Source: Paludibacteraceae bacterium
GTDB taxonomy: Bacteria > Bacteroidota > Bacteroidia > Bacteroidales > Paludibacteraceae
Reading direction: 5' to 3'
NCBI GenBank assembly: GCA_905235505.1
Contig: CAJOMJ010000014.1
Location: forward strand, 24,008 to 88,007
DNA length: 64,000 nucleotides
The position numbers and the translations under genes are program-made. The notes under the pieces are model-generated. The model ran no database searches, was not told the origin of the DNA, and saw only the letters and a list, made by a program, of their open reading frames with translations. This document shows, one piece after another, positions 1 to 64,000 of the stretch (the stretch's first letter is position 1; the number at the start of each line of letters is the position of its first letter).

Positions 1-6
1 AATAAT

Positions 7-215
7 CTACTAATAGCATACCAATGACCTGCTAATAATATACCAATACTCTCATAATGAAATACCAATAGTCGTCAAATAGCTTACTAATAATCACACA
101 ATAACATGCCGATAAGCATCCGATAGCCTACTAATAGCTTACTAATAGCCTACCAATACTCGCGCAATAGGCTGCCGATAGTTGTCTAATGACTTGCTGA
201 TTATCCGGTAATACT
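7..215. repeat. 11-bp degenerate tandem array upstream of parA
   Basis: From base 7 to 215 the sequence divides, without a single indel, into 19 consecutive 11-bp units such as CTACTAATAGC, ATACCAATGAC and TTACTAATAGC. Aligned by column, positions 7 and 8 are A and T in all 19 units, position 6 is always a purine, position 5 is a pyrimidine in 18 and position 4 is C in 15, giving a core CYRATA. The array runs off the left edge of the window, so its true length is unknown. The period equals one DNA helical turn, so the cores lie on one face of the helix. It ends about 90 bp before the parA promoter. Eleven is not a multiple of three and no gene is seen here. A protein-binding or bending role is inference. 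Confidence 0.85.
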
Positions 216-303
216 GGCATGGCAAGATTGCTGCAGATGTTTGATAATTGTGCGGGGGATATGGCTAAAAATGCGGTATGGCGGATAAGGGGATAGTAAA
301 GAA

Positions 304-335
304 TTTGGGTTTATCAACTTTTCTTTGTATCTTTG
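304..335 (+). promoter_or_regulatory. parA promoter
   Basis: TTTG at 304-307 and TATCTTTG at 328-335 are separated by 20 bases, an exact match to the Bacteroidetes housekeeping promoter (TTTG at -33, TAnnTTTG at -7). Transcription would start near 340, giving a leader of about 250 nt that contains the 44-bp repeats before the parA ATG at 590. Confidence 0.75.
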
Positions 336-365
336 CAGGCTAATTGGACTCCAACAGGTAGTCGG

Positions 366-545
366 ACCTGACATAAAGACCAGACATACTTGGGATGTAT
401 GCCCGATATACCTGACATAAGGACCAGACTTACTTGGGATATAGGTCCGATATACCTGACATAAAGACCAGACATACTTGGGATGTATGCCCGATATACC
501 TGACATAAAGACCAGACATACTTGGGATATAGGTCTGACAGACCT
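366..545 (+). repeat. Four 44-bp tandem repeats in the parA leader, with palindromes
   Basis: Four units of exactly 44 bp start at 366, 410, 454 and 498, each opening with ACCTGACATAA; a fifth partial unit follows. Each contains an inverted repeat whose arms change together: CATAC/GTATG in units 1 and 3, GGACC/GGTCC in unit 2, AGACC/GGTCT in unit 4. A perfect 15-bp palindrome (AGGTCT-GAC-AGACCT) closes the array at 531-545, 44 bp before parA. The core CCGATA seen in the 11-bp array recurs at 403, 447 and 491. The array is probably transcribed, so it may act as DNA operators or as RNA hairpins controlling parAB; the sequence does not decide which. Confidence 0.8.
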
Positions 546-589
546 GAAATAAAGGAATACTTAAGTGATACATAAAATCATAAACATAT

Positions 590-1354
590 ATGAAAATAAT
601 ATCGATAGCAAATCAGAAGGGTGGTGTGGGTAAGACCACGACTTCAATCAACTTGTCGGCAGCACTTGCTCAAGAGGGTAAGCGTGTGTTGCTGATAGAT
701 GCCGATCCTCAGGCGAATGCGTCATCGGGTTTGGGCGTAAATATACGTCAGTTGCAGACGACGATATATGAGTGCTTAGTAGGTGGCGAGCCTGCGAAGA
801 AGGCAATCATACCGACACAGCAGGAGAACCTGTTTGTGCTGCCTGCCCATATAGATTTGGTAGGTGCAGAGATAGAGATGATAAACATGCCTGACAGGGA
901 GTTGCTTCTTAGAAACCTATTGAAAGAGGTGGAAGGCGAGTATGACTATGTTATAATAGACTGTTCGCCGTCGCTTGGTATCATCACGGTTAACTGTCTG
1001 ACGGCTTCGGACTCGGTGATAATACCTGTTCAGTGCGAGTATTTTGCCCTTGAGGGTATAAGCAAGTTGCTGAATACGATAAAGATAATAAAGTCGAAGT
1101 TGAACCCGCAGTTGAATATAGAAGGTTTCCTGCTGACGATGTATGACAACCGCCTGAGACTTGCGAACCAAGTGTATGAGGAGGTGAAGAAGCATTTTGG
1201 TCCGTTGGTATTCAATGCCGTAATATCGAGGAATGTGCGTCTGTCGGAAGCCCCTTCGCACGGCATGTCGGTATTGACCTACGACCCGTCTTCCAAAGGC
1301 GCGCAGAACTACAGAGAGTTGGCTAAGGAGTTGATAGCCCGTCAGAAAGAGTAA
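590..1354 (+). CDS. parA: Chromosome-partitioning ATPase ParA (Soj)
   Basis: ParA is the Walker-type ATPase that moves ParB-parS complexes to segregate replicated origins; it acts on the nucleoid. The 254-aa product has the deviant Walker A motif KGGVGKTT at residues 10-17 with the signature first lysine, a switch I region with DADPQANA near residue 38, and a Walker B strand YVIIDCSPSLG near 120. Length is typical of chromosomal Soj proteins without an N-terminal HTH. It is followed after 28 bp by parB, the usual pair. No parS-like site (GTTTCACGTGAAAC type) was found in the window by eye. Regulation may involve the 44-bp leader repeats. Confidence 0.97.
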   Translation: MKIISIANQKGGVGKTTTSINLSAALAQEGKRVLLIDADPQANASSGLGVNIRQLQTTIYECLVGGEPAKKAIIPTQQENLFVLPAHIDLVGAEIEMINMPDRELLLRNLLKEVEGEYDYVIIDCSPSLGIITVNCLTASDSVIIPVQCEYFALEGISKLLNTIKIIKSKLNPQLNIEGFLLTMYDNRLRLANQVYEEVKKHFGPLVFNAVISRNVRLSEAPSHGMSVLTYDPSSKGAQNYRELAKELIARQKE

Positions 1355-1382
1355 ATGAACAAACATAAAGACGTAAGAACTT

Positions 1383-2246
1383 ATGAAACCACGCACAGGA
1401 TTAGGAAGAGGTTTGGATGTATTGATAGATACATCGGCAGTAGATACGAACGGGTCGTCGTCGATATCTGAGGTAGAGTTGTCGCTTATATCTCCGAACC
1501 CGAATCAGCCCCGAAGGAACTTTTCGGAGGAGGCTTTGGAAGAGTTGGCGTCGTCGATACGTGAGTTGGGTGTGATATCTCCCATCACCTTAAAGAAGAA
1601 CGAGGACGGCACATATCTGATAATAGCAGGGGAGCGTCGTTTCCGTGCGGCACATCGGGCGGGGTTGACATCAATACCTGCATATATCCGTACTGCGAAG
1701 GACGAGCAGGTGATGGAGATGGCACTGATAGAGAATATACAGCGCGAGGACTTGGATGCGATAGAGATAGCACTTGCCTATCAGCGCTTGATAGACGAAT
1801 ATCATCTGACTCAGGAGCGCATGTCGGAGCGTGTGGGAAAGAAGCGTGCCACGATAGCGAACTATCTGCGTTTGCTTAAGTTGCCGGCAGAGATACAAGT
1901 AGGAATAAAGGACAAGAACATAGACATGGGTCATGCCCGTGCCTTGCTGTCTCTCAAGACTCCTCAGGAACAACTGATGATGTACAAAAGGATACTGAAA
2001 GAAGACCTGAGTGTGCGCAGGGTGGAGGAGTTGGTAAGCAATCCTGAGGGTTGGGAAGAACAGAAGCTTGATATTCCGAAGAAGGCGAAGCTGACCTTGA
2101 AGGAGGAGCAGAAACAGTTAAGAAAGCAGTTGGGAGTGAAGGTGAAGATTACCTGCGATGAGGAAGGTAAGGGCAAGATAGTGATGCCGTTCAAGTCGCA
2201 GGAGGAGTTGCAGGAGATAATAGCGCGTCTTACAGATAAGGGTTGA
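1383..2246 (+). CDS. parB: Chromosome-partitioning protein ParB
   Basis: ParB is the CTP-dependent clamp that loads at parS and spreads along DNA. The 287-aa product has the N-terminal ParB/Srx nuclease-like domain with the CTP-binding GERRFRAAHRAG motif (residues about 81-92), the ENIQREDL motif near 117, a central HTH region (LTQERMSERVGKKRATIANYL shortened here by function, residues about 139-160) and a C-terminal dimerisation segment. It forms an operon with parA (28-bp gap) and its TGA stop overlaps the TTG start of the next gene. Confidence 0.96.
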   Translation: MKPRTGLGRGLDVLIDTSAVDTNGSSSISEVELSLISPNPNQPRRNFSEEALEELASSIRELGVISPITLKKNEDGTYLIIAGERRFRAAHRAGLTSIPAYIRTAKDEQVMEMALIENIQREDLDAIEIALAYQRLIDEYHLTQERMSERVGKKRATIANYLRLLKLPAEIQVGIKDKNIDMGHARALLSLKTPQEQLMMYKRILKEDLSVRRVEELVSNPEGWEEQKLDIPKKAKLTLKEEQKQLRKQLGVKVKITCDEEGKGKIVMPFKSQEELQEIIARLTDKG

Positions 2247-2941
2247 AGCGGCTGTTGTTGATATTGAGTTTATGTACGTTGTCTGCGGTATTGTATTCGC
2301 AGCAGACGGTAGAGACAGACACACAAGTGTTTGCGGCAGAGATAGGCAGTTCGGATTCTATCTCTGATATACCTATGAAGGATACGATAATGCCATTGCC
2401 TACGGGTGAATGGAAGCCCGACCCGATACGTGCGGTGTGGATGGGTGCTATCATTCCGGGATATGGTCAGATATACAACCGTTCGTACTGGAAACTGCCG
2501 ATAGTATATGGTACCTTCATGGGTTGCGCATACGCCATTGTGTGGACCAACGGCATCTATACTGACTATAAGACGGCATACAGAGACATAGCGACAGACC
2601 CGAATTATAACCCTCTTGACCCGACAAAATCGTATGTAGCGATACTGCCCAAGGGTTATGGAATAGATGCGGGTACGGGTTCTGCAGGTTCGATGGGCGG
2701 AAAGCAGAAATATACGACCTACCTGCAGAGCAACATGAACTCATACCGCAGATACAGAGATATAACAATAGTGGCAATGGTGGTGGCATATACATTGTCG
2801 TTGATAGACGCATACGTAGATGCGCAGTTGTATGACTTTGATATATCTACAGATTTGTCGATGAATATAGAACCAAGAGTGACACGTGACCCGTTGAACA
2901 ACAGAAACGCGGAGATAAAGGTGGCATTCACATTGAAATAG
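2243..2941 (+). CDS. DUF5683 exported protein
   Basis: A 232-aa protein with a signal peptide (MKRLLLILSLCTLSAVLYSQ). Residues about 50-110 carry the glycine- and tryptophan-rich P-x-x-A-x-W-x-G-A-I-x-P-G-x-G-Q-x-Y-N motif and hydrophobic segments of the DUF5683 family, which in Bacteroidales commonly sits between parB and a lytic transglycosylase. The biochemical role is unknown; envelope location is inferred. The start is TTG at 2243, overlapping the parB stop (TTGA), chosen because no in-frame ATG lies before the signal peptide. The next gene follows within 5-8 bp, so translation is probably coupled. Confidence 0.85.
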   Translation: MKRLLLILSLCTLSAVLYSQQTVETDTQVFAAEIGSSDSISDIPMKDTIMPLPTGEWKPDPIRAVWMGAIIPGYGQIYNRSYWKLPIVYGTFMGCAYAIVWTNGIYTDYKTAYRDIATDPNYNPLDPTKSYVAILPKGYGIDAGTGSAGSMGGKQKYTTYLQSNMNSYRRYRDITIVAMVVAYTLSLIDAYVDAQLYDFDISTDLSMNIEPRVTRDPLNNRNAEIKVAFTLK

Positions 2942-2945
2942 ATTG

Positions 2946-4214
2946 ATGATGAAGAGGTTGATACTGATTATATCATTAGTAACAGTCGGTGTCTGCGGAT
3001 ATTCGCAGAGTGCGGAGGAGCAGGAGATGGCGGCGGACACGATAGTGAAGATTGCGGCAGCGGACACCGTCCTGTCATATACTCAAGACGAGTTGGACAA
3101 GCATATATTAGATTTCGCCTTGTCATGGCTTGATACGACAGAGTGCACGGGCGGGGTAGATACGACCAGCCTGCCGGACTCGGTATATATAGCCAGACTG
3201 AGGTCGTTGCCATACATAATAGAGATGCCTTATAACACGGTGGTTCGCAGTTTTATAGACATGTATGTGGTTCGCCGTCCGCGTCAGGTGGCAAGACTGA
3301 GAACATTGTCGGGCTGCTATTTTCCGCTGTTTGAGGAGAAGCTGCACCAATACGGGTTGCCGGAGGAGTTGAAGTATCTGCCTGTGATAGAGTCGGGTCT
3401 GAATCCTGCAGCCTATTCGCCTATGGGCGCTGCGGGATTATGGCAGTTCATGCCCCGCACGGCAAAGAACTGCGGGTTGGAGGTAAATTCGCTTGTAGAT
3501 GAGCGTCTTGACCCGATTAAATCGACGGATGCGGCATGCAGGTTCTTGCGCTCACTGTATGTTATATACGGAGACTGGAACTTGGTGATAGCCGCATATA
3601 ACTGTGGTCCGGGCAATGTGAACAAGGCAATACGCCGTGCGGGCGACAAGCGTGATTTCTGGGATATATGGCCATATCTTCCTCGTGAGACGCGCTCGTA
3701 TCTGCCTATCTTCATAGCAGCTAATTATGCACTGAATTTCGCTGATGAGCACAATATATGTATGGCGCCGTTGTCACAGACGTTGGCTGCAGATACCATT
3801 GTGACAGACAGGCGGCTACATCTGTTGCAGGTGAGCGAGATAACGGGTATTCCGATGACGGAGTTGCGCAGACTGAATCCGCAATACAGAATGGACGTGT
3901 TGCCGGGTAGTAAACCATACACATTGTGTCTGCCGATAGACATGACGGGTGCTTTCCTGCAATATGAAGATACCATATACAAGCACCGTGCAGACTCGCT
4001 CCTGTATTCCCGCCGAGAGGTGATAGACCTTGCGCAGAAGCTGGATGCAGACGGTTTGCCTGCCACGGGGTCATATACTTATGTGGTGAAGAAGGGAGAT
4101 ACCTTGGGTGCGATAGCGAAGAAGCACAAGACGACAGTGGCTAATATAAAGAAGTGGAACCACTTGAAATCGGATATGATAAGTATAGGTCAGAAACTGA
4201 AGATGTACAGATAG
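2946..4214 (+). CDS. mltD: Membrane-bound lytic murein transglycosylase (MltD-like) with LysM
   Basis: Cleaves the beta-1,4 bond in peptidoglycan with formation of an anhydro-muramyl end; acts in the periplasm. It has a signal peptide (MKRLILIISLVTVGVCGYSQ), an SLT/goose-lysozyme-like domain at about residues 120-290 with the catalytic glutamate in ESGLNPAAYSPMGAAGLWQF, and a C-terminal LysM module (YVVKKGDTLGAIAKKHKTT) ending at the stop. A single clear LysM is visible at the C-terminus, and a second weak one around residues 280-330. About 422 aa. The start is ATG at 2946 or 2949; a TTG just upstream is less likely. It is co-directional with parAB and DUF5683. Confidence 0.93.
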   Translation: MMKRLILIISLVTVGVCGYSQSAEEQEMAADTIVKIAAADTVLSYTQDELDKHILDFALSWLDTTECTGGVDTTSLPDSVYIARLRSLPYIIEMPYNTVVRSFIDMYVVRRPRQVARLRTLSGCYFPLFEEKLHQYGLPEELKYLPVIESGLNPAAYSPMGAAGLWQFMPRTAKNCGLEVNSLVDERLDPIKSTDAACRFLRSLYVIYGDWNLVIAAYNCGPGNVNKAIRRAGDKRDFWDIWPYLPRETRSYLPIFIAANYALNFADEHNICMAPLSQTLAADTIVTDRRLHLLQVSEITGIPMTELRRLNPQYRMDVLPGSKPYTLCLPIDMTGAFLQYEDTIYKHRADSLLYSRREVIDLAQKLDADGLPATGSYTYVVKKGDTLGAIAKKHKTTVANIKKWNHLKSDMISIGQKLKMYR

Positions 4215-4230
4215 ACGAAAGGATGCAATA

Positions 4231-4548
4231 ATGGAGAAGGTGTATTACAAGATAAGTGAGGTGAGCGAGATGCTTGAGGTGCCTGCAAGCAAACTGCGCT
4301 ATTGGGAGAGGGTGATTCCTCAACTGAGTCCGCATAAGCAGGCGGGCAAGACGCGCCGTTTCTATACACCTGAAGATGTGGAACTGCTCCGCCGTATCAA
4401 GTTCCTGCGTGAGGAACAGAATCTGCCGATAGAGGTGGTGATAGCAACACTTAACACAGATGCGTCGGCAATAGATAAACGGATGAACACTATTGAGTTG
4501 CTGCAACAGTTGAGACAGGAACTGGTTGAGATAAGGAATAAGATATAA
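4231..4548 (+). CDS. MerR family HTH regulator
   Basis: A 105-aa protein that starts with the MerR winged HTH (YYKISEVSEMLEVPASKLRYW) followed by the wing segment RFYTPEDVELLRRIKFL and a short coiled helix. It lacks any C-terminal effector-binding domain, as is usual for the short MerR proteins of Bacteroidales. It lies 16 bp after mltD, so it is probably the last gene of the parA operon. Target genes are unknown. Confidence 0.88.
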   Translation: MEKVYYKISEVSEMLEVPASKLRYWERVIPQLSPHKQAGKTRRFYTPEDVELLRRIKFLREEQNLPIEVVIATLNTDASAIDKRMNTIELLQQLRQELVEIRNKI

Positions 4549-4686
4549 ATGCCCGTTGGCGGCGGTAAGAATAAGCACCGTTGCAAGGGTATGGATAAAG
4601 AGAGGCATGACTTGCCACAGACAATGCTACAGCATAAAGGAAAGTGTAATTAACACGATATTTACAACATATATTATCAATCAAAT

Positions 4687-7158
4687 ATGAAGAAAGGTAT
4701 AAATTTCAAGAGTTACCTGCCTGATGTAATCATTTTAGCGGTGTTCATCGTGGCATCGATGATTTACTTTTGGCCTGCGGTGCAGGGTAAGGTAGTGTAT
4801 GCGGGTGACAATATCAATGGTCTTGGGGCAGTTCACGAGGGGTGGCAATATCACGAAGAGACAGGCGATTACACGTATTGGACAAACTCGATGTTCTCGG
4901 GCATGCCTAACTATCAGTTGGGCGGCAATGGAGGGTATATGGTTGACAAGGTTCTCAAACCCGTCAAATGGTTCTTAAGTTGGGGAACGAGGAATGCCTT
5001 CTTCATCTTTCTTTTTTATCTTTGCGCCTTCTTCTTGCTGTTGCGCTCATTCAAGGTTGACAAATGGCTCTCTATGGCAGGTGCCTTTGCGATAGCGCTG
5101 AGCAGTTATTTCTTTGTTATTATTTCGGCGTCGCATCATGGCAAATGTTACTCTATCACGTGGATGACTCTTGTTATTGTAGGTTTCGTTCTGACCTACC
5201 GCAAACAGTATGGTTGGGGTGCGCTGATTGTCATGTTCTTCACATATATCGGGTTCTTCCTGCACCCGCAGATGAGTTACTATATCTGCATGCTCATAGG
5301 AGTTCTGTTCTTTGCCGAACTTGCAATAGCGTGGAAGGAGAAAGAGTGGAAACACTTCGGAATAGCCACTGCTATTTTCGCAGCCTCGTTCATTATAGGT
5401 TTAGGTATGGGTTCCGCCAACATCTTTGCCAACCAGGAATATGCAGAGCAGACGATGCGTGGCGGGCACTCTGATTTGGCTAAGGAGACGGACGTAACGA
5501 ACAAGACTAAGGGTCTGGACCTTGATTATGCAACGGCATGGTCGTACGGTATAAACGAGACAATGACGTTTATGATTCCTAATTATATGGGTGGTGCATC
5601 GGGTTATAAGCTTGGCGAGAAGTCGCAGTTGTATGACGACCTCGTCAAGGCAAGGGTGCCCAAGCGCTCTGCCAAGCAGTTTTGCGAGTCGGCACCCACA
5701 TATTGGGGAGAAAAGCCCTTCACCTCAGGTCCGGTTTATATGGGGGCGATTATCTGTTTCCTTTTCCTGTTGGGTCTGATTATTGTGAAGGGCCCATATA
5801 AATGGGCATTGTTGGTTGCGACACTATTCTCTGTCTGTCTGGCTTGGGGGCATAACTTTATGGGACTTACCGAGTTGTTCTTCAAGTACTTCCCTGCCTA
5901 CAACAAGTTCCGTGCGGTAGAGTCGATTCTGATTGTGGCGGAGATAACGATGCCGCTGTTGGGTATGCTTGCCGTACAGGAGATGATCAGTAATAAGAAC
6001 CGTAACTATCTCAGACCCATTGCCATAGCAGGCGGAATAACGGCAGGTATATGCCTGCTTGTTGCGCTCTTCGGTCTCGGTTCGTTCACCTCGACATACG
6101 ATACGCAGTGGAAAGGTCAGGTGGGAGATGATATTTATCGGATGATTGTTGACCAACGTGAGGCAATGGCGAAGGCTGATGCATGGCGGTCATTCATCTT
6201 TATAGGTCTTGCCGCAGGACTTCTGCTAACTTATAACCGTAAGCGCGACACGTTCAGGCCTGTTTATTTAGGTGTTGCTCTGACGGCACTGATTGTGGCA
6301 GATATGTGGACGGTGGACAAACGCTTCTGCAACGACAGTATGTTTGTTGCCAAACAAGACCGTGACAAAGCATTCGCAATGCAACCTTATGAGAAAATGT
6401 TGTTAGACTCGGACAAGGGTTACTATCGCGTAATGAACCTGACGAGCAATACCTTCAATGAGGCGCGGACATCTTATTATTTCCAATCGATAGGTGGTTA
6501 TAGTGCCGCGAAGTTGCGCCGTTACCAAGACTTGATAGACGAGCATTTGAGCAAGAGGCACTTGCCGGTATTGAACATGCTGAACGCCAAATATATAATA
6601 TCCGGAGGTCAGGACGGCAAGCCGTTTGCCTACACCAACCCTGATGCTTTTGGTCCTGCCTGGTATGTAGATCAGTTGGTGTGCGTGGACAATGCCAACG
6701 ATGAGTCGGCTGCCCTCAATGAACTTGACTTGCGGCATACGGCAGTATGTGACTCGACTTACGCCCAGAACAAAGGGCTCTTTGCATCGGGTCTATGTCA
6801 GGATTCCATAGGTCTGGGCAATGAATCACCGTCGTCTATTGTGCTGACTTCGCACACACCGAAGACGCTCACGTATGAAGCATCGACAGAGCAGGAGCGG
6901 CTGGCAGTGTTCTCCGAGATTTACTATCCATACGGTTGGAAAGCGACCATAGACGGAGAACAGGCTGATATTTTCCGTGTGAATTATCTGCTGCGTGCCA
7001 TGGTTATTCCCGCCGGAACACATGAAATAATGATGACGTTTGTTCCGGACTCGGTGCGGAAGGGTAACACCTTAAGTATGATTTGCCTTATTATCTTCCT
7101 GCTAACACTATGCGGGTATGGAGGGTACAGGATTTACCGCGTAAGAAAGCATGACTAA
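4687..7158 (+). CDS. YfhO family polytopic membrane protein
   Basis: An 823-aa inner-membrane protein. The N-terminal two thirds hold about twelve hydrophobic segments (first one VIILAVFIVASMIYFW at residues 13-28), then a soluble extracellular region at about 560-790, and a last membrane helix at about 793-812. The layout and the motif GDNINGLGAVHEGW after the first helix fit the YfhO (GT-C-like) family, members of which decorate cell-wall or envelope polymers with sugars. The substrate here is unknown. It overlaps the next gene by 8 bp, suggesting a two-gene operon. No good -7/-33 pair was seen in the 138 bp before it. Confidence 0.88.
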   Translation: MKKGINFKSYLPDVIILAVFIVASMIYFWPAVQGKVVYAGDNINGLGAVHEGWQYHEETGDYTYWTNSMFSGMPNYQLGGNGGYMVDKVLKPVKWFLSWGTRNAFFIFLFYLCAFFLLLRSFKVDKWLSMAGAFAIALSSYFFVIISASHHGKCYSITWMTLVIVGFVLTYRKQYGWGALIVMFFTYIGFFLHPQMSYYICMLIGVLFFAELAIAWKEKEWKHFGIATAIFAASFIIGLGMGSANIFANQEYAEQTMRGGHSDLAKETDVTNKTKGLDLDYATAWSYGINETMTFMIPNYMGGASGYKLGEKSQLYDDLVKARVPKRSAKQFCESAPTYWGEKPFTSGPVYMGAIICFLFLLGLIIVKGPYKWALLVATLFSVCLAWGHNFMGLTELFFKYFPAYNKFRAVESILIVAEITMPLLGMLAVQEMISNKNRNYLRPIAIAGGITAGICLLVALFGLGSFTSTYDTQWKGQVGDDIYRMIVDQREAMAKADAWRSFIFIGLAAGLLLTYNRKRDTFRPVYLGVALTALIVADMWTVDKRFCNDSMFVAKQDRDKAFAMQPYEKMLLDSDKGYYRVMNLTSNTFNEARTSYYFQSIGGYSAAKLRRYQDLIDEHLSKRHLPVLNMLNAKYIISGGQDGKPFAYTNPDAFGPAWYVDQLVCVDNANDESAALNELDLRHTAVCDSTYAQNKGLFASGLCQDSIGLGNESPSSIVLTSHTPKTLTYEASTEQERLAVFSEIYYPYGWKATIDGEQADIFRVNYLLRAMVIPAGTHEIMMTFVPDSVRKGNTLSMICLIIFLLTLCGYGGYRIYRVRKHD

Positions 7159-8170
7159 CCGCATTATATCATTAGATATTGCCCGCGCTGTAGCCTTGAT
7201 ACTCATTATCACGGTGCACACGTTGGCACTCCTGCATGTCAGTACTCCTGAATACGGGATGCTCTATTTTGCCTATGCATCAGTGATTGACTGCGGGGTG
7301 GTGCTGTTCACTATGATAAGCGGTGCTTTGCTATTGTCGGAAGAACCTCAGCCGCTTGGAGTATTTTTCCGCAAACGTTTCTCACGCATACTGATTCCGT
7401 TTGTTATATGGGCAATGGTGATGTATATCCTGTCCATCCTTACAGGCAAATATGAAGAGATTACTTCTTGGTCTGAGGCACTTTTACAAGCGGTTCCCTA
7501 TATGTTAGAGAACAAAATCAATGTTTCTCACTGGTTTGTCCACATGATTATTGCCCTATACCTGATAACGCCCGTATTGCAGCGTGCCATTCACTATGGT
7601 AACGGAGGCAAGTCGCTTGCGCTGTATTCGGCAATACTATGTTATGCGGCTGTTATTCTGAAAGCTGTTTATCCCGAATTGTACGTACTCCATTACGTGA
7701 GTTCGTTGTGCGGCTATCTGGGTGCATATATAGCGGGATATTATATAGTGCATTATGTACCGGCTCGAATCAACCGTTGGTGCGGGCTTGCGCTTTTCCT
7801 GAGTTTATATACAGTGGATGTCTGCACGCATTGCGCATTGAGCGGGCTCCGTTTCTTTACCACCATCGGCATATTCATGTTTGTCTATTCGTTCACGGAC
7901 GTATCTGCAGACAGTCTGATTGGCAGGTTCTCCTTTAGGGTAAGCCGCTATAGCTATATGATTTATCTTATGCATGTACCTGTTATCGGTGCGCTTTATG
8001 TGGTCTTGGAGAAGTGGATGTGTACACCGCTTACGGAGTTGTCATGGCTATGGGCATTGCCCGTGCTTGCAACGATTGTGGTATTGTCCGTATCGGTAGG
8101 CATCTGCTATGTGGTTGAAAAGATACCGCATTTCCCTGTTCAATACCTGGGAATAGCACCACTCCGATAG
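7151..8170 (+). CDS. Acyltransferase family 3 membrane protein
   Basis: A 339-aa protein with about ten membrane segments. It opens with ISLDIARAVALILIITVHT, the characteristic R-x-x-A-x-x-x-I-x-x-x-H start of acyltransferase-3 (OafA/WecH-like) enzymes, which transfer acetyl or succinyl groups from acyl-CoA to envelope sugars. The start overlaps the end of the YfhO gene. The reading ends before a strong hairpin terminator shared with the convergent gene. Confidence 0.88.
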   Translation: MTNRIISLDIARAVALILIITVHTLALLHVSTPEYGMLYFAYASVIDCGVVLFTMISGALLLSEEPQPLGVFFRKRFSRILIPFVIWAMVMYILSILTGKYEEITSWSEALLQAVPYMLENKINVSHWFVHMIIALYLITPVLQRAIHYGNGGKSLALYSAILCYAAVILKAVYPELYVLHYVSSLCGYLGAYIAGYYIVHYVPARINRWCGLALFLSLYTVDVCTHCALSGLRFFTTIGIFMFVYSFTDVSADSLIGRFSFRVSRYSYMIYLMHVPVIGALYVVLEKWMCTPLTELSWLWALPVLATIVVLSVSVGICYVVEKIPHFPVQYLGIAPLR

Positions 8171-8191
8171 GTATGATTATAAGTAAACATA

Positions 8192-8231
8192 AAACCCGAA
8201 TCATCAAGACAGTAATGATTGATTCGGGTTT
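8192..8231. terminator. Bidirectional hairpin terminator
   Basis: A perfect 12-bp inverted repeat (AAACCCGAATCA at 8192-8203, TGATTCGGGTTT at 8220-8231) with a 16-nt loop lies between the convergent acyltransferase gene and the gene at 8238. A-rich and T-rich flanks suit termination from both sides. Confidence 0.8.
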
Positions 8232-8237
8232 GTCTTA

Positions 8238-9095
8238 TCAGTGGTGTAGTCTTTTGCGGATTTTCTTCGGCCAGTGTGCAATCCGTTGCGGCACCTTGAT
8301 AGTCCAGCGGATAATCTTGTTACCCAAGAAGGCGCATTGGTCTTTTATCCCGAACTGCGGATGGGGCAGGCCTTGTGCGATATAAGCCTCATCAATAATG
8401 GCATTTATGCGTTGCTGTTGTGCCCCGGCAGTGGGTTGCCAATGCTTGACTATAAAGGCAGGAACACTATAGAAACGCGCAAGCCACGTGTGCCGGCACA
8501 TCTCCTCGCCTGCTTGGTTAAAGAGTATTGTTGTCCAGCCATCCTGATGACGCTGACAATGCAGGTAGAGGGTCTTGGTACTATATGCCTGCGTAAAGAA
8601 GAACGGATAATACGGTTCCTTGTCTGCCATTTCAAAATGCGGTACTCTGCCCTCATAGATGTTCTCCTTCGGATAAAGGGAAACCATTTCTTCCATGTGC
8701 TCATGATAATCAAATGCCCTCACTTGTTCCCTGCTGCAATGGACACGGAGCAAGTTGAGGTTCAACACATTGAAGAACGGGTTAGTGACAAGCGGATTTC
8801 CGGAACGGGGGGCCCACTCTCCTCCGTCAGGGCAACCCGCATTGGCGATATTGTTCTGCACCACATAATCCACTAACGACAGCACGGCTTCTTTATTGGT
8901 GATAAAACAATCCTCGTCCACATTGATGGCAATATCGCAGTCTTTGTCCTTCATCATCGTATAGAAGTACCCGTCGGCTGTCTGGTCTGTAAGTCTGACA
9001 CAGGGGAACCCCCAACTCTCATATAGTCCTTTGCTAAGACGGTAGAGCTTGAGGTCGAAAGAACGACAGAAGATTTTAATTCTTGGTTGGGTCAT
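8238..9095 (-). CDS. Putative glycosyltransferase-like protein
   Basis: A 285-aa soluble protein. Residues about 50-60 read CDIAINVDEDCFI, a DxD-type metal/nucleotide-sugar motif at the end of a strand, consistent with a GT-A fold; the rest is not recognised with confidence. It shares a 4-bp overlap (stop/start ATGA type) with the upstream GT2 gene, so the two are translated together and likely act in the same glycan pathway. The C-terminus is basic (KKIRKRLHH), possibly membrane-associating. Acceptor and donor are unknown. Confidence 0.6.
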   Translation of the reverse strand: MTQPRIKIFCRSFDLKLYRLSKGLYESWGFPCVRLTDQTADGYFYTMMKDKDCDIAINVDEDCFITNKEAVLSLVDYVVQNNIANAGCPDGGEWAPRSGNPLVTNPFFNVLNLNLLRVHCSREQVRAFDYHEHMEEMVSLYPKENIYEGRVPHFEMADKEPYYPFFFTQAYSTKTLYLHCQRHQDGWTTILFNQAGEEMCRHTWLARFYSVPAFIVKHWQPTAGAQQQRINAIIDEAYIAQGLPHPQFGIKDQCAFLGNKIIRWTIKVPQRIAHWPKKIRKRLHH

Positions 9096-9898
9096 ATCAT
9101 CTCCAATATAGGTACAATTAATGCTTTCTTGACGTAAATATAGTACAATTGCCAGCGGTATGAGGTCATCAATCCTTGTTTATGAGCATACGAGAGCACG
9201 GCACCCAAAGCCTTGCGCTTATCGCCTCCTTTCCATACTTTGCGTGTTGTCAGGCTGCCGGCATGAATCATATAGTGGTATAAGGGTTTATCCACCTGCT
9301 CTATCTGCCGTGCAGACAATAAGCAACAGGTTAAGAAAGAACTATCCTCTGCACTCTTGGTATCGGGGAAACAGATTCCTTGTTCAGTCAGCCACCGGCG
9401 GCGATAGATAAAGGTGGTAAAGTAGGAGACAAATCTCATCAGCAGTTTCTTGCGCTCACGGACAGATATGTTGCCTTGCGGCATGTGAGTGTTCTGCAAT
9501 AGTCGGGAACTGCGTCCGTCCTCAAAGTCCTGCGAGAGGTTGCAGCACGCCATATCTGCTCCGTTTGCAACGCTATAGAGACGTTCATATATATCCTCTT
9601 CAACCCAATCATCGGCATCAAGAAATGCCACATATTCACCCTTGGCAAGGGTAAGACCTATATTGCGTGCTGCGGCAGGACCACTGTTAGTCTCAGTAGC
9701 TGCAAAGAGGAAAGATATATCCTTGCGCTCTGAGCGGGAGACAAAATCACGGGCGATCGACATACTCTCATCTGTGCCGTGGTCATCTACAAGAATAACC
9801 TCTATATCGCTCAGTGTCTGTGCCGAGACTGACGCCAAACATTGCTCAATGTATGGCGCAGAATTATAGACGGGTATGATAATGGATATTCTGTACAT
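9092..9898 (-). CDS. Family 2 glycosyltransferase
   Basis: A 268-aa GT2 enzyme that transfers a sugar from a nucleotide donor by inversion. It opens with YRISIIIPVYNSAPYIEQCL; ILVDDHGTDES carries the first acidic pair and EYVAFLDADDWVE the DxD motif near residue 90. There is no membrane helix. The ATG at 9898 is preferred over a longer reading from 9910, because the family starts 1-4 residues before the first beta strand. It overlaps the next gene by 4 bp. It stands 105 bp after the ATPase gene that interrupts the operon. Confidence 0.92.
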   Translation of the reverse strand: MYRISIIIPVYNSAPYIEQCLASVSAQTLSDIEVILVDDHGTDESMSIARDFVSRSERKDISFLFAATETNSGPAAARNIGLTLAKGEYVAFLDADDWVEEDIYERLYSVANGADMACCNLSQDFEDGRSSRLLQNTHMPQGNISVRERKKLLMRFVSYFTTFIYRRRWLTEQGICFPDTKSAEDSSFLTCCLLSARQIEQVDKPLYHYMIHAGSLTTRKVWKGGDKRKALGAVLSYAHKQGLMTSYRWQLYYIYVKKALIVPILEMI

Positions 9899-10003
9899 AA
9901 CGAAGGACATCTTTTATTCTATCTTCAAAAGTGTTTATTTCACGCAGTTATATGTGCAGATGATAGCAGTTAGCATGGTTGTTGTTTTGCAAATTTGTTC
10001 GTC

Positions 10004-11173
10004 TTAATACATTAAACCGAAAGCCCATAACGGGATGATATTATCTACCGCATATTCTATATCGTCACGAACGACAAAACTATTCGGAATATCCTGAATT
10101 TGTTTCTTGCCTTTCTTTCTTCCTCCTACTTCAAACGTATAGTTTCCAATACAAAAATCACTTTCGCGGGAAGCCGCTACATTGTGTACAACGCGTGTTT
10201 GGTTATAGAAGAATGTTTCCCTGAGGTTCCCGATTTCCACTTCTTCTCCCACCATAGCATAAAGCATGTTGGTATTATCTATATATACCTTTTCCATTTT
10301 GCCCAAGCCTCTCATTCCACATGTATTATCACGTAGCATTCCAATCATTCCTGCCCGCTCCAAGTATGCCAGATAATCCGGAATCACATTCCTGCTTATC
10401 TTCAGTTCATTCGCTAAAGCCTGTGCCTCAGGCTTATAGGGAACATTAGCAGACATGATACGCAGCATCTGAAGAATCTTCCGTCCTGTAGAGAGGCTGA
10501 TATGAGCGTATTGTACAATATCTGCCTCAACTGTCTGTCTGATTATCTGTTCGAGACGGGTGTAAAATGCTCCTTCGCTTGTAAAAGGATAGTATCCCTT
10601 ACGCAAGTACTCCTTGAAATAAGGCAGCGGATGCTGAATACTCCCCATATGCGCTTTCCCTTCTAAAATCTCCTGTAAAGAAAATATCGGAACCTCCACA
10701 TGATGCACCATTTTCAGATACTCTCTCAGAGACAGCCCGTACATATGGTCTATCACCATCCTGCGGCTTAAATCCGCCTCGCCATCCAATAAATCCAATA
10801 TTGAAGAACCCGTTACAAATACTTTCAGACCGGGATGCGTATCATAAATCTGCTTTAACTCACGGCTCCATCCTGTATATTTGTGTACCTCGTCGATGTA
10901 TAAATGCTCTCCACCGTCTTTGACGAACTCATCTGCCAATTCTATCAATGTATGGGTTGTAAAATAACTATGGTCAGCTGATACATATAATGCATTTTCT
11001 TGGGGATTATTCGCTATGTGCTGTAAGACCATCGTGCTTTTTCCGACACCTCGCGGGCCTGTCAAACATACCAGACGCAGGTTCCAATCTATCTGATTGT
11101 ATTTGTAACGTTGAAAAGCATTATCCACTTGGGACAGCAGTTCTTTCATATATGTCTGCAATGTTCTGTCCAT
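10004..11173 (-). CDS. AAA ATPase with DUF4143-like C-terminal nuclease-like domain
   Basis: A 389-aa member of the AAA_14 ATPase family common as stand-alone cassettes in Bacteroidales. Walker A is GPRGVGKST near residue 40, Walker B HLYIDEVHKY near 96, sensor region VFVTGSSILDL near 119. The C-terminal DUF4143-like part ends in ESDFCIGNYTFEVGGRKKGKKQ, resembling the acidic strand pair of a PD-(D/E)xK nuclease fold with the last charged residue altered (E-x-G rather than E-x-K). Function of the family is unknown. It is a separate transcription unit: its own promoter (11285-11316) and palindromic leader precede it, and it splits the surrounding glycan genes. Confidence 0.88.
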   Translation of the reverse strand: MDRTLQTYMKELLSQVDNAFQRYKYNQIDWNLRLVCLTGPRGVGKSTMVLQHIANNPQENALYVSADHSYFTTHTLIELADEFVKDGGEHLYIDEVHKYTGWSRELKQIYDTHPGLKVFVTGSSILDLLDGEADLSRRMVIDHMYGLSLREYLKMVHHVEVPIFSLQEILEGKAHMGSIQHPLPYFKEYLRKGYYPFTSEGAFYTRLEQIIRQTVEADIVQYAHISLSTGRKILQMLRIMSANVPYKPEAQALANELKISRNVIPDYLAYLERAGMIGMLRDNTCGMRGLGKMEKVYIDNTNMLYAMVGEEVEIGNLRETFFYNQTRVVHNVAASRESDFCIGNYTFEVGGRKKGKKQIQDIPNSFVVRDDIEYAVDNIIPLWAFGLMY

Positions 11174-11193
11174 ACCATATAAATCCTACTTGT

Positions 11194-11275
11194 GCACAAC
11201 TATTAGTGCATATTTCTGTTAATTTTGCACTACTTATAGTGCGTATTTTCACATTACGTGCACAACTGTTAGTGC
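11194..11275 (-). repeat. Three 16-bp palindromes exactly 33 bp apart
   Basis: Sites at 11194-11209, 11227-11242 and 11260-11275 each read GCAC-N8-GTGC on both strands (for example GCACTACTTATAGTGC, whose arms GCACTA/TAGTGC fit only in part through the centre). Starts are 33 bp apart, three helical turns. They lie between the ATPase promoter and its ATG, so within the mRNA leader. They could be operators for an autoregulator or RNA hairpins. The rest of the interval 11174-11542 holds the promoter and no visible gene. Confidence 0.75.
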
Positions 11276-11284
11276 ATTTCAACG

Positions 11285-11316
11285 CAAAGGTATTACTTTT
11301 TTCTGATATATGCAAA
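11285..11316 (-). promoter_or_regulatory. Promoter of the AAA ATPase gene
   Basis: On the minus strand TTTG (11313-11316) is followed after 20 bases by TACCTTTG (11285-11292), an exact Bacteroidetes promoter. Transcription would start near 11280 and pass through the three palindromes before the ATG at 11173. Confidence 0.75.
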
Positions 11317-11542
11317 TATTTCTATAACTATTTAGGATATTTTATTAGAATCATATATGATTTATATGTACAAATAATGACCGACAGCATAGCGCTCTGT
11401 TTCTATTGGATATTCAATTGTCTTTTAATATATTATACTGCGGTAAGCCGAGGAGGCATCCATCTAAAGCTAACATTTTAGGATGCAAAAGATATGACAA
11501 TTTCTTATGATATTCGCAATAAACATAAGCGTTCTGCCTTGC

Positions 11543-12229
11543 TTAGCAACTTCTGTATGATCGTTCCTGGGTATGAACAATACGCGTTTTATAGTCCTTG
11601 GCATTCCAGTTCTTAATAGGAGTCATATATGAATCGGAATAAATAGCCCGGAGCCAGCCATCCGTATCCTGAGGCACATAGACCTTCACACCCAGGAAAT
11701 CCGTTATCTCAAAATCACATGCAGGCACATACGATCGGTCACAAGGGAAACCGTCAGTCACATTGGCTTCTTTCCAGTCTTTCGTCTCATGCTTGCGTTG
11801 GATAATACTGTAGTAGTCTTGTCCGTCTTTGAAATAATAGAATATATCAAGGTGCAGGTTCTTATACAGGTAAGTCTCCTCAAAAATAGTATCTGATTCC
11901 TTTATATAGTTATATCTATACAACTCAAATCCATATTGTTGTAATGTTTCCCGATAGTTTTCCGGCAGTTCGTCAGCCATTACTCCCAAATCAATATCCG
12001 GGTCATAATTGATAAAACCATGCTCGCGGTATGCTCCGAGCAGGCAACCAAAAGTAAGGAAAGCTTTGCCTCCCATAGCCCCAAAAGCCTTTTCTGCTTG
12101 AGATAGCATCTCCAAGCCGTATTGTTGCATACGCCGGGCTTGTTTCTTGAACTTTACACGGTTAATGCATTCAACCGCAGGTTTATACAAGCCTAATTTA
12201 ACCAGAATATTAACGATAAAGTCTCTCAT
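11543..12229 (-). CDS. LicD family phosphotransferase
   Basis: A 228-aa LicD/fukutin-type enzyme. Family members transfer phosphocholine or another phospho-alcohol from its CDP form to a sugar of a surface glycan. The signature FLTFGCLLGAYREHGFI followed by NYDPDIDLGV (residues about 58-82) supplies the conserved acidic cluster. It has no clear membrane helix. Its ATG overlaps the stop of the opine-dehydrogenase-like gene by 4 bp, so it is the last of a tightly coupled trio with the CTP-transferase fusion, which is the obvious source of an activated donor. The acceptor and alcohol are unknown. Confidence 0.88.
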   Translation of the reverse strand: MRDFIVNILVKLGLYKPAVECINRVKFKKQARRMQQYGLEMLSQAEKAFGAMGGKAFLTFGCLLGAYREHGFINYDPDIDLGVMADELPENYRETLQQYGFELYRYNYIKESDTIFEETYLYKNLHLDIFYYFKDGQDYYSIIQRKHETKDWKEANVTDGFPCDRSYVPACDFEITDFLGVKVYVPQDTDGWLRAIYSDSYMTPIKNWNAKDYKTRIVHTQERSYRSC

Positions 12230-13215
12230 TTCCCTATTTTGCTATTTCCCCACTCTAATACTGTATCTATTGTAGGGGTTTCTATATTATGTTTAACTGC
12301 CAAATCCTTTATTATCTGCAATCCAAAAGGAAAATCCTCTGTGAAGTATCTATTCTTGAAATCCGGCAACCATCCCATCTCTGTTTTTATCATCGGAGCA
12401 AGAATTGATTGGAAAGCCTCTATAGATTGCAATTTATTAGCCAAGGATTTTGCATCGATACTTTCGTAGTATTCCAATACTGGTTGCACATGCACATGAA
12501 GTTTCTTGCAGAGTTGCTGAAACTCCTCATCCATTGCAATGTAAATTTCCGAACTAAACTCATCCCAATTAGCATAAAAGAAATCTTGCTGCGGATATGT
12601 TTGCCCCTTCCAATTATGCCATAGGCCATATAGACGAGCCGGATGAAGCAATGGATTACTATTACTCAGTGATGCCTCCAAATAATTAGTTAGATGGGTT
12701 ACCGGTGTTTGTAATCGGACACTCCATTGCTCTTCGAAATCGAGAGGTAAATTCTCTGTTGCTATATATAATTGTTTCTTATATCCCAAGAGCTTTGCTC
12801 TGTGACCATATTCATCAACACGCGCTATATAGGGAACTCGTTGAAAGCCGAAAAGAGACGCATGTTCGCCGAATATCTCGTGAGCTTGAAAAAAGAATCC
12901 TGTACTACTTACGATACTTCCAACTGCTTGTGTGGTAATATAAGGCTTGATTTTTTTGAGTATATTCTCAATCAGGAAACCCGGCACACAAAGCAAGACA
13001 ACATCGCTTTGAGGTATTACTTCCTTTGGTTCATTAGATACGCATTGAAGTTCTCCTTTATAGATTTCCCCATTTGCATCTTCAGTCTCCACGTTATTTC
13101 CCCATACTTGCGAATGCGCCGTTAATATATTAACAGCGCAATCTTTTTGAGAAGCAAGGACACTTGCCATAACAAGTCCTAATGCACCTCCGCCACAAAT
13201 ACAAATGGTTTTCAT
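12226..13215 (-). CDS. NAD-dependent opine-dehydrogenase-like protein
   Basis: A 329-aa oxidoreductase. The N-terminus is a Rossmann fold (ICICGGGALGLVMASVLA, residues 4-21) followed by VVLLCVPGFLIENIL near residue 71. The C-terminal half, with PLLHPARLYGLWHNW near 200 and the later N-x-x-S pattern, resembles the octopine/nopaline dehydrogenase family, which couples a keto acid reductively to an amino acid; glycerol-3-phosphate dehydrogenase-like folds are the alternative. It overlaps both neighbours by 4 bp (fusion gene upstream, licD downstream), so it probably modifies the same small molecule. The substrate cannot be told. Confidence 0.75.
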   Translation of the reverse strand: MKTICICGGGALGLVMASVLASQKDCAVNILTAHSQVWGNNVETEDANGEIYKGELQCVSNEPKEVIPQSDVVLLCVPGFLIENILKKIKPYITTQAVGSIVSSTGFFFQAHEIFGEHASLFGFQRVPYIARVDEYGHRAKLLGYKKQLYIATENLPLDFEEQWSVRLQTPVTHLTNYLEASLSNSNPLLHPARLYGLWHNWKGQTYPQQDFFYANWDEFSSEIYIAMDEEFQQLCKKLHVHVQPVLEYYESIDAKSLANKLQSIEAFQSILAPMIKTEMGWLPDFKNRYFTEDFPFGLQIIKDLAVKHNIETPTIDTVLEWGNSKIGK

Positions 13216-14999
13216 AAACTATGCAAAGCTTCTATCAGCTGGTTATTATCTTCTGTGTTTCTTATCGCCAAACGGATAAACGGGCCACTGCATTTCTTTG
13301 AGCAGTCTTTGATTAGAATATTATGCTCACGCATGAGTTTGACAGCAATCTCTCGGGGAGAATGCGGTTGTCTCACTTCACACAGCACATAATTAGCCTC
13401 ACTTGGCAGAATACGCAGATAAGGGATACTTTGCAGTTGCTGCATAAAACGCGTGCGCTCTTCGCGGAAAGCATCCATTGCCTGCACATAGACTTTCTCA
13501 TATTTGCCCAGAATCTGCATAAAGAACTCCCCGAAGGAATTGATGTTCCAGATACTCAGGTCGGCACGAACATTCGTCATCAGACTTTGATTGGCTGTAG
13601 CCATGATGCCTAAGCGCAATCCGGGAACTCCATAGGATTTGGAGATACTCTTGATTACCGCCAAGTGGTCATATCGCTCTAATATGTCGTTGGCAATAAA
13701 GGTGGGGTGTTCCGTGGAGAAATCTATAAAACTCTCGTCCAGAATCAGAATAATATCTCTCTCTTGACACCATCCCGCCAGGCGCAGACAATCATTATAC
13801 GGTATATAGTTACCCGTCGGATTATCCGGATTGATGAGTATAAGCGACCATATCTGCTTGTCATCGAAGAATGACATCAGGTCGTCGGCGGTGTATCTGA
13901 AGTCAGCATCAGCAGGAGTATATGTGATAACTTGGTCAGGCATTAAGCGGTTGGGATATTCTTCGAAGGTGGGGCGGACTATTCCTACTTTGCCCAACAT
14001 CCTTGAAGTGAGTGCTTTAATCAGTTCCGCTGCACCGTTACCAACCGTAATATAATCTTGCTTGACATTAAAATCCTTTGCTGCCAACAAATCATTCACC
14101 CTCTGCCCTGACGGGTACTCGGTTAACAGTCTGTCGAAGTTGGCACTTATTTCACTTTTCAGTCGCTCGTTGGGGAAATAAGGGTTGACCAAGTAGCAGA
14201 AATCAAGCATCTTCGGGTATCTCCAGAAACCTCCGTAGCGGCTGTTGAGCTTGTCAAAACTATTCTCTGCAAAGATGCTCTCGGCTATATCCAAGTCTTG
14301 TATATCATCTATTTCGTACCAAGTCTCACCGTTTAGCGGCAGTGCCTTGATAGTTGCGTGGTCCAACATGGTGATTACCCGCAGAACCTGTTCGTAATAT
14401 TCGTTGTTTCCCAAAGCATGACTGTATGCCTCCAGAAAAGGCACATACATATTCTGCGAGAAGGCTTGGGAGAATTTATATATGTTGACCGTCTTATAAT
14501 AAGTGGGTATATCCTCATAGCGGAACATTGAGTTCGGAATAAATCGGGTAATACGGTTCTCCTTGTCTATTGTAACGACAGTGCCGTCCATCCAACTCTC
14601 ATATTTATCCACTAACGCCAAGTCCGGATAAGGGTTGCGTATCAATACATCTATTACGGAATCCTCGACAATTATATCCGACTCAAACAAGAGCGTATCG
14701 TCACTAACAAGTTCCTCTTTTGCAAGGTAAAGAGAATAGATGTTGTTCGTCTTGTCATATATCTGATTCTCAATATACTCTATAGGTGTAGATACATTAA
14801 GGGTTGCTATATATTCTTGCAGTTCTTTCCCTTTATATCCCACAACAAGAACTATTTTCTTCAGTCGGTATCTGTCTAACTGATGTAATAATCTCTGAAT
14901 CAATGTCTCTCCATTGACTGAAATCATACATTTGGTATTATACTTGGTTAATTCGCCCAAGCGTTTACCCATACCTGCTGCTAATATAACTGCCTGCAT
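13212..14999 (-). CDS. Nucleotidyltransferase fused to a CobD/HisC-like PLP enzyme
   Basis: A 595-aa two-domain protein. Residues 1-235 are a LicC-like sugar/alcohol-phosphate nucleotidyltransferase (AVILAAGMGKRLGELTKYNTK at the start with the pyrophosphorylase signature). Residues about 250-595 are a fold-type I PLP enzyme close to HisC and CobD: LILINPDNPTGNYIP, LDESFIDF with the cofactor-binding aspartate, and SISKSYGVPGLRLG with the Schiff-base lysine. Similar fusions are known in phosphonate pathways (PntC with an AEP transaminase), but no PEP mutase gene is in the window. With licD two genes on, a route from an amino acid phosphate to a CDP-amino alcohol is a reasonable inference. It follows kdsC by 13 bp. 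Confidence 0.85.
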   Translation of the reverse strand: MQAVILAAGMGKRLGELTKYNTKCMISVNGETLIQRLLHQLDRYRLKKIVLVVGYKGKELQEYIATLNVSTPIEYIENQIYDKTNNIYSLYLAKEELVSDDTLLFESDIIVEDSVIDVLIRNPYPDLALVDKYESWMDGTVVTIDKENRITRFIPNSMFRYEDIPTYYKTVNIYKFSQAFSQNMYVPFLEAYSHALGNNEYYEQVLRVITMLDHATIKALPLNGETWYEIDDIQDLDIAESIFAENSFDKLNSRYGGFWRYPKMLDFCYLVNPYFPNERLKSEISANFDRLLTEYPSGQRVNDLLAAKDFNVKQDYITVGNGAAELIKALTSRMLGKVGIVRPTFEEYPNRLMPDQVITYTPADADFRYTADDLMSFFDDKQIWSLILINPDNPTGNYIPYNDCLRLAGWCQERDIILILDESFIDFSTEHPTFIANDILERYDHLAVIKSISKSYGVPGLRLGIMATANQSLMTNVRADLSIWNINSFGEFFMQILGKYEKVYVQAMDAFREERTRFMQQLQSIPYLRILPSEANYVLCEVRQPHSPREIAVKLMREHNILIKDCSKKCSGPFIRLAIRNTEDNNQLIEALHSL

Positions 15000-15012
15000 A
15001 TTCTTTTGTGTT

Positions 15013-15489
15013 TTACAGAGTCTTTCTTATCTCGTCCGCCAGTTCTCTTACAGCCCCGTGTCCGCCCTTATGTGTCATCACCCTTATCGTTGGCAATGCA
15101 AGCACCTCCTCGCATGCGTCTGCAGGGCAGGCGGCAAGACCTGCAGCCTCGAGCAGTGCCATATCGTTCACATCATCACCTATATATGCCACCTCATTGA
15201 GAGTGATTCCCATCTCCTCGCATATCTGCTCCGCCACCTTCACTTTGCCGTCGAACCTCACACCCATGAAAAGATAGTCAACTCCCAGTTTCTTTGCCCT
15301 CGCCTGTACTATCGGAGTGGTCTCCGAGGTGATGATGCCTACCCGCACACCTGCCTGCTGCAGGAGTTTCATTCCCATGCCGTCGCGCACATAGAAGCGT
15401 TTCATCACGTCACCCTCGGCGGAATAGTACATGCCTCCGTCAGTCAGGGTGCCGTCCACATCTGTCAGGAAGAGTTTAATGTTCTTCAT
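15013..15489 (-). CDS. kdsC: HAD phosphatase, KDO-8-phosphate phosphatase type
   Basis: A 158-aa cap-less HAD hydrolase of the KdsC family, which dephosphorylates KDO-8-P on the way to lipopolysaccharide inner core. Motif I is LFLTDVDGTLTDGGMYY (residues 6-22, nucleophile D10), motif II IITSET near 53, motif IV YIGDDVNDMAL near 103. Length is normal for the family; the related N-acylneuraminate-9-phosphate phosphatases are a weaker option. The 59 bp covering its start codon and first codons are repeated at 16935-16993 beyond the ATPase gene. Confidence 0.9.
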   Translation of the reverse strand: MKNIKLFLTDVDGTLTDGGMYYSAEGDVMKRFYVRDGMGMKLLQQAGVRVGIITSETTPIVQARAKKLGVDYLFMGVRFDGKVKVAEQICEEMGITLNEVAYIGDDVNDMALLEAAGLAACPADACEEVLALPTIRVMTHKGGHGAVRELADEIRKTL

Positions 15490-15509
15490 ATATCTCCATG
15501 AATTTCTTT
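15451..15509. repeat. 59-bp direct repeat, copy 1 (kdsC start)
   Basis: These 59 bp, spanning the first 13 codons of kdsC and about 20 bp upstream, match 16935-16993 at 58 positions (difference T at 15476, C at 16960). On the minus strand both copies still encode the glycosyltransferase C-terminus KFMEIYEEH plus stop overlapping the kdsC start, showing the GT-kdsC junction has been duplicated with the ATPase gene in between. Confidence 0.85.
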
Positions 15510-15522
15510 TATTATTTATGTT

Positions 15523-16722
15523 TTACATCTTCCCCTGAATTTCTGAAGAATGGTCTGTTTTCCCGTTTAAAATTTTATGTTCCCATAATTGTTTCAAGAA
15601 CTCTTTTGCCGGCAGTACTTCTACTCCGTTGAATAATCGGGGCTGTTCATCCAGCGATACAATAATGAGCCTTGCTTCCGGATGTTCCTCCTTAAACGCT
15701 TTCAGACCGGACAAATGACGTGACTGCACTTCTTGACATGACTTGAACTCAATAGCTACCTGTGCATCCCCCAAGACAGCGTCCACCTCATAATCATTAT
15801 AAGTATGCCAATAGGTCAAGTAATCTTCATATCCATTGTACCCCAGATATGCAACTATCTCCTGCATCATAAGATGTTCAAAGGCATATCCAAAATCAGC
15901 AGAACCGGGTTGAAGCATTCTCCGTCCAAGCAGATAGTTGGGGATTGCCACATCCATATAATAAAATTTCGGAGCCTGTCTCAATTTACGTTTCTTAACG
16001 TTTGTAAAAGCAGGCACCATAAATCCGACTAAAGTATCTTGTAATATAGAGAAATATTCTTTTACTGTCTTGGAATCCACACCACAGTCGGACGCTATGT
16101 TACTATAATTGACCATCTCACCATCAGTTAAGGCGGCAACCTCCATAAACCGGTTAAAAGATTGCAGATTACGTACCAATGACTCTGCTTTTATCTCCTC
16201 TTTAAGATATACAGCAACATAAGCCTGCATTCGCTTCCATGCCGTTGTGGCATCCGTCAAATAATGACGTGGCAACATCCCTTGATTAACTGCTTTCAGT
16301 AAATCAAAATCCTGCAACTCTGCACTTACAAGAGGATATAAATACATCGGCAATGCTCTTCCTCCTAAGGTATTGACTCCTTGTCTTTTCAGTTTGCGTG
16401 CGCTTGAACCACACAATATAAAACGCATGCCTCGCTTTACTATGAGCCGATGAACCTGGTCCAGTAAGTCAGGAAGAAGAGGTATCTCATCAATTATGAC
16501 CAATGAGTTTTCAGGAAGAACAGACAATTCTTGTTCAAAAAGTGCAGGATTCCTTTGCAACCGCTCATAGGTTTTACGCTCTAACAAATCATAAGTCGGA
16601 ACATCGTGAAAACGCTCTGAAAGGAGCGTTGTTTTTCCTGTTTGACGAGCGCCAAACAAGAAAATACTATCCTTCTCTACATCTATATTTATAACTCTTG
16701 GTACCATATATCTATCACACAT
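15523..16722 (-). CDS. AAA ATPase with DUF4143-like nuclease-like domain (second cassette)
   Basis: A 399-aa protein of the same broad family as the gene at 10004 but clearly a different subfamily. Walker A is FGARQTGKTT near residue 24, Walker B LVIIDEIPLLP near 74, followed by FILCGSSARKLKRQG. The C-terminal domain contains YEVDAVLGDAQVAIEFKS (about residue 310-327), a complete D-x(n)-E-x-K pattern of the PD-(D/E)xK fold. ATG codons at 16722 and 16707 (MVPRVINID) are both possible; the second matches the usual short N-terminus. It has its own promoter and palindromic leader and sits between duplicated ends of the GT4/kdsC junction, so it looks inserted. Confidence 0.88.
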   Translation of the reverse strand: MCDRYMVPRVINIDVEKDSIFLFGARQTGKTTLLSERFHDVPTYDLLERKTYERLQRNPALFEQELSVLPENSLVIIDEIPLLPDLLDQVHRLIVKRGMRFILCGSSARKLKRQGVNTLGGRALPMYLYPLVSAELQDFDLLKAVNQGMLPRHYLTDATTAWKRMQAYVAVYLKEEIKAESLVRNLQSFNRFMEVAALTDGEMVNYSNIASDCGVDSKTVKEYFSILQDTLVGFMVPAFTNVKKRKLRQAPKFYYMDVAIPNYLLGRRMLQPGSADFGYAFEHLMMQEIVAYLGYNGYEDYLTYWHTYNDYEVDAVLGDAQVAIEFKSCQEVQSRHLSGLKAFKEEHPEARLIIVSLDEQPRLFNGVEVLPAKEFLKQLWEHKILNGKTDHSSEIQGKM

Positions 16723-16729
16723 CTCTATT

Positions 16730-16802
16730 CCGAATATTTCTATATTTTGCGGATTTGCACTCCAAATATTTCTATATTATTCGAGATGAATTTGAGTGCA
16801 AA
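16730..16802 (-). repeat. Repeated palindromes and a 9-bp inverted repeat before the second ATPase
   Basis: Two near-identical segments (AATATTTCTATATT at 16733-16746 and again 32 bp on) are themselves palindromic (AATAT/ATATT). A perfect 9-bp inverted repeat, TTTGCACTC at 16754-16762 and GAGTGCAAA at 16794-16802, encloses the second. They lie in the ATPase leader, and the right arm touches the -7 box, as expected for autoregulation. Confidence 0.65.
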
Positions 16803-16830
16803 GGTACTGCTTTTCCCTTAAATATACAAA
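16799..16830 (-). promoter_or_regulatory. Promoter of the second ATPase gene
   Basis: On the minus strand TTTG (16827-16830), 20 bases, then TACCTTTG (16799-16806). The -7 box overlaps the right arm of the 9-bp inverted repeat, so a protein bound there would block transcription. Confidence 0.72.
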
Positions 16831-16838
16831 TAAATGCT

Positions 16839-16973
16839 TTACGCAAAAAGCATCATGCCCATCCCGTCATACACGCAAAAACGTTTATGCTCCGCGCCGT
16901 CGTTGCCGTAATACATGCCGCCATCTGTCATACAGCCGTCCACATCTGTCAGGAAGAGTCTAATGTTCTTCAT
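16839..16973 (-). pseudogene. Truncated 5' copy of kdsC
   Basis: Starting from ATG at 16973 on the minus strand, 44 codons read MKNIRLFLTDVDGCMTDGGM and continue with a recognisable KdsC N-terminus up to RFCVYDGMGM, then stop at TAA (16839-16841). It keeps the HAD nucleophile motif but nothing beyond motif I, so it is not functional as a phosphatase. It overlaps the 3' end of the GT4 gene exactly as an intact kdsC would. Protein-level differences from the intact copy (G-C-M for G-T-L, and others) show it is not a very recent duplicate. Confidence 0.85.
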
Positions 16974-16993
16974 ATATCTCCATGAATTTCTTT
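16935..16993. repeat. 59-bp direct repeat, copy 2 (GT4 end / kdsC remnant start)
   Basis: Second copy of the repeat at 15451-15509 with one mismatch. Here it covers the last codons and stop of the GT4 gene and the first codons of the kdsC remnant. The two copies bracket the ATPase cassette at a distance of 1484 bp. Confidence 0.85.
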
Positions 16994-18093
16994 GTGAGTT
17001 TGTCCCAAGTGTATTTGTCTTTCTCCTTACGCACGTACTCCGTGAACGGCAGTTCGCGTTGCTGCGTGTAGAAGTCGGTCAGTGCCTCGGCAATGGCTTC
17101 CGCCTTCGGCTCAACCGTATAACCCATCTTGCCGTGGTGCACTATCTCGCCCAATCCGCCCACGTTGGTCACCAACATGGGTTTCTCGAAGTGGAATGCC
17201 ACCTGTGTCACGCCGCTTTGGGTGGCTGACTTATACGGTTGCACTATCAAGTCCGCTGCCGAGAACCAGTATTGCAGGTCGTCATCGGCTATAAACTCGT
17301 TGTGTACCACCACTTTGTCCTCAAGCCCGTTCTCTGCTATCTGCTTGCGATATTTCTCCTCGTCCTCGTAGAACTCCCCTGCCACAAGCAGTCTCAGGTC
17401 GGGCAGGCTCTCCTTAACCATGCCAAACGCGTCAAGCAGCAAGTCAAGACCTTTGTATGCCCGCACAAGTCCGAAGAAGAGCATATATTCGTTCTCTGTC
17501 GGCAGCCCGAGCCGCTCGCATGCCTCGTCTTTGCCGTGCAATTCGCCATAATGGTCATACACGGGGTGGGGCGAGAACGTCTTGGGTTTATTACTCTTGT
17601 CGAAGCGGTCAATATCCCTTACCACCGACTCCGACAATGCCACAAACCCGTCTGTGTGCCTCACGAACAGCGGGGCAAACCACTTGTCTATCACCGACGG
17701 CTCATGCGGCAAGAGGTTGTGTACAAGCGCCATACAGCGTGTCTTGCCGTTGCTTCTCGCTATGCGTTCCACCGTAGAGAAAGCAGGTGCCATGAACGAT
17801 GTCCAGTAGCAGCAAATCAGTAGGTCGGGGCAGTCTCTCTTTATCCTTTTTCCTGTCTTTCTCCATGAGAGAGGGTTGCAGGAGTTGAGCGAGCGCACTA
17901 TCTTGAGGTCTGCAGGAGGCTGCTCTTGCGAGTATTGTGTCTTGCCCGGGAATAGAAACGACGGATACTGCAGCGTAAACGTATATATGGTCACCTCATG
18001 CCCTTCCGACATGAACTGCCGTGCCAACCTCTCGTTGAAGGTTGCCAGTCCGCCTCTGTAAGGATATGCTGTGCCGAGTATCGCTATCTTCAT
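16960..18093 (-). CDS. Family 4 glycosyltransferase
   Basis: A 377-aa retaining GT-B enzyme. The N-terminus IAILGTAYPYRGGLATFNE has the glycine-rich acceptor-side loop, FFGLVRAYKGLDLLLDAF (near residue 205) the start of the donor domain, and FHFEKPMLVTNVGGLGEIV (near 300) the E-x7-E-type nucleotide-sugar site. Such enzymes build surface polysaccharide or LPS. ATG at 18093 is chosen over an upstream start at 18189, which would run into thiL and add 32 residues unlike the family. Its stop overlaps the kdsC-remnant start, the ancestral operon junction. Confidence 0.9.
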   Translation of the reverse strand: MKIAILGTAYPYRGGLATFNERLARQFMSEGHEVTIYTFTLQYPSFLFPGKTQYSQEQPPADLKIVRSLNSCNPLSWRKTGKRIKRDCPDLLICCYWTSFMAPAFSTVERIARSNGKTRCMALVHNLLPHEPSVIDKWFAPLFVRHTDGFVALSESVVRDIDRFDKSNKPKTFSPHPVYDHYGELHGKDEACERLGLPTENEYMLFFGLVRAYKGLDLLLDAFGMVKESLPDLRLLVAGEFYEDEEKYRKQIAENGLEDKVVVHNEFIADDDLQYWFSAADLIVQPYKSATQSGVTQVAFHFEKPMLVTNVGGLGEIVHHGKMGYTVEPKAEAIAEALTDFYTQQRELPFTEYVRKEKDKYTWDKLTKKFMEIYEEH

Positions 18094-18119
18094 ATTGATT
18101 AGTGGTGAAAGGTCTGTAA

Positions 18120-19139
18120 TTACTGAAATGCCTCCCAGCCTTGTGCTCTCAATGTTATCTCCTCCCCGTTTCTGCCTATCAGGTTGCAACCGTATTCCTT
18201 TTTCGTTATGTGACCGATGATATATACATCGTCCAGCGGAATCAGTTTCTCGTAGTCGTCTATGCTGACGGTGAACAGTAACTCATAGTCTTCTCCGCCG
18301 TTCAATGCGCAGGTAACTATGTTCAGGTTCATCTCCTCGGCTAATACTGCAGCCTGATAATCAATGGGTATCTTGTCTTCATATACAGCACATCCGCAGT
18401 CCGACTCCTTGCAGATATGCATCAATTCGCTCGACAGACCGTCGGAGATATCCATCATCGCCGTCGGGTGTATGCCTGCCTCTTTCAGTTGCTTCACTAT
18501 GTCAAGTCTTGCCTCGGGTTTCAGTTGCCTTTCAAGCAGATACTCTTTCCCTTCAAATGCGGGCGTGCCTTCAGGGTTCGCCTGCATCACAATCCTCTCC
18601 CTCTCAAGCAGTTGCAGTCCCAAGTAGGCGCTGCCGAGGTTGCCTGTGCAGCATATAAGGTCGTTCAACTTGGCTCCGTTGCGATATACAATATCGCTTT
18701 TCTTTGCTTCACCTATGCAAGTGATGCTTATGCAAAGACCTGTGAGTGAGGCGGTAGTGTCGCCGCCAACAAGGTCAACACCGTAGTTCTTGCATGCAAG
18801 ACGTATTCCGCTGTACAACTCTTCGATGTTCTCCACGGAGAAACGCTTTGATATACCCAGACTTACCACCATCTGCGTCGGGGTGCCGTTCATTGCGCAT
18901 ATATCACTTATGTTGACCACTGCCGCTTTGTATCCGAGATGTTTGAGGGGCACATATTCGAGGTTGAAATGCACTCCTTCAAGCAGTAGGTCTGTGGTGA
19001 CCAATGTGCGTCTGTTGTGGAAGTTAAGCACTGCCGCATCGTCGCCCACACCCTTCTCTGTGCTCTCGTTTACTGTCTTTATCTTCTCTGTCAGGCGTTC
19101 TATGAGCCCGAACTCACCCAGTTCTTTTATCTCTGCCAT
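18120..19139 (-). CDS. thiL: Thiamine-monophosphate kinase
   Basis: ThiL phosphorylates thiamine monophosphate to thiamine diphosphate with ATP, the last step of cofactor synthesis; cytosolic. The 339-aa product has GVGDDAAVLNF near residue 32 (magnesium and substrate aspartates), VVNISDICAMNGTPTQMVVSL near 78, DLVGGDTTAS near 119 and MMDISDGLSSELMHI near 212, all ThiL/PurM-like motifs. It is the first gene of the minus-strand operon; its promoter is at 19208-19239 and a 22-bp repeat fills the leader. Confidence 0.95.
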   Translation of the reverse strand: MAEIKELGEFGLIERLTEKIKTVNESTEKGVGDDAAVLNFHNRRTLVTTDLLLEGVHFNLEYVPLKHLGYKAAVVNISDICAMNGTPTQMVVSLGISKRFSVENIEELYSGIRLACKNYGVDLVGGDTTASLTGLCISITCIGEAKKSDIVYRNGAKLNDLICCTGNLGSAYLGLQLLERERIVMQANPEGTPAFEGKEYLLERQLKPEARLDIVKQLKEAGIHPTAMMDISDGLSSELMHICKESDCGCAVYEDKIPIDYQAAVLAEEMNLNIVTCALNGGEDYELLFTVSIDDYEKLIPLDDVYIIGHITKKEYGCNLIGRNGEEITLRAQGWEAFQ

Positions 19140-19199
19140 TGTTGTATTTTATGTTTGCAGTTGTTGCCTTTTATATCTGCAGTTGTTGTGTATATTCTG
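19134..19199 (-). repeat. 22-bp repeats in the thiL leader
   Basis: TGCAGTTGTTG occurs at 19156 and 19178 and a related TGCCATTGTTG at 19134, all 22 bp apart, with T-rich second halves. The first unit includes the thiL start codon. The array lies between the thiL promoter and the gene, so it is transcribed. Confidence 0.6.
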
Positions 19200-19207
19200 T
19201 TGGCGCA

Positions 19208-19239
19208 CAAAGATACAACATTTTTCCGTTTCTCGCAAA
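19208..19239 (-). promoter_or_regulatory. thiL operon promoter
   Basis: Minus strand TTTG (19236-19239), 20 bases, then TATCTTTG (19208-19215). The start would be near 19203, giving a leader of about 65 nt made almost entirely of the 22-bp repeats. Confidence 0.72.
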
Positions 19240-19401
19240 TTCTCCCATACTAATTCTATGCTATCGTCAAAGTGTAGAGATGCGACACTGTCACGTCTCC
19301 CACTACCACCAATGTATATACGCCCCTCAGTCACATTTCAATTCTTATCGTCGTCTCTGATATCCCTCGCCCCTCATGTTCTCCCCGTCTCTCTCTCCGG
19401 A

Positions 19402-19512
19402 CCCCTTCTCTCCTCTCTCCCGCCCCCGTCTCTCCTCTCTCTCAACCCCACATCTCCTCTCTTCCCAACCCCACATCTCCTCTCTCCCGTCCCCGTCTCT
19501 CCTATCTCCCCA
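19402..19512. repeat. Polypyrimidine tract with 22-bp period
   Basis: About 170 bp (19356-19530) are almost pure C and T on the plus strand. Within it, CCCC-N4-TCTCCT motifs recur at 19402, 19424, 19446, 19469 and 19491, i.e. steps of 22, 22, 23 and 22. No gene is seen. Homopurine-homopyrimidine DNA of this kind can form triplex structures; a role is not known. Between it and 19621 nothing else is recognised. Confidence 0.65.
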
Positions 19513-19620
19513 ATTTCTGCCTCCCCGTGCTCCATAATCACCTCATATTCTTACTCTTACGACCATCAGCACGGTAAAAGCCAAGAAATCACCACATAAT
19601 TGCCATATAATCAATCACTT

Positions 19621-19686
19621 TACTATGTCGTTACTATGTGATTACTATGTGATTACTATGTGATTACTATGTGATTAGTATGTGAT
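19621..19686. repeat. Six 11-bp tandem repeats upstream of ruvA
   Basis: Six direct copies of TACTATGTGAT (first with CG for GA, last with G for C) run from 19621 to 19686 with no gaps. The array ends 56 bp before the -33 box of ruvA. The unit is the same length as that of the parA array and shares TTACTA with it across the unit boundary. Confidence 0.9.
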
Positions 19687-19742
19687 TAAACCAAATCTGC
19701 CCCCGCTGCTTGCGCAGATTTCGCTGTCACTGAACCTGCGGA

Positions 19743-19774
19743 TTTGGCAGTTTCAGAAAAAAGCATTATCTTTG
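19743..19774 (+). promoter_or_regulatory. ruvA promoter
   Basis: TTTG (19743-19746), 20 bases, TATCTTTG (19767-19774). The ATG at 19784 begins 9 bases after the -7 box, so the mRNA would have almost no leader. Confidence 0.75.
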
Positions 19775-19783
19775 CGGCTCATT

Positions 19784-20386
19784 ATGATAGACTATATTAA
19801 AGGACAGATAGCAGAACTGGCTCCCACCTATGCTGTAGTGGAGGCTGCCGGAGTAGGATATGAAATCAACATAGCCCTGCCCGTCTATACCGCGCTTATT
19901 GACAAGACAGAAACCAAGTTGTATATCACTGAGATAATCCGTGAGGACACTCACGACCTCTTTGGCTTTCAGACCAAGGTCGAGCGCGAATTGTTCCTCC
20001 TTCTCACAAGCGTGAGCGGCATAGGGGCTAACACGGCGAGACTTATCATGTCAAGTTTCAGTGCAGCAGAGGTGCGTCAGATTATCGCAACAGGTAATGT
20101 GCACGCCCTCAGTCAGGTGAAAGGTCTCGGAGCAAAGACTGCCCAGCGTGTCATCGTTGACTTGAAAGACAAAGTCCTCAAGATAGATATTGATGCGGCT
20201 GACGGCGCACCCGTGTCCGCCACTGTCACAGGTGTCAATAGCGAGACAAAGCAAGAGGCTGTCTCAGCACTCACTATGCTCGGCTTCTCTGCCCTTGCAA
20301 GTGGTAAGGCGGTTGACAAGATTCTGGGCTCAAACCCCGATGCTGCCGTCGAAGAAGTTATACGACAGGCATTGAAGATGCTGTAA
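19784..20386 (+). CDS. ruvA: Holliday junction helicase subunit RuvA
   Basis: RuvA binds four-way DNA junctions and loads RuvB for branch migration. The 200-aa product has an N-terminal OB fold (MIDYIKGQIAELAPTYAVVE), two helix-hairpin-helix motifs (LLTSVSGIGANTARLIMSSF near 70-90 and LSQVKGLGAKTAQRVIVDL near 107-125), and the flexible C-terminal RuvB-binding domain (ALTMLGFSALASGKAVDKIL). A longer frame open from 19682 is discounted, because the promoter lies inside it and homologues start at MIDYI. Confidence 0.95.
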   Translation: MIDYIKGQIAELAPTYAVVEAAGVGYEINIALPVYTALIDKTETKLYITEIIREDTHDLFGFQTKVERELFLLLTSVSGIGANTARLIMSSFSAAEVRQIIATGNVHALSQVKGLGAKTAQRVIVDLKDKVLKIDIDAADGAPVSATVTGVNSETKQEAVSALTMLGFSALASGKAVDKILGSNPDAAVEEVIRQALKML

Positions 20387-20488
20387 GATGTATCAACCTA
20401 CCATAGAAAAACAATAAAAACGATAAGCCTATTGAGAAAACAATCTACCTTATTGCCTTGGTGACTTAATACACTCAAGGCACTATGA

Positions 20489-23400
20489 ATGAAGAAAATA
20501 CGGGCTCTTATAATGCTGCTCATGCCGTTGACGATACCTCTTGTCGCAATGGCGCAGACAGCAGAGGTCACTTCCGGCGCAGTCAGAGGTGATACTCTTG
20601 TTTCTCTGTCCGACAGCGTGACTATGGCACCCGTACAGGTGAGCAACTACGGACAGGATGACTATGAGCAGTTCTCCTCACCGCGTTCTTCCATCGACCT
20701 CCAAGACCCCGACAATATCAAGAAAGAAGTGGAGTATCAGCCTGAAACAGGCTACTACATTATGCACACCAAGATAGGCGATGTGGATATTGCTACACCC
20801 TATCTGATGACTGAGAAAGAATATCGTGAGTACTCTGCCGATCAGGCGATGAAAGCCTATTGGCAACAGAAGATAGGCGAGGTGGAGCACAATAATGAAA
20901 GGAAGTTCGACATCACCGATATGAAATTCAATATCGGCCCTGCCGACAAGATATTCGGACCGGGTGGTGTCCAGTTGAAATTGCAAGGTAGTGCCGAACT
21001 ACTCTTCGGTATCAAACACCAGTATATTGACAACCCCGCTCTTACACAGCGAAGCCGGAATAACAATATCTTCGACTTCGATGAGAAAATACAGCTCTCT
21101 GCCAATGGCAAAGTGGGTGACAAACTCAACTTCAACCTCAACTACAATACTGAATCCAGCTTTGACTTCGACAGGCAGAATATCAAACTCAACTATAAAG
21201 GCAAGGAGGACGACATCATACAGAGCATAGAGGCGGGTAATGTCTCTATGAGCCTCAACAGCAGTCTTATTCGCGGTAGTCAGTCACTGTTCGGTATAAA
21301 GACCAACCTCAAGTTCGGCAAATTCACCGTTCAGGCTCTTGTCTCGCAGCAGAACTCTCAGAGTCAGTCTGTCAGCAGTAAGGGCGGAGCACAGATGACA
21401 CAGTTCGATGTGGCTTCCGATGCCTACGATGAGAACAGGCATTTCTTCCTCTCGCACTGGTTCAGAGATAACTATGAGAAGTCTATGTCACAACTGCCAT
21501 ATATTGCTTCGGGTGTTACCATCAATCGTATTGAAGTATGGGTCACCAACAAGCGTGGCAGATATGATGACGCCCGTAATATAATCGCTTTCCAGGACTT
21601 GGGCGAGGCGCAGTCGAAACATATAAGCAACCCTCACTGGGCAGAGCAGGGCAGTTATCTGCAACCGTACAATAAGGCCAACACTCTTTATGAAGAGATA
21701 ACTGCCATGGCAGATGTACGTGATATACAGCAGACCAACGCAATACTCTCCGCCAATCTGTCGGCATATAATGTGGTAGGAGGTGTGGACTATGAGAAAC
21801 TTGAGTCTGCACGACTACTCTCACCTTCGGAATATACCCTTAACTCCGCTCTCGGTTTCATCTCTCTTAGAAGTGCCCTCAATCAGGACGAAGTCCTCTG
21901 TGTCGCTTACGAATATACTTACGGCGGGCAGGTCTATCAGGTGGGTGAGTTCTCAACCGATGCAAGCGAGAGTCTGAAAGCACCCAACGCTCTTGTGCTC
22001 AAGATGCTCAAGAGTACAACCAACTCGCCTGTGGCAAAGGGCAAAGGTACTTGGGATCTGATGATGAAGAATGTCTATTCTCTCGGCGCAATGCAGATGT
22101 CTTCCGAGAAGTTCGAACTATATGTCATGTATCGCAACGACTCTGTGGGTACCGACCTGCAGTATCTCCCCGAAGGCGATGTGAAAGGTACGCAACTGCT
22201 CAGAGTGATGAACCTCGACCGGTTGGACTCCAAAAACAACCTCTCGCCTGACGGCAAGTTCGACTATGTGGAGGGATACACTGCCATTTCAAGCAACGGC
22301 CGTATCATCTTCCCCGTATTGGAACCTTTCGGCTCTCACCTGAGAACTGCCATAGGCAATGACGCCATTGCAGACAAGTATGTATTTCAGGAGTTATACG
22401 ACTCCACACTCGTTGTGGCACAGGAGATGTCGGAGAAGAACAAGTTCCGACTGACAGGTAAATACAAGGGCTCTTCAGGTAGTGAGATACGGCTCAATGC
22501 CATGAATATACCCCGCGGCTCTGTCAAGGTGACTGCCGGAGGAGCCACACTGACGGAGAACGTGGACTATATCGTGGATTATACCATGGGAACAGTGACC
22601 ATTCTCAACCAGTCTATCCTTGAGTCGGGTACCAACGTGGATGTGCAACTTGAGAACCAGAGTATGTTCTCACTGAAACGTAAGTCTCTCCTCGGTACTC
22701 ACATGGAATATGCTTTCTCCAAAGACTTTGTTCTTGGAGGTACACTTATGTATATGTCAGAACGGCCACTGACCACCAAGGTGAACACAGGCAGTGAACC
22801 GCTGAGCAATATGATATGGGGCCTCAACGGCAGCTGGAAGAAAGACTTCATGTGGCTCACCAACGGACTTAATGCCATCCCATGGATAAACGCCACTCAA
22901 CCGTCTTCCATACAGGTCAATGCAGAGTTCGCCCAACTCGTGCCCGGTCATACAAGAGAGGTAGGCAAGGAAGGTACGGCATATATCGACGACTTCGAGG
23001 CAACCAAGACCAATATAGATATTCACTATCCCAGTTATTGGCACTTGGCAAGTACTCCAAGCAGGTATGACGAGTCGAAACTGAGCAACAATATAGAATA
23101 CGGCAAGAACCGTGCTCACTTCTGCTGGTATGTGGTTGACCAGATATTCGGGCATGCTTCCCCCAATACACCCCAGCATATACGCGACAACCTTGATATG
23201 CTCTCCGACCACCGTACACGTATAGTCTATCAGGAAGAGATATTCCCCAACCGACAGTCGCTTGCCAACGAGGATACGCGTATGGCAATACTCAACCTCA
23301 GTTACTACCCCGAAGAACGCGGACAATACAATATCTCCGCCGACGAGATAGGAGCTGACGGCAAGCTCACCAACCCCGAGAAACGTTGGGGAGGTATGAT

Positions 23401-23734
23401 GCGTAAACTTGACAATACAGACTTCGAGACCGCCAACATAGAGTATATAGAATTCTGGATGATGGACCCCTTCCTCACTAACTCTGAGGCAGGATACGAG
23501 GGCGGTGACCTATATATCGACCTTGGAGACATATCAGAGGATATTCTTAAAGACGGTAAGAAAGCATTCGAGCATGGTCTGCCAATCAATGAGGCTGAGG
23601 CAGCAAATGTAGAGACCACTGTCTGGGGGCGTGTACCAAAGACCACGAGCACCATAACAGCGTTCTCCAACGAGGCAGGGGCACGGGCTAAACAAACAGG
23701 ATTTGGGTCTGAATGGTCTGAGTACTGCAGATGA
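20489..23734 (+). CDS. sprA: SprA/Sov outer-membrane translocon, N-terminal part (frameshifted)
   Basis: First 1081 codons of a SprA (Sov) protein, the very large 36-strand outer-membrane channel of the type IX secretion system. It has a signal peptide (MKKIRALIMLLMPLTIPLVA) and long beta-rich sequence with typical SprA motifs such as IEAGNVSMSLNSSLIRGSQSLFGI near 250. The frame is lost at about 23688-23700 (AAACAAACAGG): reading continues only 15 aberrant codons to a TGA at 23732. The downstream frame resumes the family sequence at once (DLGLNGLSTADEF). One extra base explains it. Either a sequencing/assembly error or a true null; type IX secretion would fail if real. Confidence 0.85.
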   Translation: MKKIRALIMLLMPLTIPLVAMAQTAEVTSGAVRGDTLVSLSDSVTMAPVQVSNYGQDDYEQFSSPRSSIDLQDPDNIKKEVEYQPETGYYIMHTKIGDVDIATPYLMTEKEYREYSADQAMKAYWQQKIGEVEHNNERKFDITDMKFNIGPADKIFGPGGVQLKLQGSAELLFGIKHQYIDNPALTQRSRNNNIFDFDEKIQLSANGKVGDKLNFNLNYNTESSFDFDRQNIKLNYKGKEDDIIQSIEAGNVSMSLNSSLIRGSQSLFGIKTNLKFGKFTVQALVSQQNSQSQSVSSKGGAQMTQFDVASDAYDENRHFFLSHWFRDNYEKSMSQLPYIASGVTINRIEVWVTNKRGRYDDARNIIAFQDLGEAQSKHISNPHWAEQGSYLQPYNKANTLYEEITAMADVRDIQQTNAILSANLSAYNVVGGVDYEKLESARLLSPSEYTLNSALGFISLRSALNQDEVLCVAYEYTYGGQVYQVGEFSTDASESLKAPNALVLKMLKSTTNSPVAKGKGTWDLMMKNVYSLGAMQMSSEKFELYVMYRNDSVGTDLQYLPEGDVKGTQLLRVMNLDRLDSKNNLSPDGKFDYVEGYTAISSNGRIIFPVLEPFGSHLRTAIGNDAIADKYVFQELYDSTLVVAQEMSEKNKFRLTGKYKGSSGSEIRLNAMNIPRGSVKVTAGGATLTENVDYIVDYTMGTVTILNQSILESGTNVDVQLENQSMFSLKRKSLLGTHMEYAFSKDFVLGGTLMYMSERPLTTKVNTGSEPLSNMIWGLNGSWKKDFMWLTNGLNAIPWINATQPSSIQVNAEFAQLVPGHTREVGKEGTAYIDDFEATKTNIDIHYPSYWHLASTPSRYDESKLSNNIEYGKNRAHFCWYVVDQIFGHASPNTPQHIRDNLDMLSDHRTRIVYQEEIFPNRQSLANEDTRMAILNLSYYPEERGQYNISADEIGADGKLTNPEKRWGGMMRKLDNTDFETANIEYIEFWMMDPFLTNSEAGYEGGDLYIDLGDISEDILKDGKKAFEHGLPINEAEAANVETTVWGRVPKTTSTITAFSNEAGARAKQTGFGSEWSEYCR

Positions 23735-26700
23735 ATTCCAATTTGAGTCTTATGCCAACTATGTGAGCCAACTCCGCAGCAAGGTGAACGCGGATGTTCT
23801 TGCACGATGGGAAGATGACCCGTATTCGCCTATTAACGACCCTGCAGGCGACAACTATCACTACTATCGCGGCACTGACTACGACCGACAGGAACTGTCT
23901 GTATTGGAAAGATACAAGCACTACAATGGTACTGAAGGCAACTCACCTGCAACGGAGGACAATACTGAATCATACGGCACTGCAGCCACCCTCACACCTG
24001 ATATAGAAGATATAAACGCTGACAACACTCTCTCCGAGTATGAGAAATACTACGAGTACAAGGTTGAACTCCGCCCTGAGAAACTGGGTGTAGGCAAGCA
24101 GTATATCGCTCAGGAGTATGTGACAAAGGTTAAGTTGCAGAACGGCGAATTGGTAGATGTCAAATGGTATCAGTTCAAGATTCCTATCCGTGACCCGAAT
24201 GTATATCAGAAGGTGGGTGGCGTAAGAAACTTCAAGTCTATACGCTTCGTCCGTCTGTATATGACAGGATTCAAGCAGGAGACTCACCTGCGTTTTGCCT
24301 CTTTCGACCTTGTGCGTGGCGAGTGGCGCAGCTACTCCAAAGACCTCTATCCTGTCAGCCAGCCTCCTATCACCAATGCCCAGATGGATGTGCAGGCGGT
24401 AAACATAGAGGAGAACTCCTCAAAGACTCCTGTCAACTATGTGCTTCCTCCCGGAATCTCCCGTCAGACTGACCCGGGTATGGCACAAATCATTGCCCAG
24501 AACGAGCAGGCAATGGTGCTTCGCGTGCACGACCTTGCTCCGGCAGATGCCCGCGCAGTGTATAAGAAGACAAGTTATGACATGCGTCAGTACAAGCGTA
24601 TGCGAATGTTTGTACACGCAGAACAGATGCCGGAAGACAAGACACTGAGCGATGGCGACCTGAGTATATTCATTCGTCTGGGTAGCGACATGCGTATGAA
24701 CTACTATGAGTACGAGATTCCGCTAACGCTCACACCCGAAGGACTCTACAACGACGGCAACGACCAAGACCGCCGCAAAGTATGGCCTCTTGAGAACGAA
24801 TTCGATTTCCCCTTCGAAGTGTTCACCAATGCCAAAGTGGCACGCAACAAAGCCAAACGAAGCGGCACGGCAGGAGTAAACAATAATGAACCTTATGTAA
24901 TATATGATGTCGCCAATAATCATCCGGAGAACCGTATCACCGTAATGGGTAACCCCACACTCGGAGAGGTGGACAACATCATGATAGGTATCCGCAACAA
25001 GTCGGGTCAACCGCATTCAGGAGAGGTGTGGGTGAACGAACTCCGTATGTCGCAGTTCAACGAAGACGGCGGTGTGGCAGCCACAGGCAATGTGGCGTTG
25101 GCTGTATCGGATATTGCCCAGGTCAACATGTCAGGTCGTGTGGAGACGGCAGGATACGGCAGTATCGAGTCCAACGTGCTTGACCGCAATCTGGACAACA
25201 GATATCAACTCTCCGTCAGTGCCGCTCTTGAAGCAGGGCGACTGTTCCCCGAGCAGGCGAAACTGCAGATACCTCTCTATTTCGCATATACCAACGAGAC
25301 TCTCTCTCCCGAGTATGACCCGCTTGACACAGACATCAAGCTGTCGGACAACCTCGACACATACGAGACAAAGCATGAGAAGGATTCGGTGAAGGCAATG
25401 TCGAACACGGTGCAGACTTCTACCAACTTCTCCGTTACCAATGCGAAGGTGAATATCAAGTCGAAGAAGAGAGACATGTTCTACGACCCTGCCAACTTCT
25501 CTGTCTCATATTCGCGCATGGAGCAGAACAAGCATACGCCGGAACTTGAGCGTGATATGCAGAAAGAAGAGCGAGGGCAGTTCACCTACAGCTACAACTT
25601 CAACCCGAAACCATGGGAGCCTTTCAAGAAGGTACAGAAAGTGCAGAAACTGAAATGGATAAGCGAACTTAATATCTACTACCTGCCGCAGTCGTGGTCG
25701 TTCTCGACCGATATGCGTCGCCAATATACTCACATGCGTATGCGCGACTTCACAGGCGAGACAGGTATTCAGAAGCAAGACCTCACCTTCTCGAAAGACT
25801 GGATGTGGAATCGCAACTTCGACTTCAAGTATGACCTGACAAAGACCCTGAAGTTCTCTTTCCAGAGTGCAATGAACAGCACTATTGATGAAGGGCAGTT
25901 CACACCTGAGATAATCAAAGACTACAACTTCACTCACGACTACTACGAAGCATGGCGTGATACTGTGCGCAAGTCAATGAAGACTATGGGTCTGCCCTAT
26001 CAGTATCAGCAAGTGTTCACGGCATCGTACAGTGTGCCCTTCAACCGCTTCAAGATATTTGACTGGATGACTGCCAACGGCTCATACAACGCAACCTACA
26101 ACTGGAACAGAACGGCACTCCGCAATGCAAATTCTCTCGAGGGCGAAACACAAACCAATCTGGGTAACTCTATCAGTTCGATGCGGTCGTGGCAGGCAGA
26201 CGGAGCACTCAACTTTGAGACGCTCTACAACAAGTCGAAATATCTGAAGCAAGTGAACCAGCGCTTCAGCGGCAGACCTCAGCGTTCGCGTTTCCGCCCG
26301 AAGACATACACGCAGACCATAAGCATAAAGGCGGACTCTACCGTACAACTCTCCCACCGTCTTGCATCGGACAAAGTGCAGATTACAGTGACGGACAACA
26401 ATGGCAGGAAAGTGCCGGTAAAGACTAAGATAGTGGACTCGGACAAAATAGAGATATCGTCGAAGAAGAACTATAATAACCTCAATGTGAGTGTAGTGAC
26501 CATAGACCCCAATGCCCGCACAGGTGCGCAGACCTTCGGTGATGTGAGTGTGCGTTTCCTCATGCTTATTAGAAAGGCACAAGTAACATATCGTTCTACC
26601 AGTTCGCTTGTAGTACCCGGTTTCTATCCTCAGGCAGGCTTTATGGGGCAACGCAAGATAGACGGTATATATGCACCGGGATTTGATTTCGCCTTCGGTT

Positions 26701-27968
26701 TTGCTCAGAGAGACTTCCTCGACAAGGCAAAGCAGAACCAGTGGCTCTCGCCTGATACCACTGTGGTGCAACCGGCAATACGCTCCAACACTACCGACTT
26801 CGACATCAAGGTGAGTCTTGAGCCCTTCCCCGGATTCAAGATACAGGTGAACGGCAAACGCTATACTTCTTCCAGTTCGTCTATCATCTACACCTACGAA
26901 CAGATGCAGGAGACGATGACAGGGTCTTTCAATATAACACAAGTGGCTATTGCTACTGCTTTCGACAAGATAGGTAAGGCGGAGGACAATTTCCATTCCA
27001 ACTCTTTCGACCGTTTCCGTGAGTACCGTGATATAATGCAGGGGCGTGTGCAACAGCAATATGAAGGTGTGGTGTATCCTTCTTCGGGTTTCATGCGGGG
27101 CAGTGTGATGGCAGGCAAGCAATATGATGCAAGTCTCGGCAGAGTAAACCGCAACTCCGCCGATGTGCTTGTGCCCGCCTTCCTTGCCGCATACACAGGC
27201 AGAGACATTAACCGTATATCCACCAATCCTTTCCTCGGCATACTGAATATCCTGCCCAACTGGTCGGTGACCTATGACGGACTCGGCAAACTGCCGTGGA
27301 TGCGCGACCACTTCCGCTCTGTCAACCTCACTCACGCATACACTTGCAAGTATGCTATCGGCAGTTACGGCACATACTCTACATGGGTGGGGGTAGGCGA
27401 CGGCAAAAACAAACAGGTAGGTTTCGTGCGCGATGTGGAGACCGACATGCCTGTGCCGTCTTCAGCCTACGACATAGCAAGTGTGAGTCTGACAGAGCAA
27501 TTCTCACCGTTGATAGGTGTTAATATAGCGATGAAGAACTCGATGACTGCCAAGGTGGAATACCGCAAGCAGCGTAACCTTACACTCAATGTTACCTCCG
27601 CACAACTTATGGAGGGTGACACCAAGGAGTTTGTAGCGGGATTCGGTTATACAATCAAGAACCTCAGTTTTACTGCCAAGAACAAAGACGGAAGACAGAA
27701 GAAGGTAAGCAACGACCTTAAACTTGCGGTAGATGTAAGTTATAAAGACATCAAGACACTGCTTCGGAAGGTGGAGGAGGATATCACCCAGGCGAGTGCG
27801 GGCAACAAGGTTCTCGGTATAAAAGTGAGTGCCGACTATGTGCTCTCGCAGAAAGTGAACCTTCAGTTCTTCTACGACCACCAGGGCACCACTCCTCTCA
27901 TCTCCAGTTCGTATCCTATCCGCTCGGACAATGCAGGTATAAATATCAAGTTGATGCTGACAAGATAA
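23703..27968 (+). CDS. sprA: SprA/Sov outer-membrane translocon, C-terminal part
   Basis: Continuation of SprA in the +1 frame; the open frame translates as 1421 aa from an internal non-natural start. LGLNGLSTADEFQFESYANY at the join is the conserved SprA segment that should follow the N-terminal piece; the remainder is beta-barrel sequence with the conserved SNTTDFDIKVSLEPFPGFKI and VRFLMLIRKAQVTYRSTSS segments and ends in SDNAGINIKLMLTR, a C-terminal beta strand. Joined, the two parts give about 2490 residues, normal for SprA. No gene start signals are seen at 23703, so independent translation is unlikely. Confidence 0.85.
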   Translation: MGLNGLSTADEFQFESYANYVSQLRSKVNADVLARWEDDPYSPINDPAGDNYHYYRGTDYDRQELSVLERYKHYNGTEGNSPATEDNTESYGTAATLTPDIEDINADNTLSEYEKYYEYKVELRPEKLGVGKQYIAQEYVTKVKLQNGELVDVKWYQFKIPIRDPNVYQKVGGVRNFKSIRFVRLYMTGFKQETHLRFASFDLVRGEWRSYSKDLYPVSQPPITNAQMDVQAVNIEENSSKTPVNYVLPPGISRQTDPGMAQIIAQNEQAMVLRVHDLAPADARAVYKKTSYDMRQYKRMRMFVHAEQMPEDKTLSDGDLSIFIRLGSDMRMNYYEYEIPLTLTPEGLYNDGNDQDRRKVWPLENEFDFPFEVFTNAKVARNKAKRSGTAGVNNNEPYVIYDVANNHPENRITVMGNPTLGEVDNIMIGIRNKSGQPHSGEVWVNELRMSQFNEDGGVAATGNVALAVSDIAQVNMSGRVETAGYGSIESNVLDRNLDNRYQLSVSAALEAGRLFPEQAKLQIPLYFAYTNETLSPEYDPLDTDIKLSDNLDTYETKHEKDSVKAMSNTVQTSTNFSVTNAKVNIKSKKRDMFYDPANFSVSYSRMEQNKHTPELERDMQKEERGQFTYSYNFNPKPWEPFKKVQKVQKLKWISELNIYYLPQSWSFSTDMRRQYTHMRMRDFTGETGIQKQDLTFSKDWMWNRNFDFKYDLTKTLKFSFQSAMNSTIDEGQFTPEIIKDYNFTHDYYEAWRDTVRKSMKTMGLPYQYQQVFTASYSVPFNRFKIFDWMTANGSYNATYNWNRTALRNANSLEGETQTNLGNSISSMRSWQADGALNFETLYNKSKYLKQVNQRFSGRPQRSRFRPKTYTQTISIKADSTVQLSHRLASDKVQITVTDNNGRKVPVKTKIVDSDKIEISSKKNYNNLNVSVVTIDPNARTGAQTFGDVSVRFLMLIRKAQVTYRSTSSLVVPGFYPQAGFMGQRKIDGIYAPGFDFAFGFAQRDFLDKAKQNQWLSPDTTVVQPAIRSNTTDFDIKVSLEPFPGFKIQVNGKRYTSSSSSIIYTYEQMQETMTGSFNITQVAIATAFDKIGKAEDNFHSNSFDRFREYRDIMQGRVQQQYEGVVYPSSGFMRGSVMAGKQYDASLGRVNRNSADVLVPAFLAAYTGRDINRISTNPFLGILNILPNWSVTYDGLGKLPWMRDHFRSVNLTHAYTCKYAIGSYGTYSTWVGVGDGKNKQVGFVRDVETDMPVPSSAYDIASVSLTEQFSPLIGVNIAMKNSMTAKVEYRKQRNLTLNVTSAQLMEGDTKEFVAGFGYTIKNLSFTAKNKDGRQKKVSNDLKLAVDVSYKDIKTLLRKVEEDITQASAGNKVLGIKVSADYVLSQKVNLQFFYDHQGTTPLISSSYPIRSDNAGINIKLMLTR

Positions 27969-27997
27969 ACACGGGCGGTGACAATAGTGACTACAAA

Positions 27998-28029
27998 AAA
28001 AAGAGGGCGATATGTTCGTCCTCTTTTCT
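27998..28029. terminator. Bidirectional terminator between sprA and glyS
   Basis: AAAAAGAGGGCGA (27998-28010) pairs with TCGTCCTCTTTT (28016-28027) with one G-T pair and a 5-nt loop; A and T runs flank the stem, so it can end transcription of both convergent genes. Confidence 0.82.
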
Positions 28030-28047
28030 TTAATGTATTGCCGAGTG

Positions 28048-29592
28048 TCAGCAGAGTTTCCGTAGCAACTGTTTCATGTCCACTGCCTGAGCAATCATGT
28101 CTTTGAGTTTGTCTATGGGGACACGCTCCTGCTTCATGGTGTCGCGGAAACGGACAGTGACGCAGTTGTCGGTGAGTGTGTCGTGGTCAACGGTGATGCA
28201 GAACGGAGTACCGATAGCATCCTGACGGCGATAACGCTTGCCGATAGAGTCTTTCTCATCGTATGTAGTCTTGAAGTCGAAGCGGAGCAAATCCATCACT
28301 TCGCGTGCTTTCTCGGGCAGACCGTCTTTTCTTACAAGGGGCATCACGCAGGCTTTCACGGGTGCAAGTACGGGCGGCAGATTGAGCACTACGCGGCTGT
28401 CACCTCCCTCTAACTGCTCTTCTTTGTATGCGGCACACATCACGCTCAGGAACATACGGTCAACACCGATACTGGTCTCAATGACATACGGAGTGTAGCT
28501 CTGGTTGAGTTCGGGGTCGAAGTACTCTATCTTCTTGCCCGAATACTTGGCATGCTGACTCAAGTCGAAGTTAGTACGCGAGTGAATACCCTCCACTTCT
28601 TTGAAACCGAAAGGCATGAGGAACTCAATGTCGGTAGCAGCATTGGCATAGTGGGCAAGTTTCTCATGGTCGTGGAAACGGTATTTCTCATCGCCCAAAC
28701 CGAGAGCCTTATGCCAGCGGAGGCGGAACTGTTTCCAATACTCGAACCACTCCAACTCTGAGCCCGGGCGCACGAAGAACTGCATCTCCATCTGCTCGAA
28801 CTCACGCATACGGAACACAAACTGCCGTGCCACTATCTCGTTGCGGAAGGCTTTGCCTATCTGAGCGATACCAAAAGGAATCTTCATGCGGCCTGTCTTC
28901 TGCACGTTGAGGAAATTGACGAATATACCTTGTGCAGTCTCAGGGCGGAGATATATTTTCATTGCGCCGTCGGCAGTGGAACCCATTTCAGTCTGGAACA
29001 TAAGGTTGAACTGGCGCACATCTGTCCAGTTGCGTGTGCCGCTGATGGGGCAGACAATCTCCTCGTCGATGATTATCTGCTTCAGTTCTGCAAGGTCGTT
29101 GGCGTTCATGGCTTTCGAGTAGCGTTCATGGAGTGCGTCACGCTTCTCTATATGCTCTTTTACGCGGGGATTGGTCTGGCAGAACAGTTCGGCATCGAAA
29201 CTCTCACCAAAGCGTTTGGCGGCTTTCTCCACCTCTTTCTGTATCTTCTCGTCGTATTTGGCTATCTGGTCCTCAATGAGAACGTCTGCACGGTAACGCT
29301 TCTTGGAGTCGCGGTTGTCGATGAGTGGGTCGTTAAAAGCATCTACGTGTCCGGATGCTTTCCATGTGGTGGGGTGCATGAAGATGGAGGCATCTATGCC
29401 GACGATGTTCTCGTTGAGCAGAGTCATTGCCTGCCACCAGTATTGTTTTATGTTGTTTTTCAGTTCGACACCGTTTTGTCCGTAGTCATAGACAGCGCCG
29501 AGTCCGTCGTAGATTTCGCTGCTTGGGAATACAAATCCGTACTCTTTGCAGTGTGCTACCATTTTCTTGAAGGTTTCTTCTTGTGTTGCCAT
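28048..29592 (-). CDS. glyS: Glycine--tRNA ligase (single-chain, dimeric type)
   Basis: Charges tRNA-Gly with glycine. The 514-aa chain is the eukaryotic/archaeal-like homodimeric enzyme. Class II motif 2 is seen as AFRNEIVARQFVFRMREFEQ near residue 248, motif 3 as SIGVDRMFLSVM near 375, and the anticodon-binding domain covers the last 110 residues (PPVLAPVKACVMPLVRKDGL). The promoter is at 29718-29749. It ends at the terminator shared with sprA. Confidence 0.96.
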   Translation of the reverse strand: MATQEETFKKMVAHCKEYGFVFPSSEIYDGLGAVYDYGQNGVELKNNIKQYWWQAMTLLNENIVGIDASIFMHPTTWKASGHVDAFNDPLIDNRDSKKRYRADVLIEDQIAKYDEKIQKEVEKAAKRFGESFDAELFCQTNPRVKEHIEKRDALHERYSKAMNANDLAELKQIIIDEEIVCPISGTRNWTDVRQFNLMFQTEMGSTADGAMKIYLRPETAQGIFVNFLNVQKTGRMKIPFGIAQIGKAFRNEIVARQFVFRMREFEQMEMQFFVRPGSELEWFEYWKQFRLRWHKALGLGDEKYRFHDHEKLAHYANAATDIEFLMPFGFKEVEGIHSRTNFDLSQHAKYSGKKIEYFDPELNQSYTPYVIETSIGVDRMFLSVMCAAYKEEQLEGGDSRVVLNLPPVLAPVKACVMPLVRKDGLPEKAREVMDLLRFDFKTTYDEKDSIGKRYRRQDAIGTPFCITVDHDTLTDNCVTVRFRDTMKQERVPIDKLKDMIAQAVDMKQLLRKLC

Positions 29593-29717
29593 ATATGTTT
29601 TGTTTTAGTGTATTATCATATTGTATTCTTTCATGCGGAGTTGTTGACTCATAGTGAGAATTGTTCTCAAACTATCAACTGATAAACTCTCCGACTTATC
29701 CCAACTGATTTGGCATG

Positions 29718-29749
29718 CAAAATTATAGTTTTTTTGTGACTTATGCAAA
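29718..29749 (-). promoter_or_regulatory. glyS promoter
   Basis: Minus strand TTTG (29746-29749), 20 bases, TAATTTTG (29718-29725). The leader of about 120 nt contains a short GAGAA/TTCTC hairpin at 29661-29672 but no recognised riboswitch. Confidence 0.7.
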
Positions 29750-29797
29750 TCTTCAGCAAAGAGCATTATGTGTTCGGCATGGTGAAGCGAGAATTTA

Positions 29798-29829
29798 TTT
29801 GCAGGTGTGATGAATTTGTAATATCTTTG
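29798..29829 (+). promoter_or_regulatory. Promoter of the OB-fold protein gene
   Basis: TTTG (29798-29801), 20 bases, TATCTTTG (29822-29829). The ATG at 29837 is only 7 bases after the -7 box, so the transcript should be leaderless or nearly so. This divergent promoter lies next to that of glyS. Confidence 0.72.
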
Positions 29830-29836
29830 CACCGAA

Positions 29837-30220
29837 ATGAGAACACGAATATTTGTTATAGCCGTCATGATGACAATGGCGGCTTTTGCACAGGAAAACA
29901 AGATGGATATGGAACCATTGGAAGCTAAACAACTGTACGATGCATTCAAGCAGAATGCCGCAGAGCCCTATATGGGCAAACAGCAGATAACCGGTATCGC
30001 TACCTATGTAGGGCCTGATGTGTACGGTCTGCCCTCAGTGGAACTCTCTGAGAGCCGTGATGCCAGCGGACGGGTGCTATGTGTTCTGCCTTTCTCTGAC
30101 TATCTCAAACTAAGGAAGGTGAAAAAGGGGATGACGCTGACAATGGAGGGCAATGTGCTTGGCTTTGCCGAACAATATGATATTGTAGTGGTGAAGCAAT
30201 GTAAGATAGTCGGCGAATAA
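29837..30220 (+). CDS. Small exported OB-fold (tRNA_anti-like) protein
   Basis: A 127-aa protein with a signal peptide ending near AFAQ (residue 19). The mature part (residues about 33-125) has the strand pattern of the tRNA_anti-like OB-fold family: a Q-x-I-x-G-I-A strand, then VLCVLPFSDYLKLRKVKKGMTL and a closing VVVKQCKIV strand. Such proteins are common, short and of unknown function in Bacteroidetes; a periplasmic place is inferred from the signal. It is a stand-alone gene. Confidence 0.72.
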   Translation: MRTRIFVIAVMMTMAAFAQENKMDMEPLEAKQLYDAFKQNAAEPYMGKQQITGIATYVGPDVYGLPSVELSESRDASGRVLCVLPFSDYLKLRKVKKGMTLTMEGNVLGFAEQYDIVVVKQCKIVGE

Positions 30221-30244
30221 ATTTGTGCCAATCTTCTGCCTCGT

Positions 30245-30754
30245 AACCGCCATTCCGCCAATTCCGCCAAGTCCTCGGAAATAGTTTCGTACTTGTAAAT
30301 GCTTGTTGAAATACGCCCTAACTTGCTATTGATTAACTGATTGCGCGAGAGTACCCTGCTGCGTGTCGGGAGGCTCATAGAAATCTCGCGAACATTTTTT
30401 GGTTAAGTATAGGGGACTCCGTGACAGGCAGATTGAAGGAGTATATTTTCTGCAAAATGTGGTATTGAGTGCATTCTTTGTACTCTGTTCCGGGTAATAT
30501 CTGCTCCGCTTTTGTCGTGTGGGTATGTGGACGATGATGTATAAGAGTTGGGATCTTCACCGGAGCAGTATATCTCTTGCGGCAGGACGTTACTAACAGA
30601 GTGTGCTATCTGCAGACCCTTTGCAAGGAGTCCGGAAATGTTCGCGAGATTCAAATCGGGGGTGATGTTTAACATGACAACATCTTCATTATCTGCTACT
30701 TGTTGGTTAACCACCATTTTTCGAGGACTTGGCGGAATTGGCGGAATGGCGGTT
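30245..30754. repeat. 510-bp element with 33-bp perfect terminal inverted repeats
   Basis: AACCGCCATTCCGCCAATTC and the rest of a 33-base arm (30245-30277) recur in perfect inverse at 30722-30754. Inside, a second inverted pair of 16 bp (AATCTCGCGAACATTT at 30382-30397, its complement at 30636-30651) is nested. No target duplication is visible at the ends. The minus strand has an open frame (30403-30717, 104 codons) of unlikely coding value. It could be a miniature transposable element or a two-stage foldback RNA. It fills most of the 740-bp gap before the tRNA gene; 30755-30919 shows nothing else. Confidence 0.7.
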
Positions 30755-30919
30755 GGGAGAGGTTGTAGTCAATGGTGGTTGTATGGGGGCAGAATGACAG
30801 TTGCCGGTTCAACGGGACAGGAGAGAGTAGGCTTGAGCTTAGGGTGAGCTTAGGGTGGCGAGGTGTAACAGTGTAGTATGTATATTGTTGGCGAGTTGGT
30901 TAGAAAAAACACAAAATAT

Positions 30920-30950
30920 TTTGCGGATTCAAATATTTGTCGTACCTTTG
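30920..30950 (+). promoter_or_regulatory. tRNA-Leu promoter
   Basis: TTTG (30920-30923), 19 bases, TACCTTTG (30943-30950), 11 bases before the tRNA 5' end. Confidence 0.75.
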
Positions 30951-30961
30951 CACCCGCTTTT

Positions 30962-31045
30962 GCCCAGATGGCGGAATCGGTAGACGCGCTGGTCTCAAAC
31001 ACCAGTAGGTTCACCCCTGTGCCGGTTCGACCCCGGCTCTGGGTA
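30962..31045 (+). tRNA. tRNA-Leu (anticodon CAA)
   Basis: An 84-nt class II tRNA. Acceptor GCCCAGA (30962-30968) pairs with TCTGGGT (31038-31044) with one G-T pair at the end; discriminator A; anticodon stem CTGGT/ACCAG holds the loop CTCAAAC with anticodon CAA at 30996-30998; a long 15-nt variable region follows; the T arm is GCCGG-TTCGACC-CCGGC. CCA is not encoded. It reads UUG codons. Confidence 0.95.
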
Positions 31046-31050
31046 CTGAG

Positions 31051-31087
31051 GCGGGGAAAGAGTCATTTCTTTCCCCGCTAACTTTTT
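31051..31087 (+). terminator. tRNA-Leu terminator
   Basis: GCGGGGAAAG (31051-31060) and CTTTCCCCGC (31069-31078) form a perfect 10-bp stem followed by T6 (31083-31088). The remaining bases to 31292 show no gene. Confidence 0.85.
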
Positions 31088-31292
31088 TACTTTCGTAACT
31101 CCCTGGTTTGCTGACAGATTATGTCAAGCACCTTGTAGTAGCCTGTGGTTTGATAATTATTTCCGTGAAATTCGATTTTTTTTCGGGAAATATCGAACCA
31201 AGCAGTTAGATTTTAGTTCCTACATGAGCGTCCCTAATGTACCGTTCCATATTGTCTAACGCTGTTTCATGTCGGACTTTTCGGTTATGTTG

Positions 31293-32393
31293 CTACTTAT
31301 CTTCATCATTGTTTTTCCTTGTGTTAAGGACAAAGTGTTCTATCAGACTGAAAGAGATGTCTCTTTCATCGGGGAATGTCTCAAGAACATTGATAAATTT
31401 GAAACAATTTATCTCAGTTTCCAACTCTCTAATACGCTTGGTTAGAGGCATAAGTTTCTTTTGGTACGTTAAGTTATCTATTTGTCCGCTTTTTAGTTCT
31501 GCTTTCAAATCTCTTTTCTGTTCTTTCAGTTGCTCAATTTCCATTGTGGCACTTGTTTTCAAGGTCTCATACTCTGCGTAGAACTTACGGATTTTGTCCT
31601 CATTATATCTTATCAGAGTGTCCGTGTACTTATTGTACCACATATCACGCTCTTCTTTGATTTGCTCTATGCGCATGTTGGAAACTTCTATCTCATGGGT
31701 CATGTACTGCATTTCTATCGTGTGAGCATAATCTATGTTATTGTCTTCCTCTTGGTTTAATATATCAAGAACTTCTTGTAGCGTGTATGCCTGATAGAGT
31801 TGCTTTGCCTCAGCATAGCGGTTGTTGATGCGTGTAAATGGGCCCGAATGCGCATAAAATGATGATAAGTAAACTATTTCAGTCTCTCCGTCCTCACGCA
31901 CAGCTGCACATTTATTTATCCCACTCAAAGGGCTACCTGCAAGGCGATAGACAAGACTTTTCCTCCCTGTGCTATCTGTCCTCATTGCTTCTTCCACAAT
32001 CGACCACCATTCAAGATAAATTCCCAACGTGGGATTTCTGAAACCTGAGATTCCGGTGTATGCTAAACCACTCTGAATAGGTATGCGACACAAAAACATA
32101 CGGCTATCACTCATTATGCGTTCCTTGTGCGCCAACAGGTAAAAAGCGTTTTTGATAAAAAGTTGCTCTTGTTCCTCAGCCTCTTCTGACTTAGGAGGTA
32201 CAGGTTGCGGCTTTATAGTTCCTACGTTCAGATATTGTCCTGTTTTGTCTAATTCTAAATGGTCTTCATCTATCTTGTCAGGTGCTTGTGCTGCAAGTGG
32301 ATAGCAATCAAGCATACGACCATCCCAAAGAATGATTTTATTTTGAGGGAACACTTCTTGTTCCCTTTTTTCAAATTCTGTGAATAAACTCAT
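31293..32393 (-). CDS. Uncharacterised protein with C-terminal coiled coil
   Basis: A 366-aa soluble protein, not recognised. Residues about 80-205 form a mixed alpha/beta region (GLAYTGISGFRNPTLGIYLE; LVYRLAGSPLSGINKCAAV), followed by INNRYAEAKQLYQAYTLQEV. From about 225 to 345 the sequence is heptad-rich and charged (IRKFYAEYETLKTSATMEIE), a predicted long coiled coil. It follows the NADAR gene by 3 bp, so the two are co-translated and probably work together. A+T content and position beside a tRNA suggest an accessory gene. A role in phage defence or NAD/ADP-ribose metabolism is a guess from the neighbour only. Confidence 0.7.
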   Translation of the reverse strand: MSLFTEFEKREQEVFPQNKIILWDGRMLDCYPLAAQAPDKIDEDHLELDKTGQYLNVGTIKPQPVPPKSEEAEEQEQLFIKNAFYLLAHKERIMSDSRMFLCRIPIQSGLAYTGISGFRNPTLGIYLEWWSIVEEAMRTDSTGRKSLVYRLAGSPLSGINKCAAVREDGETEIVYLSSFYAHSGPFTRINNRYAEAKQLYQAYTLQEVLDILNQEEDNNIDYAHTIEMQYMTHEIEVSNMRIEQIKEERDMWYNKYTDTLIRYNEDKIRKFYAEYETLKTSATMEIEQLKEQKRDLKAELKSGQIDNLTYQKKLMPLTKRIRELETEINCFKFINVLETFPDERDISFSLIEHFVLNTRKNNDEDK

Positions 32394-32396
32394 AAC

Positions 32397-33137
32397 TTAG
32401 CAATTTTCAAAAGTTAATAATTCCCCTAAAATATAGATGTTTGAACGTCTGAGGAGGTCATAATCTATCTGAGGTTCTGTCTTCTCTCTGATGCAGTCTC
32501 TGCATAGCATAAGGATTTTGCCAATGTTGTTTTGCCCTTTCCACACCCCGATGTTGTTGATTTTGTTGGTCTCGACATTGATGATATGGTCTCGCTCCTT
32601 GCGTTTCAAATCCTTGTGACGTTCCGTTAGTACGGTTGCAAGGTTGGCTCGTTTGTTCTCCAACTCCAAATTCTTACAGCCCCAAATATTGGCACTATCC
32701 CACTTGTCGGATGTTGTGTTTTCTACGAGAATAGCATCTTGTGGTATTTGAAGCAAGAGTTTACGGAAGTCTTCATTTCCCTTGCACTTCTGCCACACAC
32801 AATAGAGCATCCATTGCAGTCGGAAGTCGGCAAAATCAGGTCTGACAGATTTACGAAAACGAGATTTACCGAATCGTTTTGCTCCGAATCCACTTGTGTA
32901 TGACAATAGGCACTCTTGGATGAAACGATGCTCTTCTGTGTTATTCGACCACTCACCGCACAGATACAAACGCTCACTGTCCTTCCAAACTCTGCCTCCG
33001 CACTCATAAGGGAATCCTCCTGCCATATTGGAGATACAAAGGTTAATGCCGTTCACTATGTCTTTCGCAAATTTGAAAGACCAAACTTGTGGGGAGGCAA
33101 TATATTCCTCCTCACGACCTAAATAATAGTTCTTCAT
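32397..33137 (-). CDS. NADAR-domain protein (YbiA-like glycosidase family)
   Basis: A 246-aa protein. Residues about 28-165 match the NADAR/YbiA fold: INLCISNMAGGFPYECGG near the start, HRFIQECLLSYTSGFGAKRF in the middle, then RPDFADFRLQWMLYCVWQKC, LLLQIPQDAILVENTTSDKW and the terminal WG. NADAR proteins split N-glycosidic bonds of ADP-ribose or riboflavin intermediates, and some act as antitoxins that reverse guanine ADP-ribosylation. The last 80 residues are an extra region of unknown role. It is coupled to the gene at 31293 and follows a broken NADAR paralogue; a promoter lies at 33728-33759. Confidence 0.72.
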   Translation of the reverse strand: MKNYYLGREEEYIASPQVWSFKFAKDIVNGINLCISNMAGGFPYECGGRVWKDSERLYLCGEWSNNTEEHRFIQECLLSYTSGFGAKRFGKSRFRKSVRPDFADFRLQWMLYCVWQKCKGNEDFRKLLLQIPQDAILVENTTSDKWDSANIWGCKNLELENKRANLATVLTERHKDLKRKERDHIINVETNKINNIGVWKGQNNIGKILMLCRDCIREKTEPQIDYDLLRRSNIYILGELLTFENC

Positions 33138-33174
33138 ATAGTCTTAACGTATTTGTTAAATGTTAGTTCTTTGA

Positions 33175-33563
33175 TTAAAAGGTTGATATGTGATTTCTGA
33201 AACAAAGCATAGTCAATAGGTGGCTCTGCACGTTAAACTGTTCCCAATCAAGGCGTATGAGGCTTTCATGGGGCTTGCGAATGCATCGCTTCGCCTGTAA
33301 GCCGTTGTTGTTGAACTGCAATTCATGCTGAATAGCAAGGTGTTGCATAGAACCCGATGAGAAAGCCCCTGCTATGTAGGCACACTCTCTATTATTGAAG
33401 TGAACCACTTGTAAATCAAAGCAGAAGCCACGAACCATGTTGCCAAGAGGCAACGATAAACCTGCCCTCACATCATATCTATGACGGAAAGCAAACAATT
33501 CGGTGAAAAAGCATTGTATGCTTCCTCACGTACCAAAAAGTCATAAAAATCTTGTAATTTCAT
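33175..33563 (-). pseudogene. Broken NADAR paralogue
   Basis: From ATG at 33563 the frame reads MKLQDFYDFLVREEAYNAF and is lost at a T5 run (about 33508-33513); the +1 frame continues FTELFAFRHRYDVRAGLSLP and HLAIQHELQFNNNGLQAKRC, which lines up with the middle of the intact NADAR gene downstream (LYLCGEWSNN and IQECLLSYTSGFGAKRF). It ends at ISTF without the C-terminal half that carries the WG motif. So it has both a frameshift and a truncation. A tandem duplication followed by decay is likely. Confidence 0.65.
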
Positions 33564-33727
33564 AAATTTATATTTTAATTAAGTGAATATCAAATACCTA
33601 ATTCATTAATTAGCATCGATTTTCCCACCGTGGCCCTTATGAAAGGCTCGGTTGGAGCTTTACTTAAAAAGTCTCTTGATGCTTCGATATCTCAAAGAAC
33701 CTATGCCAATCTTCCGAAAAGCGAGTG

Positions 33728-33759
33728 CAAAATTAGAAAAAATATTTGAGATAGCCAAA
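33728..33759 (-). promoter_or_regulatory. Promoter of the NADAR locus
   Basis: Minus strand TTTG (33756-33759), 20 bases, TAATTTTG (33728-33735). The leader to 33563 is about 160 nt. The remaining bases from 33564 to 33951 show no gene; 33865-33890 resembles an IS end. Confidence 0.65.
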
Positions 33760-33864
33760 AAAATCATCACTATAATTTGTTAAAGGGAAAGAATATTGTT
33801 CCTAAGCACACACATTAGTGTCCACTAAATCAAAATTATAATAGTTGTTAACATGTATATTTAT

Positions 33865-33890
33865 AAGGGAATTATATAGCAGTTTGCACC
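33865..33890. repeat. Decayed copy of the IS1595 terminal repeat
   Basis: AAGGGAATTATATAGCAGTT and the next six bases match the left end of the IS at 34566 with a few changes (GCAGTTTGCACC for GGAGTTAGCACT). It lies exactly 700 bp upstream in the same orientation. It may mark an older insertion or a longer ancestral element that included the gene at 33952. Confidence 0.6.
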
Positions 33891-33951
33891 AATTTTATTT
33901 TAACCTGCTAAAAACAGCGGGTTAAAATATGCTCGTCAATATAGTATAATA

Positions 33952-34464
33952 CTACAATGACAATACGTATTGTGTGATTTTATTGATATCTCTTAACAGG
34001 ACTACTCTTATAATATCACTCTTTGCCTTGATACAGTCCATTATACACTGCATAACAGGTTCGGAATTAACATCTATTCCTTCGATAATAAATTTGTTGG
34101 CTATAGTCAATAATAGAAATTGCGGATTGTCGTAATCCTCATCAGCCCACACTTCTTCAAATACTTTTTGACGCGCTTCAATACTATCGTTACCTTTCAT
34201 AGATAATCTTGATATTGACAACATATGCCCGCGTAGTTCATCTGACCAATGCTTCTTATATTGTTCTTGTGCAATAAGTGAGCAATATCGAACTAAACAC
34301 CAACTCTCCAACAACTGGCATGACACATCTCTAACTCTTTCCTTATAGGTTTTCCTCGGCAAAGCCATTCCGGTTAATAATGGTCTTTCTTGTAGTACTC
34401 GTGTAATAGTCTCTTTTACTTAACGAAGTTGACTTTCTGTTAATGTTATAGTTTTCTTGCTCAT
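33952..34464 (-). pseudogene. Tagged small-protein gene with a premature stop
   Basis: From ATG at 34464 the frame reads MSKKTITLTESQLR, then TAA at 34420-34422, then VKETITRVLQERPLLTGMAL and on in the same frame to 33952. The first residues carry the TESQLR tag found in two other genes of this region. A -7 box TATATTTG (34499-34506) upstream fits the start at 34464, not the internal ATG at 34368. The internal frame 33952-34368 (138 aa, helical, e.g. YKERVRDVSCQLLESWCLV) may still be expressed on its own. No function is recognised. Confidence 0.6.
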
Positions 34465-34498
34465 ATGAATATGATTCTATAAATAGTTAAATCCACTG

Positions 34499-34506
34499 CA
34501 AATATA
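34499..34506 (-). promoter_or_regulatory. -7 box of the tagged gene at 34464
   Basis: TATATTTG on the minus strand, 35 bp before the ATG at 34464. No TTTG is found at the usual distance, so the promoter is weaker or degenerate. Confidence 0.4.
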
Positions 34507-34644
34507 CAAAAAAATCTGATATATACGAATTTTCGGGAAATAATATTCAATATAATCTTAAAAATAGGGAATTATATAGGAGTTAGCACTAAATTACTAT
34601 AATTTCCCATACAAATATACATAAAACTGATCAAAAATAAAACA

Positions 34645-34677
34645 AAACCGTCAAGATATTTGGCGGTTTCATTTTTT
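34645..34677 (+). terminator. Hairpin terminator near the IS left end
   Basis: AAACCGTCAA (34645-34654) pairs with TTGGCGGTTT (34660-34669) with one G-T pair, 5-nt loop, followed by CA and T8. It would stop transcription entering the IS from the left. Its right arm overlaps the -33 box of the RNA promoter. Confidence 0.7.
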
Positions 34678-34691
34678 TTGTAGTACCTTTG
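34659..34691 (+). promoter_or_regulatory. Promoter of the candidate RNA gene
   Basis: TTTG (34659-34662), 21 bases, TACCTTTG (34684-34691). A start near 34697 gives a transcript of about 190 nt up to the terminator. Confidence 0.65.
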
Positions 34692-34696
34692 TACAC

Positions 34697-34887
34697 CCTT
34701 TTATGGACGTCACCATTTATACAATCGGTATAAGTGGAAGAAGAAAGTCACGGGTTTTGTACGATGCGTAAACTTAGATTACCATCACCTGAGTACTTTT
34801 GGTACCTCGTAAACTACAAGTCCCAACTTTTGTAGTTTCATCAGGGGAGCGGAGATTGTGAACAATAGTAGCAATCTCTGCTTTTTA
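34697..34887 (+). ncRNA. Candidate structured RNA gene in the IS
   Basis: No open frame of use is present, but the segment has a promoter, four hairpins and an intrinsic terminator. Hairpin 1: CCATTTATAC/GTATAAGTGG (10 bp, one G-T pair, loop AATCG). Hairpin 2: GAGTAC/GTACCTC with one bulge. Hairpin 3: AAACTACAA (34811-34819) / TTGTAGTTT (34830-34838), 9 perfect bp. CCTGA (near 34788) can pair with TCAGG (34841-34845) to enclose hairpins 2 and 3. Terminator: GCGGAGATTG (34849-34858) / CAATCTCTGC (34872-34881) then T5. The family is not recognised; Bacteroidales RNAs in Rfam should be compared. Confidence 0.6.
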
Positions 34888-35343
34888 TATAATATTCAGA
34901 ACCTTTTTAATAGATTCTCGTATTATTCTTCGTAATTGAGATTCTGTTATGGAAATAACATTGTTTTTACTTTCCATAATCATAGAACCAAATGGTTTGA
35001 ATATGATGTGCTCTATCAATATGAATATTTCACTATTAACTGCCTTTTGAATTCTGTATGTGGCTATGCCATATTCACACTCTGTTCGATACAAATTATT
35101 AGGTAGAATTGTAGAACCGTTAACCCATCCATAAGAAAATAGGCTAAACCATGAAAATATTTGTCTAATCCACTGAACCGTATTTGTAAACAATATTTTC
35201 CATTTCTGATATGACAATGTGGTATTTCCAAAATTGGTTTCTAAAATTCTATCTAACTCGGAATATACTTCTTTTGAAAAATAAACAGTATAAGAAATAG
35301 GATTTGCATTTGTTATTTGATGTGTGATATTTGTTTTAATCAT
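34885..35343 (-). CDS. Small protein with C-terminal TESQLR tag
   Basis: A 152-aa protein of no recognised family. The body (residues 1-120) is mixed, with ISYTVYFSKEVYSELDRIL near the start and YRIQKAVNSEIFILIEHIIF near 95. The C-terminus ITESQLRRIIRESIKKVL matches the N-terminus of the gene at 35734. Its ATG overlaps the stop of the 84-aa gene upstream (TGA/ATG), as in many toxin-antitoxin pairs, but no toxin fold can be named. Strongly A+T-rich. It converges on the candidate RNA gene, whose terminator ends at its stop codon. Confidence 0.65.
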   Translation of the reverse strand: MIKTNITHQITNANPISYTVYFSKEVYSELDRILETNFGNTTLSYQKWKILFTNTVQWIRQIFSWFSLFSYGWVNGSTILPNNLYRTECEYGIATYRIQKAVNSEIFILIEHIIFKPFGSMIMESKNNVISITESQLRRIIRESIKKVLNII

Positions 35344-35594
35344 TTATCTGAAGTAAATTTTGCTTCAATGTTATTTACAAGTGTTTGCAATTCTGTTAAT
35401 GAGACATAACCATGTTCCTGTGCATATTCTTCTTTAGTACATGGTATTTGCTGACATAGTTTGTTAATATCAACAGATTCCTCGTTTTCTAAAATCACAC
35501 CGCTCAAAGAATTAAGGTATTCTCCTTGTTCTGAATACGAAAGTTTCTTGAAATCTTCGAGAAGCATGTTTCCTATATATTCTTTCTTTTCCAT
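35340..35594 (-). CDS. Small acidic protein, partner of the 152-aa gene
   Basis: An 84-aa acidic, mainly helical protein (MEKKEYIGNMLLEDFKKLSY; then DINKLCQQIPCTKEEYAQEH). No family is recognised. ATG at 35594 is preferred over an upstream ATG at 35639, which would lie upstream of the predicted start of transcription. It is the first gene of a two-gene operon with a 4-bp overlap. Size, acidity and order would fit an antitoxin or an adaptor; nothing in the sequence proves it. Confidence 0.6.
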   Translation of the reverse strand: MEKKEYIGNMLLEDFKKLSYSEQGEYLNSLSGVILENEESVDINKLCQQIPCTKEEYAQEHGYVSLTELQTLVNNIEAKFTSDK

Positions 35595-35628
35595 ACTTAT
35601 AAATACTTTTAAGTTACTAATTCTTCTG

Positions 35629-35660
35629 CAAATATACAACTATTTTTTCATATTAACAAA
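35629..35660 (-). promoter_or_regulatory. Promoter of the two-gene operon in the IS
   Basis: Minus strand TTTG (35657-35660), 20 bases, TATATTTG (35629-35636). Transcription would begin near 35624, 30 nt before the ATG at 35594. Confidence 0.68.
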
Positions 35661-35733
35661 TATTTTCTTGTTTTAGTAGTGTTTTTTTTCTAAACTAATA
35701 AGTATTTATATAATAAAAAATACAAACAAGAAT

Positions 35734-36129
35734 ATGAAAAAGCAAACAATTAAACTAAATGAATCTCAATTGAGAAATATTATTAAAGAAAGTGTGAAGA
35801 AAATCATAAAGGAAGGGTTTGGTGATTCATATGTTGAACGCGCAATAAAAGAGATGATAGAGAAGGCACAGTATGAACCATGGCTAAATGAATTACATGA
35901 GTTAATGGGATATGGTGATATTGATGTTCACTATCGTTACGAAGATGGGGATGATTCTGATGAACCAAGCGGGGTTTATTTTCATAACTTTGGTGATACT
36001 GTCATTATTACGCCGACTTCAGTTTTCGCAACGGAAGGATATAGATTGAATCCGAAAGTTTATGAAAAATTGAAAGAATTGGCTAAACCATTACAACACA
36101 AAATTACAGAGATACTAAATAACATCTAA
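35734..36129 (+). CDS. Small acidic protein with N-terminal TESQLR-type tag
   Basis: A 131-aa protein that begins MKKQTIKLNESQLRNIIKES followed by VKKIIKEGF; this stretch matches the C-terminus of the 34885 gene and the start of the 33952 pseudogene. The rest is acidic (VHYRYEDGDDSDEPSGVYFH, residues about 69-88) and ends in a helix. No family is recognised. It is divergent from the 84-aa gene and its 3' end overlaps the transposase gene by 4 bp in convergent orientation. A+T-rich composition marks it as foreign cargo. Confidence 0.65.
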   Translation: MKKQTIKLNESQLRNIIKESVKKIIKEGFGDSYVERAIKEMIEKAQYEPWLNELHELMGYGDIDVHYRYEDGDDSDEPSGVYFHNFGDTVIITPTSVFATEGYRLNPKVYEKLKELAKPLQHKITEILNNI

Positions 36130-37109
36130 CCAATTAACCTCACATGGCTATAACCACAGCAATGTCTGAAAGCGATGTCAAACATCAGTTTGAACCTCTC
36201 ACCTTCAGACATTTCTTTTGTATTATACCTAAACACACTCTCATCAATATATCTCGGTAAATACGAACGATTAACCATATGGTACGTTCCAAATACCATT
36301 CTCTTGAAACCGCCCCAGAAGCCTTCAATACGATTAGTAGTAAAGCCTTCCGCATTAGTAAACTCTCTATCCTTGTGACAAACCACTCCATGGTAGTAAC
36401 CCTTCTCACTTCTATCTATAGCCGCATATACGCCTAACTCATCGGTAGTAATACAACTTCCTTCTTCTACGTTATTCTCAAGTATACTCATAATCGTCTT
36501 GGTAGTGCAATTCTCTACACGCATTACACGGGCATAGGTGTGAATATGAGACCTATTGTCTGCATCCACGGTATAACTTGTTTCTACCATGCCGAATATA
36601 GGGGTTTTAGTCTTGGTACTACGCCCCTGTGTACCTTCCACCTTCTGTTTATTATGTTTGTTGGTTTCTCTACCACCGAGATACATTTCATCACATTCCA
36701 CGTTACCAGATAACATTCTACTCTCGTCTTGCTTCATCAATGCACGTACACGATGGAGCATATACCATGCAGTGGTCTGTGTTACCTCTATATCCTTTGC
36801 GAGTTGTACCGAGGAGATACCATTCTTATGGCTGCTAATGAGGTACATACCAATCATCCATTTACTGATAGGGAGTTTGGTATTCTCGAAGATAGTACCT
36901 GCAAGGACAGAGAAGGATTTATTGCAATGCTCACAACGGTATTCCTGTTTTGATCCGTTACGATGGGCGATGTGAACAGAACCACAATACGGACAACGTA
37001 CCACGCCGTCAGACCAACGTTGATGTTTAAGGAAAGAATAGCAGTTTGCTTCGTTGGAAAAGTGTTTGATTACCTGTACTATAGAATTGAAGTTAGTGAA
37101 GTTCAGCAT
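36126..37109 (-). CDS. IS1595-family transposase
   Basis: A 327-aa DDE-type transposase. The N-terminus has a zinc ribbon (CPYCGSVHIAHRNGSKQEYR then CEHC, residues 39-62). The catalytic region has VECDEMYLGG (first acidic residue, near 139), ITTDELGVYAA (second, near 224) and TNRIEGFWGGFKR near 265, the conserved N-x-E/W-x2-K segment of the family. Length and motifs are complete, so it may be active. It lies near the right end of the element. Confidence 0.9.
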   Translation of the reverse strand: MLNFTNFNSIVQVIKHFSNEANCYSFLKHQRWSDGVVRCPYCGSVHIAHRNGSKQEYRCEHCNKSFSVLAGTIFENTKLPISKWMIGMYLISSHKNGISSVQLAKDIEVTQTTAWYMLHRVRALMKQDESRMLSGNVECDEMYLGGRETNKHNKQKVEGTQGRSTKTKTPIFGMVETSYTVDADNRSHIHTYARVMRVENCTTKTIMSILENNVEEGSCITTDELGVYAAIDRSEKGYYHGVVCHKDREFTNAEGFTTNRIEGFWGGFKRMVFGTYHMVNRSYLPRYIDESVFRYNTKEMSEGERFKLMFDIAFRHCCGYSHVRLIG

Positions 37110-37248
37110 ATTCGTGTATTTGTATTAGTTTCTATTATTAAAACTAATGCAAAATTACGAAAAGTCCAGCAGATAATCAAAAAAATGGAATTTAATGGAA
37201 AAAATTGGAAGATTTTGGAAGAAAAAAACAAGGAGTTAGACCATTTTT

Positions 37249-37334
37249 AGGTGCTAACTCCTATATAATTTCCTAAAAATATATGGGTTAGACCATTCAT
37301 TATGGTGCTAACTCCTATATAATTCCCTTAAAAA
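37249..37334. repeat. Doubled right end of the IS
   Basis: GGTGCTAACTCCTATATAAT occurs at 37250 and again at 37304, 54 bp apart, each preceded by TTAGACCATT. The outer copy is the true terminus (continuing CCCT to 37328). The inner copy has TTTCC in place of TTCCC. A tandem duplication of the end is the simplest reading. Confidence 0.75.
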
Positions 37335-37368
37335 TTGGTTCGAGAACAGAATGGCAGGGGGGGGGTAC

Positions 37369-37404
37369 AAAAAACAGAACAACCCTCGTTGTTCTGTTTT
37401 TTTT
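37369..37404. terminator. korAB terminator
   Basis: AAAAAACAGAACAAC (37369-37383) and GTTGTTCTGTTTTTT (37388-37402) form a perfect 15-bp stem with a CCTC loop, flanked by A and T runs. It lies downstream of korB on the minus strand and also insulates the IS side. A run of nine G precedes it at 37357-37365. Confidence 0.85.
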
Positions 37405-37478
37405 GTCTAAGTATGTAGAACCTTTTGAGAGACGGTTTGTAGGATGTCTCTGCAAGTATGTAGCCGGACACGGCAATG

Positions 37479-38498
37479 TTATATCTCCCAATGCTCGAGT
37501 GTGGCTACGAGTTCGTCGAAGTTGTGGACACGGCTATTCTGCTGCACTTCCTGAATCTGGCGGTTGACGGCATTGTCGTAGGTCTCTTCTTCCACATTGC
37601 GTATCACTCCCAATGCCACAGGAAGTTCGTCAGGTTGAGCACCAGCTTCGGTCACTTGCCCCATAAGAGCGAGCATGCGGTGGAGTGTCGGGTCTTGGGT
37701 GGTGGCATCGTGCACAAGCACCCGTTCGTCGTTGGCGGATACCACAATGAGTTTGGGTATAACACCTTGCGAATAGTCGAGAGCAAGACCTTTGTCTTTG
37801 TTTGCACCGAATATCATTGGTTTGCCGTGCTCAAGCAGTATGGTGTGGTCGGCGCGTGTCTCGCGGTCGGATATCCATGCGTGTGTACCATTGTTGAAAA
37901 TGACGCAGTTGACAAGACATTCGACGACTGAGGCGCCTTTGTGACGTTGTGCTTCGACCATGCAACTAACAGTGGTGGGCATGTCCACATCAAGCGTCCG
38001 GGCGAAGAATGTGCCTCGTGCGCCAAAGACCAGTTCGGCGGGTATGAAGGGACGCTCTACAGTGCCGAAGGGAGACGACTTGCTGACGAAACCTTTGGGT
38101 GAGGTGGGGGAGTACTGCCCCTTGGTAAGACCGTAGATACGGTTGTTGAAGAGACAGATATTAAGGTCCACATTGCGGCGGAGACTGTGAATGAAGTGGT
38201 TGCCGCCGATAGCGAGACAGTCGCCATCGCCGGTCATCTGCCAGACGGTGAGGTCAGGGTTGGCAGTCTTGACACCTGTGGCGATAGCAGCACCACGCCC
38301 GTGTATAGTGTTGAAGCCATAGGTGGCGAGGTAGTGGGGCATACGGCTTGAGCAGCCTATACCTGAGATGACAACGGTTTTATATGTAGGTACGCCAATC
38401 TCTGCCATTGCCTTTTGCAGTGCGGCGCAAATAGCATGGTCGCCGCATCCGGGGCAGAAACGTACATATTGGTCTGATTTGAAATCTTGTGCTTCCAT
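37479..38498 (-). CDS. korB: 2-oxoglutarate:ferredoxin oxidoreductase, beta subunit
   Basis: The TPP-binding subunit of a 2-oxoacid:ferredoxin oxidoreductase, which decarboxylates 2-oxoglutarate (or a related 2-oxoacid) to the acyl-CoA and reduces ferredoxin. The 339-aa chain has CPGCGDHAICAALQKAM near the start (iron-sulfur/cofactor region), GIGCSSRMPHYLATYGFNTI near 46, and the TPP motif GDGDCLAIGGNHFIHSL with the N-x-x-Y-G-L-T-K-G-Q follow-up near 140. It lies 64 bp after korA on the same strand. The precise 2-oxoacid is inferred from family context. Confidence 0.92.
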   Translation of the reverse strand: MEAQDFKSDQYVRFCPGCGDHAICAALQKAMAEIGVPTYKTVVISGIGCSSRMPHYLATYGFNTIHGRGAAIATGVKTANPDLTVWQMTGDGDCLAIGGNHFIHSLRRNVDLNICLFNNRIYGLTKGQYSPTSPKGFVSKSSPFGTVERPFIPAELVFGARGTFFARTLDVDMPTTVSCMVEAQRHKGASVVECLVNCVIFNNGTHAWISDRETRADHTILLEHGKPMIFGANKDKGLALDYSQGVIPKLIVVSANDERVLVHDATTQDPTLHRMLALMGQVTEAGAQPDELPVALGVIRNVEEETYDNAVNRQIQEVQQNSRVHNFDELVATLEHWEI

Positions 38499-38562
38499 AA
38501 GACAGAAGGTTTGAGAAGTTCGAGGGGTTTGAGAAGTTTGATAAGTTCTTTGCAGATTGTAT

Positions 38563-40392
38563 TTACGATTTGATATATTCCACTATTTCGTGCACTTGCA
38601 GTGGTTGTGCTCCGAGACTGTTGAACTGCTCAAAGTGCAATCCTTCTATTTTGCCTCTCAGATAGGTGGCGAACTGTCCTGTGTTGAGTTCGCAGACCAC
38701 GATGCGTTTGTAGTTGCGCAGCACTTGTTCGGTGTTTCGCGGGAGAGGGTTGATATAGTTGAAATGTGCGAGTGCTGCAGGTGTCCCATTCTCGTTGAGG
38801 GTATCTACAGCGGCTTTGAGATGTCCTTCGGTAGAACCGAACCCGACGAGCAGGATGTCGGCATCTTTGTTGCCATATATTTCAAGCAGGGGTATATGTT
38901 GTGCCACTTGCTCCACTTTCTTGCGGCGATTCTCTATCATGAGGGCATGGTTGGCAGGGTCGGTAGAGATAGAACCTTTCTTGCTGTCGCGCTCCAGACC
39001 TATATTGCGGTGTTCAAACCCTTCTTTGCCGGCGGGAGCGAAATAGCGTATCAGTGTCTCGGGGTCGCGCAGAGCGGGGTTGTATTGTCCTTTCAGACTG
39101 TCGGGTACTCCTTGCGGGTGAATGTCGGGCAGTTCCGCCATCTTGGGCAGTTTCCAGAGCGAGGTGCCATTGGCGAGATAGGTGTCGGAGAGGAGGATGA
39201 CGGGTGTCATGTTCTCGAGTGCGAGCCGTGAGGCTTCGTATGCGTATTGGAAACAGTTGGCAGGTGTGGAGGCGGCGATAACCACAGCGGGGCACTCTCC
39301 GTTTCTGCCATAGACAGCCTGCAGGAGGTCGGTCTGTTCGGTTTTGGTGGGCAAACCGGTGCTTGGTCCGCCACGCTGCACATCTATTACTACCAGCGGC
39401 AATTCAGCCATAACGGCGAGTCCTGTTGCTTCGGATTTGAGCGAGAGACCCGGTCCGCTTGTGCTTGTTACAGCAAGGCAGCCGGCGAAGCTTGCTCCGA
39501 TAGCAGTGCAGACGCCTGATATCTCGTCTTCAGCCTGAACGACAACGGCACCAACGTCTTTTCTTGCCGCCAACTCCTGCATGATGTCGGTGGCAGGGGT
39601 GATAGGGTAGGAACCGAGGAAGAGGCGTTTGCCTGCTTTCTCTGCGGCTGCTATCAGTCCGAGGGCAGTGGCTTTGTTGCCTGCGATGGATGTGTAAGAA
39701 CCATGTGGCAGGTCTTCGGACTTGCCGATGGTATAGGTATTGATATTCAGAGCGAGGTTCTGACCATAGTTATATCCGTCGGTGAGCACTTTGATGTTAG
39801 CAGTCAGCAGGTCTGGTTTCTTCTTGAACTTGTTTTCAAGGAAATGCACAGCCTTGTCGATAGGGCGGGAGAAGAGCCAGCATACAAGTCCGAGAGCGAA
39901 CATGTTTTTCGAGCGAAGGATGGCTTTGTTGTCCATACCCGAGTCTTTCAGACTCTCTTTGGTGAGTGTGGTGAGTGCCACAGGTATAATCTGCTGACTC
40001 TCGGGCAAACCCAACTCGGTAAAGGGGTTGTCGGTAGTGTAGAGCGCTTTCTCAAGGTCTTTCTTGGTGAAGCTGTCCGTATCTATTATTATTACGGAGT
40101 CGGGGCGTATGTTTCCGGTGTTTACTTTCAGTGCAGCAGGGTTCATTGCTACGAGTACGTCTGCTTTGTCGCCCGGTGTATAGACATGACTGCTGCCGAG
40201 TTGCACCTGGAAACCGCTTACACCGCCCAATGTACCTTGCGGTGCGCGTATCTCAGCGGGAAAATCAGGGAAAGTGCTTATCTCATTGCCGAGAATGGCA
40301 GAGAGATTGGAAAAAAGAGTGCCGGTAAGTTGCATGCCGTCGCCACTGTCGCCACAGAAGCGTATTACCACACTCTTGAGTTCTGTGTTCAT
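38563..40392 (-). CDS. korA: 2-oxoglutarate:ferredoxin oxidoreductase, gamma-alpha fused subunit
   Basis: A 609-aa fusion. Residues 1-190 are the gamma domain (VVIRFCGDSGDGMQLTGTLF at the start). From about 205 on is the alpha pyrimidine domain (LGLIAAAEKAGKRLFLGSYP, AEDEISGVCTAIGASFAGCL, TSTSGPGLSLKSEATGLAVM) and a transketolase-like C-terminal domain. The gamma-alpha fusion is the usual form in Bacteroidetes. Its promoter is at 40497-40528. It works with KorB in anaerobic carbon metabolism. Confidence 0.92.
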   Translation of the reverse strand: MNTELKSVVIRFCGDSGDGMQLTGTLFSNLSAILGNEISTFPDFPAEIRAPQGTLGGVSGFQVQLGSSHVYTPGDKADVLVAMNPAALKVNTGNIRPDSVIIIDTDSFTKKDLEKALYTTDNPFTELGLPESQQIIPVALTTLTKESLKDSGMDNKAILRSKNMFALGLVCWLFSRPIDKAVHFLENKFKKKPDLLTANIKVLTDGYNYGQNLALNINTYTIGKSEDLPHGSYTSIAGNKATALGLIAAAEKAGKRLFLGSYPITPATDIMQELAARKDVGAVVVQAEDEISGVCTAIGASFAGCLAVTSTSGPGLSLKSEATGLAVMAELPLVVIDVQRGGPSTGLPTKTEQTDLLQAVYGRNGECPAVVIAASTPANCFQYAYEASRLALENMTPVILLSDTYLANGTSLWKLPKMAELPDIHPQGVPDSLKGQYNPALRDPETLIRYFAPAGKEGFEHRNIGLERDSKKGSISTDPANHALMIENRRKKVEQVAQHIPLLEIYGNKDADILLVGFGSTEGHLKAAVDTLNENGTPAALAHFNYINPLPRNTEQVLRNYKRIVVCELNTGQFATYLRGKIEGLHFEQFNSLGAQPLQVHEIVEYIKS

Positions 40393-40496
40393 GATTTATA
40401 TTGGTTATAATGTTTCTAATCAGGTTGTTGTGCGCGATATAGGTATTCTTGTTTCAGATAAGACCTGCATGCGGAAACACCCTTTGATTCGGGGTA

Positions 40497-40528
40497 CAAA
40501 GGTAATGTATTTTTATGGAATGGACAAA
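40497..40528 (-). promoter_or_regulatory. korA promoter
   Basis: Minus strand TTTG (40525-40528), 20 bases, TACCTTTG (40497-40504). It is divergent from the rpsU promoter 16 bp away. Confidence 0.75.
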
Positions 40529-40543
40529 TTTTTTTACGTAGTA

Positions 40544-40575
40544 CTTGCATAATTAAAAAACTTGCAGTACCTTTG
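40544..40575 (+). promoter_or_regulatory. rpsU promoter
   Basis: CTTG (40544-40547), 20 bases, TACCTTTG (40568-40575); leader of about 80 nt before the ATG at 40659. Confidence 0.7.
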
Positions 40576-40658
40576 CAACCCGTTTCGGAATAATATATTC
40601 AGAACGCATAAGAAACAACATAAACAATACTAAACAATATTAAAAACCAAAAGAAAAC

Positions 40659-40853
40659 ATGATTGTAGTACCGGTAAAAGAGGGCGAGAACATAGAGCGC
40701 GCCTTGAAGAAGTTCAAACGTAAATTCGAGAAAACAGGTGTGGTAAAAGAGTTGCGCCGTCGTCAGCAGTTTGAGAAACCTTCAGAGATTAAGCGCGAGA
40801 AGATGATGCATGCTATTTATGTTCAGCAGATGCATGCTCATGACGAAATCTAA
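40659..40853 (+). CDS. rpsU: 30S ribosomal protein S21
   Basis: A 64-aa basic protein of the 30S subunit, which helps base-pairing of mRNA with 16S rRNA. IVVPVKEGENIERALKKFKR at the start and the K-R-rich middle (ELRRRQQFEKPSEIKREK) are typical of bS21. It is a single-gene unit with its own promoter and terminator. Confidence 0.95.
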   Translation: MIVVPVKEGENIERALKKFKRKFEKTGVVKELRRRQQFEKPSEIKREKMMHAIYVQQMHAHDEI

Positions 40854-40891
40854 TTTGTAAAGAATCATTTCGTTTCATAGTATATATATTC

Positions 40892-40924
40892 AGGGTGTCC
40901 GTCAATGACGGGTACCCTTTTCTT
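40892..40924. terminator. rpsU terminator
   Basis: AGGGT-GT-CCGTC (40892-40903) pairs with GACGG-GT-ACCCT (40907-40918) around an AAT loop with a GT/GT internal mismatch, followed by TTTTC. It lies between convergent rpsU and the prenyl synthase gene. Confidence 0.75.
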
Positions 40925-40945
40925 GTTTTACGTTGTATTGAAGGA

Positions 40946-41911
40946 TTAAAACACCCTGTTGACAGTGTGATTGAGGAGGAGTGTGAGCGCTTCGGTAGTG
41001 GGAGAGGGCCGGAAAGCGGAGAGTGCGGAGAGAGCGGTCAGCATGTGTTCGTGCATACGCTGCTGGGCATAGTGGATACCGTCGTAGCGGAGCACAAACG
41101 ATTTGATGTCGTTCTCGGTCTTGAGAGTGAATGGCTGTTGTGTGAGAGCGATGATATGTTGCGCCTCCTGCTTGGGAGCACGGTTGAGAGAGATAAGCAG
41201 GGGCAAGGTTACTTTACCGTCGCGTATGTCACTCATGGTGGGCTTACCGAGTTCTTCAGAGTCGCTATAGTCCAGTATGTCGTCTTGCATCTGAAAGCAG
41301 ATGCCGAGTTCTTCGCCGAAGCATGAGAGGGCAGTTTCCTGCTTCATAGTTGCTCCCGAGCTTGCTGCTCCCGCTTCGCAACATGCGGCAAACAGACGGG
41401 CTGTCTTATGCTCGATAATACCGAAATAGTCTTTCTCGGTTATCCACATATCATCATTCGAGTGGAGTTGGAGAAGTTCGCCTTCGCTGAGTGCTTCACC
41501 CATGTCGGAGACGATACCGAGTATCTTTACATTGCGAAGACCGGCAATGATATCTATCACTTTTGCCAACAGATAGTCTCCGGTGAGTACTGCTATTTTG
41601 TTGTTCCATCGGGCATTGACAGAGGGCAGTCCGCTGTCGCTACCGTCAACCACATCGTCATGAATAAGACTTGCTGTATGCAGCATTTCGAGAGCGACGG
41701 CGGTCTGTATGGTCTTCTCGTTGATTCCATGGCAGAGTTTGGCACTGAGAAGTACCAGAAGCGGTCTCAGCTGTTTGCCCCGTCGTGCGAGCACTATGGA
41801 CAACACTTCTTTGAGTAGGGGGTTGTCGGTCTGAAGTGCCTGCTCGAAACTGCGTTCAAACTGCTGAAACTCTTCGGCAACGGGTTGACGTATTTGCTCA
41901 AGGGTAATCAT
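40946..41911 (-). CDS. Polyprenyl diphosphate synthase
   Basis: Makes the long isoprenoid diphosphate for menaquinone (octaprenyl-type) by adding isopentenyl units. The 321-aa chain has the first aspartate-rich motif LIHDDVVDGSD near 80, the second FQMQDDILDYSDSEELGKP near 207, and RRGKQLRPLL near 44, typical of E-type prenyltransferases. ATG at 41911 (MITLEQIRQPV) is preferred over an upstream TTG at 41923. The product length cannot be told. Confidence 0.92.
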   Translation of the reverse strand: MITLEQIRQPVAEEFQQFERSFEQALQTDNPLLKEVLSIVLARRGKQLRPLLVLLSAKLCHGINEKTIQTAVALEMLHTASLIHDDVVDGSDSGLPSVNARWNNKIAVLTGDYLLAKVIDIIAGLRNVKILGIVSDMGEALSEGELLQLHSNDDMWITEKDYFGIIEHKTARLFAACCEAGAASSGATMKQETALSCFGEELGICFQMQDDILDYSDSEELGKPTMSDIRDGKVTLPLLISLNRAPKQEAQHIIALTQQPFTLKTENDIKSFVLRYDGIHYAQQRMHEHMLTALSALSAFRPSPTTEALTLLLNHTVNRVF

Positions 41912-41993
41912 AAACGGCTGCAAAGATAGTATATTTTGAGCAAATACGAAAGAGAAAAAACAGGAGGTATAGGTTTTTTCGACCTGTCAGGAC

Positions 41994-43064
41994 TTATGCC
42001 TTAACTATTTTCTCCATGTCGGTGCTGCATTTCTCTTGTTCTTCCAACAGACGCAGTTGGGCGCGTGTGCGTACAAGGTTGTGTTCGGGGTAGAGAATCT
42101 TGTAATAGGTGTCGCCGTTGAGCCAGTCGGTCAGGAAACGCACTGTCTGCATATAACTTAGCAGCCGGCAACCATAGGGCAGCATACTACGTTCTATATC
42201 GGTGAGGAACCGTGCTTGGCCGAGATAGCCTTCTGTATATGCACGGAACACCTCCATATTGACGTGAATGTTGTTGAGGTCGGAGTCGTCTTCTGCGCCT
42301 GTGTTAGCGGCTGTCCGCATAAAGTCCCCGAAGTCGGAGAATACGAATCCCGGCATGACGGTGTCAAGGTCAACGATACACATAGGTTTGCCTTCATCGT
42401 CGAAAAGCATGTTGTTGACTTTGGTATCACAGTGGTTGATACGTTTTGGCAGTTTGCCTTCACGGAAGAGCCGCTCTGCAAGACACATATCGTCGGCACG
42501 GCGGTTTATTTCGTTCAGGATATCCTGAGTGCCTGCCACTCTGCCAGCCTTGTCAGCCTTGACTGCTTCGCTTAGTTGCCACAGGCGGAACTCTATGTTG
42601 TGGAAGTTGGGTATAGACTCGCATAGTGCGGAGTGGGGCAGGTCGGAGAGTTGGTTCTGGAACTCGCCGAATGCCACTCCTGCAAGGTATGCCGACTCGG
42701 GAGTAACTTGTTCGACTGAATGTCCGGCAGAGATAAAGTGATAAACGCGCCAATAGTCGCCACCTGCAGTCTTGATGTAAAGTCTGTTGTCTTTTGTGGG
42801 TATGAGACGGAGAACATGATTGTCGATGTCGGCAACACCTTTGTTCTGCAGCTTGGTGCGTATATGGTCGGTGACTGTCTTTATATTATTCTGCAGACCT
42901 TCCACATTGGTGAAGATATGGTGGTTGATGCGTTGAAGGAAATACGACTCTTCGCCTTCTGTTGCGGCGGGGATGATGTAACTGTCGTTGATGAGTCCCA
43001 CTTTCAGAGGGCGCGGTTCACCTACGGAGTTTGCGAGGCGGAATTGTGAGATGATGTTTTGCAT
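41994..43064 (-). CDS. Phosphotransferase of the N-acetylhexosamine 1-kinase type
   Basis: A 356-aa protein-kinase-like small-molecule kinase. The catalytic loop is INHCDTKVNNMLFD (H-x-D-x4-N, near residue 210) and the metal motif VDLDTVMPGFVF follows. These features, with SYFLQRINHHIFTNVEGL near the start, fit NahK-like kinases, which phosphorylate GlcNAc or GalNAc at C1; aminoglycoside phosphotransferases are the broader family. The last gene on the minus strand before the prenyl synthase, with its own promoter (43103-43133). The neighbourhood of galactosamine genes supports an amino-sugar substrate. Confidence 0.72.
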   Translation of the reverse strand: MQNIISQFRLANSVGEPRPLKVGLINDSYIIPAATEGEESYFLQRINHHIFTNVEGLQNNIKTVTDHIRTKLQNKGVADIDNHVLRLIPTKDNRLYIKTAGGDYWRVYHFISAGHSVEQVTPESAYLAGVAFGEFQNQLSDLPHSALCESIPNFHNIEFRLWQLSEAVKADKAGRVAGTQDILNEINRRADDMCLAERLFREGKLPKRINHCDTKVNNMLFDDEGKPMCIVDLDTVMPGFVFSDFGDFMRTAANTGAEDDSDLNNIHVNMEVFRAYTEGYLGQARFLTDIERSMLPYGCRLLSYMQTVRFLTDWLNGDTYYKILYPEHNLVRTRAQLRLLEEQEKCSTDMEKIVKA

Positions 43065-43102
43065 GGGTATATGGTTTTATAGTTGGTATTTCAATAACTC
43101 TA

Positions 43103-43133
43103 CAAAATTAGTCAAAGTTTTCCATACAGCAAA
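43103..43133 (-). promoter_or_regulatory. Promoter of the NahK-like kinase gene
   Basis: Minus strand TTTG (43130-43133), 19 bases, TAATTTTG (43103-43110); start near 43098, leader about 35 nt. Confidence 0.7.
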
Positions 43134-43174
43134 ATAATTTCTTATGAATAGAACAGGTGTTATGCCAAAGATGC

Positions 43175-43208
43175 GAAAGACAACCCGATTCACACCGGGC
43201 TGTCTTTC
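43175..43208 (-). terminator. Terminator at the end of the glycan locus
   Basis: GAAAGACAACCCG (43175-43187) pairs with CGGGCTGTCTTTC (43196-43208) with one mismatch, 8-nt loop. It closes the long minus-strand locus after the transporter gene, so the kinase gene downstream is transcribed separately. The T tract is weak. Confidence 0.65.
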
Positions 43209-43242
43209 TGAAACACAACTTTAATCAACATATATTACCACA

Positions 43243-44142
43243 TTATTTTGACAATGCATACATTGCAAATGCGGCACAGCATATTCCTGCTATCTGAAGC
43301 GGATTAGGAATAACTTGCAGAATGATAAGAGAGAGAAGTACGGTCACCATAGGCGACAGACCTTCCATAGGCGATACGACAACAGCCTTGCCGTAGCGAT
43401 ACGCATAAACGAGTGTCAGAGCACCGATAGAGTTGAGTATCTGAATGCCGAAGCACTTAAGACTTTTAACTGTCACATCTGCACTTGCGAAGAACTCGGG
43501 TGCGGTCATCGGTTTGCTTTGCATGAACCATGCAACGGGTATAAGCACCAGACCTGATATTGCCATCCAGATGAAGATAGATTCGGCATCCATAGAGTTG
43601 TTGGCAAACTTCATGAAGAAACCTTGGATACCCCATGCGAGGAGCACGAGTACCGCCAGTACGATCCAGAGCCATCCGCTGACCGGACCGTCTTCACCGC
43701 CGCTCTGGAGCGAGAGGAGAAGGATAGCGGCGAGTGCCACCACTATACCGGCAATCTGCCAGCGGTTCGCTTTCTCCTTGAGGAAGAGCGCCGCCAGCGT
43801 AATGACGATAACGGGCGACATGGAGATAAAGGGGAAGATAATATATGCCGGACCAATGGCGAGAGCTTTGAAAAGCACCAACTGTCCGCCGGCCCCCAGA
43901 ATACCTACCGTGCAGCCGAGGAGAACCGATTTCCAGTCATGCAGGAACTTACCTTTGTTGATGATAAGTGCCACAATAGCGCAGGGAATCATTGACAATG
44001 CCCAAAGAATATAAACCACGGTTTCAGGGATACCATCGCGCTCCATTTGCAGGTCGGAGAAGGCTCCCCATATACCCCATGTGAGGATGGTGGTCAGGAT
44101 GAAGACAAGCCAGATTTTGTCTTTTAAGTTGTTACTTTTCAT
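43243..44142 (-). CDS. DMT/EamA-type inner-membrane transporter
   Basis: A 299-aa protein with ten hydrophobic segments in two five-helix halves (first WLVFILTTILTWGIWGAF, last PLQIAGICCAAFAMYAL), the plan of the drug/metabolite transporter superfamily. LGCTVGILGAGGQLVLFKAL near 75 and VVVSPMEGLSPMVTVLLSLI near 250 are typical. It is probably the inner-membrane route for a sugar released by the locus, as the last gene of the cluster (40 bp after the GH31 gene). The substrate is not shown by sequence. Confidence 0.8.
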   Translation of the reverse strand: MKSNNLKDKIWLVFILTTILTWGIWGAFSDLQMERDGIPETVVYILWALSMIPCAIVALIINKGKFLHDWKSVLLGCTVGILGAGGQLVLFKALAIGPAYIIFPFISMSPVIVITLAALFLKEKANRWQIAGIVVALAAILLLSLQSGGEDGPVSGWLWIVLAVLVLLAWGIQGFFMKFANNSMDAESIFIWMAISGLVLIPVAWFMQSKPMTAPEFFASADVTVKSLKCFGIQILNSIGALTLVYAYRYGKAVVVSPMEGLSPMVTVLLSLIILQVIPNPLQIAGICCAAFAMYALSK

Positions 44143-44182
44143 GTTGGTATGATTTGTGATTGAAATATTAATATGTAGTTTG

Positions 44183-45724
44183 CTACTTTATCTTCTCAAA
44201 GTAAGGCAACCGGCTGAGGGGTACCTCTATATGGTAGGTCTTGCCGCCCTTGTATCGTTTGCCTTGTTCGTCACGCCATGTGCCCTTGGGGAGACGCACA
44301 TCACGACTGAGACCGGTGGTAACCATAGGCGCAACAAGATACTTGTCGCCAAGCATGAACTGGTCGGTCACCTCGGCAAAACCCTGATGCGGGAACTGAT
44401 ACTCCATCAGGCGGACTATGGGTTCTCCTGTCTTGGCGGCATTGCGGGCGTATTGCATGATATAAGGTCCGAAGCCGGTGTGAAGCTCAGCCATCTGTTG
44501 TACAATGGCGAGATTCTCCTTGGAGAGTATGCGCCATGGAGCGACGGAGAACTGCATCATCGGCATGAGGGCATGCACTTGTGCAGAGCGGACTATGAGT
44601 GCCTGGTCGAACCCGTCGTCGTTGATATTGAGGAAGGAAGTGAACTGTCCGCCTCCAACCATGTCGGGGCAAGCAAAGGCATAACCGAGCAGACCTGCGG
44701 TGCACATCTGTGGAATAAGTTGCTGCACAGCCTCCCAACTATAGTCTTTGTCGCCGAGACGCTGCACGAGAGGCTGCCCGCCCAGTTTCCAGCAAGCACG
44801 ATATTCGTTCACGGGGAACTGCAGACCTATCTTTGCCCAGGTAGCGGTATGGTCAACATTGGTTGCATGTTTGTAGAATGCCACCCATGGAGCGGAGGCA
44901 TAGCAGTTGTTGTCGCCTGCATCGAACTTGAAGCCGTCAATACCATACTCCTGCTGTGCCTGTCTGAGTACAGAGACGAAGTGTTCTGCAGCATAGGGGT
45001 TGGTAAGGTCGTAGCAAGCCGAGTAGCCGTTCCACCAGTTGAGTATGGCAATGCCTCCATCGGGGTTTCTGAGGAGGAAACCCTTGTCGGCAAGTTCTCT
45101 GTATTCGGGTGAGTCGGCACTGACAAAGGGGCAAATCCACACCATCACTTTGAATCCGAGAGAGTGGAGTTCGTCTATCATTGCTTTGGCATCGGGGAAG
45201 CGTTCCGCCTTGAATGAGAAATTACCATAGTAGCGTTGCCAGTTGTCGTCAATCATAAGTACTCCGGCAGGGAATCCGTTGTCGATTATGGCATGAGCGT
45301 ATTTCAGAATGTCGTCCTGATTCTGGTTGTACATCAGTTCAATCCACGTGTTGTATTGCGGACGGGTGAAGAACAGAGAGTCGGGCAACATTCCGCTTGC
45401 GGGGAAATATTCTCTTTGTGCCGCCATGTAAGCATCGCGCAGTGTGGTGCCTGCCTTGACGGTTGTCATCTTTTCGGAGGTGACAATCTTTCCCTGTTTG
45501 GCTTCAAACGAGAAAGCATTGTCCGACCACATATATTCGCCTTCGGAGGAGAGGAACAGAGGCACAATCTGGTTGTTGGCATCTTCCGTGAGGAGGTTGA
45601 ATGTCCTGAAATCGGAGTACGGCTGCATGTGTCCAAGTCCAACCGCCGCTCCCCACCAGTAAGTGTTCTGAGCAAAGGTGATGGTGCAGAATAGAGAGAA
45701 TAGTATGGTGAGAGTTCTTCTCAT
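44183..45724 (-). CDS. GH31-family alpha-glycosidase
   Basis: A 513-aa exported glycoside hydrolase (signal peptide MRRTLTILFSLFCTITFAQ). The TIM barrel begins near NTWIELMYNQNQDDILKYA; GVLMIDDNWQRYYG and FKVMVWICPFVSADSPEYRE are characteristic, and the nucleophile aspartate is in YGIDGFKFDAGDNN (near residue 280). The sequence resembles the MYORG/alpha-galactosidase-like branch of GH31 more than alpha-glucosidases; alpha-galactosidase or alpha-GalNAcase is likely in this context. Periplasmic. No extra domains are seen. It follows the second susD by 20 bp. Confidence 0.82.
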   Translation of the reverse strand: MRRTLTILFSLFCTITFAQNTYWWGAAVGLGHMQPYSDFRTFNLLTEDANNQIVPLFLSSEGEYMWSDNAFSFEAKQGKIVTSEKMTTVKAGTTLRDAYMAAQREYFPASGMLPDSLFFTRPQYNTWIELMYNQNQDDILKYAHAIIDNGFPAGVLMIDDNWQRYYGNFSFKAERFPDAKAMIDELHSLGFKVMVWICPFVSADSPEYRELADKGFLLRNPDGGIAILNWWNGYSACYDLTNPYAAEHFVSVLRQAQQEYGIDGFKFDAGDNNCYASAPWVAFYKHATNVDHTATWAKIGLQFPVNEYRACWKLGGQPLVQRLGDKDYSWEAVQQLIPQMCTAGLLGYAFACPDMVGGGQFTSFLNINDDGFDQALIVRSAQVHALMPMMQFSVAPWRILSKENLAIVQQMAELHTGFGPYIMQYARNAAKTGEPIVRLMEYQFPHQGFAEVTDQFMLGDKYLVAPMVTTGLSRDVRLPKGTWRDEQGKRYKGGKTYHIEVPLSRLPYFEKIK

Positions 45725-45744
45725 TTAATAGGCATTAAGGATGT

Positions 45745-47451
45745 TTAATAACCGTCATTCTGTGGCAAACCGCTGACAGAAGTCTCATCGTAAGGAATAG
45801 GATATAAGATTTTAGGATCATTGCAGTCAATTATCTCCCATGTATGAATACCTGCGAACCTGCGGTCCAAGGGCAACTTGTTGCGGAAGACATCGAGTGT
45901 GCGGAATCCTTCAAATGCGAGTTCGAGCCTGCGCTCGTCAAGTACAACACTGAGCACATCAGTGTATCCGTAAGCGGCCATATTGGATTTTGTAATAAGT
46001 GCATCTCCGCTAAGTCCTGCTCTTCGGCGGATAACGTTTACATCATTCAGTGCATCATCATCTTTCCCGAGTTTGGCTTCTGCCTCGGCACGGTTAAGAA
46101 TAACTTCTGCCCAACGTATCATACTTGGTGAACCCAACATTGCCATCCCGTCCTGATAGGAGAACTTGCTAACATACCACATCGGGAAAGTGTTGCGGGT
46201 AAGCATAGGGTGATGAACACGGACACGGGTTTTCTCTCCTCCTATGGTAGCATAATACTCTTGAACGGAGTTGACCGTTTCGGGTAGTGCAGTTACTTTT
46301 TTGCCTTCTGCATCCTCGAAACTGACAGAGCCATCGCCGTTGATAGTAGCCGGCGCAATATGGTTGGATCTGGCAGAACGGTTGTCTGTTCCGGGAATGG
46401 CATAGCGTGCCACCCAGGAGGTCTTGTCGCCGGTGTATTGCGGATGGATATATGCTGTATAACGCAAGTCTTCGGGATGACGCTGATAGAGGTCAAGTTG
46501 CAAATCACTGGGATAGGCTTCTCCCCAGCCCTGACCGGTGACGGTGTCATTAAGCAGCATTCCGGCATAGAGTGATTGTCCGAGAGAACCTCCGTCAAGA
46601 GTGGTGTATGCGATACACCAGAGTGTCTCATGAGCAGTGAGTGTTTTTGCGAAGTATGTGGGGTATTCTTCAGTCGTCATAAGTTTGCTCTCCGGCAATG
46701 CACCGTTGAGCATGTCATTGACGAGTTGGATTACTTCCTGATTATTATCCATGTGCAGATATACTCTGGAAAGCAGGGCTTGTGCAGCTTCACGACTGGC
46801 ATAGCCGTTGTTGCCGCGGCGTGTGCCTTTTTCCATCAGGCGTATAGCATCTTTGAGGTCTGTAACAATCTGGTCATATACTTTGCCAACATTATCCCGT
46901 TCGGTGGTTTCCGTATTGGTGGATGTGCGTATCACAATTCCCGGGTTCTCACGTCCATAGCTGTATGGCCAAGCGTAGAGGTTGCATAGATACAAATGGC
47001 AGAAAGCGCGAAGGAAAAGGTTCTCTCCTTTCAGGTAGTCCATTTGGTCGGATTCGCCCTCATTGATAGCTTCAATTACCTGGTTGGCACCATAAATACA
47101 TTTGTACAGACACCACCATACATAACTTACATTCTGCAATGTCGAATTGCGTTCATAGGTATATGCCTGAAAGATTGTTGATGTTGTACGACCTGAGATA
47201 ATCAACTCATCAGATGAGAATTCTGCCATTTCAAGTCCGCGGCGGCAGAAAGTGTAGGAGGTGGAACTCGTTCCCTGATACTCCATGTTGTCTTTGAGCA
47301 TGGCATAGTTGCCGTCAGTCATCACACAGAGTCCCTCATAGTTCTGTGCCAATGACTCACTTGTGACTTCATCTTGAGGAAAATACTCAAGATTGCAAGC
47401 GGATAACAACATTGTTGCAATAAACAAGTTGAGATGGATGAAGCGTTTCAT
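45745..47451 (-). CDS. SusD/RagB-like glycan-binding lipoprotein (second copy)
   Basis: A 568-aa outer-membrane lipoprotein (MKRFIHLNLFIATMLLSAC; lipobox cysteine at residue 19, then NLEYFPQDEV). Helical TPR-like repeats and the C-terminal signature SMIRWAEVILNRAEAEAKLG with RRRAGL mark SusD. It shares the unusual CNLEYFP start and overall sequence with the susD at 49960, so the two are paralogues, but it has no susC of its own. It may offer an alternative lid or a free binding protein. Confidence 0.93.
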   Translation of the reverse strand: MKRFIHLNLFIATMLLSACNLEYFPQDEVTSESLAQNYEGLCVMTDGNYAMLKDNMEYQGTSSTSYTFCRRGLEMAEFSSDELIISGRTTSTIFQAYTYERNSTLQNVSYVWWCLYKCIYGANQVIEAINEGESDQMDYLKGENLFLRAFCHLYLCNLYAWPYSYGRENPGIVIRTSTNTETTERDNVGKVYDQIVTDLKDAIRLMEKGTRRGNNGYASREAAQALLSRVYLHMDNNQEVIQLVNDMLNGALPESKLMTTEEYPTYFAKTLTAHETLWCIAYTTLDGGSLGQSLYAGMLLNDTVTGQGWGEAYPSDLQLDLYQRHPEDLRYTAYIHPQYTGDKTSWVARYAIPGTDNRSARSNHIAPATINGDGSVSFEDAEGKKVTALPETVNSVQEYYATIGGEKTRVRVHHPMLTRNTFPMWYVSKFSYQDGMAMLGSPSMIRWAEVILNRAEAEAKLGKDDDALNDVNVIRRRAGLSGDALITKSNMAAYGYTDVLSVVLDERRLELAFEGFRTLDVFRNKLPLDRRFAGIHTWEIIDCNDPKILYPIPYDETSVSGLPQNDGY

Positions 47452-47488
47452 GGTATTTTGATATTAAATTTACTTATCGGAATCAGTT

Positions 47489-48877
47489 CTATTCTACCAC
47501 AACCGTGGTCAGATAGTTATATCCTGTTGCTTCGTTCCAGCAGTCTTTGTTAGCAAGACGAATGGAGAAACGCGGATTACTATGCAGCGTAGGTTTGGGG
47601 TCGGGCAGATTAAGGTATAGTTTGTACGAGCCTGCTTTGTTGGGGCGGAATGTAGCCTCTACGTAATGCTCTCCCTCGGGGAACCAGAAGCGCGGGTCAG
47701 AATCCGGGGTGACAGATACTACATCGTTAGGGTCGTTGACATTAACGAGCAGTAACTCTATGTCGCGTGGATTCTTTGGAGAGGAGAATCCTTCATTGAT
47801 TAATGTGAGTCTCACTTTAAGGTCTTCCCCTGCTTTGGGTTCTTTGGTTGTAGCGACATCTGTGCAGACAAGGCGATAGCCTATGAGCCGGCGCATATCC
47901 TCCATACAGCCTTGGCTCTGCCAACCTGAGATGACAGATTTATGATAGCTTATATTAAGATATGATATATGCATTGCCTGCATTTGAGCGAGTGAGTTAT
48001 CGCAGTTGGCATAGTTTCCGGGTTGGCACGATTCGCCGCCATAAATGGTGTAGCGTGTTTCTGCTTCCCAGTATTTGCGGTGGACAGTTTTGGTGAATGT
48101 ACCCATATCAGATTCGCTTGCCATAAAGGCATCATCATGTGAAGCGATTCGTGCTTTGTCAGTACCGCTAAATGCTTCATCTATAGTGAGGGTATCTTGT
48201 ATTGAATATCCGAAGCAACGAAGTTTGAATTCAGGAGTACGTACGCAAATCATACGCTCTTTGGGTAGCGCGTCAAGCAGTGCATCAAGCACACGGCGAC
48301 GGTCAACATAGTCTTGATCGGTAGTGGGCGACTGCTTGAAATAGGTGGTATAATACCACTCTCCCCATACTCCGACAAATCCTGCTTCCATGGCATAGAT
48401 AACATCGGAATATTCTTGTAGGATAGGCTTTATTTGTGATATATGTTTTAGTACGGTATCAACAGGTGCCTCATGCGGGTGTTGATTTTCCGAACTTGTA
48501 TATGCGAATCGGAGAATACATTTGCATCCGCCATCACGCAATGCCTGCATATTTTGGCGGACCATATCAAGATAAGACTCTGCAATAGCACTATTGCGGT
48601 AGTCCTCCATATAGTAGTTGTTGAGTACGAGCGTATAGCCCATATCATAGATAGATTTTATTCTCTCGGCAGTATAAGGTTGCGGGTTTGAGCTATGAAA
48701 CTCCATGAATATATGGAATCCACGCTCCGGATTACAGAAAAGATCGTAGATTTCTGTAAGGGAATCATGACGCATTCCGTCATCTTTGTTTTCAGGTTCT
48801 ACAGGTGTGACAGGAGATGTGCATGCTACAACAATGCATGCAAGCAATAATGTGGTCAAATAACGGAAATTGTGCAT
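47489..48877 (-). CDS. DUF4874/DUF4832 lipoprotein
   Basis: A 462-aa lipoprotein (MHNFRYLTTLLLACIVVAC; cysteine at residue 19). The DUF4874-like part starts at CNPERGFHIFMEFHSS; IYAMEAGFVGVWGEWYYT near 165 has the exposed glutamates of a TIM-barrel-like, possibly glycan-active site; the rest (DUF4832) is beta-rich and ends in an all-beta domain. Enzymatic activity has not been shown for the family as far as I know. It is part of the outer-surface set with susC/susD and lies after a hairpin terminator. Confidence 0.85.
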   Translation of the reverse strand: MHNFRYLTTLLLACIVVACTSPVTPVEPENKDDGMRHDSLTEIYDLFCNPERGFHIFMEFHSSNPQPYTAERIKSIYDMGYTLVLNNYYMEDYRNSAIAESYLDMVRQNMQALRDGGCKCILRFAYTSSENQHPHEAPVDTVLKHISQIKPILQEYSDVIYAMEAGFVGVWGEWYYTTYFKQSPTTDQDYVDRRRVLDALLDALPKERMICVRTPEFKLRCFGYSIQDTLTIDEAFSGTDKARIASHDDAFMASESDMGTFTKTVHRKYWEAETRYTIYGGESCQPGNYANCDNSLAQMQAMHISYLNISYHKSVISGWQSQGCMEDMRRLIGYRLVCTDVATTKEPKAGEDLKVRLTLINEGFSSPKNPRDIELLLVNVNDPNDVVSVTPDSDPRFWFPEGEHYVEATFRPNKAGSYKLYLNLPDPKPTLHSNPRFSIRLANKDCWNEATGYNYLTTVVVE

Positions 48878-48913
48878 ATAATCAATACTTATAGTTAATG
48901 AAGAATATATTTG

Positions 48914-48959
48914 AAAAAACTAACGGGGAACCGCCCGCAATGGAGCGGCTCCTCGTTAG
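48914..48959 (-). terminator. Internal terminator in the glycan operon
   Basis: CTAACGGGGA-A-CCGC (48920-48934) pairs with GCGG-C-TCCTCGTTAG (48945-48959) around a 10-nt loop; on the minus strand the stem is followed by T6 (48914-48919). It sits between the PKD gene and the DUF4832 gene, so expression may step down after susC-susD-PKD. Confidence 0.78.
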
Positions 48960-48968
48960 AAAAGACGA

Positions 48969-49907
48969 TTAAGGCATTGGCACCTCAAGAAGCGGGTTTG
49001 TAGTAGTACTTCCGTCATCATTATTAGTAGTCTGTGGCAGAGCACCTGTCTCAGCCCAGTCGGTATTGCTGCTGAATACACCAACTTTAATGCTCTTAAC
49101 AGTGCTTGGGAGCATAGCGATGGTAATCTTACCTTCAATAGCTGCGTGGCCGTTAGGAAGAATGACGCGGTCGCAAGTAGAAGTAGAACCTACTACACCT
49201 GCATCGTCCCATGCCCATGCTGTTTGATCAGCATCTGTGGGGAAGAAGTAAACTCCTGCACTCTCATAATTGTCTGACCAGAAACCTTCGATTAGGTAGT
49301 CGGCTGCAGAGTTATCCCAGAGGTAGCTGTTTGAACCAGTGGTCTCATCGCCATCGATGTTGAGATAAATGTCGATAGGATCAACAACGTAACCTGTGAT
49401 AGGATTACCGTCATCATCAACGGTAGAATAAGTACCTGCATCGAACTCAAAGTAGAAATAGATGTAGTCAGCATCGGCGCAGAATGCGATGTTGTACAGA
49501 GCTTCGTACTTGGAATTTTCGTCAGCGGAAGCCTGTGCAAGTCTGTCTGCAGGAACTTCTGCCCAGTCAGCAAAGTCACCATCAACAACTATAAGTTTCT
49601 TCTCAAGAGAAATCTCTTCAGTCGTGGTGTTTTCACCGCCGGCGTTCTTTGCAGTCAGTTTGACTGTGTAGGTGCCACCCTCTGCATAAGTGTGAACAGG
49701 GTTCTCTTCGGTAGAAGTTTGACCGTCACCGAACTCCCATGCATAGGTGTCAGCTTCTTTCGAAGCATTGGTGAATGTTACTGTCATGCCGTCAACATCA
49801 TAAGAAAAACGGGCTTTGGGTGCGTCCACCTTAGGGGTGGTGTTGCAGGATGCTGCAAGAATAGCAAATACAGCTACAAATCCTGCGAAAAGAATGTTCT
49901 TTTTCAT
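48969..49907 (-). CDS. PKD-domain surface lipoprotein with CBM9-like domain
   Basis: A 312-aa lipoprotein (MKKNILFAGFVAVFAILAASC). Residues about 35-105 are a PKD domain (YAWEFGDGQTSTEENPVHTY), and residues about 110-300 a beta-sandwich with DGDFADWAEVPADRL and ADYIYFYFEFDAG, similar to CBM9-like carbohydrate-binding domains. It takes the SusE/SusF place directly after susCD, so it is probably a surface glycan-binding protein. An internal terminator follows it. Confidence 0.82.
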   Translation of the reverse strand: MKKNILFAGFVAVFAILAASCNTTPKVDAPKARFSYDVDGMTVTFTNASKEADTYAWEFGDGQTSTEENPVHTYAEGGTYTVKLTAKNAGGENTTTEEISLEKKLIVVDGDFADWAEVPADRLAQASADENSKYEALYNIAFCADADYIYFYFEFDAGTYSTVDDDGNPITGYVVDPIDIYLNIDGDETTGSNSYLWDNSAADYLIEGFWSDNYESAGVYFFPTDADQTAWAWDDAGVVGSTSTCDRVILPNGHAAIEGKITIAMLPSTVKSIKVGVFSSNTDWAETGALPQTTNNDDGSTTTNPLLEVPMP

Positions 49908-49959
49908 TGTGTGAAAAATTTAAAATTAATAATTAAACATGTTTATTTATTAATCGCGG

Positions 49960-51615
49960 TCAATAACCGGGATTTTGTTGAATTCCGCTAACGGAATATT
50001 CTCCATAAGGAATCGGGTACTGGATTTTGTCGTCTGTATATTTGACAACTTCCCATGGCTGAACGCCTCCGAAGCGGCGGTCCATGTCAAGGCGGTTGCG
50101 ATATACGTCAAACATTCTGTGTCCCTCAAATGCAAGTTCCATACGACGTTCGTCAAGAACAATGTCAAGCACACTGGTGTAACCGTGCATTTTGCTTGCT
50201 GAAAACATACCTTCTTCAGGAATACCTGCACGTCGGCGAATGGCATTAACATCTTCCAATGCCTTGTCGTTTTGACCGAGTTTGGCTTCGGCTTCTGCGC
50301 GGTTGAGCAGTACCTCACCCCAACGGAGGAATACAGGCGATGAAAGCATCGGGTCTCCGTCCTGATATGAGAACTTGCTGACATAATAGTTCGGGAAAGT
50401 GTTGCGTTGTATAAGAGCTTGGGTCAGACGGGCTGAGCATTTCTCACCTCCGTATGTAACGTAGTATTGCGTGTATTCACCGTTGATGGTTTCTTCATTG
50501 ATGCGGTATTTTGTACCTTCAATCTCACAATATTTGCCTTCGCCGTCGGTCTTGACCTCAGCAGTGATGTCGCTACGGAAATCGTCAGCATCAGATGGAA
50601 TCGGGAAATATACTATGTCTTTACCGGAAGGGGCATATTGGGGTTTGATATATGTGAGACGTTTGTCTTCCGGATAACGCTCATAAAGATTAAGCAACGG
50701 GTCGCTGCAATAAACTTCGCCCCAGCCGATACCATCGTTGATGTACATGGAGCCGATACTGCCTTGTCCGCGTGTTTCAAGTGATGTGTGAGCTAAAGCA
50801 AACAATGTTTCCTTGCTTGACAACGCTTTGGCGAAGTAGTTTGGATAGTCAGGGTCAAGATAAGAAACCGGATCACCCATTTCTTGTATTACCTTGAGCA
50901 CTTCGTCGTTCATTTCCATGTAAAGATATACGCGTGACAACAAACCCAAGGCAGTGTTCTTTGTAGCATAACCTGCATTGCCTCTCGGCTTGTTCATCAG
51001 TTCGGCAGCTTTCTTGAGGTCATCAACAACCTGATCATAAACAGCACCTACGCTGGCGCGTGTAGTCACTTCTGTGTTAGTGCTTATACGGAGTGGAATA
51101 CCCATATTGTCACGCCCCAAGACATAAGGTTTTGCGAACAATGTTACGAGGTTGAAATGAATCATTGCACGGAGGAAATATGCTTCACCCAGCAATTGGT
51201 CACATTCTACTGTCTCACCCTCCTTGAACCCTTCTATAACGGAATTGGCAGTATAAATAACTTTATAACCAATCCACCACGGAAGACCTATATTTTTCAG
51301 GTTGTCTGTCATCTTATAGCATGTTGCCTGATAAAGGGGGTCGGTGGTACGACCGGAGAGACTTACGTTATCAGCCGGAAACTCTGCGCACTGAAAATAG
51401 TGGCGTACATAGGTATTACTTGATGCATATTCTATATACTCGTACTCTTCTTTCAGCATGGCATAGCATCCGTCAATGATATATTCTGCACCTCCCTGAT
51501 CTGACAATAGCACATTGCTGTTCAACTCGTCTGACGGGAAATATTCAAGATTGCAGCTACTTATACCGAGCATCGCCATGATGACAACGGTTAAATATAA
51601 TACTTTCTTTTTCAT
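49960..51615 (-). CDS. SusD/RagB-like glycan-binding lipoprotein (with susC)
   Basis: A 551-aa outer-membrane lipoprotein (MKKKVLYLTVVIMAMLGISSC then NLEYFPSDEL). The C-terminal SPVFLRWGEVLLNRAEAEAK and DINAIRRRAGI-type segment (here EDVNAIRRRAGIPEEG) identifies SusD. It caps the SusC channel at 51663 and selects the glycan. ATG at 51615 is chosen over a TTG at 51624. Gap to susC is 47 bp. Confidence 0.94.
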   Translation of the reverse strand: MKKKVLYLTVVIMAMLGISSCNLEYFPSDELNSNVLLSDQGGAEYIIDGCYAMLKEEYEYIEYASSNTYVRHYFQCAEFPADNVSLSGRTTDPLYQATCYKMTDNLKNIGLPWWIGYKVIYTANSVIEGFKEGETVECDQLLGEAYFLRAMIHFNLVTLFAKPYVLGRDNMGIPLRISTNTEVTTRASVGAVYDQVVDDLKKAAELMNKPRGNAGYATKNTALGLLSRVYLYMEMNDEVLKVIQEMGDPVSYLDPDYPNYFAKALSSKETLFALAHTSLETRGQGSIGSMYINDGIGWGEVYCSDPLLNLYERYPEDKRLTYIKPQYAPSGKDIVYFPIPSDADDFRSDITAEVKTDGEGKYCEIEGTKYRINEETINGEYTQYYVTYGGEKCSARLTQALIQRNTFPNYYVSKFSYQDGDPMLSSPVFLRWGEVLLNRAEAEAKLGQNDKALEDVNAIRRRAGIPEEGMFSASKMHGYTSVLDIVLDERRMELAFEGHRMFDVYRNRLDMDRRFGGVQPWEVVKYTDDKIQYPIPYGEYSVSGIQQNPGY

Positions 51616-51662
51616 AATCGTCAATTTTTATAATTGTCAAATACTGAAATATTCAAATTGGA

Positions 51663-54620
51663 TTAGAATTCAATCTCAATGCCTCCGACGATGTTACGTC
51701 CAACGGGGTATTGGTCGGAATACATGCCTGCAAGTTTGTAGGTAGTGGTTGTGATACTGACTTCGGGGTCCATTCCTGAGAACTTGGTTGCAGTAAACAG
51801 GTTGTCTGCCGAGATATATACGCGGCATTTGGTCATATACTTCTTCGGGATAAGCACTGCTGCAAAGTCGTAACTCAGAGTGATGTTCTTCAAGCGGAAG
51901 AAACTGCCATCTTCCAGATAACGTGAAGATACATTGTTGGAACCTTGATTTCCATTGAGAACTGCTTTGGGGTGGGTTGCATTATCACCGGGGAATTCCC
52001 AACGCGACCATCCGAGTTTGCTATTCTCTATAGAGTATTGGTTATAGCCCAAGTATGCTCCATCGGCGTCAAGAGCCTGGCGGTTGTAGTTGTAAACTTT
52101 GTTGCCGTATGTGAAGTTGGTATTGATGCTAAGAGAGAGTCCTTTCCAACTTACCTGGGTGTTCAAACCACCTTGGAAGAGAGGAGTGGCTTTGCCGACA
52201 ACATGTTCTGTGGCTTCATTATAAACATTGGTTGTGGTTTTGTTGCCATCTTCGTCAATCTTATACCATAGCGGGTCACCATTCTCGGGGTCAACACCTG
52301 CCCACTCTTTCATATACCATGAGTAAATATCCTGTCCTTCTTTCACTTGTTGTACTACAGAAGAAGCTGTCTGCAGGAAGGGGATATGGTCAGGAGTATA
52401 TGTTACACGGTTGCGGTTGAATCCGATATTGAATCCGATATCCCAACGCCAGTTCTTGGTCTTGATAGCTTGGGCATCAATCCGGTATTCGATACCTTGA
52501 TTGCGTACTGTACCCGCATTCTTGGTGACCTCGAAGAAACCTGTTGACGGAGCGACAGGCACATTAAGAAGAAGTCCGGTGTTGTCGGTGTTGTACAGAT
52601 CAATAGACATATCTACGCGGTTGATGAATGCGAGGTCTATACCGATTGCCGCCATGTTGGCAGTCTCCCAATGCAGCAACGGATTACTGAGACGGCTCGG
52701 TATAGCTGCTGTTACATTCTGATATGATGTGCTTAATGCATAAGTGGCAAGATACTTGTATGCCGGTATGTTGTTGTTACCTGTTACACCGTATGATGCA
52801 CGCAGTTTGAGGAAACTTACGACATCCTGGTCTTTCATAAACTCCTCGTTAGAAATAAGCCAGCTTGCTGCTACTGACGGGAAATAGCCTACACGTTTGC
52901 CCGGGGCGAATATAGAACTTGCCTCTGCACGGAATGTAGCATTTATGAAGTAACGCTTGGAATAGTCGTAGCCCGCCTGAATGAATGCTGCCCAACTTGC
53001 TCCCGGAATCTCGTAACCGCCGAGTTCCTGAGGAACAGTAGCGTTGAGTGCATCAACTCCATTAGGCATTCCTGTACCTGCAACACTTGTATATTCGCTC
53101 TTCCACAAGCCGTATTCAAATCCAACCATGCCATTGACAGAATGATCGCCCCATTGATAGGCTGCTTTCAGTATGTTGGTCGTTCCGAAAGAATTGGATA
53201 TCTCCACGTCATTGGACAGATAGCCGTTGCTGTAGCTTGACGAATAACTGCGCGGGTCAACATAGCTTATCCATTTTGAGTTGCCGTGGGAGAAACGGTT
53301 GGAAGATTGCAGGGTCAGCCAATCGGTAATATGGAAGTTGAGTTGTAGGTCGGTACCCATTGACAACCCACCGCCTTTTGCGTAGTCATACTGGGTGTTG
53401 TGAAGAGCATTCCACTTGTCTTGTGAATACCAGTCGGTTCCGTCAGGACGTTTGGAAGATGATATATATACCAGATTCCCGTCCTCATCGTATGGATTAT
53501 CCCAAGGCATTTTGGTGTAGGCATCGTTCATCATTATCCATGATGCCTCACTTTGGGTATTCGACTTGTCGAAATATGCACTGATTTTCATATCAAGCCA
53601 TTTGGCTATTTCTGCATTTAAGTTTACACGCCCTGAGAACTTCTCATAACCGGTGTTGATGAATGTACCGTCTTGCTTGTAGTAGTCAAACGAAGCATAA
53701 TAACCGAGTTTCTTTGTTCCGCCTGCTACAGAGATGTAGTAGTCTTGCGTCATTCCGTTTTTGAAGAAATAGTTCTGCCAGTTGTAATCCTGGTCAAGCA
53801 GGGTAATAGGACGTAAAGACTTGAAGATGGAGGAAGGATACATGGACTTGTGATAGTCGTACAGTTCTTCGGAACGCATCATCTTGAAGTTGCCGAACAA
53901 AGGCTGGGTACCACCAACCGTGGCACGCACATTGATACGCGGCTTCTGGTCTTTGTTGCCTTGTTTGGTAGTAACAACAATTACACCGCCGGCAGCTGCT
54001 GCACCATAGATACCTGTCGCACCGGCATCTTTCAGTACGGAAATAGACTCCACATCATTAGGATTGAACGATCCGCCCATTACACCGTCAACTACATATA
54101 CAGGGTCACTGGCAGCGGTGATGGACCCTGTACCACGGATACGGATTTCTGCTGCTGCACCAGGTTGACCGGTGGAGTTGCTTACTTGTACACCTGCCAC
54201 CTTGCCTTGCAGCATATTGCCGATATCGCTGGTGGTTACGTCGGTAAGAGCCTCTGCCGATACCGTTACTACAGCCGAACTAAGTTCCGCCTTCTTTACT
54301 GCCGAGTAACCCAGAGATACAACTTCCTGCATCTCTATGGCTTCGGTTTCCATAACGATTCTCATGTTGGACGAAGCGGCTTGTTCTACCGTCTTGAAGC
54401 CCATAAACGAGAACTGAAGCACTGCATTGTTAGGAACTGTGAGAGTGAAATCTCCGTCAATGCCGGAGATAGTACCGGTGCTGGTTCCTTTCACAAGAAT
54501 ACTGACTCCGGGCATAGGCTCACCGTCCTCTGCTCCGATTACTGTTCCTTTGACGTTGATGTCAGCCATGGCTGCTACTGCAATCAAAAGACCCAGACAA
54601 ATTGCTTGCAAACGTTTCAT
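51663..54620 (-). CDS. SusC/RagA TonB-dependent outer-membrane transporter
   Basis: A 985-aa importer. After the signal peptide (MKRLQAICLGLLIAVAAMA) comes a carboxypeptidase-like regulatory domain (VKGTVIGAEDGEPMPGVSIL), the TonB box region near MQEVVSLGYSAVKKAELSS, the plug (GNMLQGKVAGVQVSN; IRIRGTGSITAASDPVYVVD) and a 22-strand barrel ending in VGGIEIEF. It moves oligosaccharide captured by SusD across the outer membrane using TonB energy. Upstream lies the GH36 gene, 33 bp away, so it is inside the operon. Confidence 0.96.
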   Translation of the reverse strand: MKRLQAICLGLLIAVAAMADINVKGTVIGAEDGEPMPGVSILVKGTSTGTISGIDGDFTLTVPNNAVLQFSFMGFKTVEQAASSNMRIVMETEAIEMQEVVSLGYSAVKKAELSSAVVTVSAEALTDVTTSDIGNMLQGKVAGVQVSNSTGQPGAAAEIRIRGTGSITAASDPVYVVDGVMGGSFNPNDVESISVLKDAGATGIYGAAAAGGVIVVTTKQGNKDQKPRINVRATVGGTQPLFGNFKMMRSEELYDYHKSMYPSSIFKSLRPITLLDQDYNWQNYFFKNGMTQDYYISVAGGTKKLGYYASFDYYKQDGTFINTGYEKFSGRVNLNAEIAKWLDMKISAYFDKSNTQSEASWIMMNDAYTKMPWDNPYDEDGNLVYISSSKRPDGTDWYSQDKWNALHNTQYDYAKGGGLSMGTDLQLNFHITDWLTLQSSNRFSHGNSKWISYVDPRSYSSSYSNGYLSNDVEISNSFGTTNILKAAYQWGDHSVNGMVGFEYGLWKSEYTSVAGTGMPNGVDALNATVPQELGGYEIPGASWAAFIQAGYDYSKRYFINATFRAEASSIFAPGKRVGYFPSVAASWLISNEEFMKDQDVVSFLKLRASYGVTGNNNIPAYKYLATYALSTSYQNVTAAIPSRLSNPLLHWETANMAAIGIDLAFINRVDMSIDLYNTDNTGLLLNVPVAPSTGFFEVTKNAGTVRNQGIEYRIDAQAIKTKNWRWDIGFNIGFNRNRVTYTPDHIPFLQTASSVVQQVKEGQDIYSWYMKEWAGVDPENGDPLWYKIDEDGNKTTTNVYNEATEHVVGKATPLFQGGLNTQVSWKGLSLSINTNFTYGNKVYNYNRQALDADGAYLGYNQYSIENSKLGWSRWEFPGDNATHPKAVLNGNQGSNNVSSRYLEDGSFFRLKNITLSYDFAAVLIPKKYMTKCRVYISADNLFTATKFSGMDPEVSITTTTYKLAGMYSDQYPVGRNIVGGIEIEF

Positions 54621-54653
54621 GATAATTAAATTAATGTTATTATTATGTTTGTT

Positions 54654-56525
54654 TTATTGCTTTTCTTCTACTTTCAGAAGTAGGTTGCGGACGAAATCCG
54701 CCTCTATCAGCGGATTGCTTCCGTCAATGTCGTACTGCACAGGTGTGTCAGCGGTATATTCGGTGGCAACATATTGTTTGCCTTTCTCAAGTCCGCGGAG
54801 TTCTATCTGTCCTTTGTATTCGTCTGCATAGAAAGCGTAGTACATCGCATTGTTCTGGCGGATGACGTGTGCTTCAGGTACATCGAATCCCCATGTGTAA
54901 AGATTCAGATACTCGCCCCTTGCGAGATTGTTCTCTTTGTATATCTTCACCCATTTGCCTATGAGTTGCTCTCTCTCCGGCGTAAGGAGGAAAGGACCGT
55001 CAGTTACGTACGGATTATCCTTGGGGTAAGTGAACTTGGTGCCGATAACCGAGCCTGTACCAATCTGCGAGGCAAAGTCGTCTCCGCCGTCTGTCAGTTC
55101 CACATGGTCGCCATAGTAGGCAAGGCCGGGAGCCATGGCTGCATACGCTTTGCGTTTCATGCGCACCTGCTTTGAAGAAGTGGGGTCGGAGGCTACAGCC
55201 TGGTTGATGTTGGGGATGATAAAGTAGTTGACTGCACAACCGCAGGGGCAGACCTGTACTACAGCATCGGGTTTGTAGCGGCGTGCCTCGGTAAGTACCT
55301 TGCCGAAATATGAAGGCATCTGTTCGGGTGCCTGCTGCGGGTATTCAAGTTGGGAGGCATCGTTGTAGTCAGGCAGACAGCAGTTCAAGTGTTGCCCGTC
55401 AATCTTGAGTCCGTCGAAGTTCCATGTGTGGAGAAACATCTTGAGCAGGTCGCGGGTATAAGCGTCTGTTACAGGATTGACAGGCGACAGATACCAACTG
55501 TTCCACCAAGTGATGAACTCAGGAGCCCATTCCTCCGTAAGAAGCATCATGTCGGGGTGTTCTTTTAGTACTTTTGTCCCGGGGTCGGCTGCCAGTGGTG
55601 CCCACCATAGTTTGGCTTTCATGCCTCTCTTATGTATCTCATCGGTCATACGGCGCATGTCCTTGTCTCCTCCCGGGAAACGGCTGTTGGTCTGCCAGTC
55701 GCCTTCGGCTATCTGATAACCATCGTCCACATCCACCCACTTGAACCCCAGTTCTGCCACCTTGTCAAGTGTACCTATTACTTCGTCAATGGTGAATAGT
55801 CTCTCATAGCCCCATGCACACCACACCGGCTCGAAAGCACCGGGTTCGGAGGGCTGCATCTGTATGCCCTCGTTCTGCTGCATATAGTCGGAGAACGTGC
55901 GAAGAGCGTTGAAGTAGTCCCCCGTATGAGTGAGGCGGAAAGCCTTGAAGCAGGTTATCGTGTCATCTTTGCAGAACTCTACAGGTTCGGGGAAATCATA
56001 GCGCAGAGCCATGCTGACTTTCTTGCCATAGCGTTTCCACTCAACCGGCATACTGATCATGCGGAGTACGGGCTCGAATAGTCCTATGGCGTAACCTCCG
56101 TCTCTCTGCCAGATGTCAAGAACGGGGATGCCTCCTCCGTAGTCGCAGTTGTTCATGCCGAGATAGTTCTGTTTGGAGAAGCCTTCGGTTACAGGCAGTA
56201 CCCAGTCAAGGCGTGCCGAGGAAGATGACGGTTGCAGCGACCACAGAACAGTGTCTTCCGCTTCAATCTCTGTGCGGCACATCTCGTAGGCGCGGACGGT
56301 GAGCGGCTTTCCATGGTTGACATAGGATGTCTCTATCACTTCAAGCCCGGGGAATCCCTCAACAGGAGTCACGGTCTGCAGTTTCTCTACGTAGAAGCCT
56401 TTTTCACCGTAGGGGAACTTCGTAATCTCAACCTCATCACAGATGAGACTGTCGGTAGCAGGTTTGCTCTGACAACCGATGAGCAACCCCGTCACTGCGA
56501 ATAATATAAATTTCTGTATCTTCAT
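54654..56525 (-). CDS. GH36-like alpha-galactosidase
   Basis: A 623-aa exported glycosidase. It has a lipoprotein-type signal (MKIQKFILFAVTGLLIGC). The N-terminal 200 residues are a beta-sandwich and the TIM barrel starts near EPVWCAWGYERLFTIDEVIG; FKWVDVDDGYQIAEGDWQ is the GH27/36 strand; the nucleophile is in WNFDGLKIDGQHLN (near residue 395) and the acid/base aspartate in QAVASDPTSSKQ (near 465). The substrate could be alpha-Gal or alpha-GalNAc. Next to susC in the locus. Confidence 0.86.
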   Translation of the reverse strand: MKIQKFILFAVTGLLIGCQSKPATDSLICDEVEITKFPYGEKGFYVEKLQTVTPVEGFPGLEVIETSYVNHGKPLTVRAYEMCRTEIEAEDTVLWSLQPSSSSARLDWVLPVTEGFSKQNYLGMNNCDYGGGIPVLDIWQRDGGYAIGLFEPVLRMISMPVEWKRYGKKVSMALRYDFPEPVEFCKDDTITCFKAFRLTHTGDYFNALRTFSDYMQQNEGIQMQPSEPGAFEPVWCAWGYERLFTIDEVIGTLDKVAELGFKWVDVDDGYQIAEGDWQTNSRFPGGDKDMRRMTDEIHKRGMKAKLWWAPLAADPGTKVLKEHPDMMLLTEEWAPEFITWWNSWYLSPVNPVTDAYTRDLLKMFLHTWNFDGLKIDGQHLNCCLPDYNDASQLEYPQQAPEQMPSYFGKVLTEARRYKPDAVVQVCPCGCAVNYFIIPNINQAVASDPTSSKQVRMKRKAYAAMAPGLAYYGDHVELTDGGDDFASQIGTGSVIGTKFTYPKDNPYVTDGPFLLTPEREQLIGKWVKIYKENNLARGEYLNLYTWGFDVPEAHVIRQNNAMYYAFYADEYKGQIELRGLEKGKQYVATEYTADTPVQYDIDGSNPLIEADFVRNLLLKVEEKQ

Positions 56526-56548
56526 AATTACTAACTCTAATCTCTCAA

Positions 56549-57649
56549 CTACTTATACTCATTCAAGATGCGCTCTGCATTCTTGTAGTATATCTTTTGC
56601 AGCACCTCGTCAGGCAGGTTGAAGCCTGAGAGATACCAATGGTAGTTGTAGTCAGGTACGTAGAAATGCTCGTCGTTGGTCTCGAGTACACGGAAGATGT
56701 TGTGGTACATATCGGCAGACATGCCGTTGTCGGTGCCGAAGAGTATGCGGTCTTGGTATTTGAGAATGAACTCGCGTGTAGCGCGCGGAGTCTGTGCAGC
56801 TTCTGCCACGCGGGCAGCTATGTCAACATACATGTTGGGGTATTTGTCAAGCATCTCGCCGAGTTGCACGTAATCGTGGTTCATGTTGAGATAGTGGCAT
56901 GCGATGAAGATTGTGGCGGGGTTCTCGCGCACTGCGTTCTCAAAGGTGTTCACAAGTCCGTAGTAGCCGAGGCAGTTGACATCGGTGGTATCTACATGCC
57001 ATACCGCACCGTTGGGCAGACCGTCGTTGGTCTCGTCCATAGGCAGATACATCCAGATAGGTTCGCCGATGTGGATAGAGACGGGCATCTTCAGTTCTGC
57101 ACATTTCTCCAGAAGCGGCTTTATGCGGGGGTCATCTATGTGAATGCCCATACCCTCTACAGGGCGTGCGTAGAGGTCACCGAAGCCTTTGTCGCCAAGT
57201 TCGCCTATACCTACGGCTCCAAGTTCGTGATACCGCTCCAGAGTCTTGAGAGATTTCTCAAGACCCTCGGGAGTGTCGATATCTGTGTAATCAAAACAGC
57301 ACCATAGTCTGAACCGCTCTTTGTACGGTGCGTATGCTTGTGCCACTTCTTCAAAGGGGCGTCCTATCCAAGCGCAATGCATGACGGCTGTATGTTGCAC
57401 ACCTACTGCATCCATCACTTTTATCCAGTCCTGTATCTGCCCGTCGTTCTCGGCATAGTCGTGCGAGTGCATGTCTATAACGGGATACTTGGCACGCTCT
57501 ACCTTTGTTGCAGGAATGTTGTTAACGTTCTGCGGACGGAATTCCTTAAGAAGAACCTTGTCTGCAGGGTTGTCAGTCTGGTTGCCGGTTTTTGTGCAGC
57601 ATGCAGTCATTGTGAGTACTGCGGCTGCAAGAAGGATAATCTTTTTCAT
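56549..57649 (-). CDS. Amidohydrolase-2 family lipoprotein
   Basis: A 366-aa lipoprotein (MKKIILLAAAVLTMTAC; cysteine at residue 17). Metal motif YPVIDMHSHDYAEN (H-x-H, near 58), VSIHIGEPIWMYLP near 190, IFIACHYLNMNHDYV near 245 and ILFGTDNGMSADMYHN near 305 form the amidohydrolase-2 TIM-barrel site. Not a NagA-type deacetylase by sequence. A periplasmic hydrolase acting on a glycan part or a lactone is plausible; the substrate is unknown. Confidence 0.84.
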   Translation of the reverse strand: MKKIILLAAAVLTMTACCTKTGNQTDNPADKVLLKEFRPQNVNNIPATKVERAKYPVIDMHSHDYAENDGQIQDWIKVMDAVGVQHTAVMHCAWIGRPFEEVAQAYAPYKERFRLWCCFDYTDIDTPEGLEKSLKTLERYHELGAVGIGELGDKGFGDLYARPVEGMGIHIDDPRIKPLLEKCAELKMPVSIHIGEPIWMYLPMDETNDGLPNGAVWHVDTTDVNCLGYYGLVNTFENAVRENPATIFIACHYLNMNHDYVQLGEMLDKYPNMYVDIAARVAEAAQTPRATREFILKYQDRILFGTDNGMSADMYHNIFRVLETNDEHFYVPDYNYHWYLSGFNLPDEVLQKIYYKNAERILNEYK

Positions 57650-57707
57650 GTGTATGTTGCCTTTGTTTTATTTGTTCTACCATGAGAGGTCGTATCAGAT
57701 TTTGTTC

Positions 57708-58652
57708 TTATCTCCACCCGAAGCGTTCTCTGCCTATTCTCTCTACGTCTGCACGTGAGGTGAAGGCGGTAGTGCCGCCGGCGGCGGTGGTATTCACGGC
57801 TCCTGTCATATTGCCGTATTGCTGGCATTCGACGAGTGAAGCGCCTTCTGCCAGACGGGTGATGAAGCCCGAGTTGAACGAGTCGCCTGCTCCTATGCAG
57901 TCAACCACCTGCTTGTTCAGCAACGCTGTCTGCATGTGGTCGGGTTGCCCCTTCTGCAACAGTAATGAACCGCGACTGCCGCATTTGATGACTGCCGCAT
58001 TCAGGTATGGGCGGATCTTCTCTATAGCCTCTTCCAGTGTCTCGCTGTGAGTGAGATACATGAGTTCGGTCTCGTTGGGCATAAACACTGTAAGCAACGG
58101 CAGCACCTCAGTGTAATCCAATTCCCATTTCTCCACCGGATCCCACTGCGTGTCAAGCGAGGTGGTAACACCGTTCTGCCTGCATAGCTCGAGTATCTTC
58201 ATCAGGTCGCGCTTTATGCCGCTTTGCATGAAGATAGAAGATATATGTATGTGTTTGGTTGAAGTGAACACCTCAGGGTTGATGTCATCAAGCGACATGA
58301 AATCCATCGCACCTTGATAAGTAAGGTTGGCACGGTCTTCGTCGTAACTCATGCAGATAGTGGCACCTGTGGCATATTTGTCCTGACGGATAAGATAGCG
58401 GGTGTCAACACCTTTCTTCTGCAGGCTGTCAGCCACAAGGTCGCCGAAGCTGTCGTTGCCTATCATTCCGCAGAATGCCACTCTTGAACCGAGAGCGGCT
58501 GCATTGGCTGCGAAGATAGCGGTTGAACTGCCCAGAGTGAGGGTCATCTGACCTGCAAACTTCTCCTTGCCTACTTCGGGAAAACCTTCTATCTGATTCA
58601 GTATAAGGTCAACGTTCAGTTCGCCTAAAGCTATGATATCAAATTGTTTCAT
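57708..58652 (-). CDS. PfkB-family sugar kinase
   Basis: A 314-aa ribokinase-like kinase. The N-terminal motif LGELNVDLILNQIEGFPEVG with GSSTAIFAANAAALGSRVAF near 42 and the ATP/anion-hole signature DCIGAGDSFNSGFITRLAE (catalytic aspartate near residue 260) are complete. In this locus a tagatose-6-phosphate or galactosamine/ketose kinase is the obvious candidate, but the specificity loops cannot be read by eye. It follows the esterase by 15 bp. Confidence 0.9.
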   Translation of the reverse strand: MKQFDIIALGELNVDLILNQIEGFPEVGKEKFAGQMTLTLGSSTAIFAANAAALGSRVAFCGMIGNDSFGDLVADSLQKKGVDTRYLIRQDKYATGATICMSYDEDRANLTYQGAMDFMSLDDINPEVFTSTKHIHISSIFMQSGIKRDLMKILELCRQNGVTTSLDTQWDPVEKWELDYTEVLPLLTVFMPNETELMYLTHSETLEEAIEKIRPYLNAAVIKCGSRGSLLLQKGQPDHMQTALLNKQVVDCIGAGDSFNSGFITRLAEGASLVECQQYGNMTGAVNTTAAGGTTAFTSRADVERIGRERFGWR

Positions 58653-58667
58653 GGTAATTATTGGTTG

Positions 58668-60056
58668 TTACATTTTGTCTTTGAATAGTTTCATCATCTT
58701 ACCGTTCCAGCCGGCAGGGTAGTCATGCCCCATCTCGGGTGCGATGATATACTCTTTGTCCTCCTTAGGTGTCTGCAGGTTGTTGAACGGCACTATGTTG
58801 GTGCGCGGCGGGCATACATTGTCCTGCAAACCGCTGCTGGCAAGCACGGGGCACGAGATGCGTGTGGCAAGGTTCTTGGTGTCGAAATACGAGAAGAAAA
58901 CAATCATCTCCTCGTCGGTCATCGAACCCCTGCAATCCTTTGCGAGTTCCACTGCCAGACCGCCTGTCTTCTGGGCCTCGTCGAAGTCTCCGAGGAATGC
59001 CACGTTGGCAGCGATAGCACTGAAAGGATAGTCGCTCAATGCTGCTGCTGCGTATGTCAAGGCACCTCCCTGACTCGACCCCTCGGCAAACAACTTGGTC
59101 ATGTCGCTGGTCTCGCGGGTGGCCATGAAACGCACTGCCTGCACACAATCCATATATGCGCCGCGATAGTAGTAGCTGTCTTTGTCGCCGAAGTGGTACG
59201 AGAACCAGTCATCGTAGGTGTTGTCCAAATCCCCTAATCCGTCAGGCTCGCGGGATGACTCCGGGCGGTTGTTGATATACTGCCCGCGGTGCGACAGATA
59301 GAACTCGGCATAACTTGAACTGCTCCCGCTCGGGCAACTTACTTTCGCCTTCGTATGCTGCGTGTCGTAGCCGTAGAAGTGCATAATCACGGGGTGCTTC
59401 TGCCCGTCTTGCGGCTCACAGTAGTATCCGCGTATCACAACCGGTTCGCCCGTCAGACCGTCCGGCACCGAGTTCAACTCAACCATATAGACCTTTCTCG
59501 TAGCCGAACTCTTGGCAGGCAACTCTATCATGTTGACACCCATGTCAATGGCGGCAAGCTGGTCCTTGGCTGTCTGCCAGAACTCATCATAGTCAGCCTG
59601 TTTGTTTGGAGCGGATACAATCTTGTCAGGGTCAACAGCAAAATTGAAAGCGCTGCGTGCCACCTTGCCGTTGACGCTGCAGGTAGCTCTGTATATCCCG
59701 GGTTCCAACGGGTCGGTGGTGGTGATGACTATGTCTTTCTTGCCGTTAGCCGCAATCTCTGCACTGTCGGTAATGGTAACCACAGCCACTTTCGCGTCAG
59801 TGGTAATCTTCACCTTTGCCTCTGCCATAACGGGCACCGCATTAGGATTCTCGGCATGTATGGTAAACGATGGCTTGCCCGAATATACCCAGTCTTCCGT
59901 GACAGGTACTGACAACTTGAGCGGACTCAGGTCGGCAGGCGTAGTCTGCTCCTGCGGAACGGTCTGCTCGGGTGGAGTAGGGCTCTGGCAGGCATTGACT
60001 GACATAACCAATGTCATGATAAGTGAAAGAAGGATTATATTCATACCTTTATTCAT
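58668..60056 (-). CDS. Acetyl-xylan-esterase-like (AXE1) lipoprotein
   Basis: A 462-aa lipoprotein (signal MNKGMNIILLSLIMTLVMSV then NACQS). An N-terminal beta-sandwich (residues about 50-145) precedes an alpha/beta-hydrolase of the acetyl xylan esterase/cephalosporin deacetylase type: VIRGYYCEPQDGQKHPVIMH, the nucleophile in FAEGSSQGGALTY (serine near 330), and VLASSGLQDNVCPPRTNIVP and MGHDYPAGW with the acid and histidine. It probably removes O-acetyl groups from the imported glycan. Confidence 0.84.
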   Translation of the reverse strand: MNKGMNIILLSLIMTLVMSVNACQSPTPPEQTVPQEQTTPADLSPLKLSVPVTEDWVYSGKPSFTIHAENPNAVPVMAEAKVKITTDAKVAVVTITDSAEIAANGKKDIVITTTDPLEPGIYRATCSVNGKVARSAFNFAVDPDKIVSAPNKQADYDEFWQTAKDQLAAIDMGVNMIELPAKSSATRKVYMVELNSVPDGLTGEPVVIRGYYCEPQDGQKHPVIMHFYGYDTQHTKAKVSCPSGSSSSYAEFYLSHRGQYINNRPESSREPDGLGDLDNTYDDWFSYHFGDKDSYYYRGAYMDCVQAVRFMATRETSDMTKLFAEGSSQGGALTYAAAALSDYPFSAIAANVAFLGDFDEAQKTGGLAVELAKDCRGSMTDEEMIVFFSYFDTKNLATRISCPVLASSGLQDNVCPPRTNIVPFNNLQTPKEDKEYIIAPEMGHDYPAGWNGKMMKLFKDKM

Positions 60057-60119
60057 CGTTTACTCTTAATATGGTTGTTTCTTCCGTATAGACGCGACAC
60101 CGTCACGTCTCAACTCTCT

Positions 60120-61355
60120 TTATATCTCTTTCAGATAGTCGTTCAGATTGACAATATTGAAGGCGTTGTAATACTTGTCCATATTGTGCTCAATGCGCAT
60201 CAACACTACCTCTTCTGCGTTTATACCGAGGTGGTTGAGGTTGTCGTAGAGCACTTGGCGGGCAACCAATGCCTCAGGTTTCTGCCAGATATAGCGGCAA
60301 CCTGTCATCACGAGCCATAACTGGCGCTCCGGCGTACATTCTTTGAGGTCTTTGCCCACCTCGTCGCCATGAAGCCATTTCTTCCAGCGCCCTGACTCGT
60401 AAACGCATTGCCACAGCACATCGGTCATGTGACTCAGTTGTGCCACTTTGCCCTCTGCATATTGTTTCTTCTCCTCTTCCTCCAACTCTGCCAATGCCTC
60501 ATACTCGTTCATGGTGAACTCCGGACCTACGTTGGCGGCACCCATGCCTGCCTTCGGATAATCTTCGGGGTTGTCCACATCGTCAGAGTAGTGACCTTTG
60601 ATATAACTGCCGTAAGGGCGTACCTTGGCTGTCAGCTTGCGTGCCACTTCTGCATCGAAGAAAGTGGTGTGCAGGTCGGTTCCCACCTTGCCTACTATGA
60701 AGCACGGCCATATATCGTCAAGTCCTACCTCGTGCAAACCTGCCTTGAGTCCTTCGAGGAAAGTGTCGAATGTCTTCTCGTCTGCCAGGCCGCCGTGCAC
60801 TTCTTCTGTACCTACCTCGTATGAGATGGGAGGCAGACCGTGCGATTTGCGGAAGTTCTCTGCATGCAGAATCAGTTCCACAGTGCGTTTCACAACCACA
60901 TGTATGTCTATTATCTGCCCTTTCGGAAGGAAAATATCTACTGTCGGGTCAACATGTATAAGGTCGTAGCCGGCAAGTATGGCTGCCTCATAACTCTCTT
61001 TTACACCCTGCATGGCGCGTTCTGTGTCCCAACGCTCAATCGACTGTTTGTCTTTCAACCATGGTCCGCCGTGGTCGATTGCCACTACGTAAGGACCCGT
61101 GTAATGCACTGCTGCTGCTTCGCGGGCAAGAATCTTGGTGAACTCCGCCTGTGTCATGCCGGTATATCCGCCATCGCAGTCAACCTGGTTGAGAGTGGTG
61201 GCAAAATAGATGGGCGAGTTGTTGCGCTTGGCTGCGCGGAACGATGCCTTGATTACTGACAATGAGTTCGGGCATGCTGCAAACAATGTGCGTGGCACAC
61301 CTGTCTTTTGTTTCAGTTCCTCCATTACGCGGAGAATGTTTTCTGTTTTTGCCAT
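60120..61355 (-). CDS. GatZ/KbaZ-like tagatose-bisphosphate aldolase subunit
   Basis: A 411-aa protein of the PF08013 family. Markers are GVPRTLFAACPNSLSVIKAS near 20, GPYVVAIDHGGPWLKDKQSI near 95, YDLIHVDPTVDIFLPKGQI near 137 and SYEVGTEEVHGGLADEKTF near 185. In enterobacteria GatZ/KbaZ stabilises the class II aldolase GatY/KbaY, which is not encoded in this window. The protein may act alone on another ketose phosphate, or its partner lies elsewhere. Located 50 bp after agaS. Confidence 0.88.
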   Translation of the reverse strand: MAKTENILRVMEELKQKTGVPRTLFAACPNSLSVIKASFRAAKRNNSPIYFATTLNQVDCDGGYTGMTQAEFTKILAREAAAVHYTGPYVVAIDHGGPWLKDKQSIERWDTERAMQGVKESYEAAILAGYDLIHVDPTVDIFLPKGQIIDIHVVVKRTVELILHAENFRKSHGLPPISYEVGTEEVHGGLADEKTFDTFLEGLKAGLHEVGLDDIWPCFIVGKVGTDLHTTFFDAEVARKLTAKVRPYGSYIKGHYSDDVDNPEDYPKAGMGAANVGPEFTMNEYEALAELEEEEKKQYAEGKVAQLSHMTDVLWQCVYESGRWKKWLHGDEVGKDLKECTPERQLWLVMTGCRYIWQKPEALVARQVLYDNLNHLGINAEEVVLMRIEHNMDKYYNAFNIVNLNDYLKEI

Positions 61356-61404
61356 AATATAATAATGTATAATGTGTTAGTGTTATTAAGTTGCTTATAT
61401 TCGC

Positions 61405-62520
61405 TTATTCATAGATGGTGACGCCCTCCACTACACGGTGTATGTTGCCGCTTACCGAAGGTGCGTCAGGGTTGAGCCCGTGACTCAGTGATGCATAGAA
61501 GCCGAGCAGTTGACCTACCAGTACGTAAGGCACTATGCCGTACGAACCGGTCTGCTGCTTGTTGTAAGGCATCTTCACTGTGAGGTCGGCATTGACTTCC
61601 CCGAGTTGGGGCACGTCGCCGGCTATCACTATCAGTTGTGCCACAGGGTGGTTGTTGCCGCTCACCTGGCGCACGAGGTCGCGCTCGTAACGCTGCACCT
61701 TCTCGTCGTCCGTCATCAGATATACTACTATCGACTTGTCGTTTACCACTGCTTTCGGACCATGACGGAAACCGAGGAAACTGTCAAACTTGCAGACCAC
61801 TCCGCCGTCGGTGAGCTCCTGAAGCTTCAGGTGGCACTCTTCAGCTATACCTTTCAGCGCGCCCGAGCCGAGGAACACTCCACGCTCGAACTTGCGCTCC
61901 GCAATAGCCTCCAGACTGCTCTCGTAGTCCGCTATCACTGCCTCCGCATTCTTGGCGGTGTTCTCTATCAGCTGCTCGTCGTCCTCAAGAGTGTCTATAT
62001 GTGCAAGCATCAGGCAGGTGAGAAGCATGGTGGAGAAACTGCTGGTCATGGCAAGACTCTTGTCATCGGTCTCCTCGGGCAAAAGCAATAAAAGAATGTT
62101 GTCCTTGCCGCTCTCTGCTGCCAAATGACCGTTCTTGTTGCATGTAATATATATGTGTGCCACGTTCTTGCACAACTTGTTGGCTATGTTCACCGCTCCT
62201 ACACTCTCCGGACTGTTGCCCGAGCGCGCAAAACTGATAAGAAGCAACGGGCGCTCAGGGTCGAGTAGATACTCGGCATGAGTGATGAGGTCTGTCGTAG
62301 GCACGGCACGTACATTGGTCCAGATGCCACGCATAACGGGTTCTATTGCATCACCTATGAATGCCGATGTGCCGGCGCCCGTCAGCACAATGTCGGTATC
62401 AGGAGTGAGGTACTTGTGCATGAATGCACTTATCTCTGACTTCGACGCAAGCAATGCCTTGTACTCGCGACGCCACATTTCCGGCTGCTGGTGAATCTCT
62501 TTGTGTGTGAATGATTCCAT
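61405..62520 (-). CDS. agaS: SIS-domain amino-sugar-phosphate deaminase/isomerase
   Basis: A 371-aa protein with two SIS folds. VLTGAGTSAFIGDAIEPVM near 46 and ISFARSGNSPESVGAVNIA near 95 are the sugar-phosphate loops, and SFLGFRHGPKAVVNDKSIV near 243 the third. It matches AgaS, which turns galactosamine-6-phosphate into tagatose-6-phosphate and ammonia. It is the first gene of the long minus-strand locus, divergent from the DeoR-type regulator. Confidence 0.87.
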   Translation of the reverse strand: MESFTHKEIHQQPEMWRREYKALLASKSEISAFMHKYLTPDTDIVLTGAGTSAFIGDAIEPVMRGIWTNVRAVPTTDLITHAEYLLDPERPLLLISFARSGNSPESVGAVNIANKLCKNVAHIYITCNKNGHLAAESGKDNILLLLLPEETDDKSLAMTSSFSTMLLTCLMLAHIDTLEDDEQLIENTAKNAEAVIADYESSLEAIAERKFERGVFLGSGALKGIAEECHLKLQELTDGGVVCKFDSFLGFRHGPKAVVNDKSIVVYLMTDDEKVQRYERDLVRQVSGNNHPVAQLIVIAGDVPQLGEVNADLTVKMPYNKQQTGSYGIVPYVLVGQLLGFYASLSHGLNPDAPSVSGNIHRVVEGVTIYE

Positions 62521-62605
62521 AATATATTCCTTATATAATAATTATCCTGCTTTGTTCTGCCCGCCTATACCTCCGTTCTGCACATAACGGGGATTTAACG
62601 GTGTG

Positions 62606-62801
62606 CAAAATTACAAAAATAGAATATTGTTTCGAAATATATTTTTTATGTTTTTAAACATAGTTTTGAAACTATATGTGAAATACCTGTCATATAGTTA
62701 GTTACAGGCAAATGTAGCGCTAATTCGTATTTCGAAACCTTTCGAAAATGATATTTTCATTACGTTACTGTTTCGTATGTGACATATATGTATTATCTTT
62801 G
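62606..62801. promoter_or_regulatory. Divergent promoters and candidate operators of agaS and its regulator
   Basis: On the minus strand TAATTTTG (62606-62613) is a -7 box for agaS with a weak TTTCG at the -33 place; on the plus strand TATCTTTG (62794-62801) serves the regulator, with a weak -33. Between them is a perfect palindrome ATAGTTT-TG-AAACTAT (62660-62675) and several TTTCGAAA-like motifs (62631, 62732, 62741). DeoR-family AgaR operators carry repeated TTTC boxes, so these are good candidates. The interval is A+T-rich and holds no gene. Confidence 0.6.
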
Positions 62802-62844
62802 CACCTGTCTTGGAGTTTGTTAATCATCTTAAAGGGTTAAGACC

Positions 62845-63642
62845 ATGAATGATACATTGCCAAAGCAGAACATGTCATCTGCGAAAGAACGCCGCGCTCT
62901 CATTCTTAGTAAATTGGAGAGCAAAGAAGAGGTTCTCGTCACGGAACTGAGTCGAGAACTGGGTATCTCGGAAGTTACTATCCGGAAAGACCTTACCATT
63001 CTGCAGTCGCGCAACCTGCTCGTGCGTACGCGTGGAGGTGCCATACGACGACCCGTGGAGAACCTCAACGAAGATACTGCAATATCCAAGAAACGCATGT
63101 TCTATTTCAAAGAGAAAGAGCGTATCGGCGAAGAAGCGGCGAAACTCATCAACGAAGGCGACTTCATCATGCTTGATAGCGGCACCACCACCATGGAGGT
63201 GGCGCGTCATCTCGACCGATTCCAGCACCTTGACATTATCACCAATGCCATGAATATCGCCACCGAACTGATGCGGTACAAACGTTTCAATGTCGTCATG
63301 CTCGGTGGCAATGTCCGCATCAATTCCCACTCTACCGTTGGACCACTTGCCCTCTCCGTACTCAAGAACTTCAACGACTACAAGCTTTTCCTCGGCGTGG
63401 ACTCCTTCTCACTTGATAGCGGCGTCTCCACACCGAATCTCGAAGAAGCACTGCTCAATCAGCAGATGATACAGCAGGCGGGGAAAGTCATTGCCGTCTT
63501 CGACTCTTCCAAGTTCAACAAACGCAGCTACGTACACATCGCGGAACTTTCGCAGATTGACTGTATCATCACCGACAATGGCCTGCCGTCCGGCATGAAA
63601 AACAGGCTTAAAAACGCCGGCATAGAAGTGCGCATCGTCTGA
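62845..63642 (+). CDS. DeoR/GlpR-family regulator of the glycan locus
   Basis: A 265-aa repressor. Residues about 14-70 are the DeoR HTH (VLVTELSRELGISEVTIRKD) and residues about 85-250 the sugar-phosphate-sensing domain (GDFIMLDSGTTTMEVARHLD; FLGVDSFSLDSGVSTPNLEE). The ligand is likely a phosphorylated intermediate such as GalN-6-P or tagatose-6-P, by analogy with AgaR. It is divergent from agaS. Its last 12 codons and stop have become the first unit of the 44-bp array that follows. Confidence 0.92.
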   Translation: MNDTLPKQNMSSAKERRALILSKLESKEEVLVTELSRELGISEVTIRKDLTILQSRNLLVRTRGGAIRRPVENLNEDTAISKKRMFYFKEKERIGEEAAKLINEGDFIMLDSGTTTMEVARHLDRFQHLDIITNAMNIATELMRYKRFNVVMLGGNVRINSHSTVGPLALSVLKNFNDYKLFLGVDSFSLDSGVSTPNLEEALLNQQMIQQAGKVIAVFDSSKFNKRSYVHIAELSQIDCIITDNGLPSGMKNRLKNAGIEVRIV

Positions 63643-63830
63643 CCCGTCTTCTTAAAAACGCCGGCATAGAAGTGCGCCTCGTCTAACCTGTATTCCTGAA
63701 AACGCCGGCATAGAAGTGCGCCTCGTCTAACCTGTCTTCCTGAAAACGCCGGCATAGAAAAGCGCATCGTCTGACCCGTCTTCTTAAAAACACCTGCATT
63801 GAAGTGCGCCTCGTCTAACCCGTCTGACAA
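63611..63830. repeat. Five 44-bp tandem copies of the regulator 3' end
   Basis: The motif CGCCGGCATAGAAGTGCGC recurs at 63615, 63659, 63703, 63747 and (as CACCTGCATTGAAGTGCGC) 63791, each exactly 44 bp apart. The first copy is coding (KNAGIEVRIV and stop); the rest are downstream. Copies differ at a few sites (CATC/CCTC, CTGACC/CTAACC), so the array is not brand new. The unit length is the same as in the parA leader although the sequence is unrelated. Confidence 0.9.
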
Positions 63831-63855
63831 TACTCCAATGGCCCCTTTATGCATA

Positions 63856-63890
63856 ATTTCTGCATAATTCCTGTATAATTATGCAGAAAT
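63856..63890. terminator. Perfect 13-bp hairpin after the 44-bp array
   Basis: ATTTCTGCATAAT (63856-63868) and ATTATGCAGAAAT (63878-63890) pair perfectly around a 9-nt loop. It is A+T-rich and followed by CTTA7 rather than T, so it may end transcription from the right or act as a binding site. A second hairpin, GGGTAGC/GCTACCC, stands at 63911-63933. Nothing else is seen to 64000. Confidence 0.5.
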
Positions 63891-64000
63891 CTTAAAAAAA
63901 CGCACATTTCGGGTAGCCGTCGTCATGCTACCCCTAAGCCGAGTGTTAGCCATCTCTTACTTTATGCATAAAATTGCATAATCTTAACAATAGTAAACTT

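Follow-up and report, generated by a model that had tools for sequence, protein, structure and literature searches.

The window analyzed here is a 64,000-nucleotide stretch of contig CAJOMJ010000014.1 from a Paludibacteraceae bacterium (GenBank assembly GCA_905235505.1), in which a parA-parB gene pair, an AIRS-type gene and a DeoR-type regulator gene are accompanied by tandem repeats. The features referred to below were located as follows (a strand is given where one was assigned).

1 to 215: degenerate 11-bp array of units like TACCAATAAGA, with a 22/44-bp superstructure, upstream of parA-parB
366 to 554: 44-bp array of 4.3 copies, nested as 11 within 22 within 44 bp, in the predicted parA leader
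590 to 1354, plus strand: parA (AAA_31/ParA ATPase)
1383 to 2246, plus strand: parB
11192 to 11277: partly palindromic 20-bp site (TGCAC...GTGCA) present three times, at intervals of 33 and 33 bp
19125 to 19199: 22-bp array of 3 copies, at the start of a minus-strand AIRS-type gene (18120 to 19139; thiL-like according to the initial annotation)
19391 to 19512: C/T-rich 22-bp array (one unit of 23 bp) of 5.4 copies, without 11-bp substructure
19610 to 19709, plus strand: family A element, with a leader of ~21 bp, five 11-bp units TTA[C/G]TATGTGA (19631 to 19685) and a tail of ~24 bp
63607 to 63825: 44-bp array of 5 copies, without 11- or 22-bp substructure
63846 to 63880: 11-bp array TTTCTGCATAA of 3.2 copies (score 49), absent from the initial annotation

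Seven repeats with units or spacings of 11, 22, 33 or 44 bp had been listed in the initial annotation, and self-match by lag found all seven as described. Self-match in positions 1 to 215 was 0.53 at lag 11, 0.60 at lag 22 and 0.61 at lag 44, compared with 0.26 to 0.28 at lags 10, 12, 21 and 23; these positions form the right-hand end of a 36.8-copy array (L002:577-959, window base 1 being L002:912) that starts ~335 bases to the left of the window. The array in the predicted parA leader, a single copy in the genome, reached 0.88 at lag 44, 0.58 at lag 22, 0.39 at lag 11 and 0.40 at lag 33 in positions 366 to 541 (0.09 to 0.21 at neighboring lags), and positions 19621 to 19686 reached 0.95 at lag 11. 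An 11-bp lattice was found in these three of the seven repeats, and the other four, with units of 22, 22, 33 and 44 bp, had no 11-bp substructure. Self-match at lag 22 was 0.70 in positions 19134 to 19199 (0.29, equal to background, at lag 11) and 0.65 in positions 19402 to 19512 (0.40 at lag 11 compared with 0.38 and 0.32 at the adjoining lags); it was 0.65 at lag 33 in positions 11194 to 11275 (0.31, again background, at lag 11) and 0.86 at lag 44 in positions 63611 to 63830, with background levels at lags 11 and 22. The idea that the multiples of 11 are higher-order forms of a single 11-bp lattice held for positions 1 to 215 and 366 to 541 and was ruled out by the self-match values for these last four repeats.

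The three-site repeat with 33-bp spacing stands upstream of a minus-strand AAA_14/DUF4143 gene (10004 to 11173) and, without any 11-bp substructure, looks like a tandem operator. The unit of the rightmost 44-bp array is the 3′ end, including the stop codon, of the DeoR-type regulator gene (62845 to 63642), and the family of the 11-bp array at 63846 to 63880 recurs at L035:6824-6857 in the same genome. At a score of 50, ten arrays in the window lay outside clear coding sequence, counting the one at 365 to 554 (labeled as coding by the ORF scan); seven of them, two of which are parts of one array, were multiples of 11, and the other three had units of 9, 16 and 21 bp. A conserved array upstream of parA that would act as a centromere was unsupported by a survey of the 1.5 kb upstream of parA at 29 same-genus loci, in which the sole 11-bp array lay ~1.3 kb from parA (L004:183-232) and one 16-bp array stood directly before parA (L022:1455-1498). 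The only Rfam 15 matches in the window, away from the elements, were a tRNA and a SAM-I/IV riboswitch; at gathering score, the window and five element loci gave no match on the elements themselves.

The part of the window's genome that was examined (464 kb) contained 49 intergenic arrays, compared with a mean of 0.4 arrays of any length in five dinucleotide shuffles, and in 21 of the 49 the unit was a multiple of 11 (15 of 41 with the window left out). Longer units were 44 bp twice, 88 bp once and 99 bp once. Noncoding sequence was defined as lying outside ORFs of 100 amino acids in our own scan, by which some arrays were misplaced (the array at 365 to 554 was called coding and is outside the 49). 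The stretches sampled from 36 sister species contained 106 arrays, of which 38 had a unit of exactly 11 bp (10 bp, 2; 12 bp, 1), 41 were multiples of 11 and none had a fundamental unit of 33 or 44 bp. The 11-bp peak persisted at scores of 40, 60 and 70, and the 38 arrays, which came from 11 of the 36 species (9 of them in G011), comprised 24 distinct units at a score of 50 when units with up to two mismatches were merged. Among 20 genomes of other families, by contrast, none of 31 arrays had an 11-bp unit and one was a multiple of 11 (1 of 47 at 11 bp at a score of 40); Escherichia coli was uninformative as an outgroup, with only 3864 bases scored as noncoding. These counts refer to draft genomes, one per species, sampled nonrandomly and mostly as the opening 20 kb of contig 1 (for two species, of contig 2); at least 20 kb was obtained for 18 of the 36 sister species and under 6 kb for 11, and several outgroup stretches were short too. 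The species nearest by ParA (G028; 84%) had a single intergenic array over 100 kb, with a unit other than 11 bp, so that 11-bp arrays are dispensable.

The same genomes also favored units of 7/14, 8/16 and 10 bp. In named Bacteroidales loci, mostly from Prevotella and Bacteroidaceae, 27 of 82 arrays had a unit of 22 bp (21 bp, 3; 23 bp, 2), with unrelated unit sequences. A match at lag 11 (P < 0.05) was found in 1 of 24 22-bp arrays from the named loci, 1 of 3 from the sister species and 1 of 7 from the window's genome; most 22-bp arrays have no 11-bp substructure and are a class of their own. The excess is established at 11 and 22 bp and not at 33 or 44 bp, for which numbers were too small. 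The initial annotation had held that chance would not favor one module, and it was right in so far as 11 bp (and 22 bp) was favored far beyond chance, in many sequences and outside the window; a single module was not borne out, given that only some of the repeats rest on an 11-bp unit and that the other unit lengths are favored as well.

In genome-wide searches, all eight 11-bp arrays tested were multicopy, and the copying mechanism that had been suggested for the repeats was upheld in another sense, in that the tested arrays are dispersed copies. Family A (TTA-N4-GTGA), whose member in the window (array at 19620 to 19688) has the AIRS-type gene on one side and ruvA (Pfam RuvA; ORF 19682 to 20386, domain from residue 35) on the other, occurred at 15 loci in the window's genome, at two of which it was present only as TTAGTATGTGA. 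Exactly five perfect units were present in 9 of 13 complete arrays, and most positions over ~21 bases upstream and 24 bases downstream were conserved above background. The family was found in 20 of 61 genomes, every one among the 37 of the genus; in this cross-genome search the conserved TTA and GTGA were imposed by the pattern itself, and a reversed-pattern control also matched G011 (14) and G005 (1).

Family B was present in 12 of 41 genus genomes, with up to 13 copies, and 12 copies measured 127 to 131 bp between ends set by us, with unit variants in the same order. Family C (26 of 41 genus genomes, up to 15 copies) is related to family A, some matches being common to both; its GTGA part is the variable part, and there is consequently no single conserved core. 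Family D had 5 copies here and occurred in 14 of 41 genus genomes, and family E occurred in 11 of 41. Families B to E were picked because like units were known from two species, and A as the window's own, whereas the units of L047, L040 and L050 were picked as singletons with no like unit elsewhere in the sample. The L047 unit had 3 copies, in this genome only; the L040 unit had 2 copies here and was found in 2 of 41 genomes; and the L050 unit had 2 copies here and was found in 20 of 41 genomes (50 matches, partly overlapping, in G033). Unlinked copies were ~80 to 95% identical across leader, tail and unit-variant order, and like arrays of different species shared no flanking protein in 10 of 10 pairs (ORFs of 80 amino acids within 4 kb).

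Terminal inverted repeats were not found in the three aligned families, the ends of which were set by eye (mean best complementary score compared with shuffled sequence: family A, 5.23 and 5.42, 13 copies; family B, 4.75 and 4.92, 12 copies; family C, 5.33 and 5.31, 12 copies). In a check for target-site duplication in 13 family A copies, with ends imprecise to the base, the longest flank matches were 0 to 4 (null mean, 3.35). The elements are dispersed, noncoding and multicopy (family A at 15 loci; seven further arrays multicopy), as MITEs are, and were not assigned to that class, inverted ends being absent. They share the head-to-tail unit of minisatellites (VNTRs). A CRISPR array was ruled out, as the units abut directly without unique spacers, and so were the heptamer repeats of Cyanobacteria and Bacteroidetes, as the unit is 11 bp and the same genomes have a separate 7/14-bp class.

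Outside detectable arrays, a residual excess of matches at lag 11 was seen in the genus (z = 7.5; G/C letters, 5.1) compared with the outgroup families (z = 0.9); a residual at lag 8 was as strong (z = 8.6), and in one lag scan the lags that are multiples of 3 reflect leftover coding sequence. Since G/C as well as A/T letters carry the signal, A-tract helical phasing as its entire cause was ruled out; helical phase, which the initial annotation had suggested, may still play a part. Negatively supercoiled bacterial DNA is commonly credited with a period of ~11 bp (PMC4132750), a link that is disputed in another paper (PMC7537859). The published genome periodicity has the same period and in E. 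coli is reported to be concentrated between genes; it is a phase of A/T dinucleotides (PMC4132750, PMC516772), whereas the present repeats are of entire 11-mers, with a contribution from G/C letters.

Several families of short intergenic elements are dispersed in the genomes of this genus, each with a head-to-tail 11-bp array as its core. In the aligned families A, B and C, a conserved leader and tail bring the element to ~100 to 130 bp in all, often with about five units. Sequence differs from family to family and the exact 11-bp pitch is common to them all; within one genome, copies are scattered over many contigs. Distinct from these elements are the 22-bp arrays that lack 11-bp substructure, the operator-like sites at 33-bp spacing and the 44-bp array by the DeoR-type gene. 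Our best reading overall, to which we give a probability of roughly 0.55, is that of dispersed elements of ~100 to 130 bp with an 11-bp pitch, perhaps serving as multisite protein-binding arrays. The elements would have spread as nonautonomous repeats, and their units may have been homogenized in register, which would produce the 22- and 44-bp superstructure of some arrays. More speculatively, a DNA-binding protein might read the whole array, one protomer per 11 bp, that is, per turn of supercoiled DNA; the common pitch would then be kept because the array is read whole, so that the sequence could drift and the spacing could not. A one-turn pitch leaves the 7-, 8- and 10-bp arrays of the same genomes unexplained, which counts against it. 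A machinery in the genus that measures length by counting one turn of supercoiled DNA, whether in copying or in reading, is conceivable and on balance doubtful; it would fit families that share only the exact pitch, often with about five units, and the like preference of some other Bacteroidales for 22 bp.

Other explanations differ in where the length would come from. It may have been inherited from one ancestral 11-bp satellite that spread between genes, slippage and in-register homogenization having replaced the sequence at each locus and kept the period. The faint periodicity outside arrays, an 11-bp period that by eye seems to continue through changing units beside arrays (L268, L269, family B leader) and the frame TTA-N4-GTGA common to families A and C speak for this; outside close families, however, units were about as unlike as letter-shuffled ones (1193 of 1326 pairs with 4 to 6 mismatches, compared with ~1233 in the null), and the 10- and 12-bp units that drift of the period would give were rare (2 and 1, compared with 38), and we consider this origin unlikely. 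A built-in duplication length, whereby one supercoiled turn, or else an ~11-base primer or staggered cut, leads to the copying of any sequence without selection, would agree with the many distinct units at one length, with the 44-bp array at 63607 to 63825, which copied an ordinary gene end, and with the sharp 22-bp peak of unrelated units in the named loci. The eight of eight tested arrays that proved to be dispersed copies are not independent duplications, however, 7- and 8-bp arrays abound in the same genomes and 33 or 44 bp is absent as a fundamental unit in the sister species, which makes this explanation rather unlikely.

OmpR/PhoB-type regulators bind 11-bp direct repeats, and the arrays could be ordinary operators of several such regulators, one regulon per family. 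In the window's genome, arrays of 11, 22, 33 or 44 bp lay between divergent genes in 8 cases, tandem genes in 7 and convergent genes in none (3.4, 9.3 and 2.3 expected by length); the family A unit can be read as GTGATTA followed by four variable bases, and some copies adjoin TAnnTTTG, which we take to be a promoter-like motif, or precede a start codon. In the sister species, nevertheless, 7 of 38 arrays lay between convergent genes (4.3 expected), which is no depletion, and although relatives of one gene follow three of the 12 family B copies, the others had no common neighbor in the short stretches examined. The identity of unlinked copies spans leader, tail and unit order, which indicates copying of whole elements, and we think it rather unlikely that ordinary operators explain the arrays. 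That 11, 22, 33 and 44 bp met in one window by chance plus selective listing is barely plausible: the window has three further intergenic arrays that are off the pattern, four of the seven listed repeats lack 11-bp substructure and 33 and 44 bp are unproven, yet multiples of 11 are common outside the window and in the sister species and nearly absent from other families. Simple chance was ruled out for 11 and 22 bp by the shuffles and the data outside the window.

The dispersed-element reading finds partial counterparts in known systems. The parC site of plasmid R1 has two sets of five 11-bp repeats, which are bound by ParR. Like the present elements it has five tandem 11-bp units; it is one plasmid centromere, whereas the elements occupy many chromosomal loci. 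The closest known system is BrickBuilt of Porphyromonas gingivalis, described as a minisatellite MITE with 19 dispersed intergenic copies, in which head-to-tail units without spacers stand between leader and tail (PMC4596501). These traits are shared by the present elements, whose host probably belongs to the same order. BrickBuilt has a 23-bp unit, one sequence family, 1 to 22.8 units and, in some copies, IS5-like terminal inverted repeats, whereas here units are 11 bp, families are several and unlike, inverted ends were not found and family A mostly has five units (PMC4596501). For P. gingivalis W83, tandem direct repeats of 22 and 23 bp are also mentioned there; they differ from the 11-bp families and are near in unit length to the 22-bp class of the window and the named Bacteroidales loci. 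Intergenic heptamer direct repeats (e.g., TAACTGA) of Beggiatoaceae, Cyanobacteria and five Bacteroidetes likewise have a short exact unit and many intergenic sets with few copies per set, and they resemble the 7/14-bp class of the present genomes; they differ from the 11-bp elements in their 7-bp unit, single sequence and, in the text consulted, the lack of a described leader or tail (PMC4679880).

In the titles and abstract beginnings covered by our literature search, no preference for an 11-bp unit was described. A tree-of-life survey of short tandem repeats, according to the part consulted, covers units of 1 to 9 bp, and the 11-bp class is therefore invisible in it (PMC12699852). That the 11-bp arrays tested, of a kind present in this bacterium and several sister species, are copied to several places per genome is unusual. 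The genus has several unlike intergenic element families linked only by exact unit length, which raises the testable question of whether the length of bacterial tandem repeats is set by the duplication step, by inheritance or by a protein that reads one turn. Counts of seemingly unrelated repeats of equal length may conceal element families, because the three sample singletons, the units of L047, L040 and L050, proved to be multicopy.

All seven repeat stretches that the initial annotation had cited as unrelated intergenic repeats of 11, 22, 33 or 44 bp were confirmed, by reading and scanning, with the claimed spacing. The preference for one length drawn from them proved real upon lag analysis (self-match of the sequence shifted by a given number of bases) and a census of periods, but it is not one phenomenon: the repeats are a mixture of dispersed, genus-specific elements whose pitch is 11 bp, a 22-bp class, a likely 33-bp-spaced operator before an ATPase gene, and a 44-bp gene-end duplication. 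Positions 1-215, 366-541 and 19621-19686 lay on an 11-bp lattice in the lag analysis, the 366-541 array being nested (11 in 22 in 44 bp); the sole period was 22 bp for 19134-19199 and 19402-19512, 33 bp for 11194-11275 and 44 bp for 63611-63830. An extra 11-bp array was found at 63846-63880, and the 44-bp array at 366-554 was single copy upon genome search. The array of 1-215 is the end part of one starting about 335 bases left of the window. These degenerate 11-bp repeats (about 490 bp at L002:577-1069, across the left edge of the window) lie upstream of parA-parB; a like array was absent from the 1.5 kb upstream of parA at 29 same-genus loci, with one 11-bp array (L004:183-232) about 1.3 kb away. 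Features of the window were as follows.

11192-11277: three TGCAC...GTGCA sites, one every 33 bp, on the upstream side of an AAA_14/DUF4143 gene; they look like a tandem operator
30962-31045: tRNA
33584-33687, minus strand: SAM-I/IV riboswitch (RF01725, Rfam)
63607-63825: 44-bp array, the unit being the end of a DeoR-type gene including its stop codon, with four further copies downstream

The period census was performed on 464 kb (the window plus 20 further stretches of 20 kb) of the draft genome (2,415,063 bases, 67 contigs), using TRF at score 50, noncoding sequence as defined by our own ORF scan, and five dinucleotide shuffles as control. We observed 49 noncoding arrays versus a mean of 0.4 in shuffled sequence; the 366-554 array, coding by the ORF scan, is outside these 49. 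Fundamental units were 11 bp in 10 arrays, 10 bp in 9, 22 bp in 7, 44 bp in 2, and 88 and 99 bp in 1 each (all others, at most 3 each), so that multiples of 11 made up 21/49 arrays, or 15/41 without the window. All 10-bp arrays belonged to a single sequence family, CTAAACAACT-like, at about ten loci of the sample. This dispersed family, with up to 15 units per array and a 20-, 30- or 40-bp superstructure, is a second module of the genome.

L035:13527-13611, L036:6063-6141, L038:9592-12779, L048:4982-5096, L049 and L051: loci of the CTAAACAACT-like 10-bp family

Stretches from 36 sister species, 1.56 Mb in all (at least 20 kb in 18 species, less than 6 kb in 11), gave 106 arrays at score 50, of which 38 had 11-bp units (10 bp, 2; 12 bp, 1). 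These 38 arrays were spread over 11 species, with 9 from one genome (G011), and collapsed to 24 distinct units. At score 40, 56/169 arrays were at 11 bp (10 bp, 7; 12 bp, 9), and the peak was kept at scores 60 and 70. Lengths of 7/14 and 8/16 bp were also favoured. For the order's other families, stretches of 20 genomes (446 kb) were scanned: 0/31 arrays were at 11 bp and 1/31 at 22 bp at score 50, and at score 40 a single array of 47 had an 11-bp unit. G028, the closest species by ParA, had 1 intergenic array in 100 kb, none of 11 bp.

The 11-bp arrays are dispersed elements. Among 52 such arrays, units differed by at most 1 base in 14 pairs, against an expectation of 0.2 by letter shuffling; 8 of these pairs linked different species. 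Several of 10 between-species array pairs were alike in edges and in the order of unit variants, and in no pair did the two loci have a flanking protein in common, as judged from ORFs of 80 aa up to 4 kb away. All eight arrays searched genome-wide were multi-copy. Family A, chosen as the window's own (unit TTA-N4-GTGA, 19620-19688), occupied 15 loci in the window's genome by our count of match clusters; three such units in tandem were found in 20/61 genomes, all 20 within the genus, and the reversed control pattern also matched G011 and G005. Families B to E were chosen since like units were known from two species, and were found in 12 (at most 13 copies), 26 (at most 15 copies), 14 and 11 of 41 genus genomes, respectively, with five copies of D in the window's genome. 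Of the two family C matches in that genome, one, at 77% identity, was the array to the left of parA and the other was a locus of family A; families A and C are therefore related. The L047, L040 and L050 arrays, tested as singletons in the sample, had three, two and two copies in the window's genome, with 0 matches in the other 40 genus genomes, two copies in G005, and matches in 20/41 genus genomes, respectively, which strengthens dispersal and leaves the protein invoked below no better supported. G033 held 50 partly overlapping matches to the L050:15084-15131 family, far above other genomes, as if recently amplified.

Family A elements in the window's genome comprised about 21 mostly conserved bases, perfect units, and about 24 mostly conserved bases starting TTAAGCC; 9/13 complete arrays had five units (the rest 6, 4, 3 or 2), and two further arrays ran off contig ends. 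Twelve family B copies measured 127-131 bp between ends set by us, with an AT-rich palindrome (TATATATATAC-3 nt-GTATATATATA) and then CTTTTTG 3' of the array; its central bases occurred in both orientations among copies (L283-L292, L121, L147), as if the hairpin had flipped. In three species (G015, G004, G030; L284, L288, L292) a family B element precedes a gene starting MAK-SNQDYS-RRGKL. Family C had about six units, GTGA alternating with GTTA/GTTG, in a 22-bp superstructure common to different species. Neither inverted ends (families A to C) nor target duplications (family A) were found, the latter being a weak test with ends not fixed to the base.

For the 11-bp families we favour multi-site binding arrays that would have spread as non-autonomous repeats. 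Their dispersal is demonstrated; that a protein binds them, and why the pitch should be 11 bp, is what we infer. Rival readings are that the arrays are plain operators, that their period was inherited from a satellite, or that a duplication step itself sets the length. A helical explanation, raised by the initial annotation along with a copying mechanism, is possible: supercoiled bacterial DNA is credited with a period of about 11 bp (PMC4132750), but the 7-, 8- and 10-bp arrays of the same genomes do not fit. After masking of arrays and of ORFs of 50 aa, a lag-11 excess remained in the genus (z 7.5; A/T and G/C letters, 5.1 each) and weakly in the window's genome (z 2.8; G/C letters, 3.6), and was absent in other families (z 0.9) and named loci (z 0.0). 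Since lags 8 (z 8.6), 10 (4.1), 20 (4.6), 21 (6.2) and 22 (4.7) were also raised in the genus, this residue may partly be ordinary helical periodicity and partly the 7/8-bp class. Among the papers covered by our literature search, none on an 11-bp unit preference was found. The nearest described element, BrickBuilt of Porphyromonas gingivalis (PMC4596501), is likewise a minisatellite that is dispersed and flanked by leader and tail, but it differs in its 23-bp unit and in having inverted ends in some copies. Nearest to the 7-bp class are heptamer repeats such as TAACTGA (PMC4679880).

The 22-bp class is separate from the 11-bp elements and common to other Bacteroidales. At 80 named parA loci (L172-L251; titles mostly Prevotella, Bacteroidaceae or Bacteroidales), 27/82 arrays were at 22 bp (21 bp, 3; 23 bp, 2; 11 bp, 4), and the 24 units tested lacked 11-bp substructure (mean lag-11 match, 0.21 versus 0.25 in shuffled units). 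Units were unlike one another among the 22-bp intergenic arrays of these loci (e.g., L234, L210, L215), with five different arrays in 19 kb of L234. A REP-like palindrome (GAGACGCGACACTGTCACGTCTC-like) recurred at L034:11944-12027, L041:18573-18802, L043:1789-2085 and about 19274-19302 of the window; it lies within the units of the 44-, 88- and 99-bp arrays of the window's genome.
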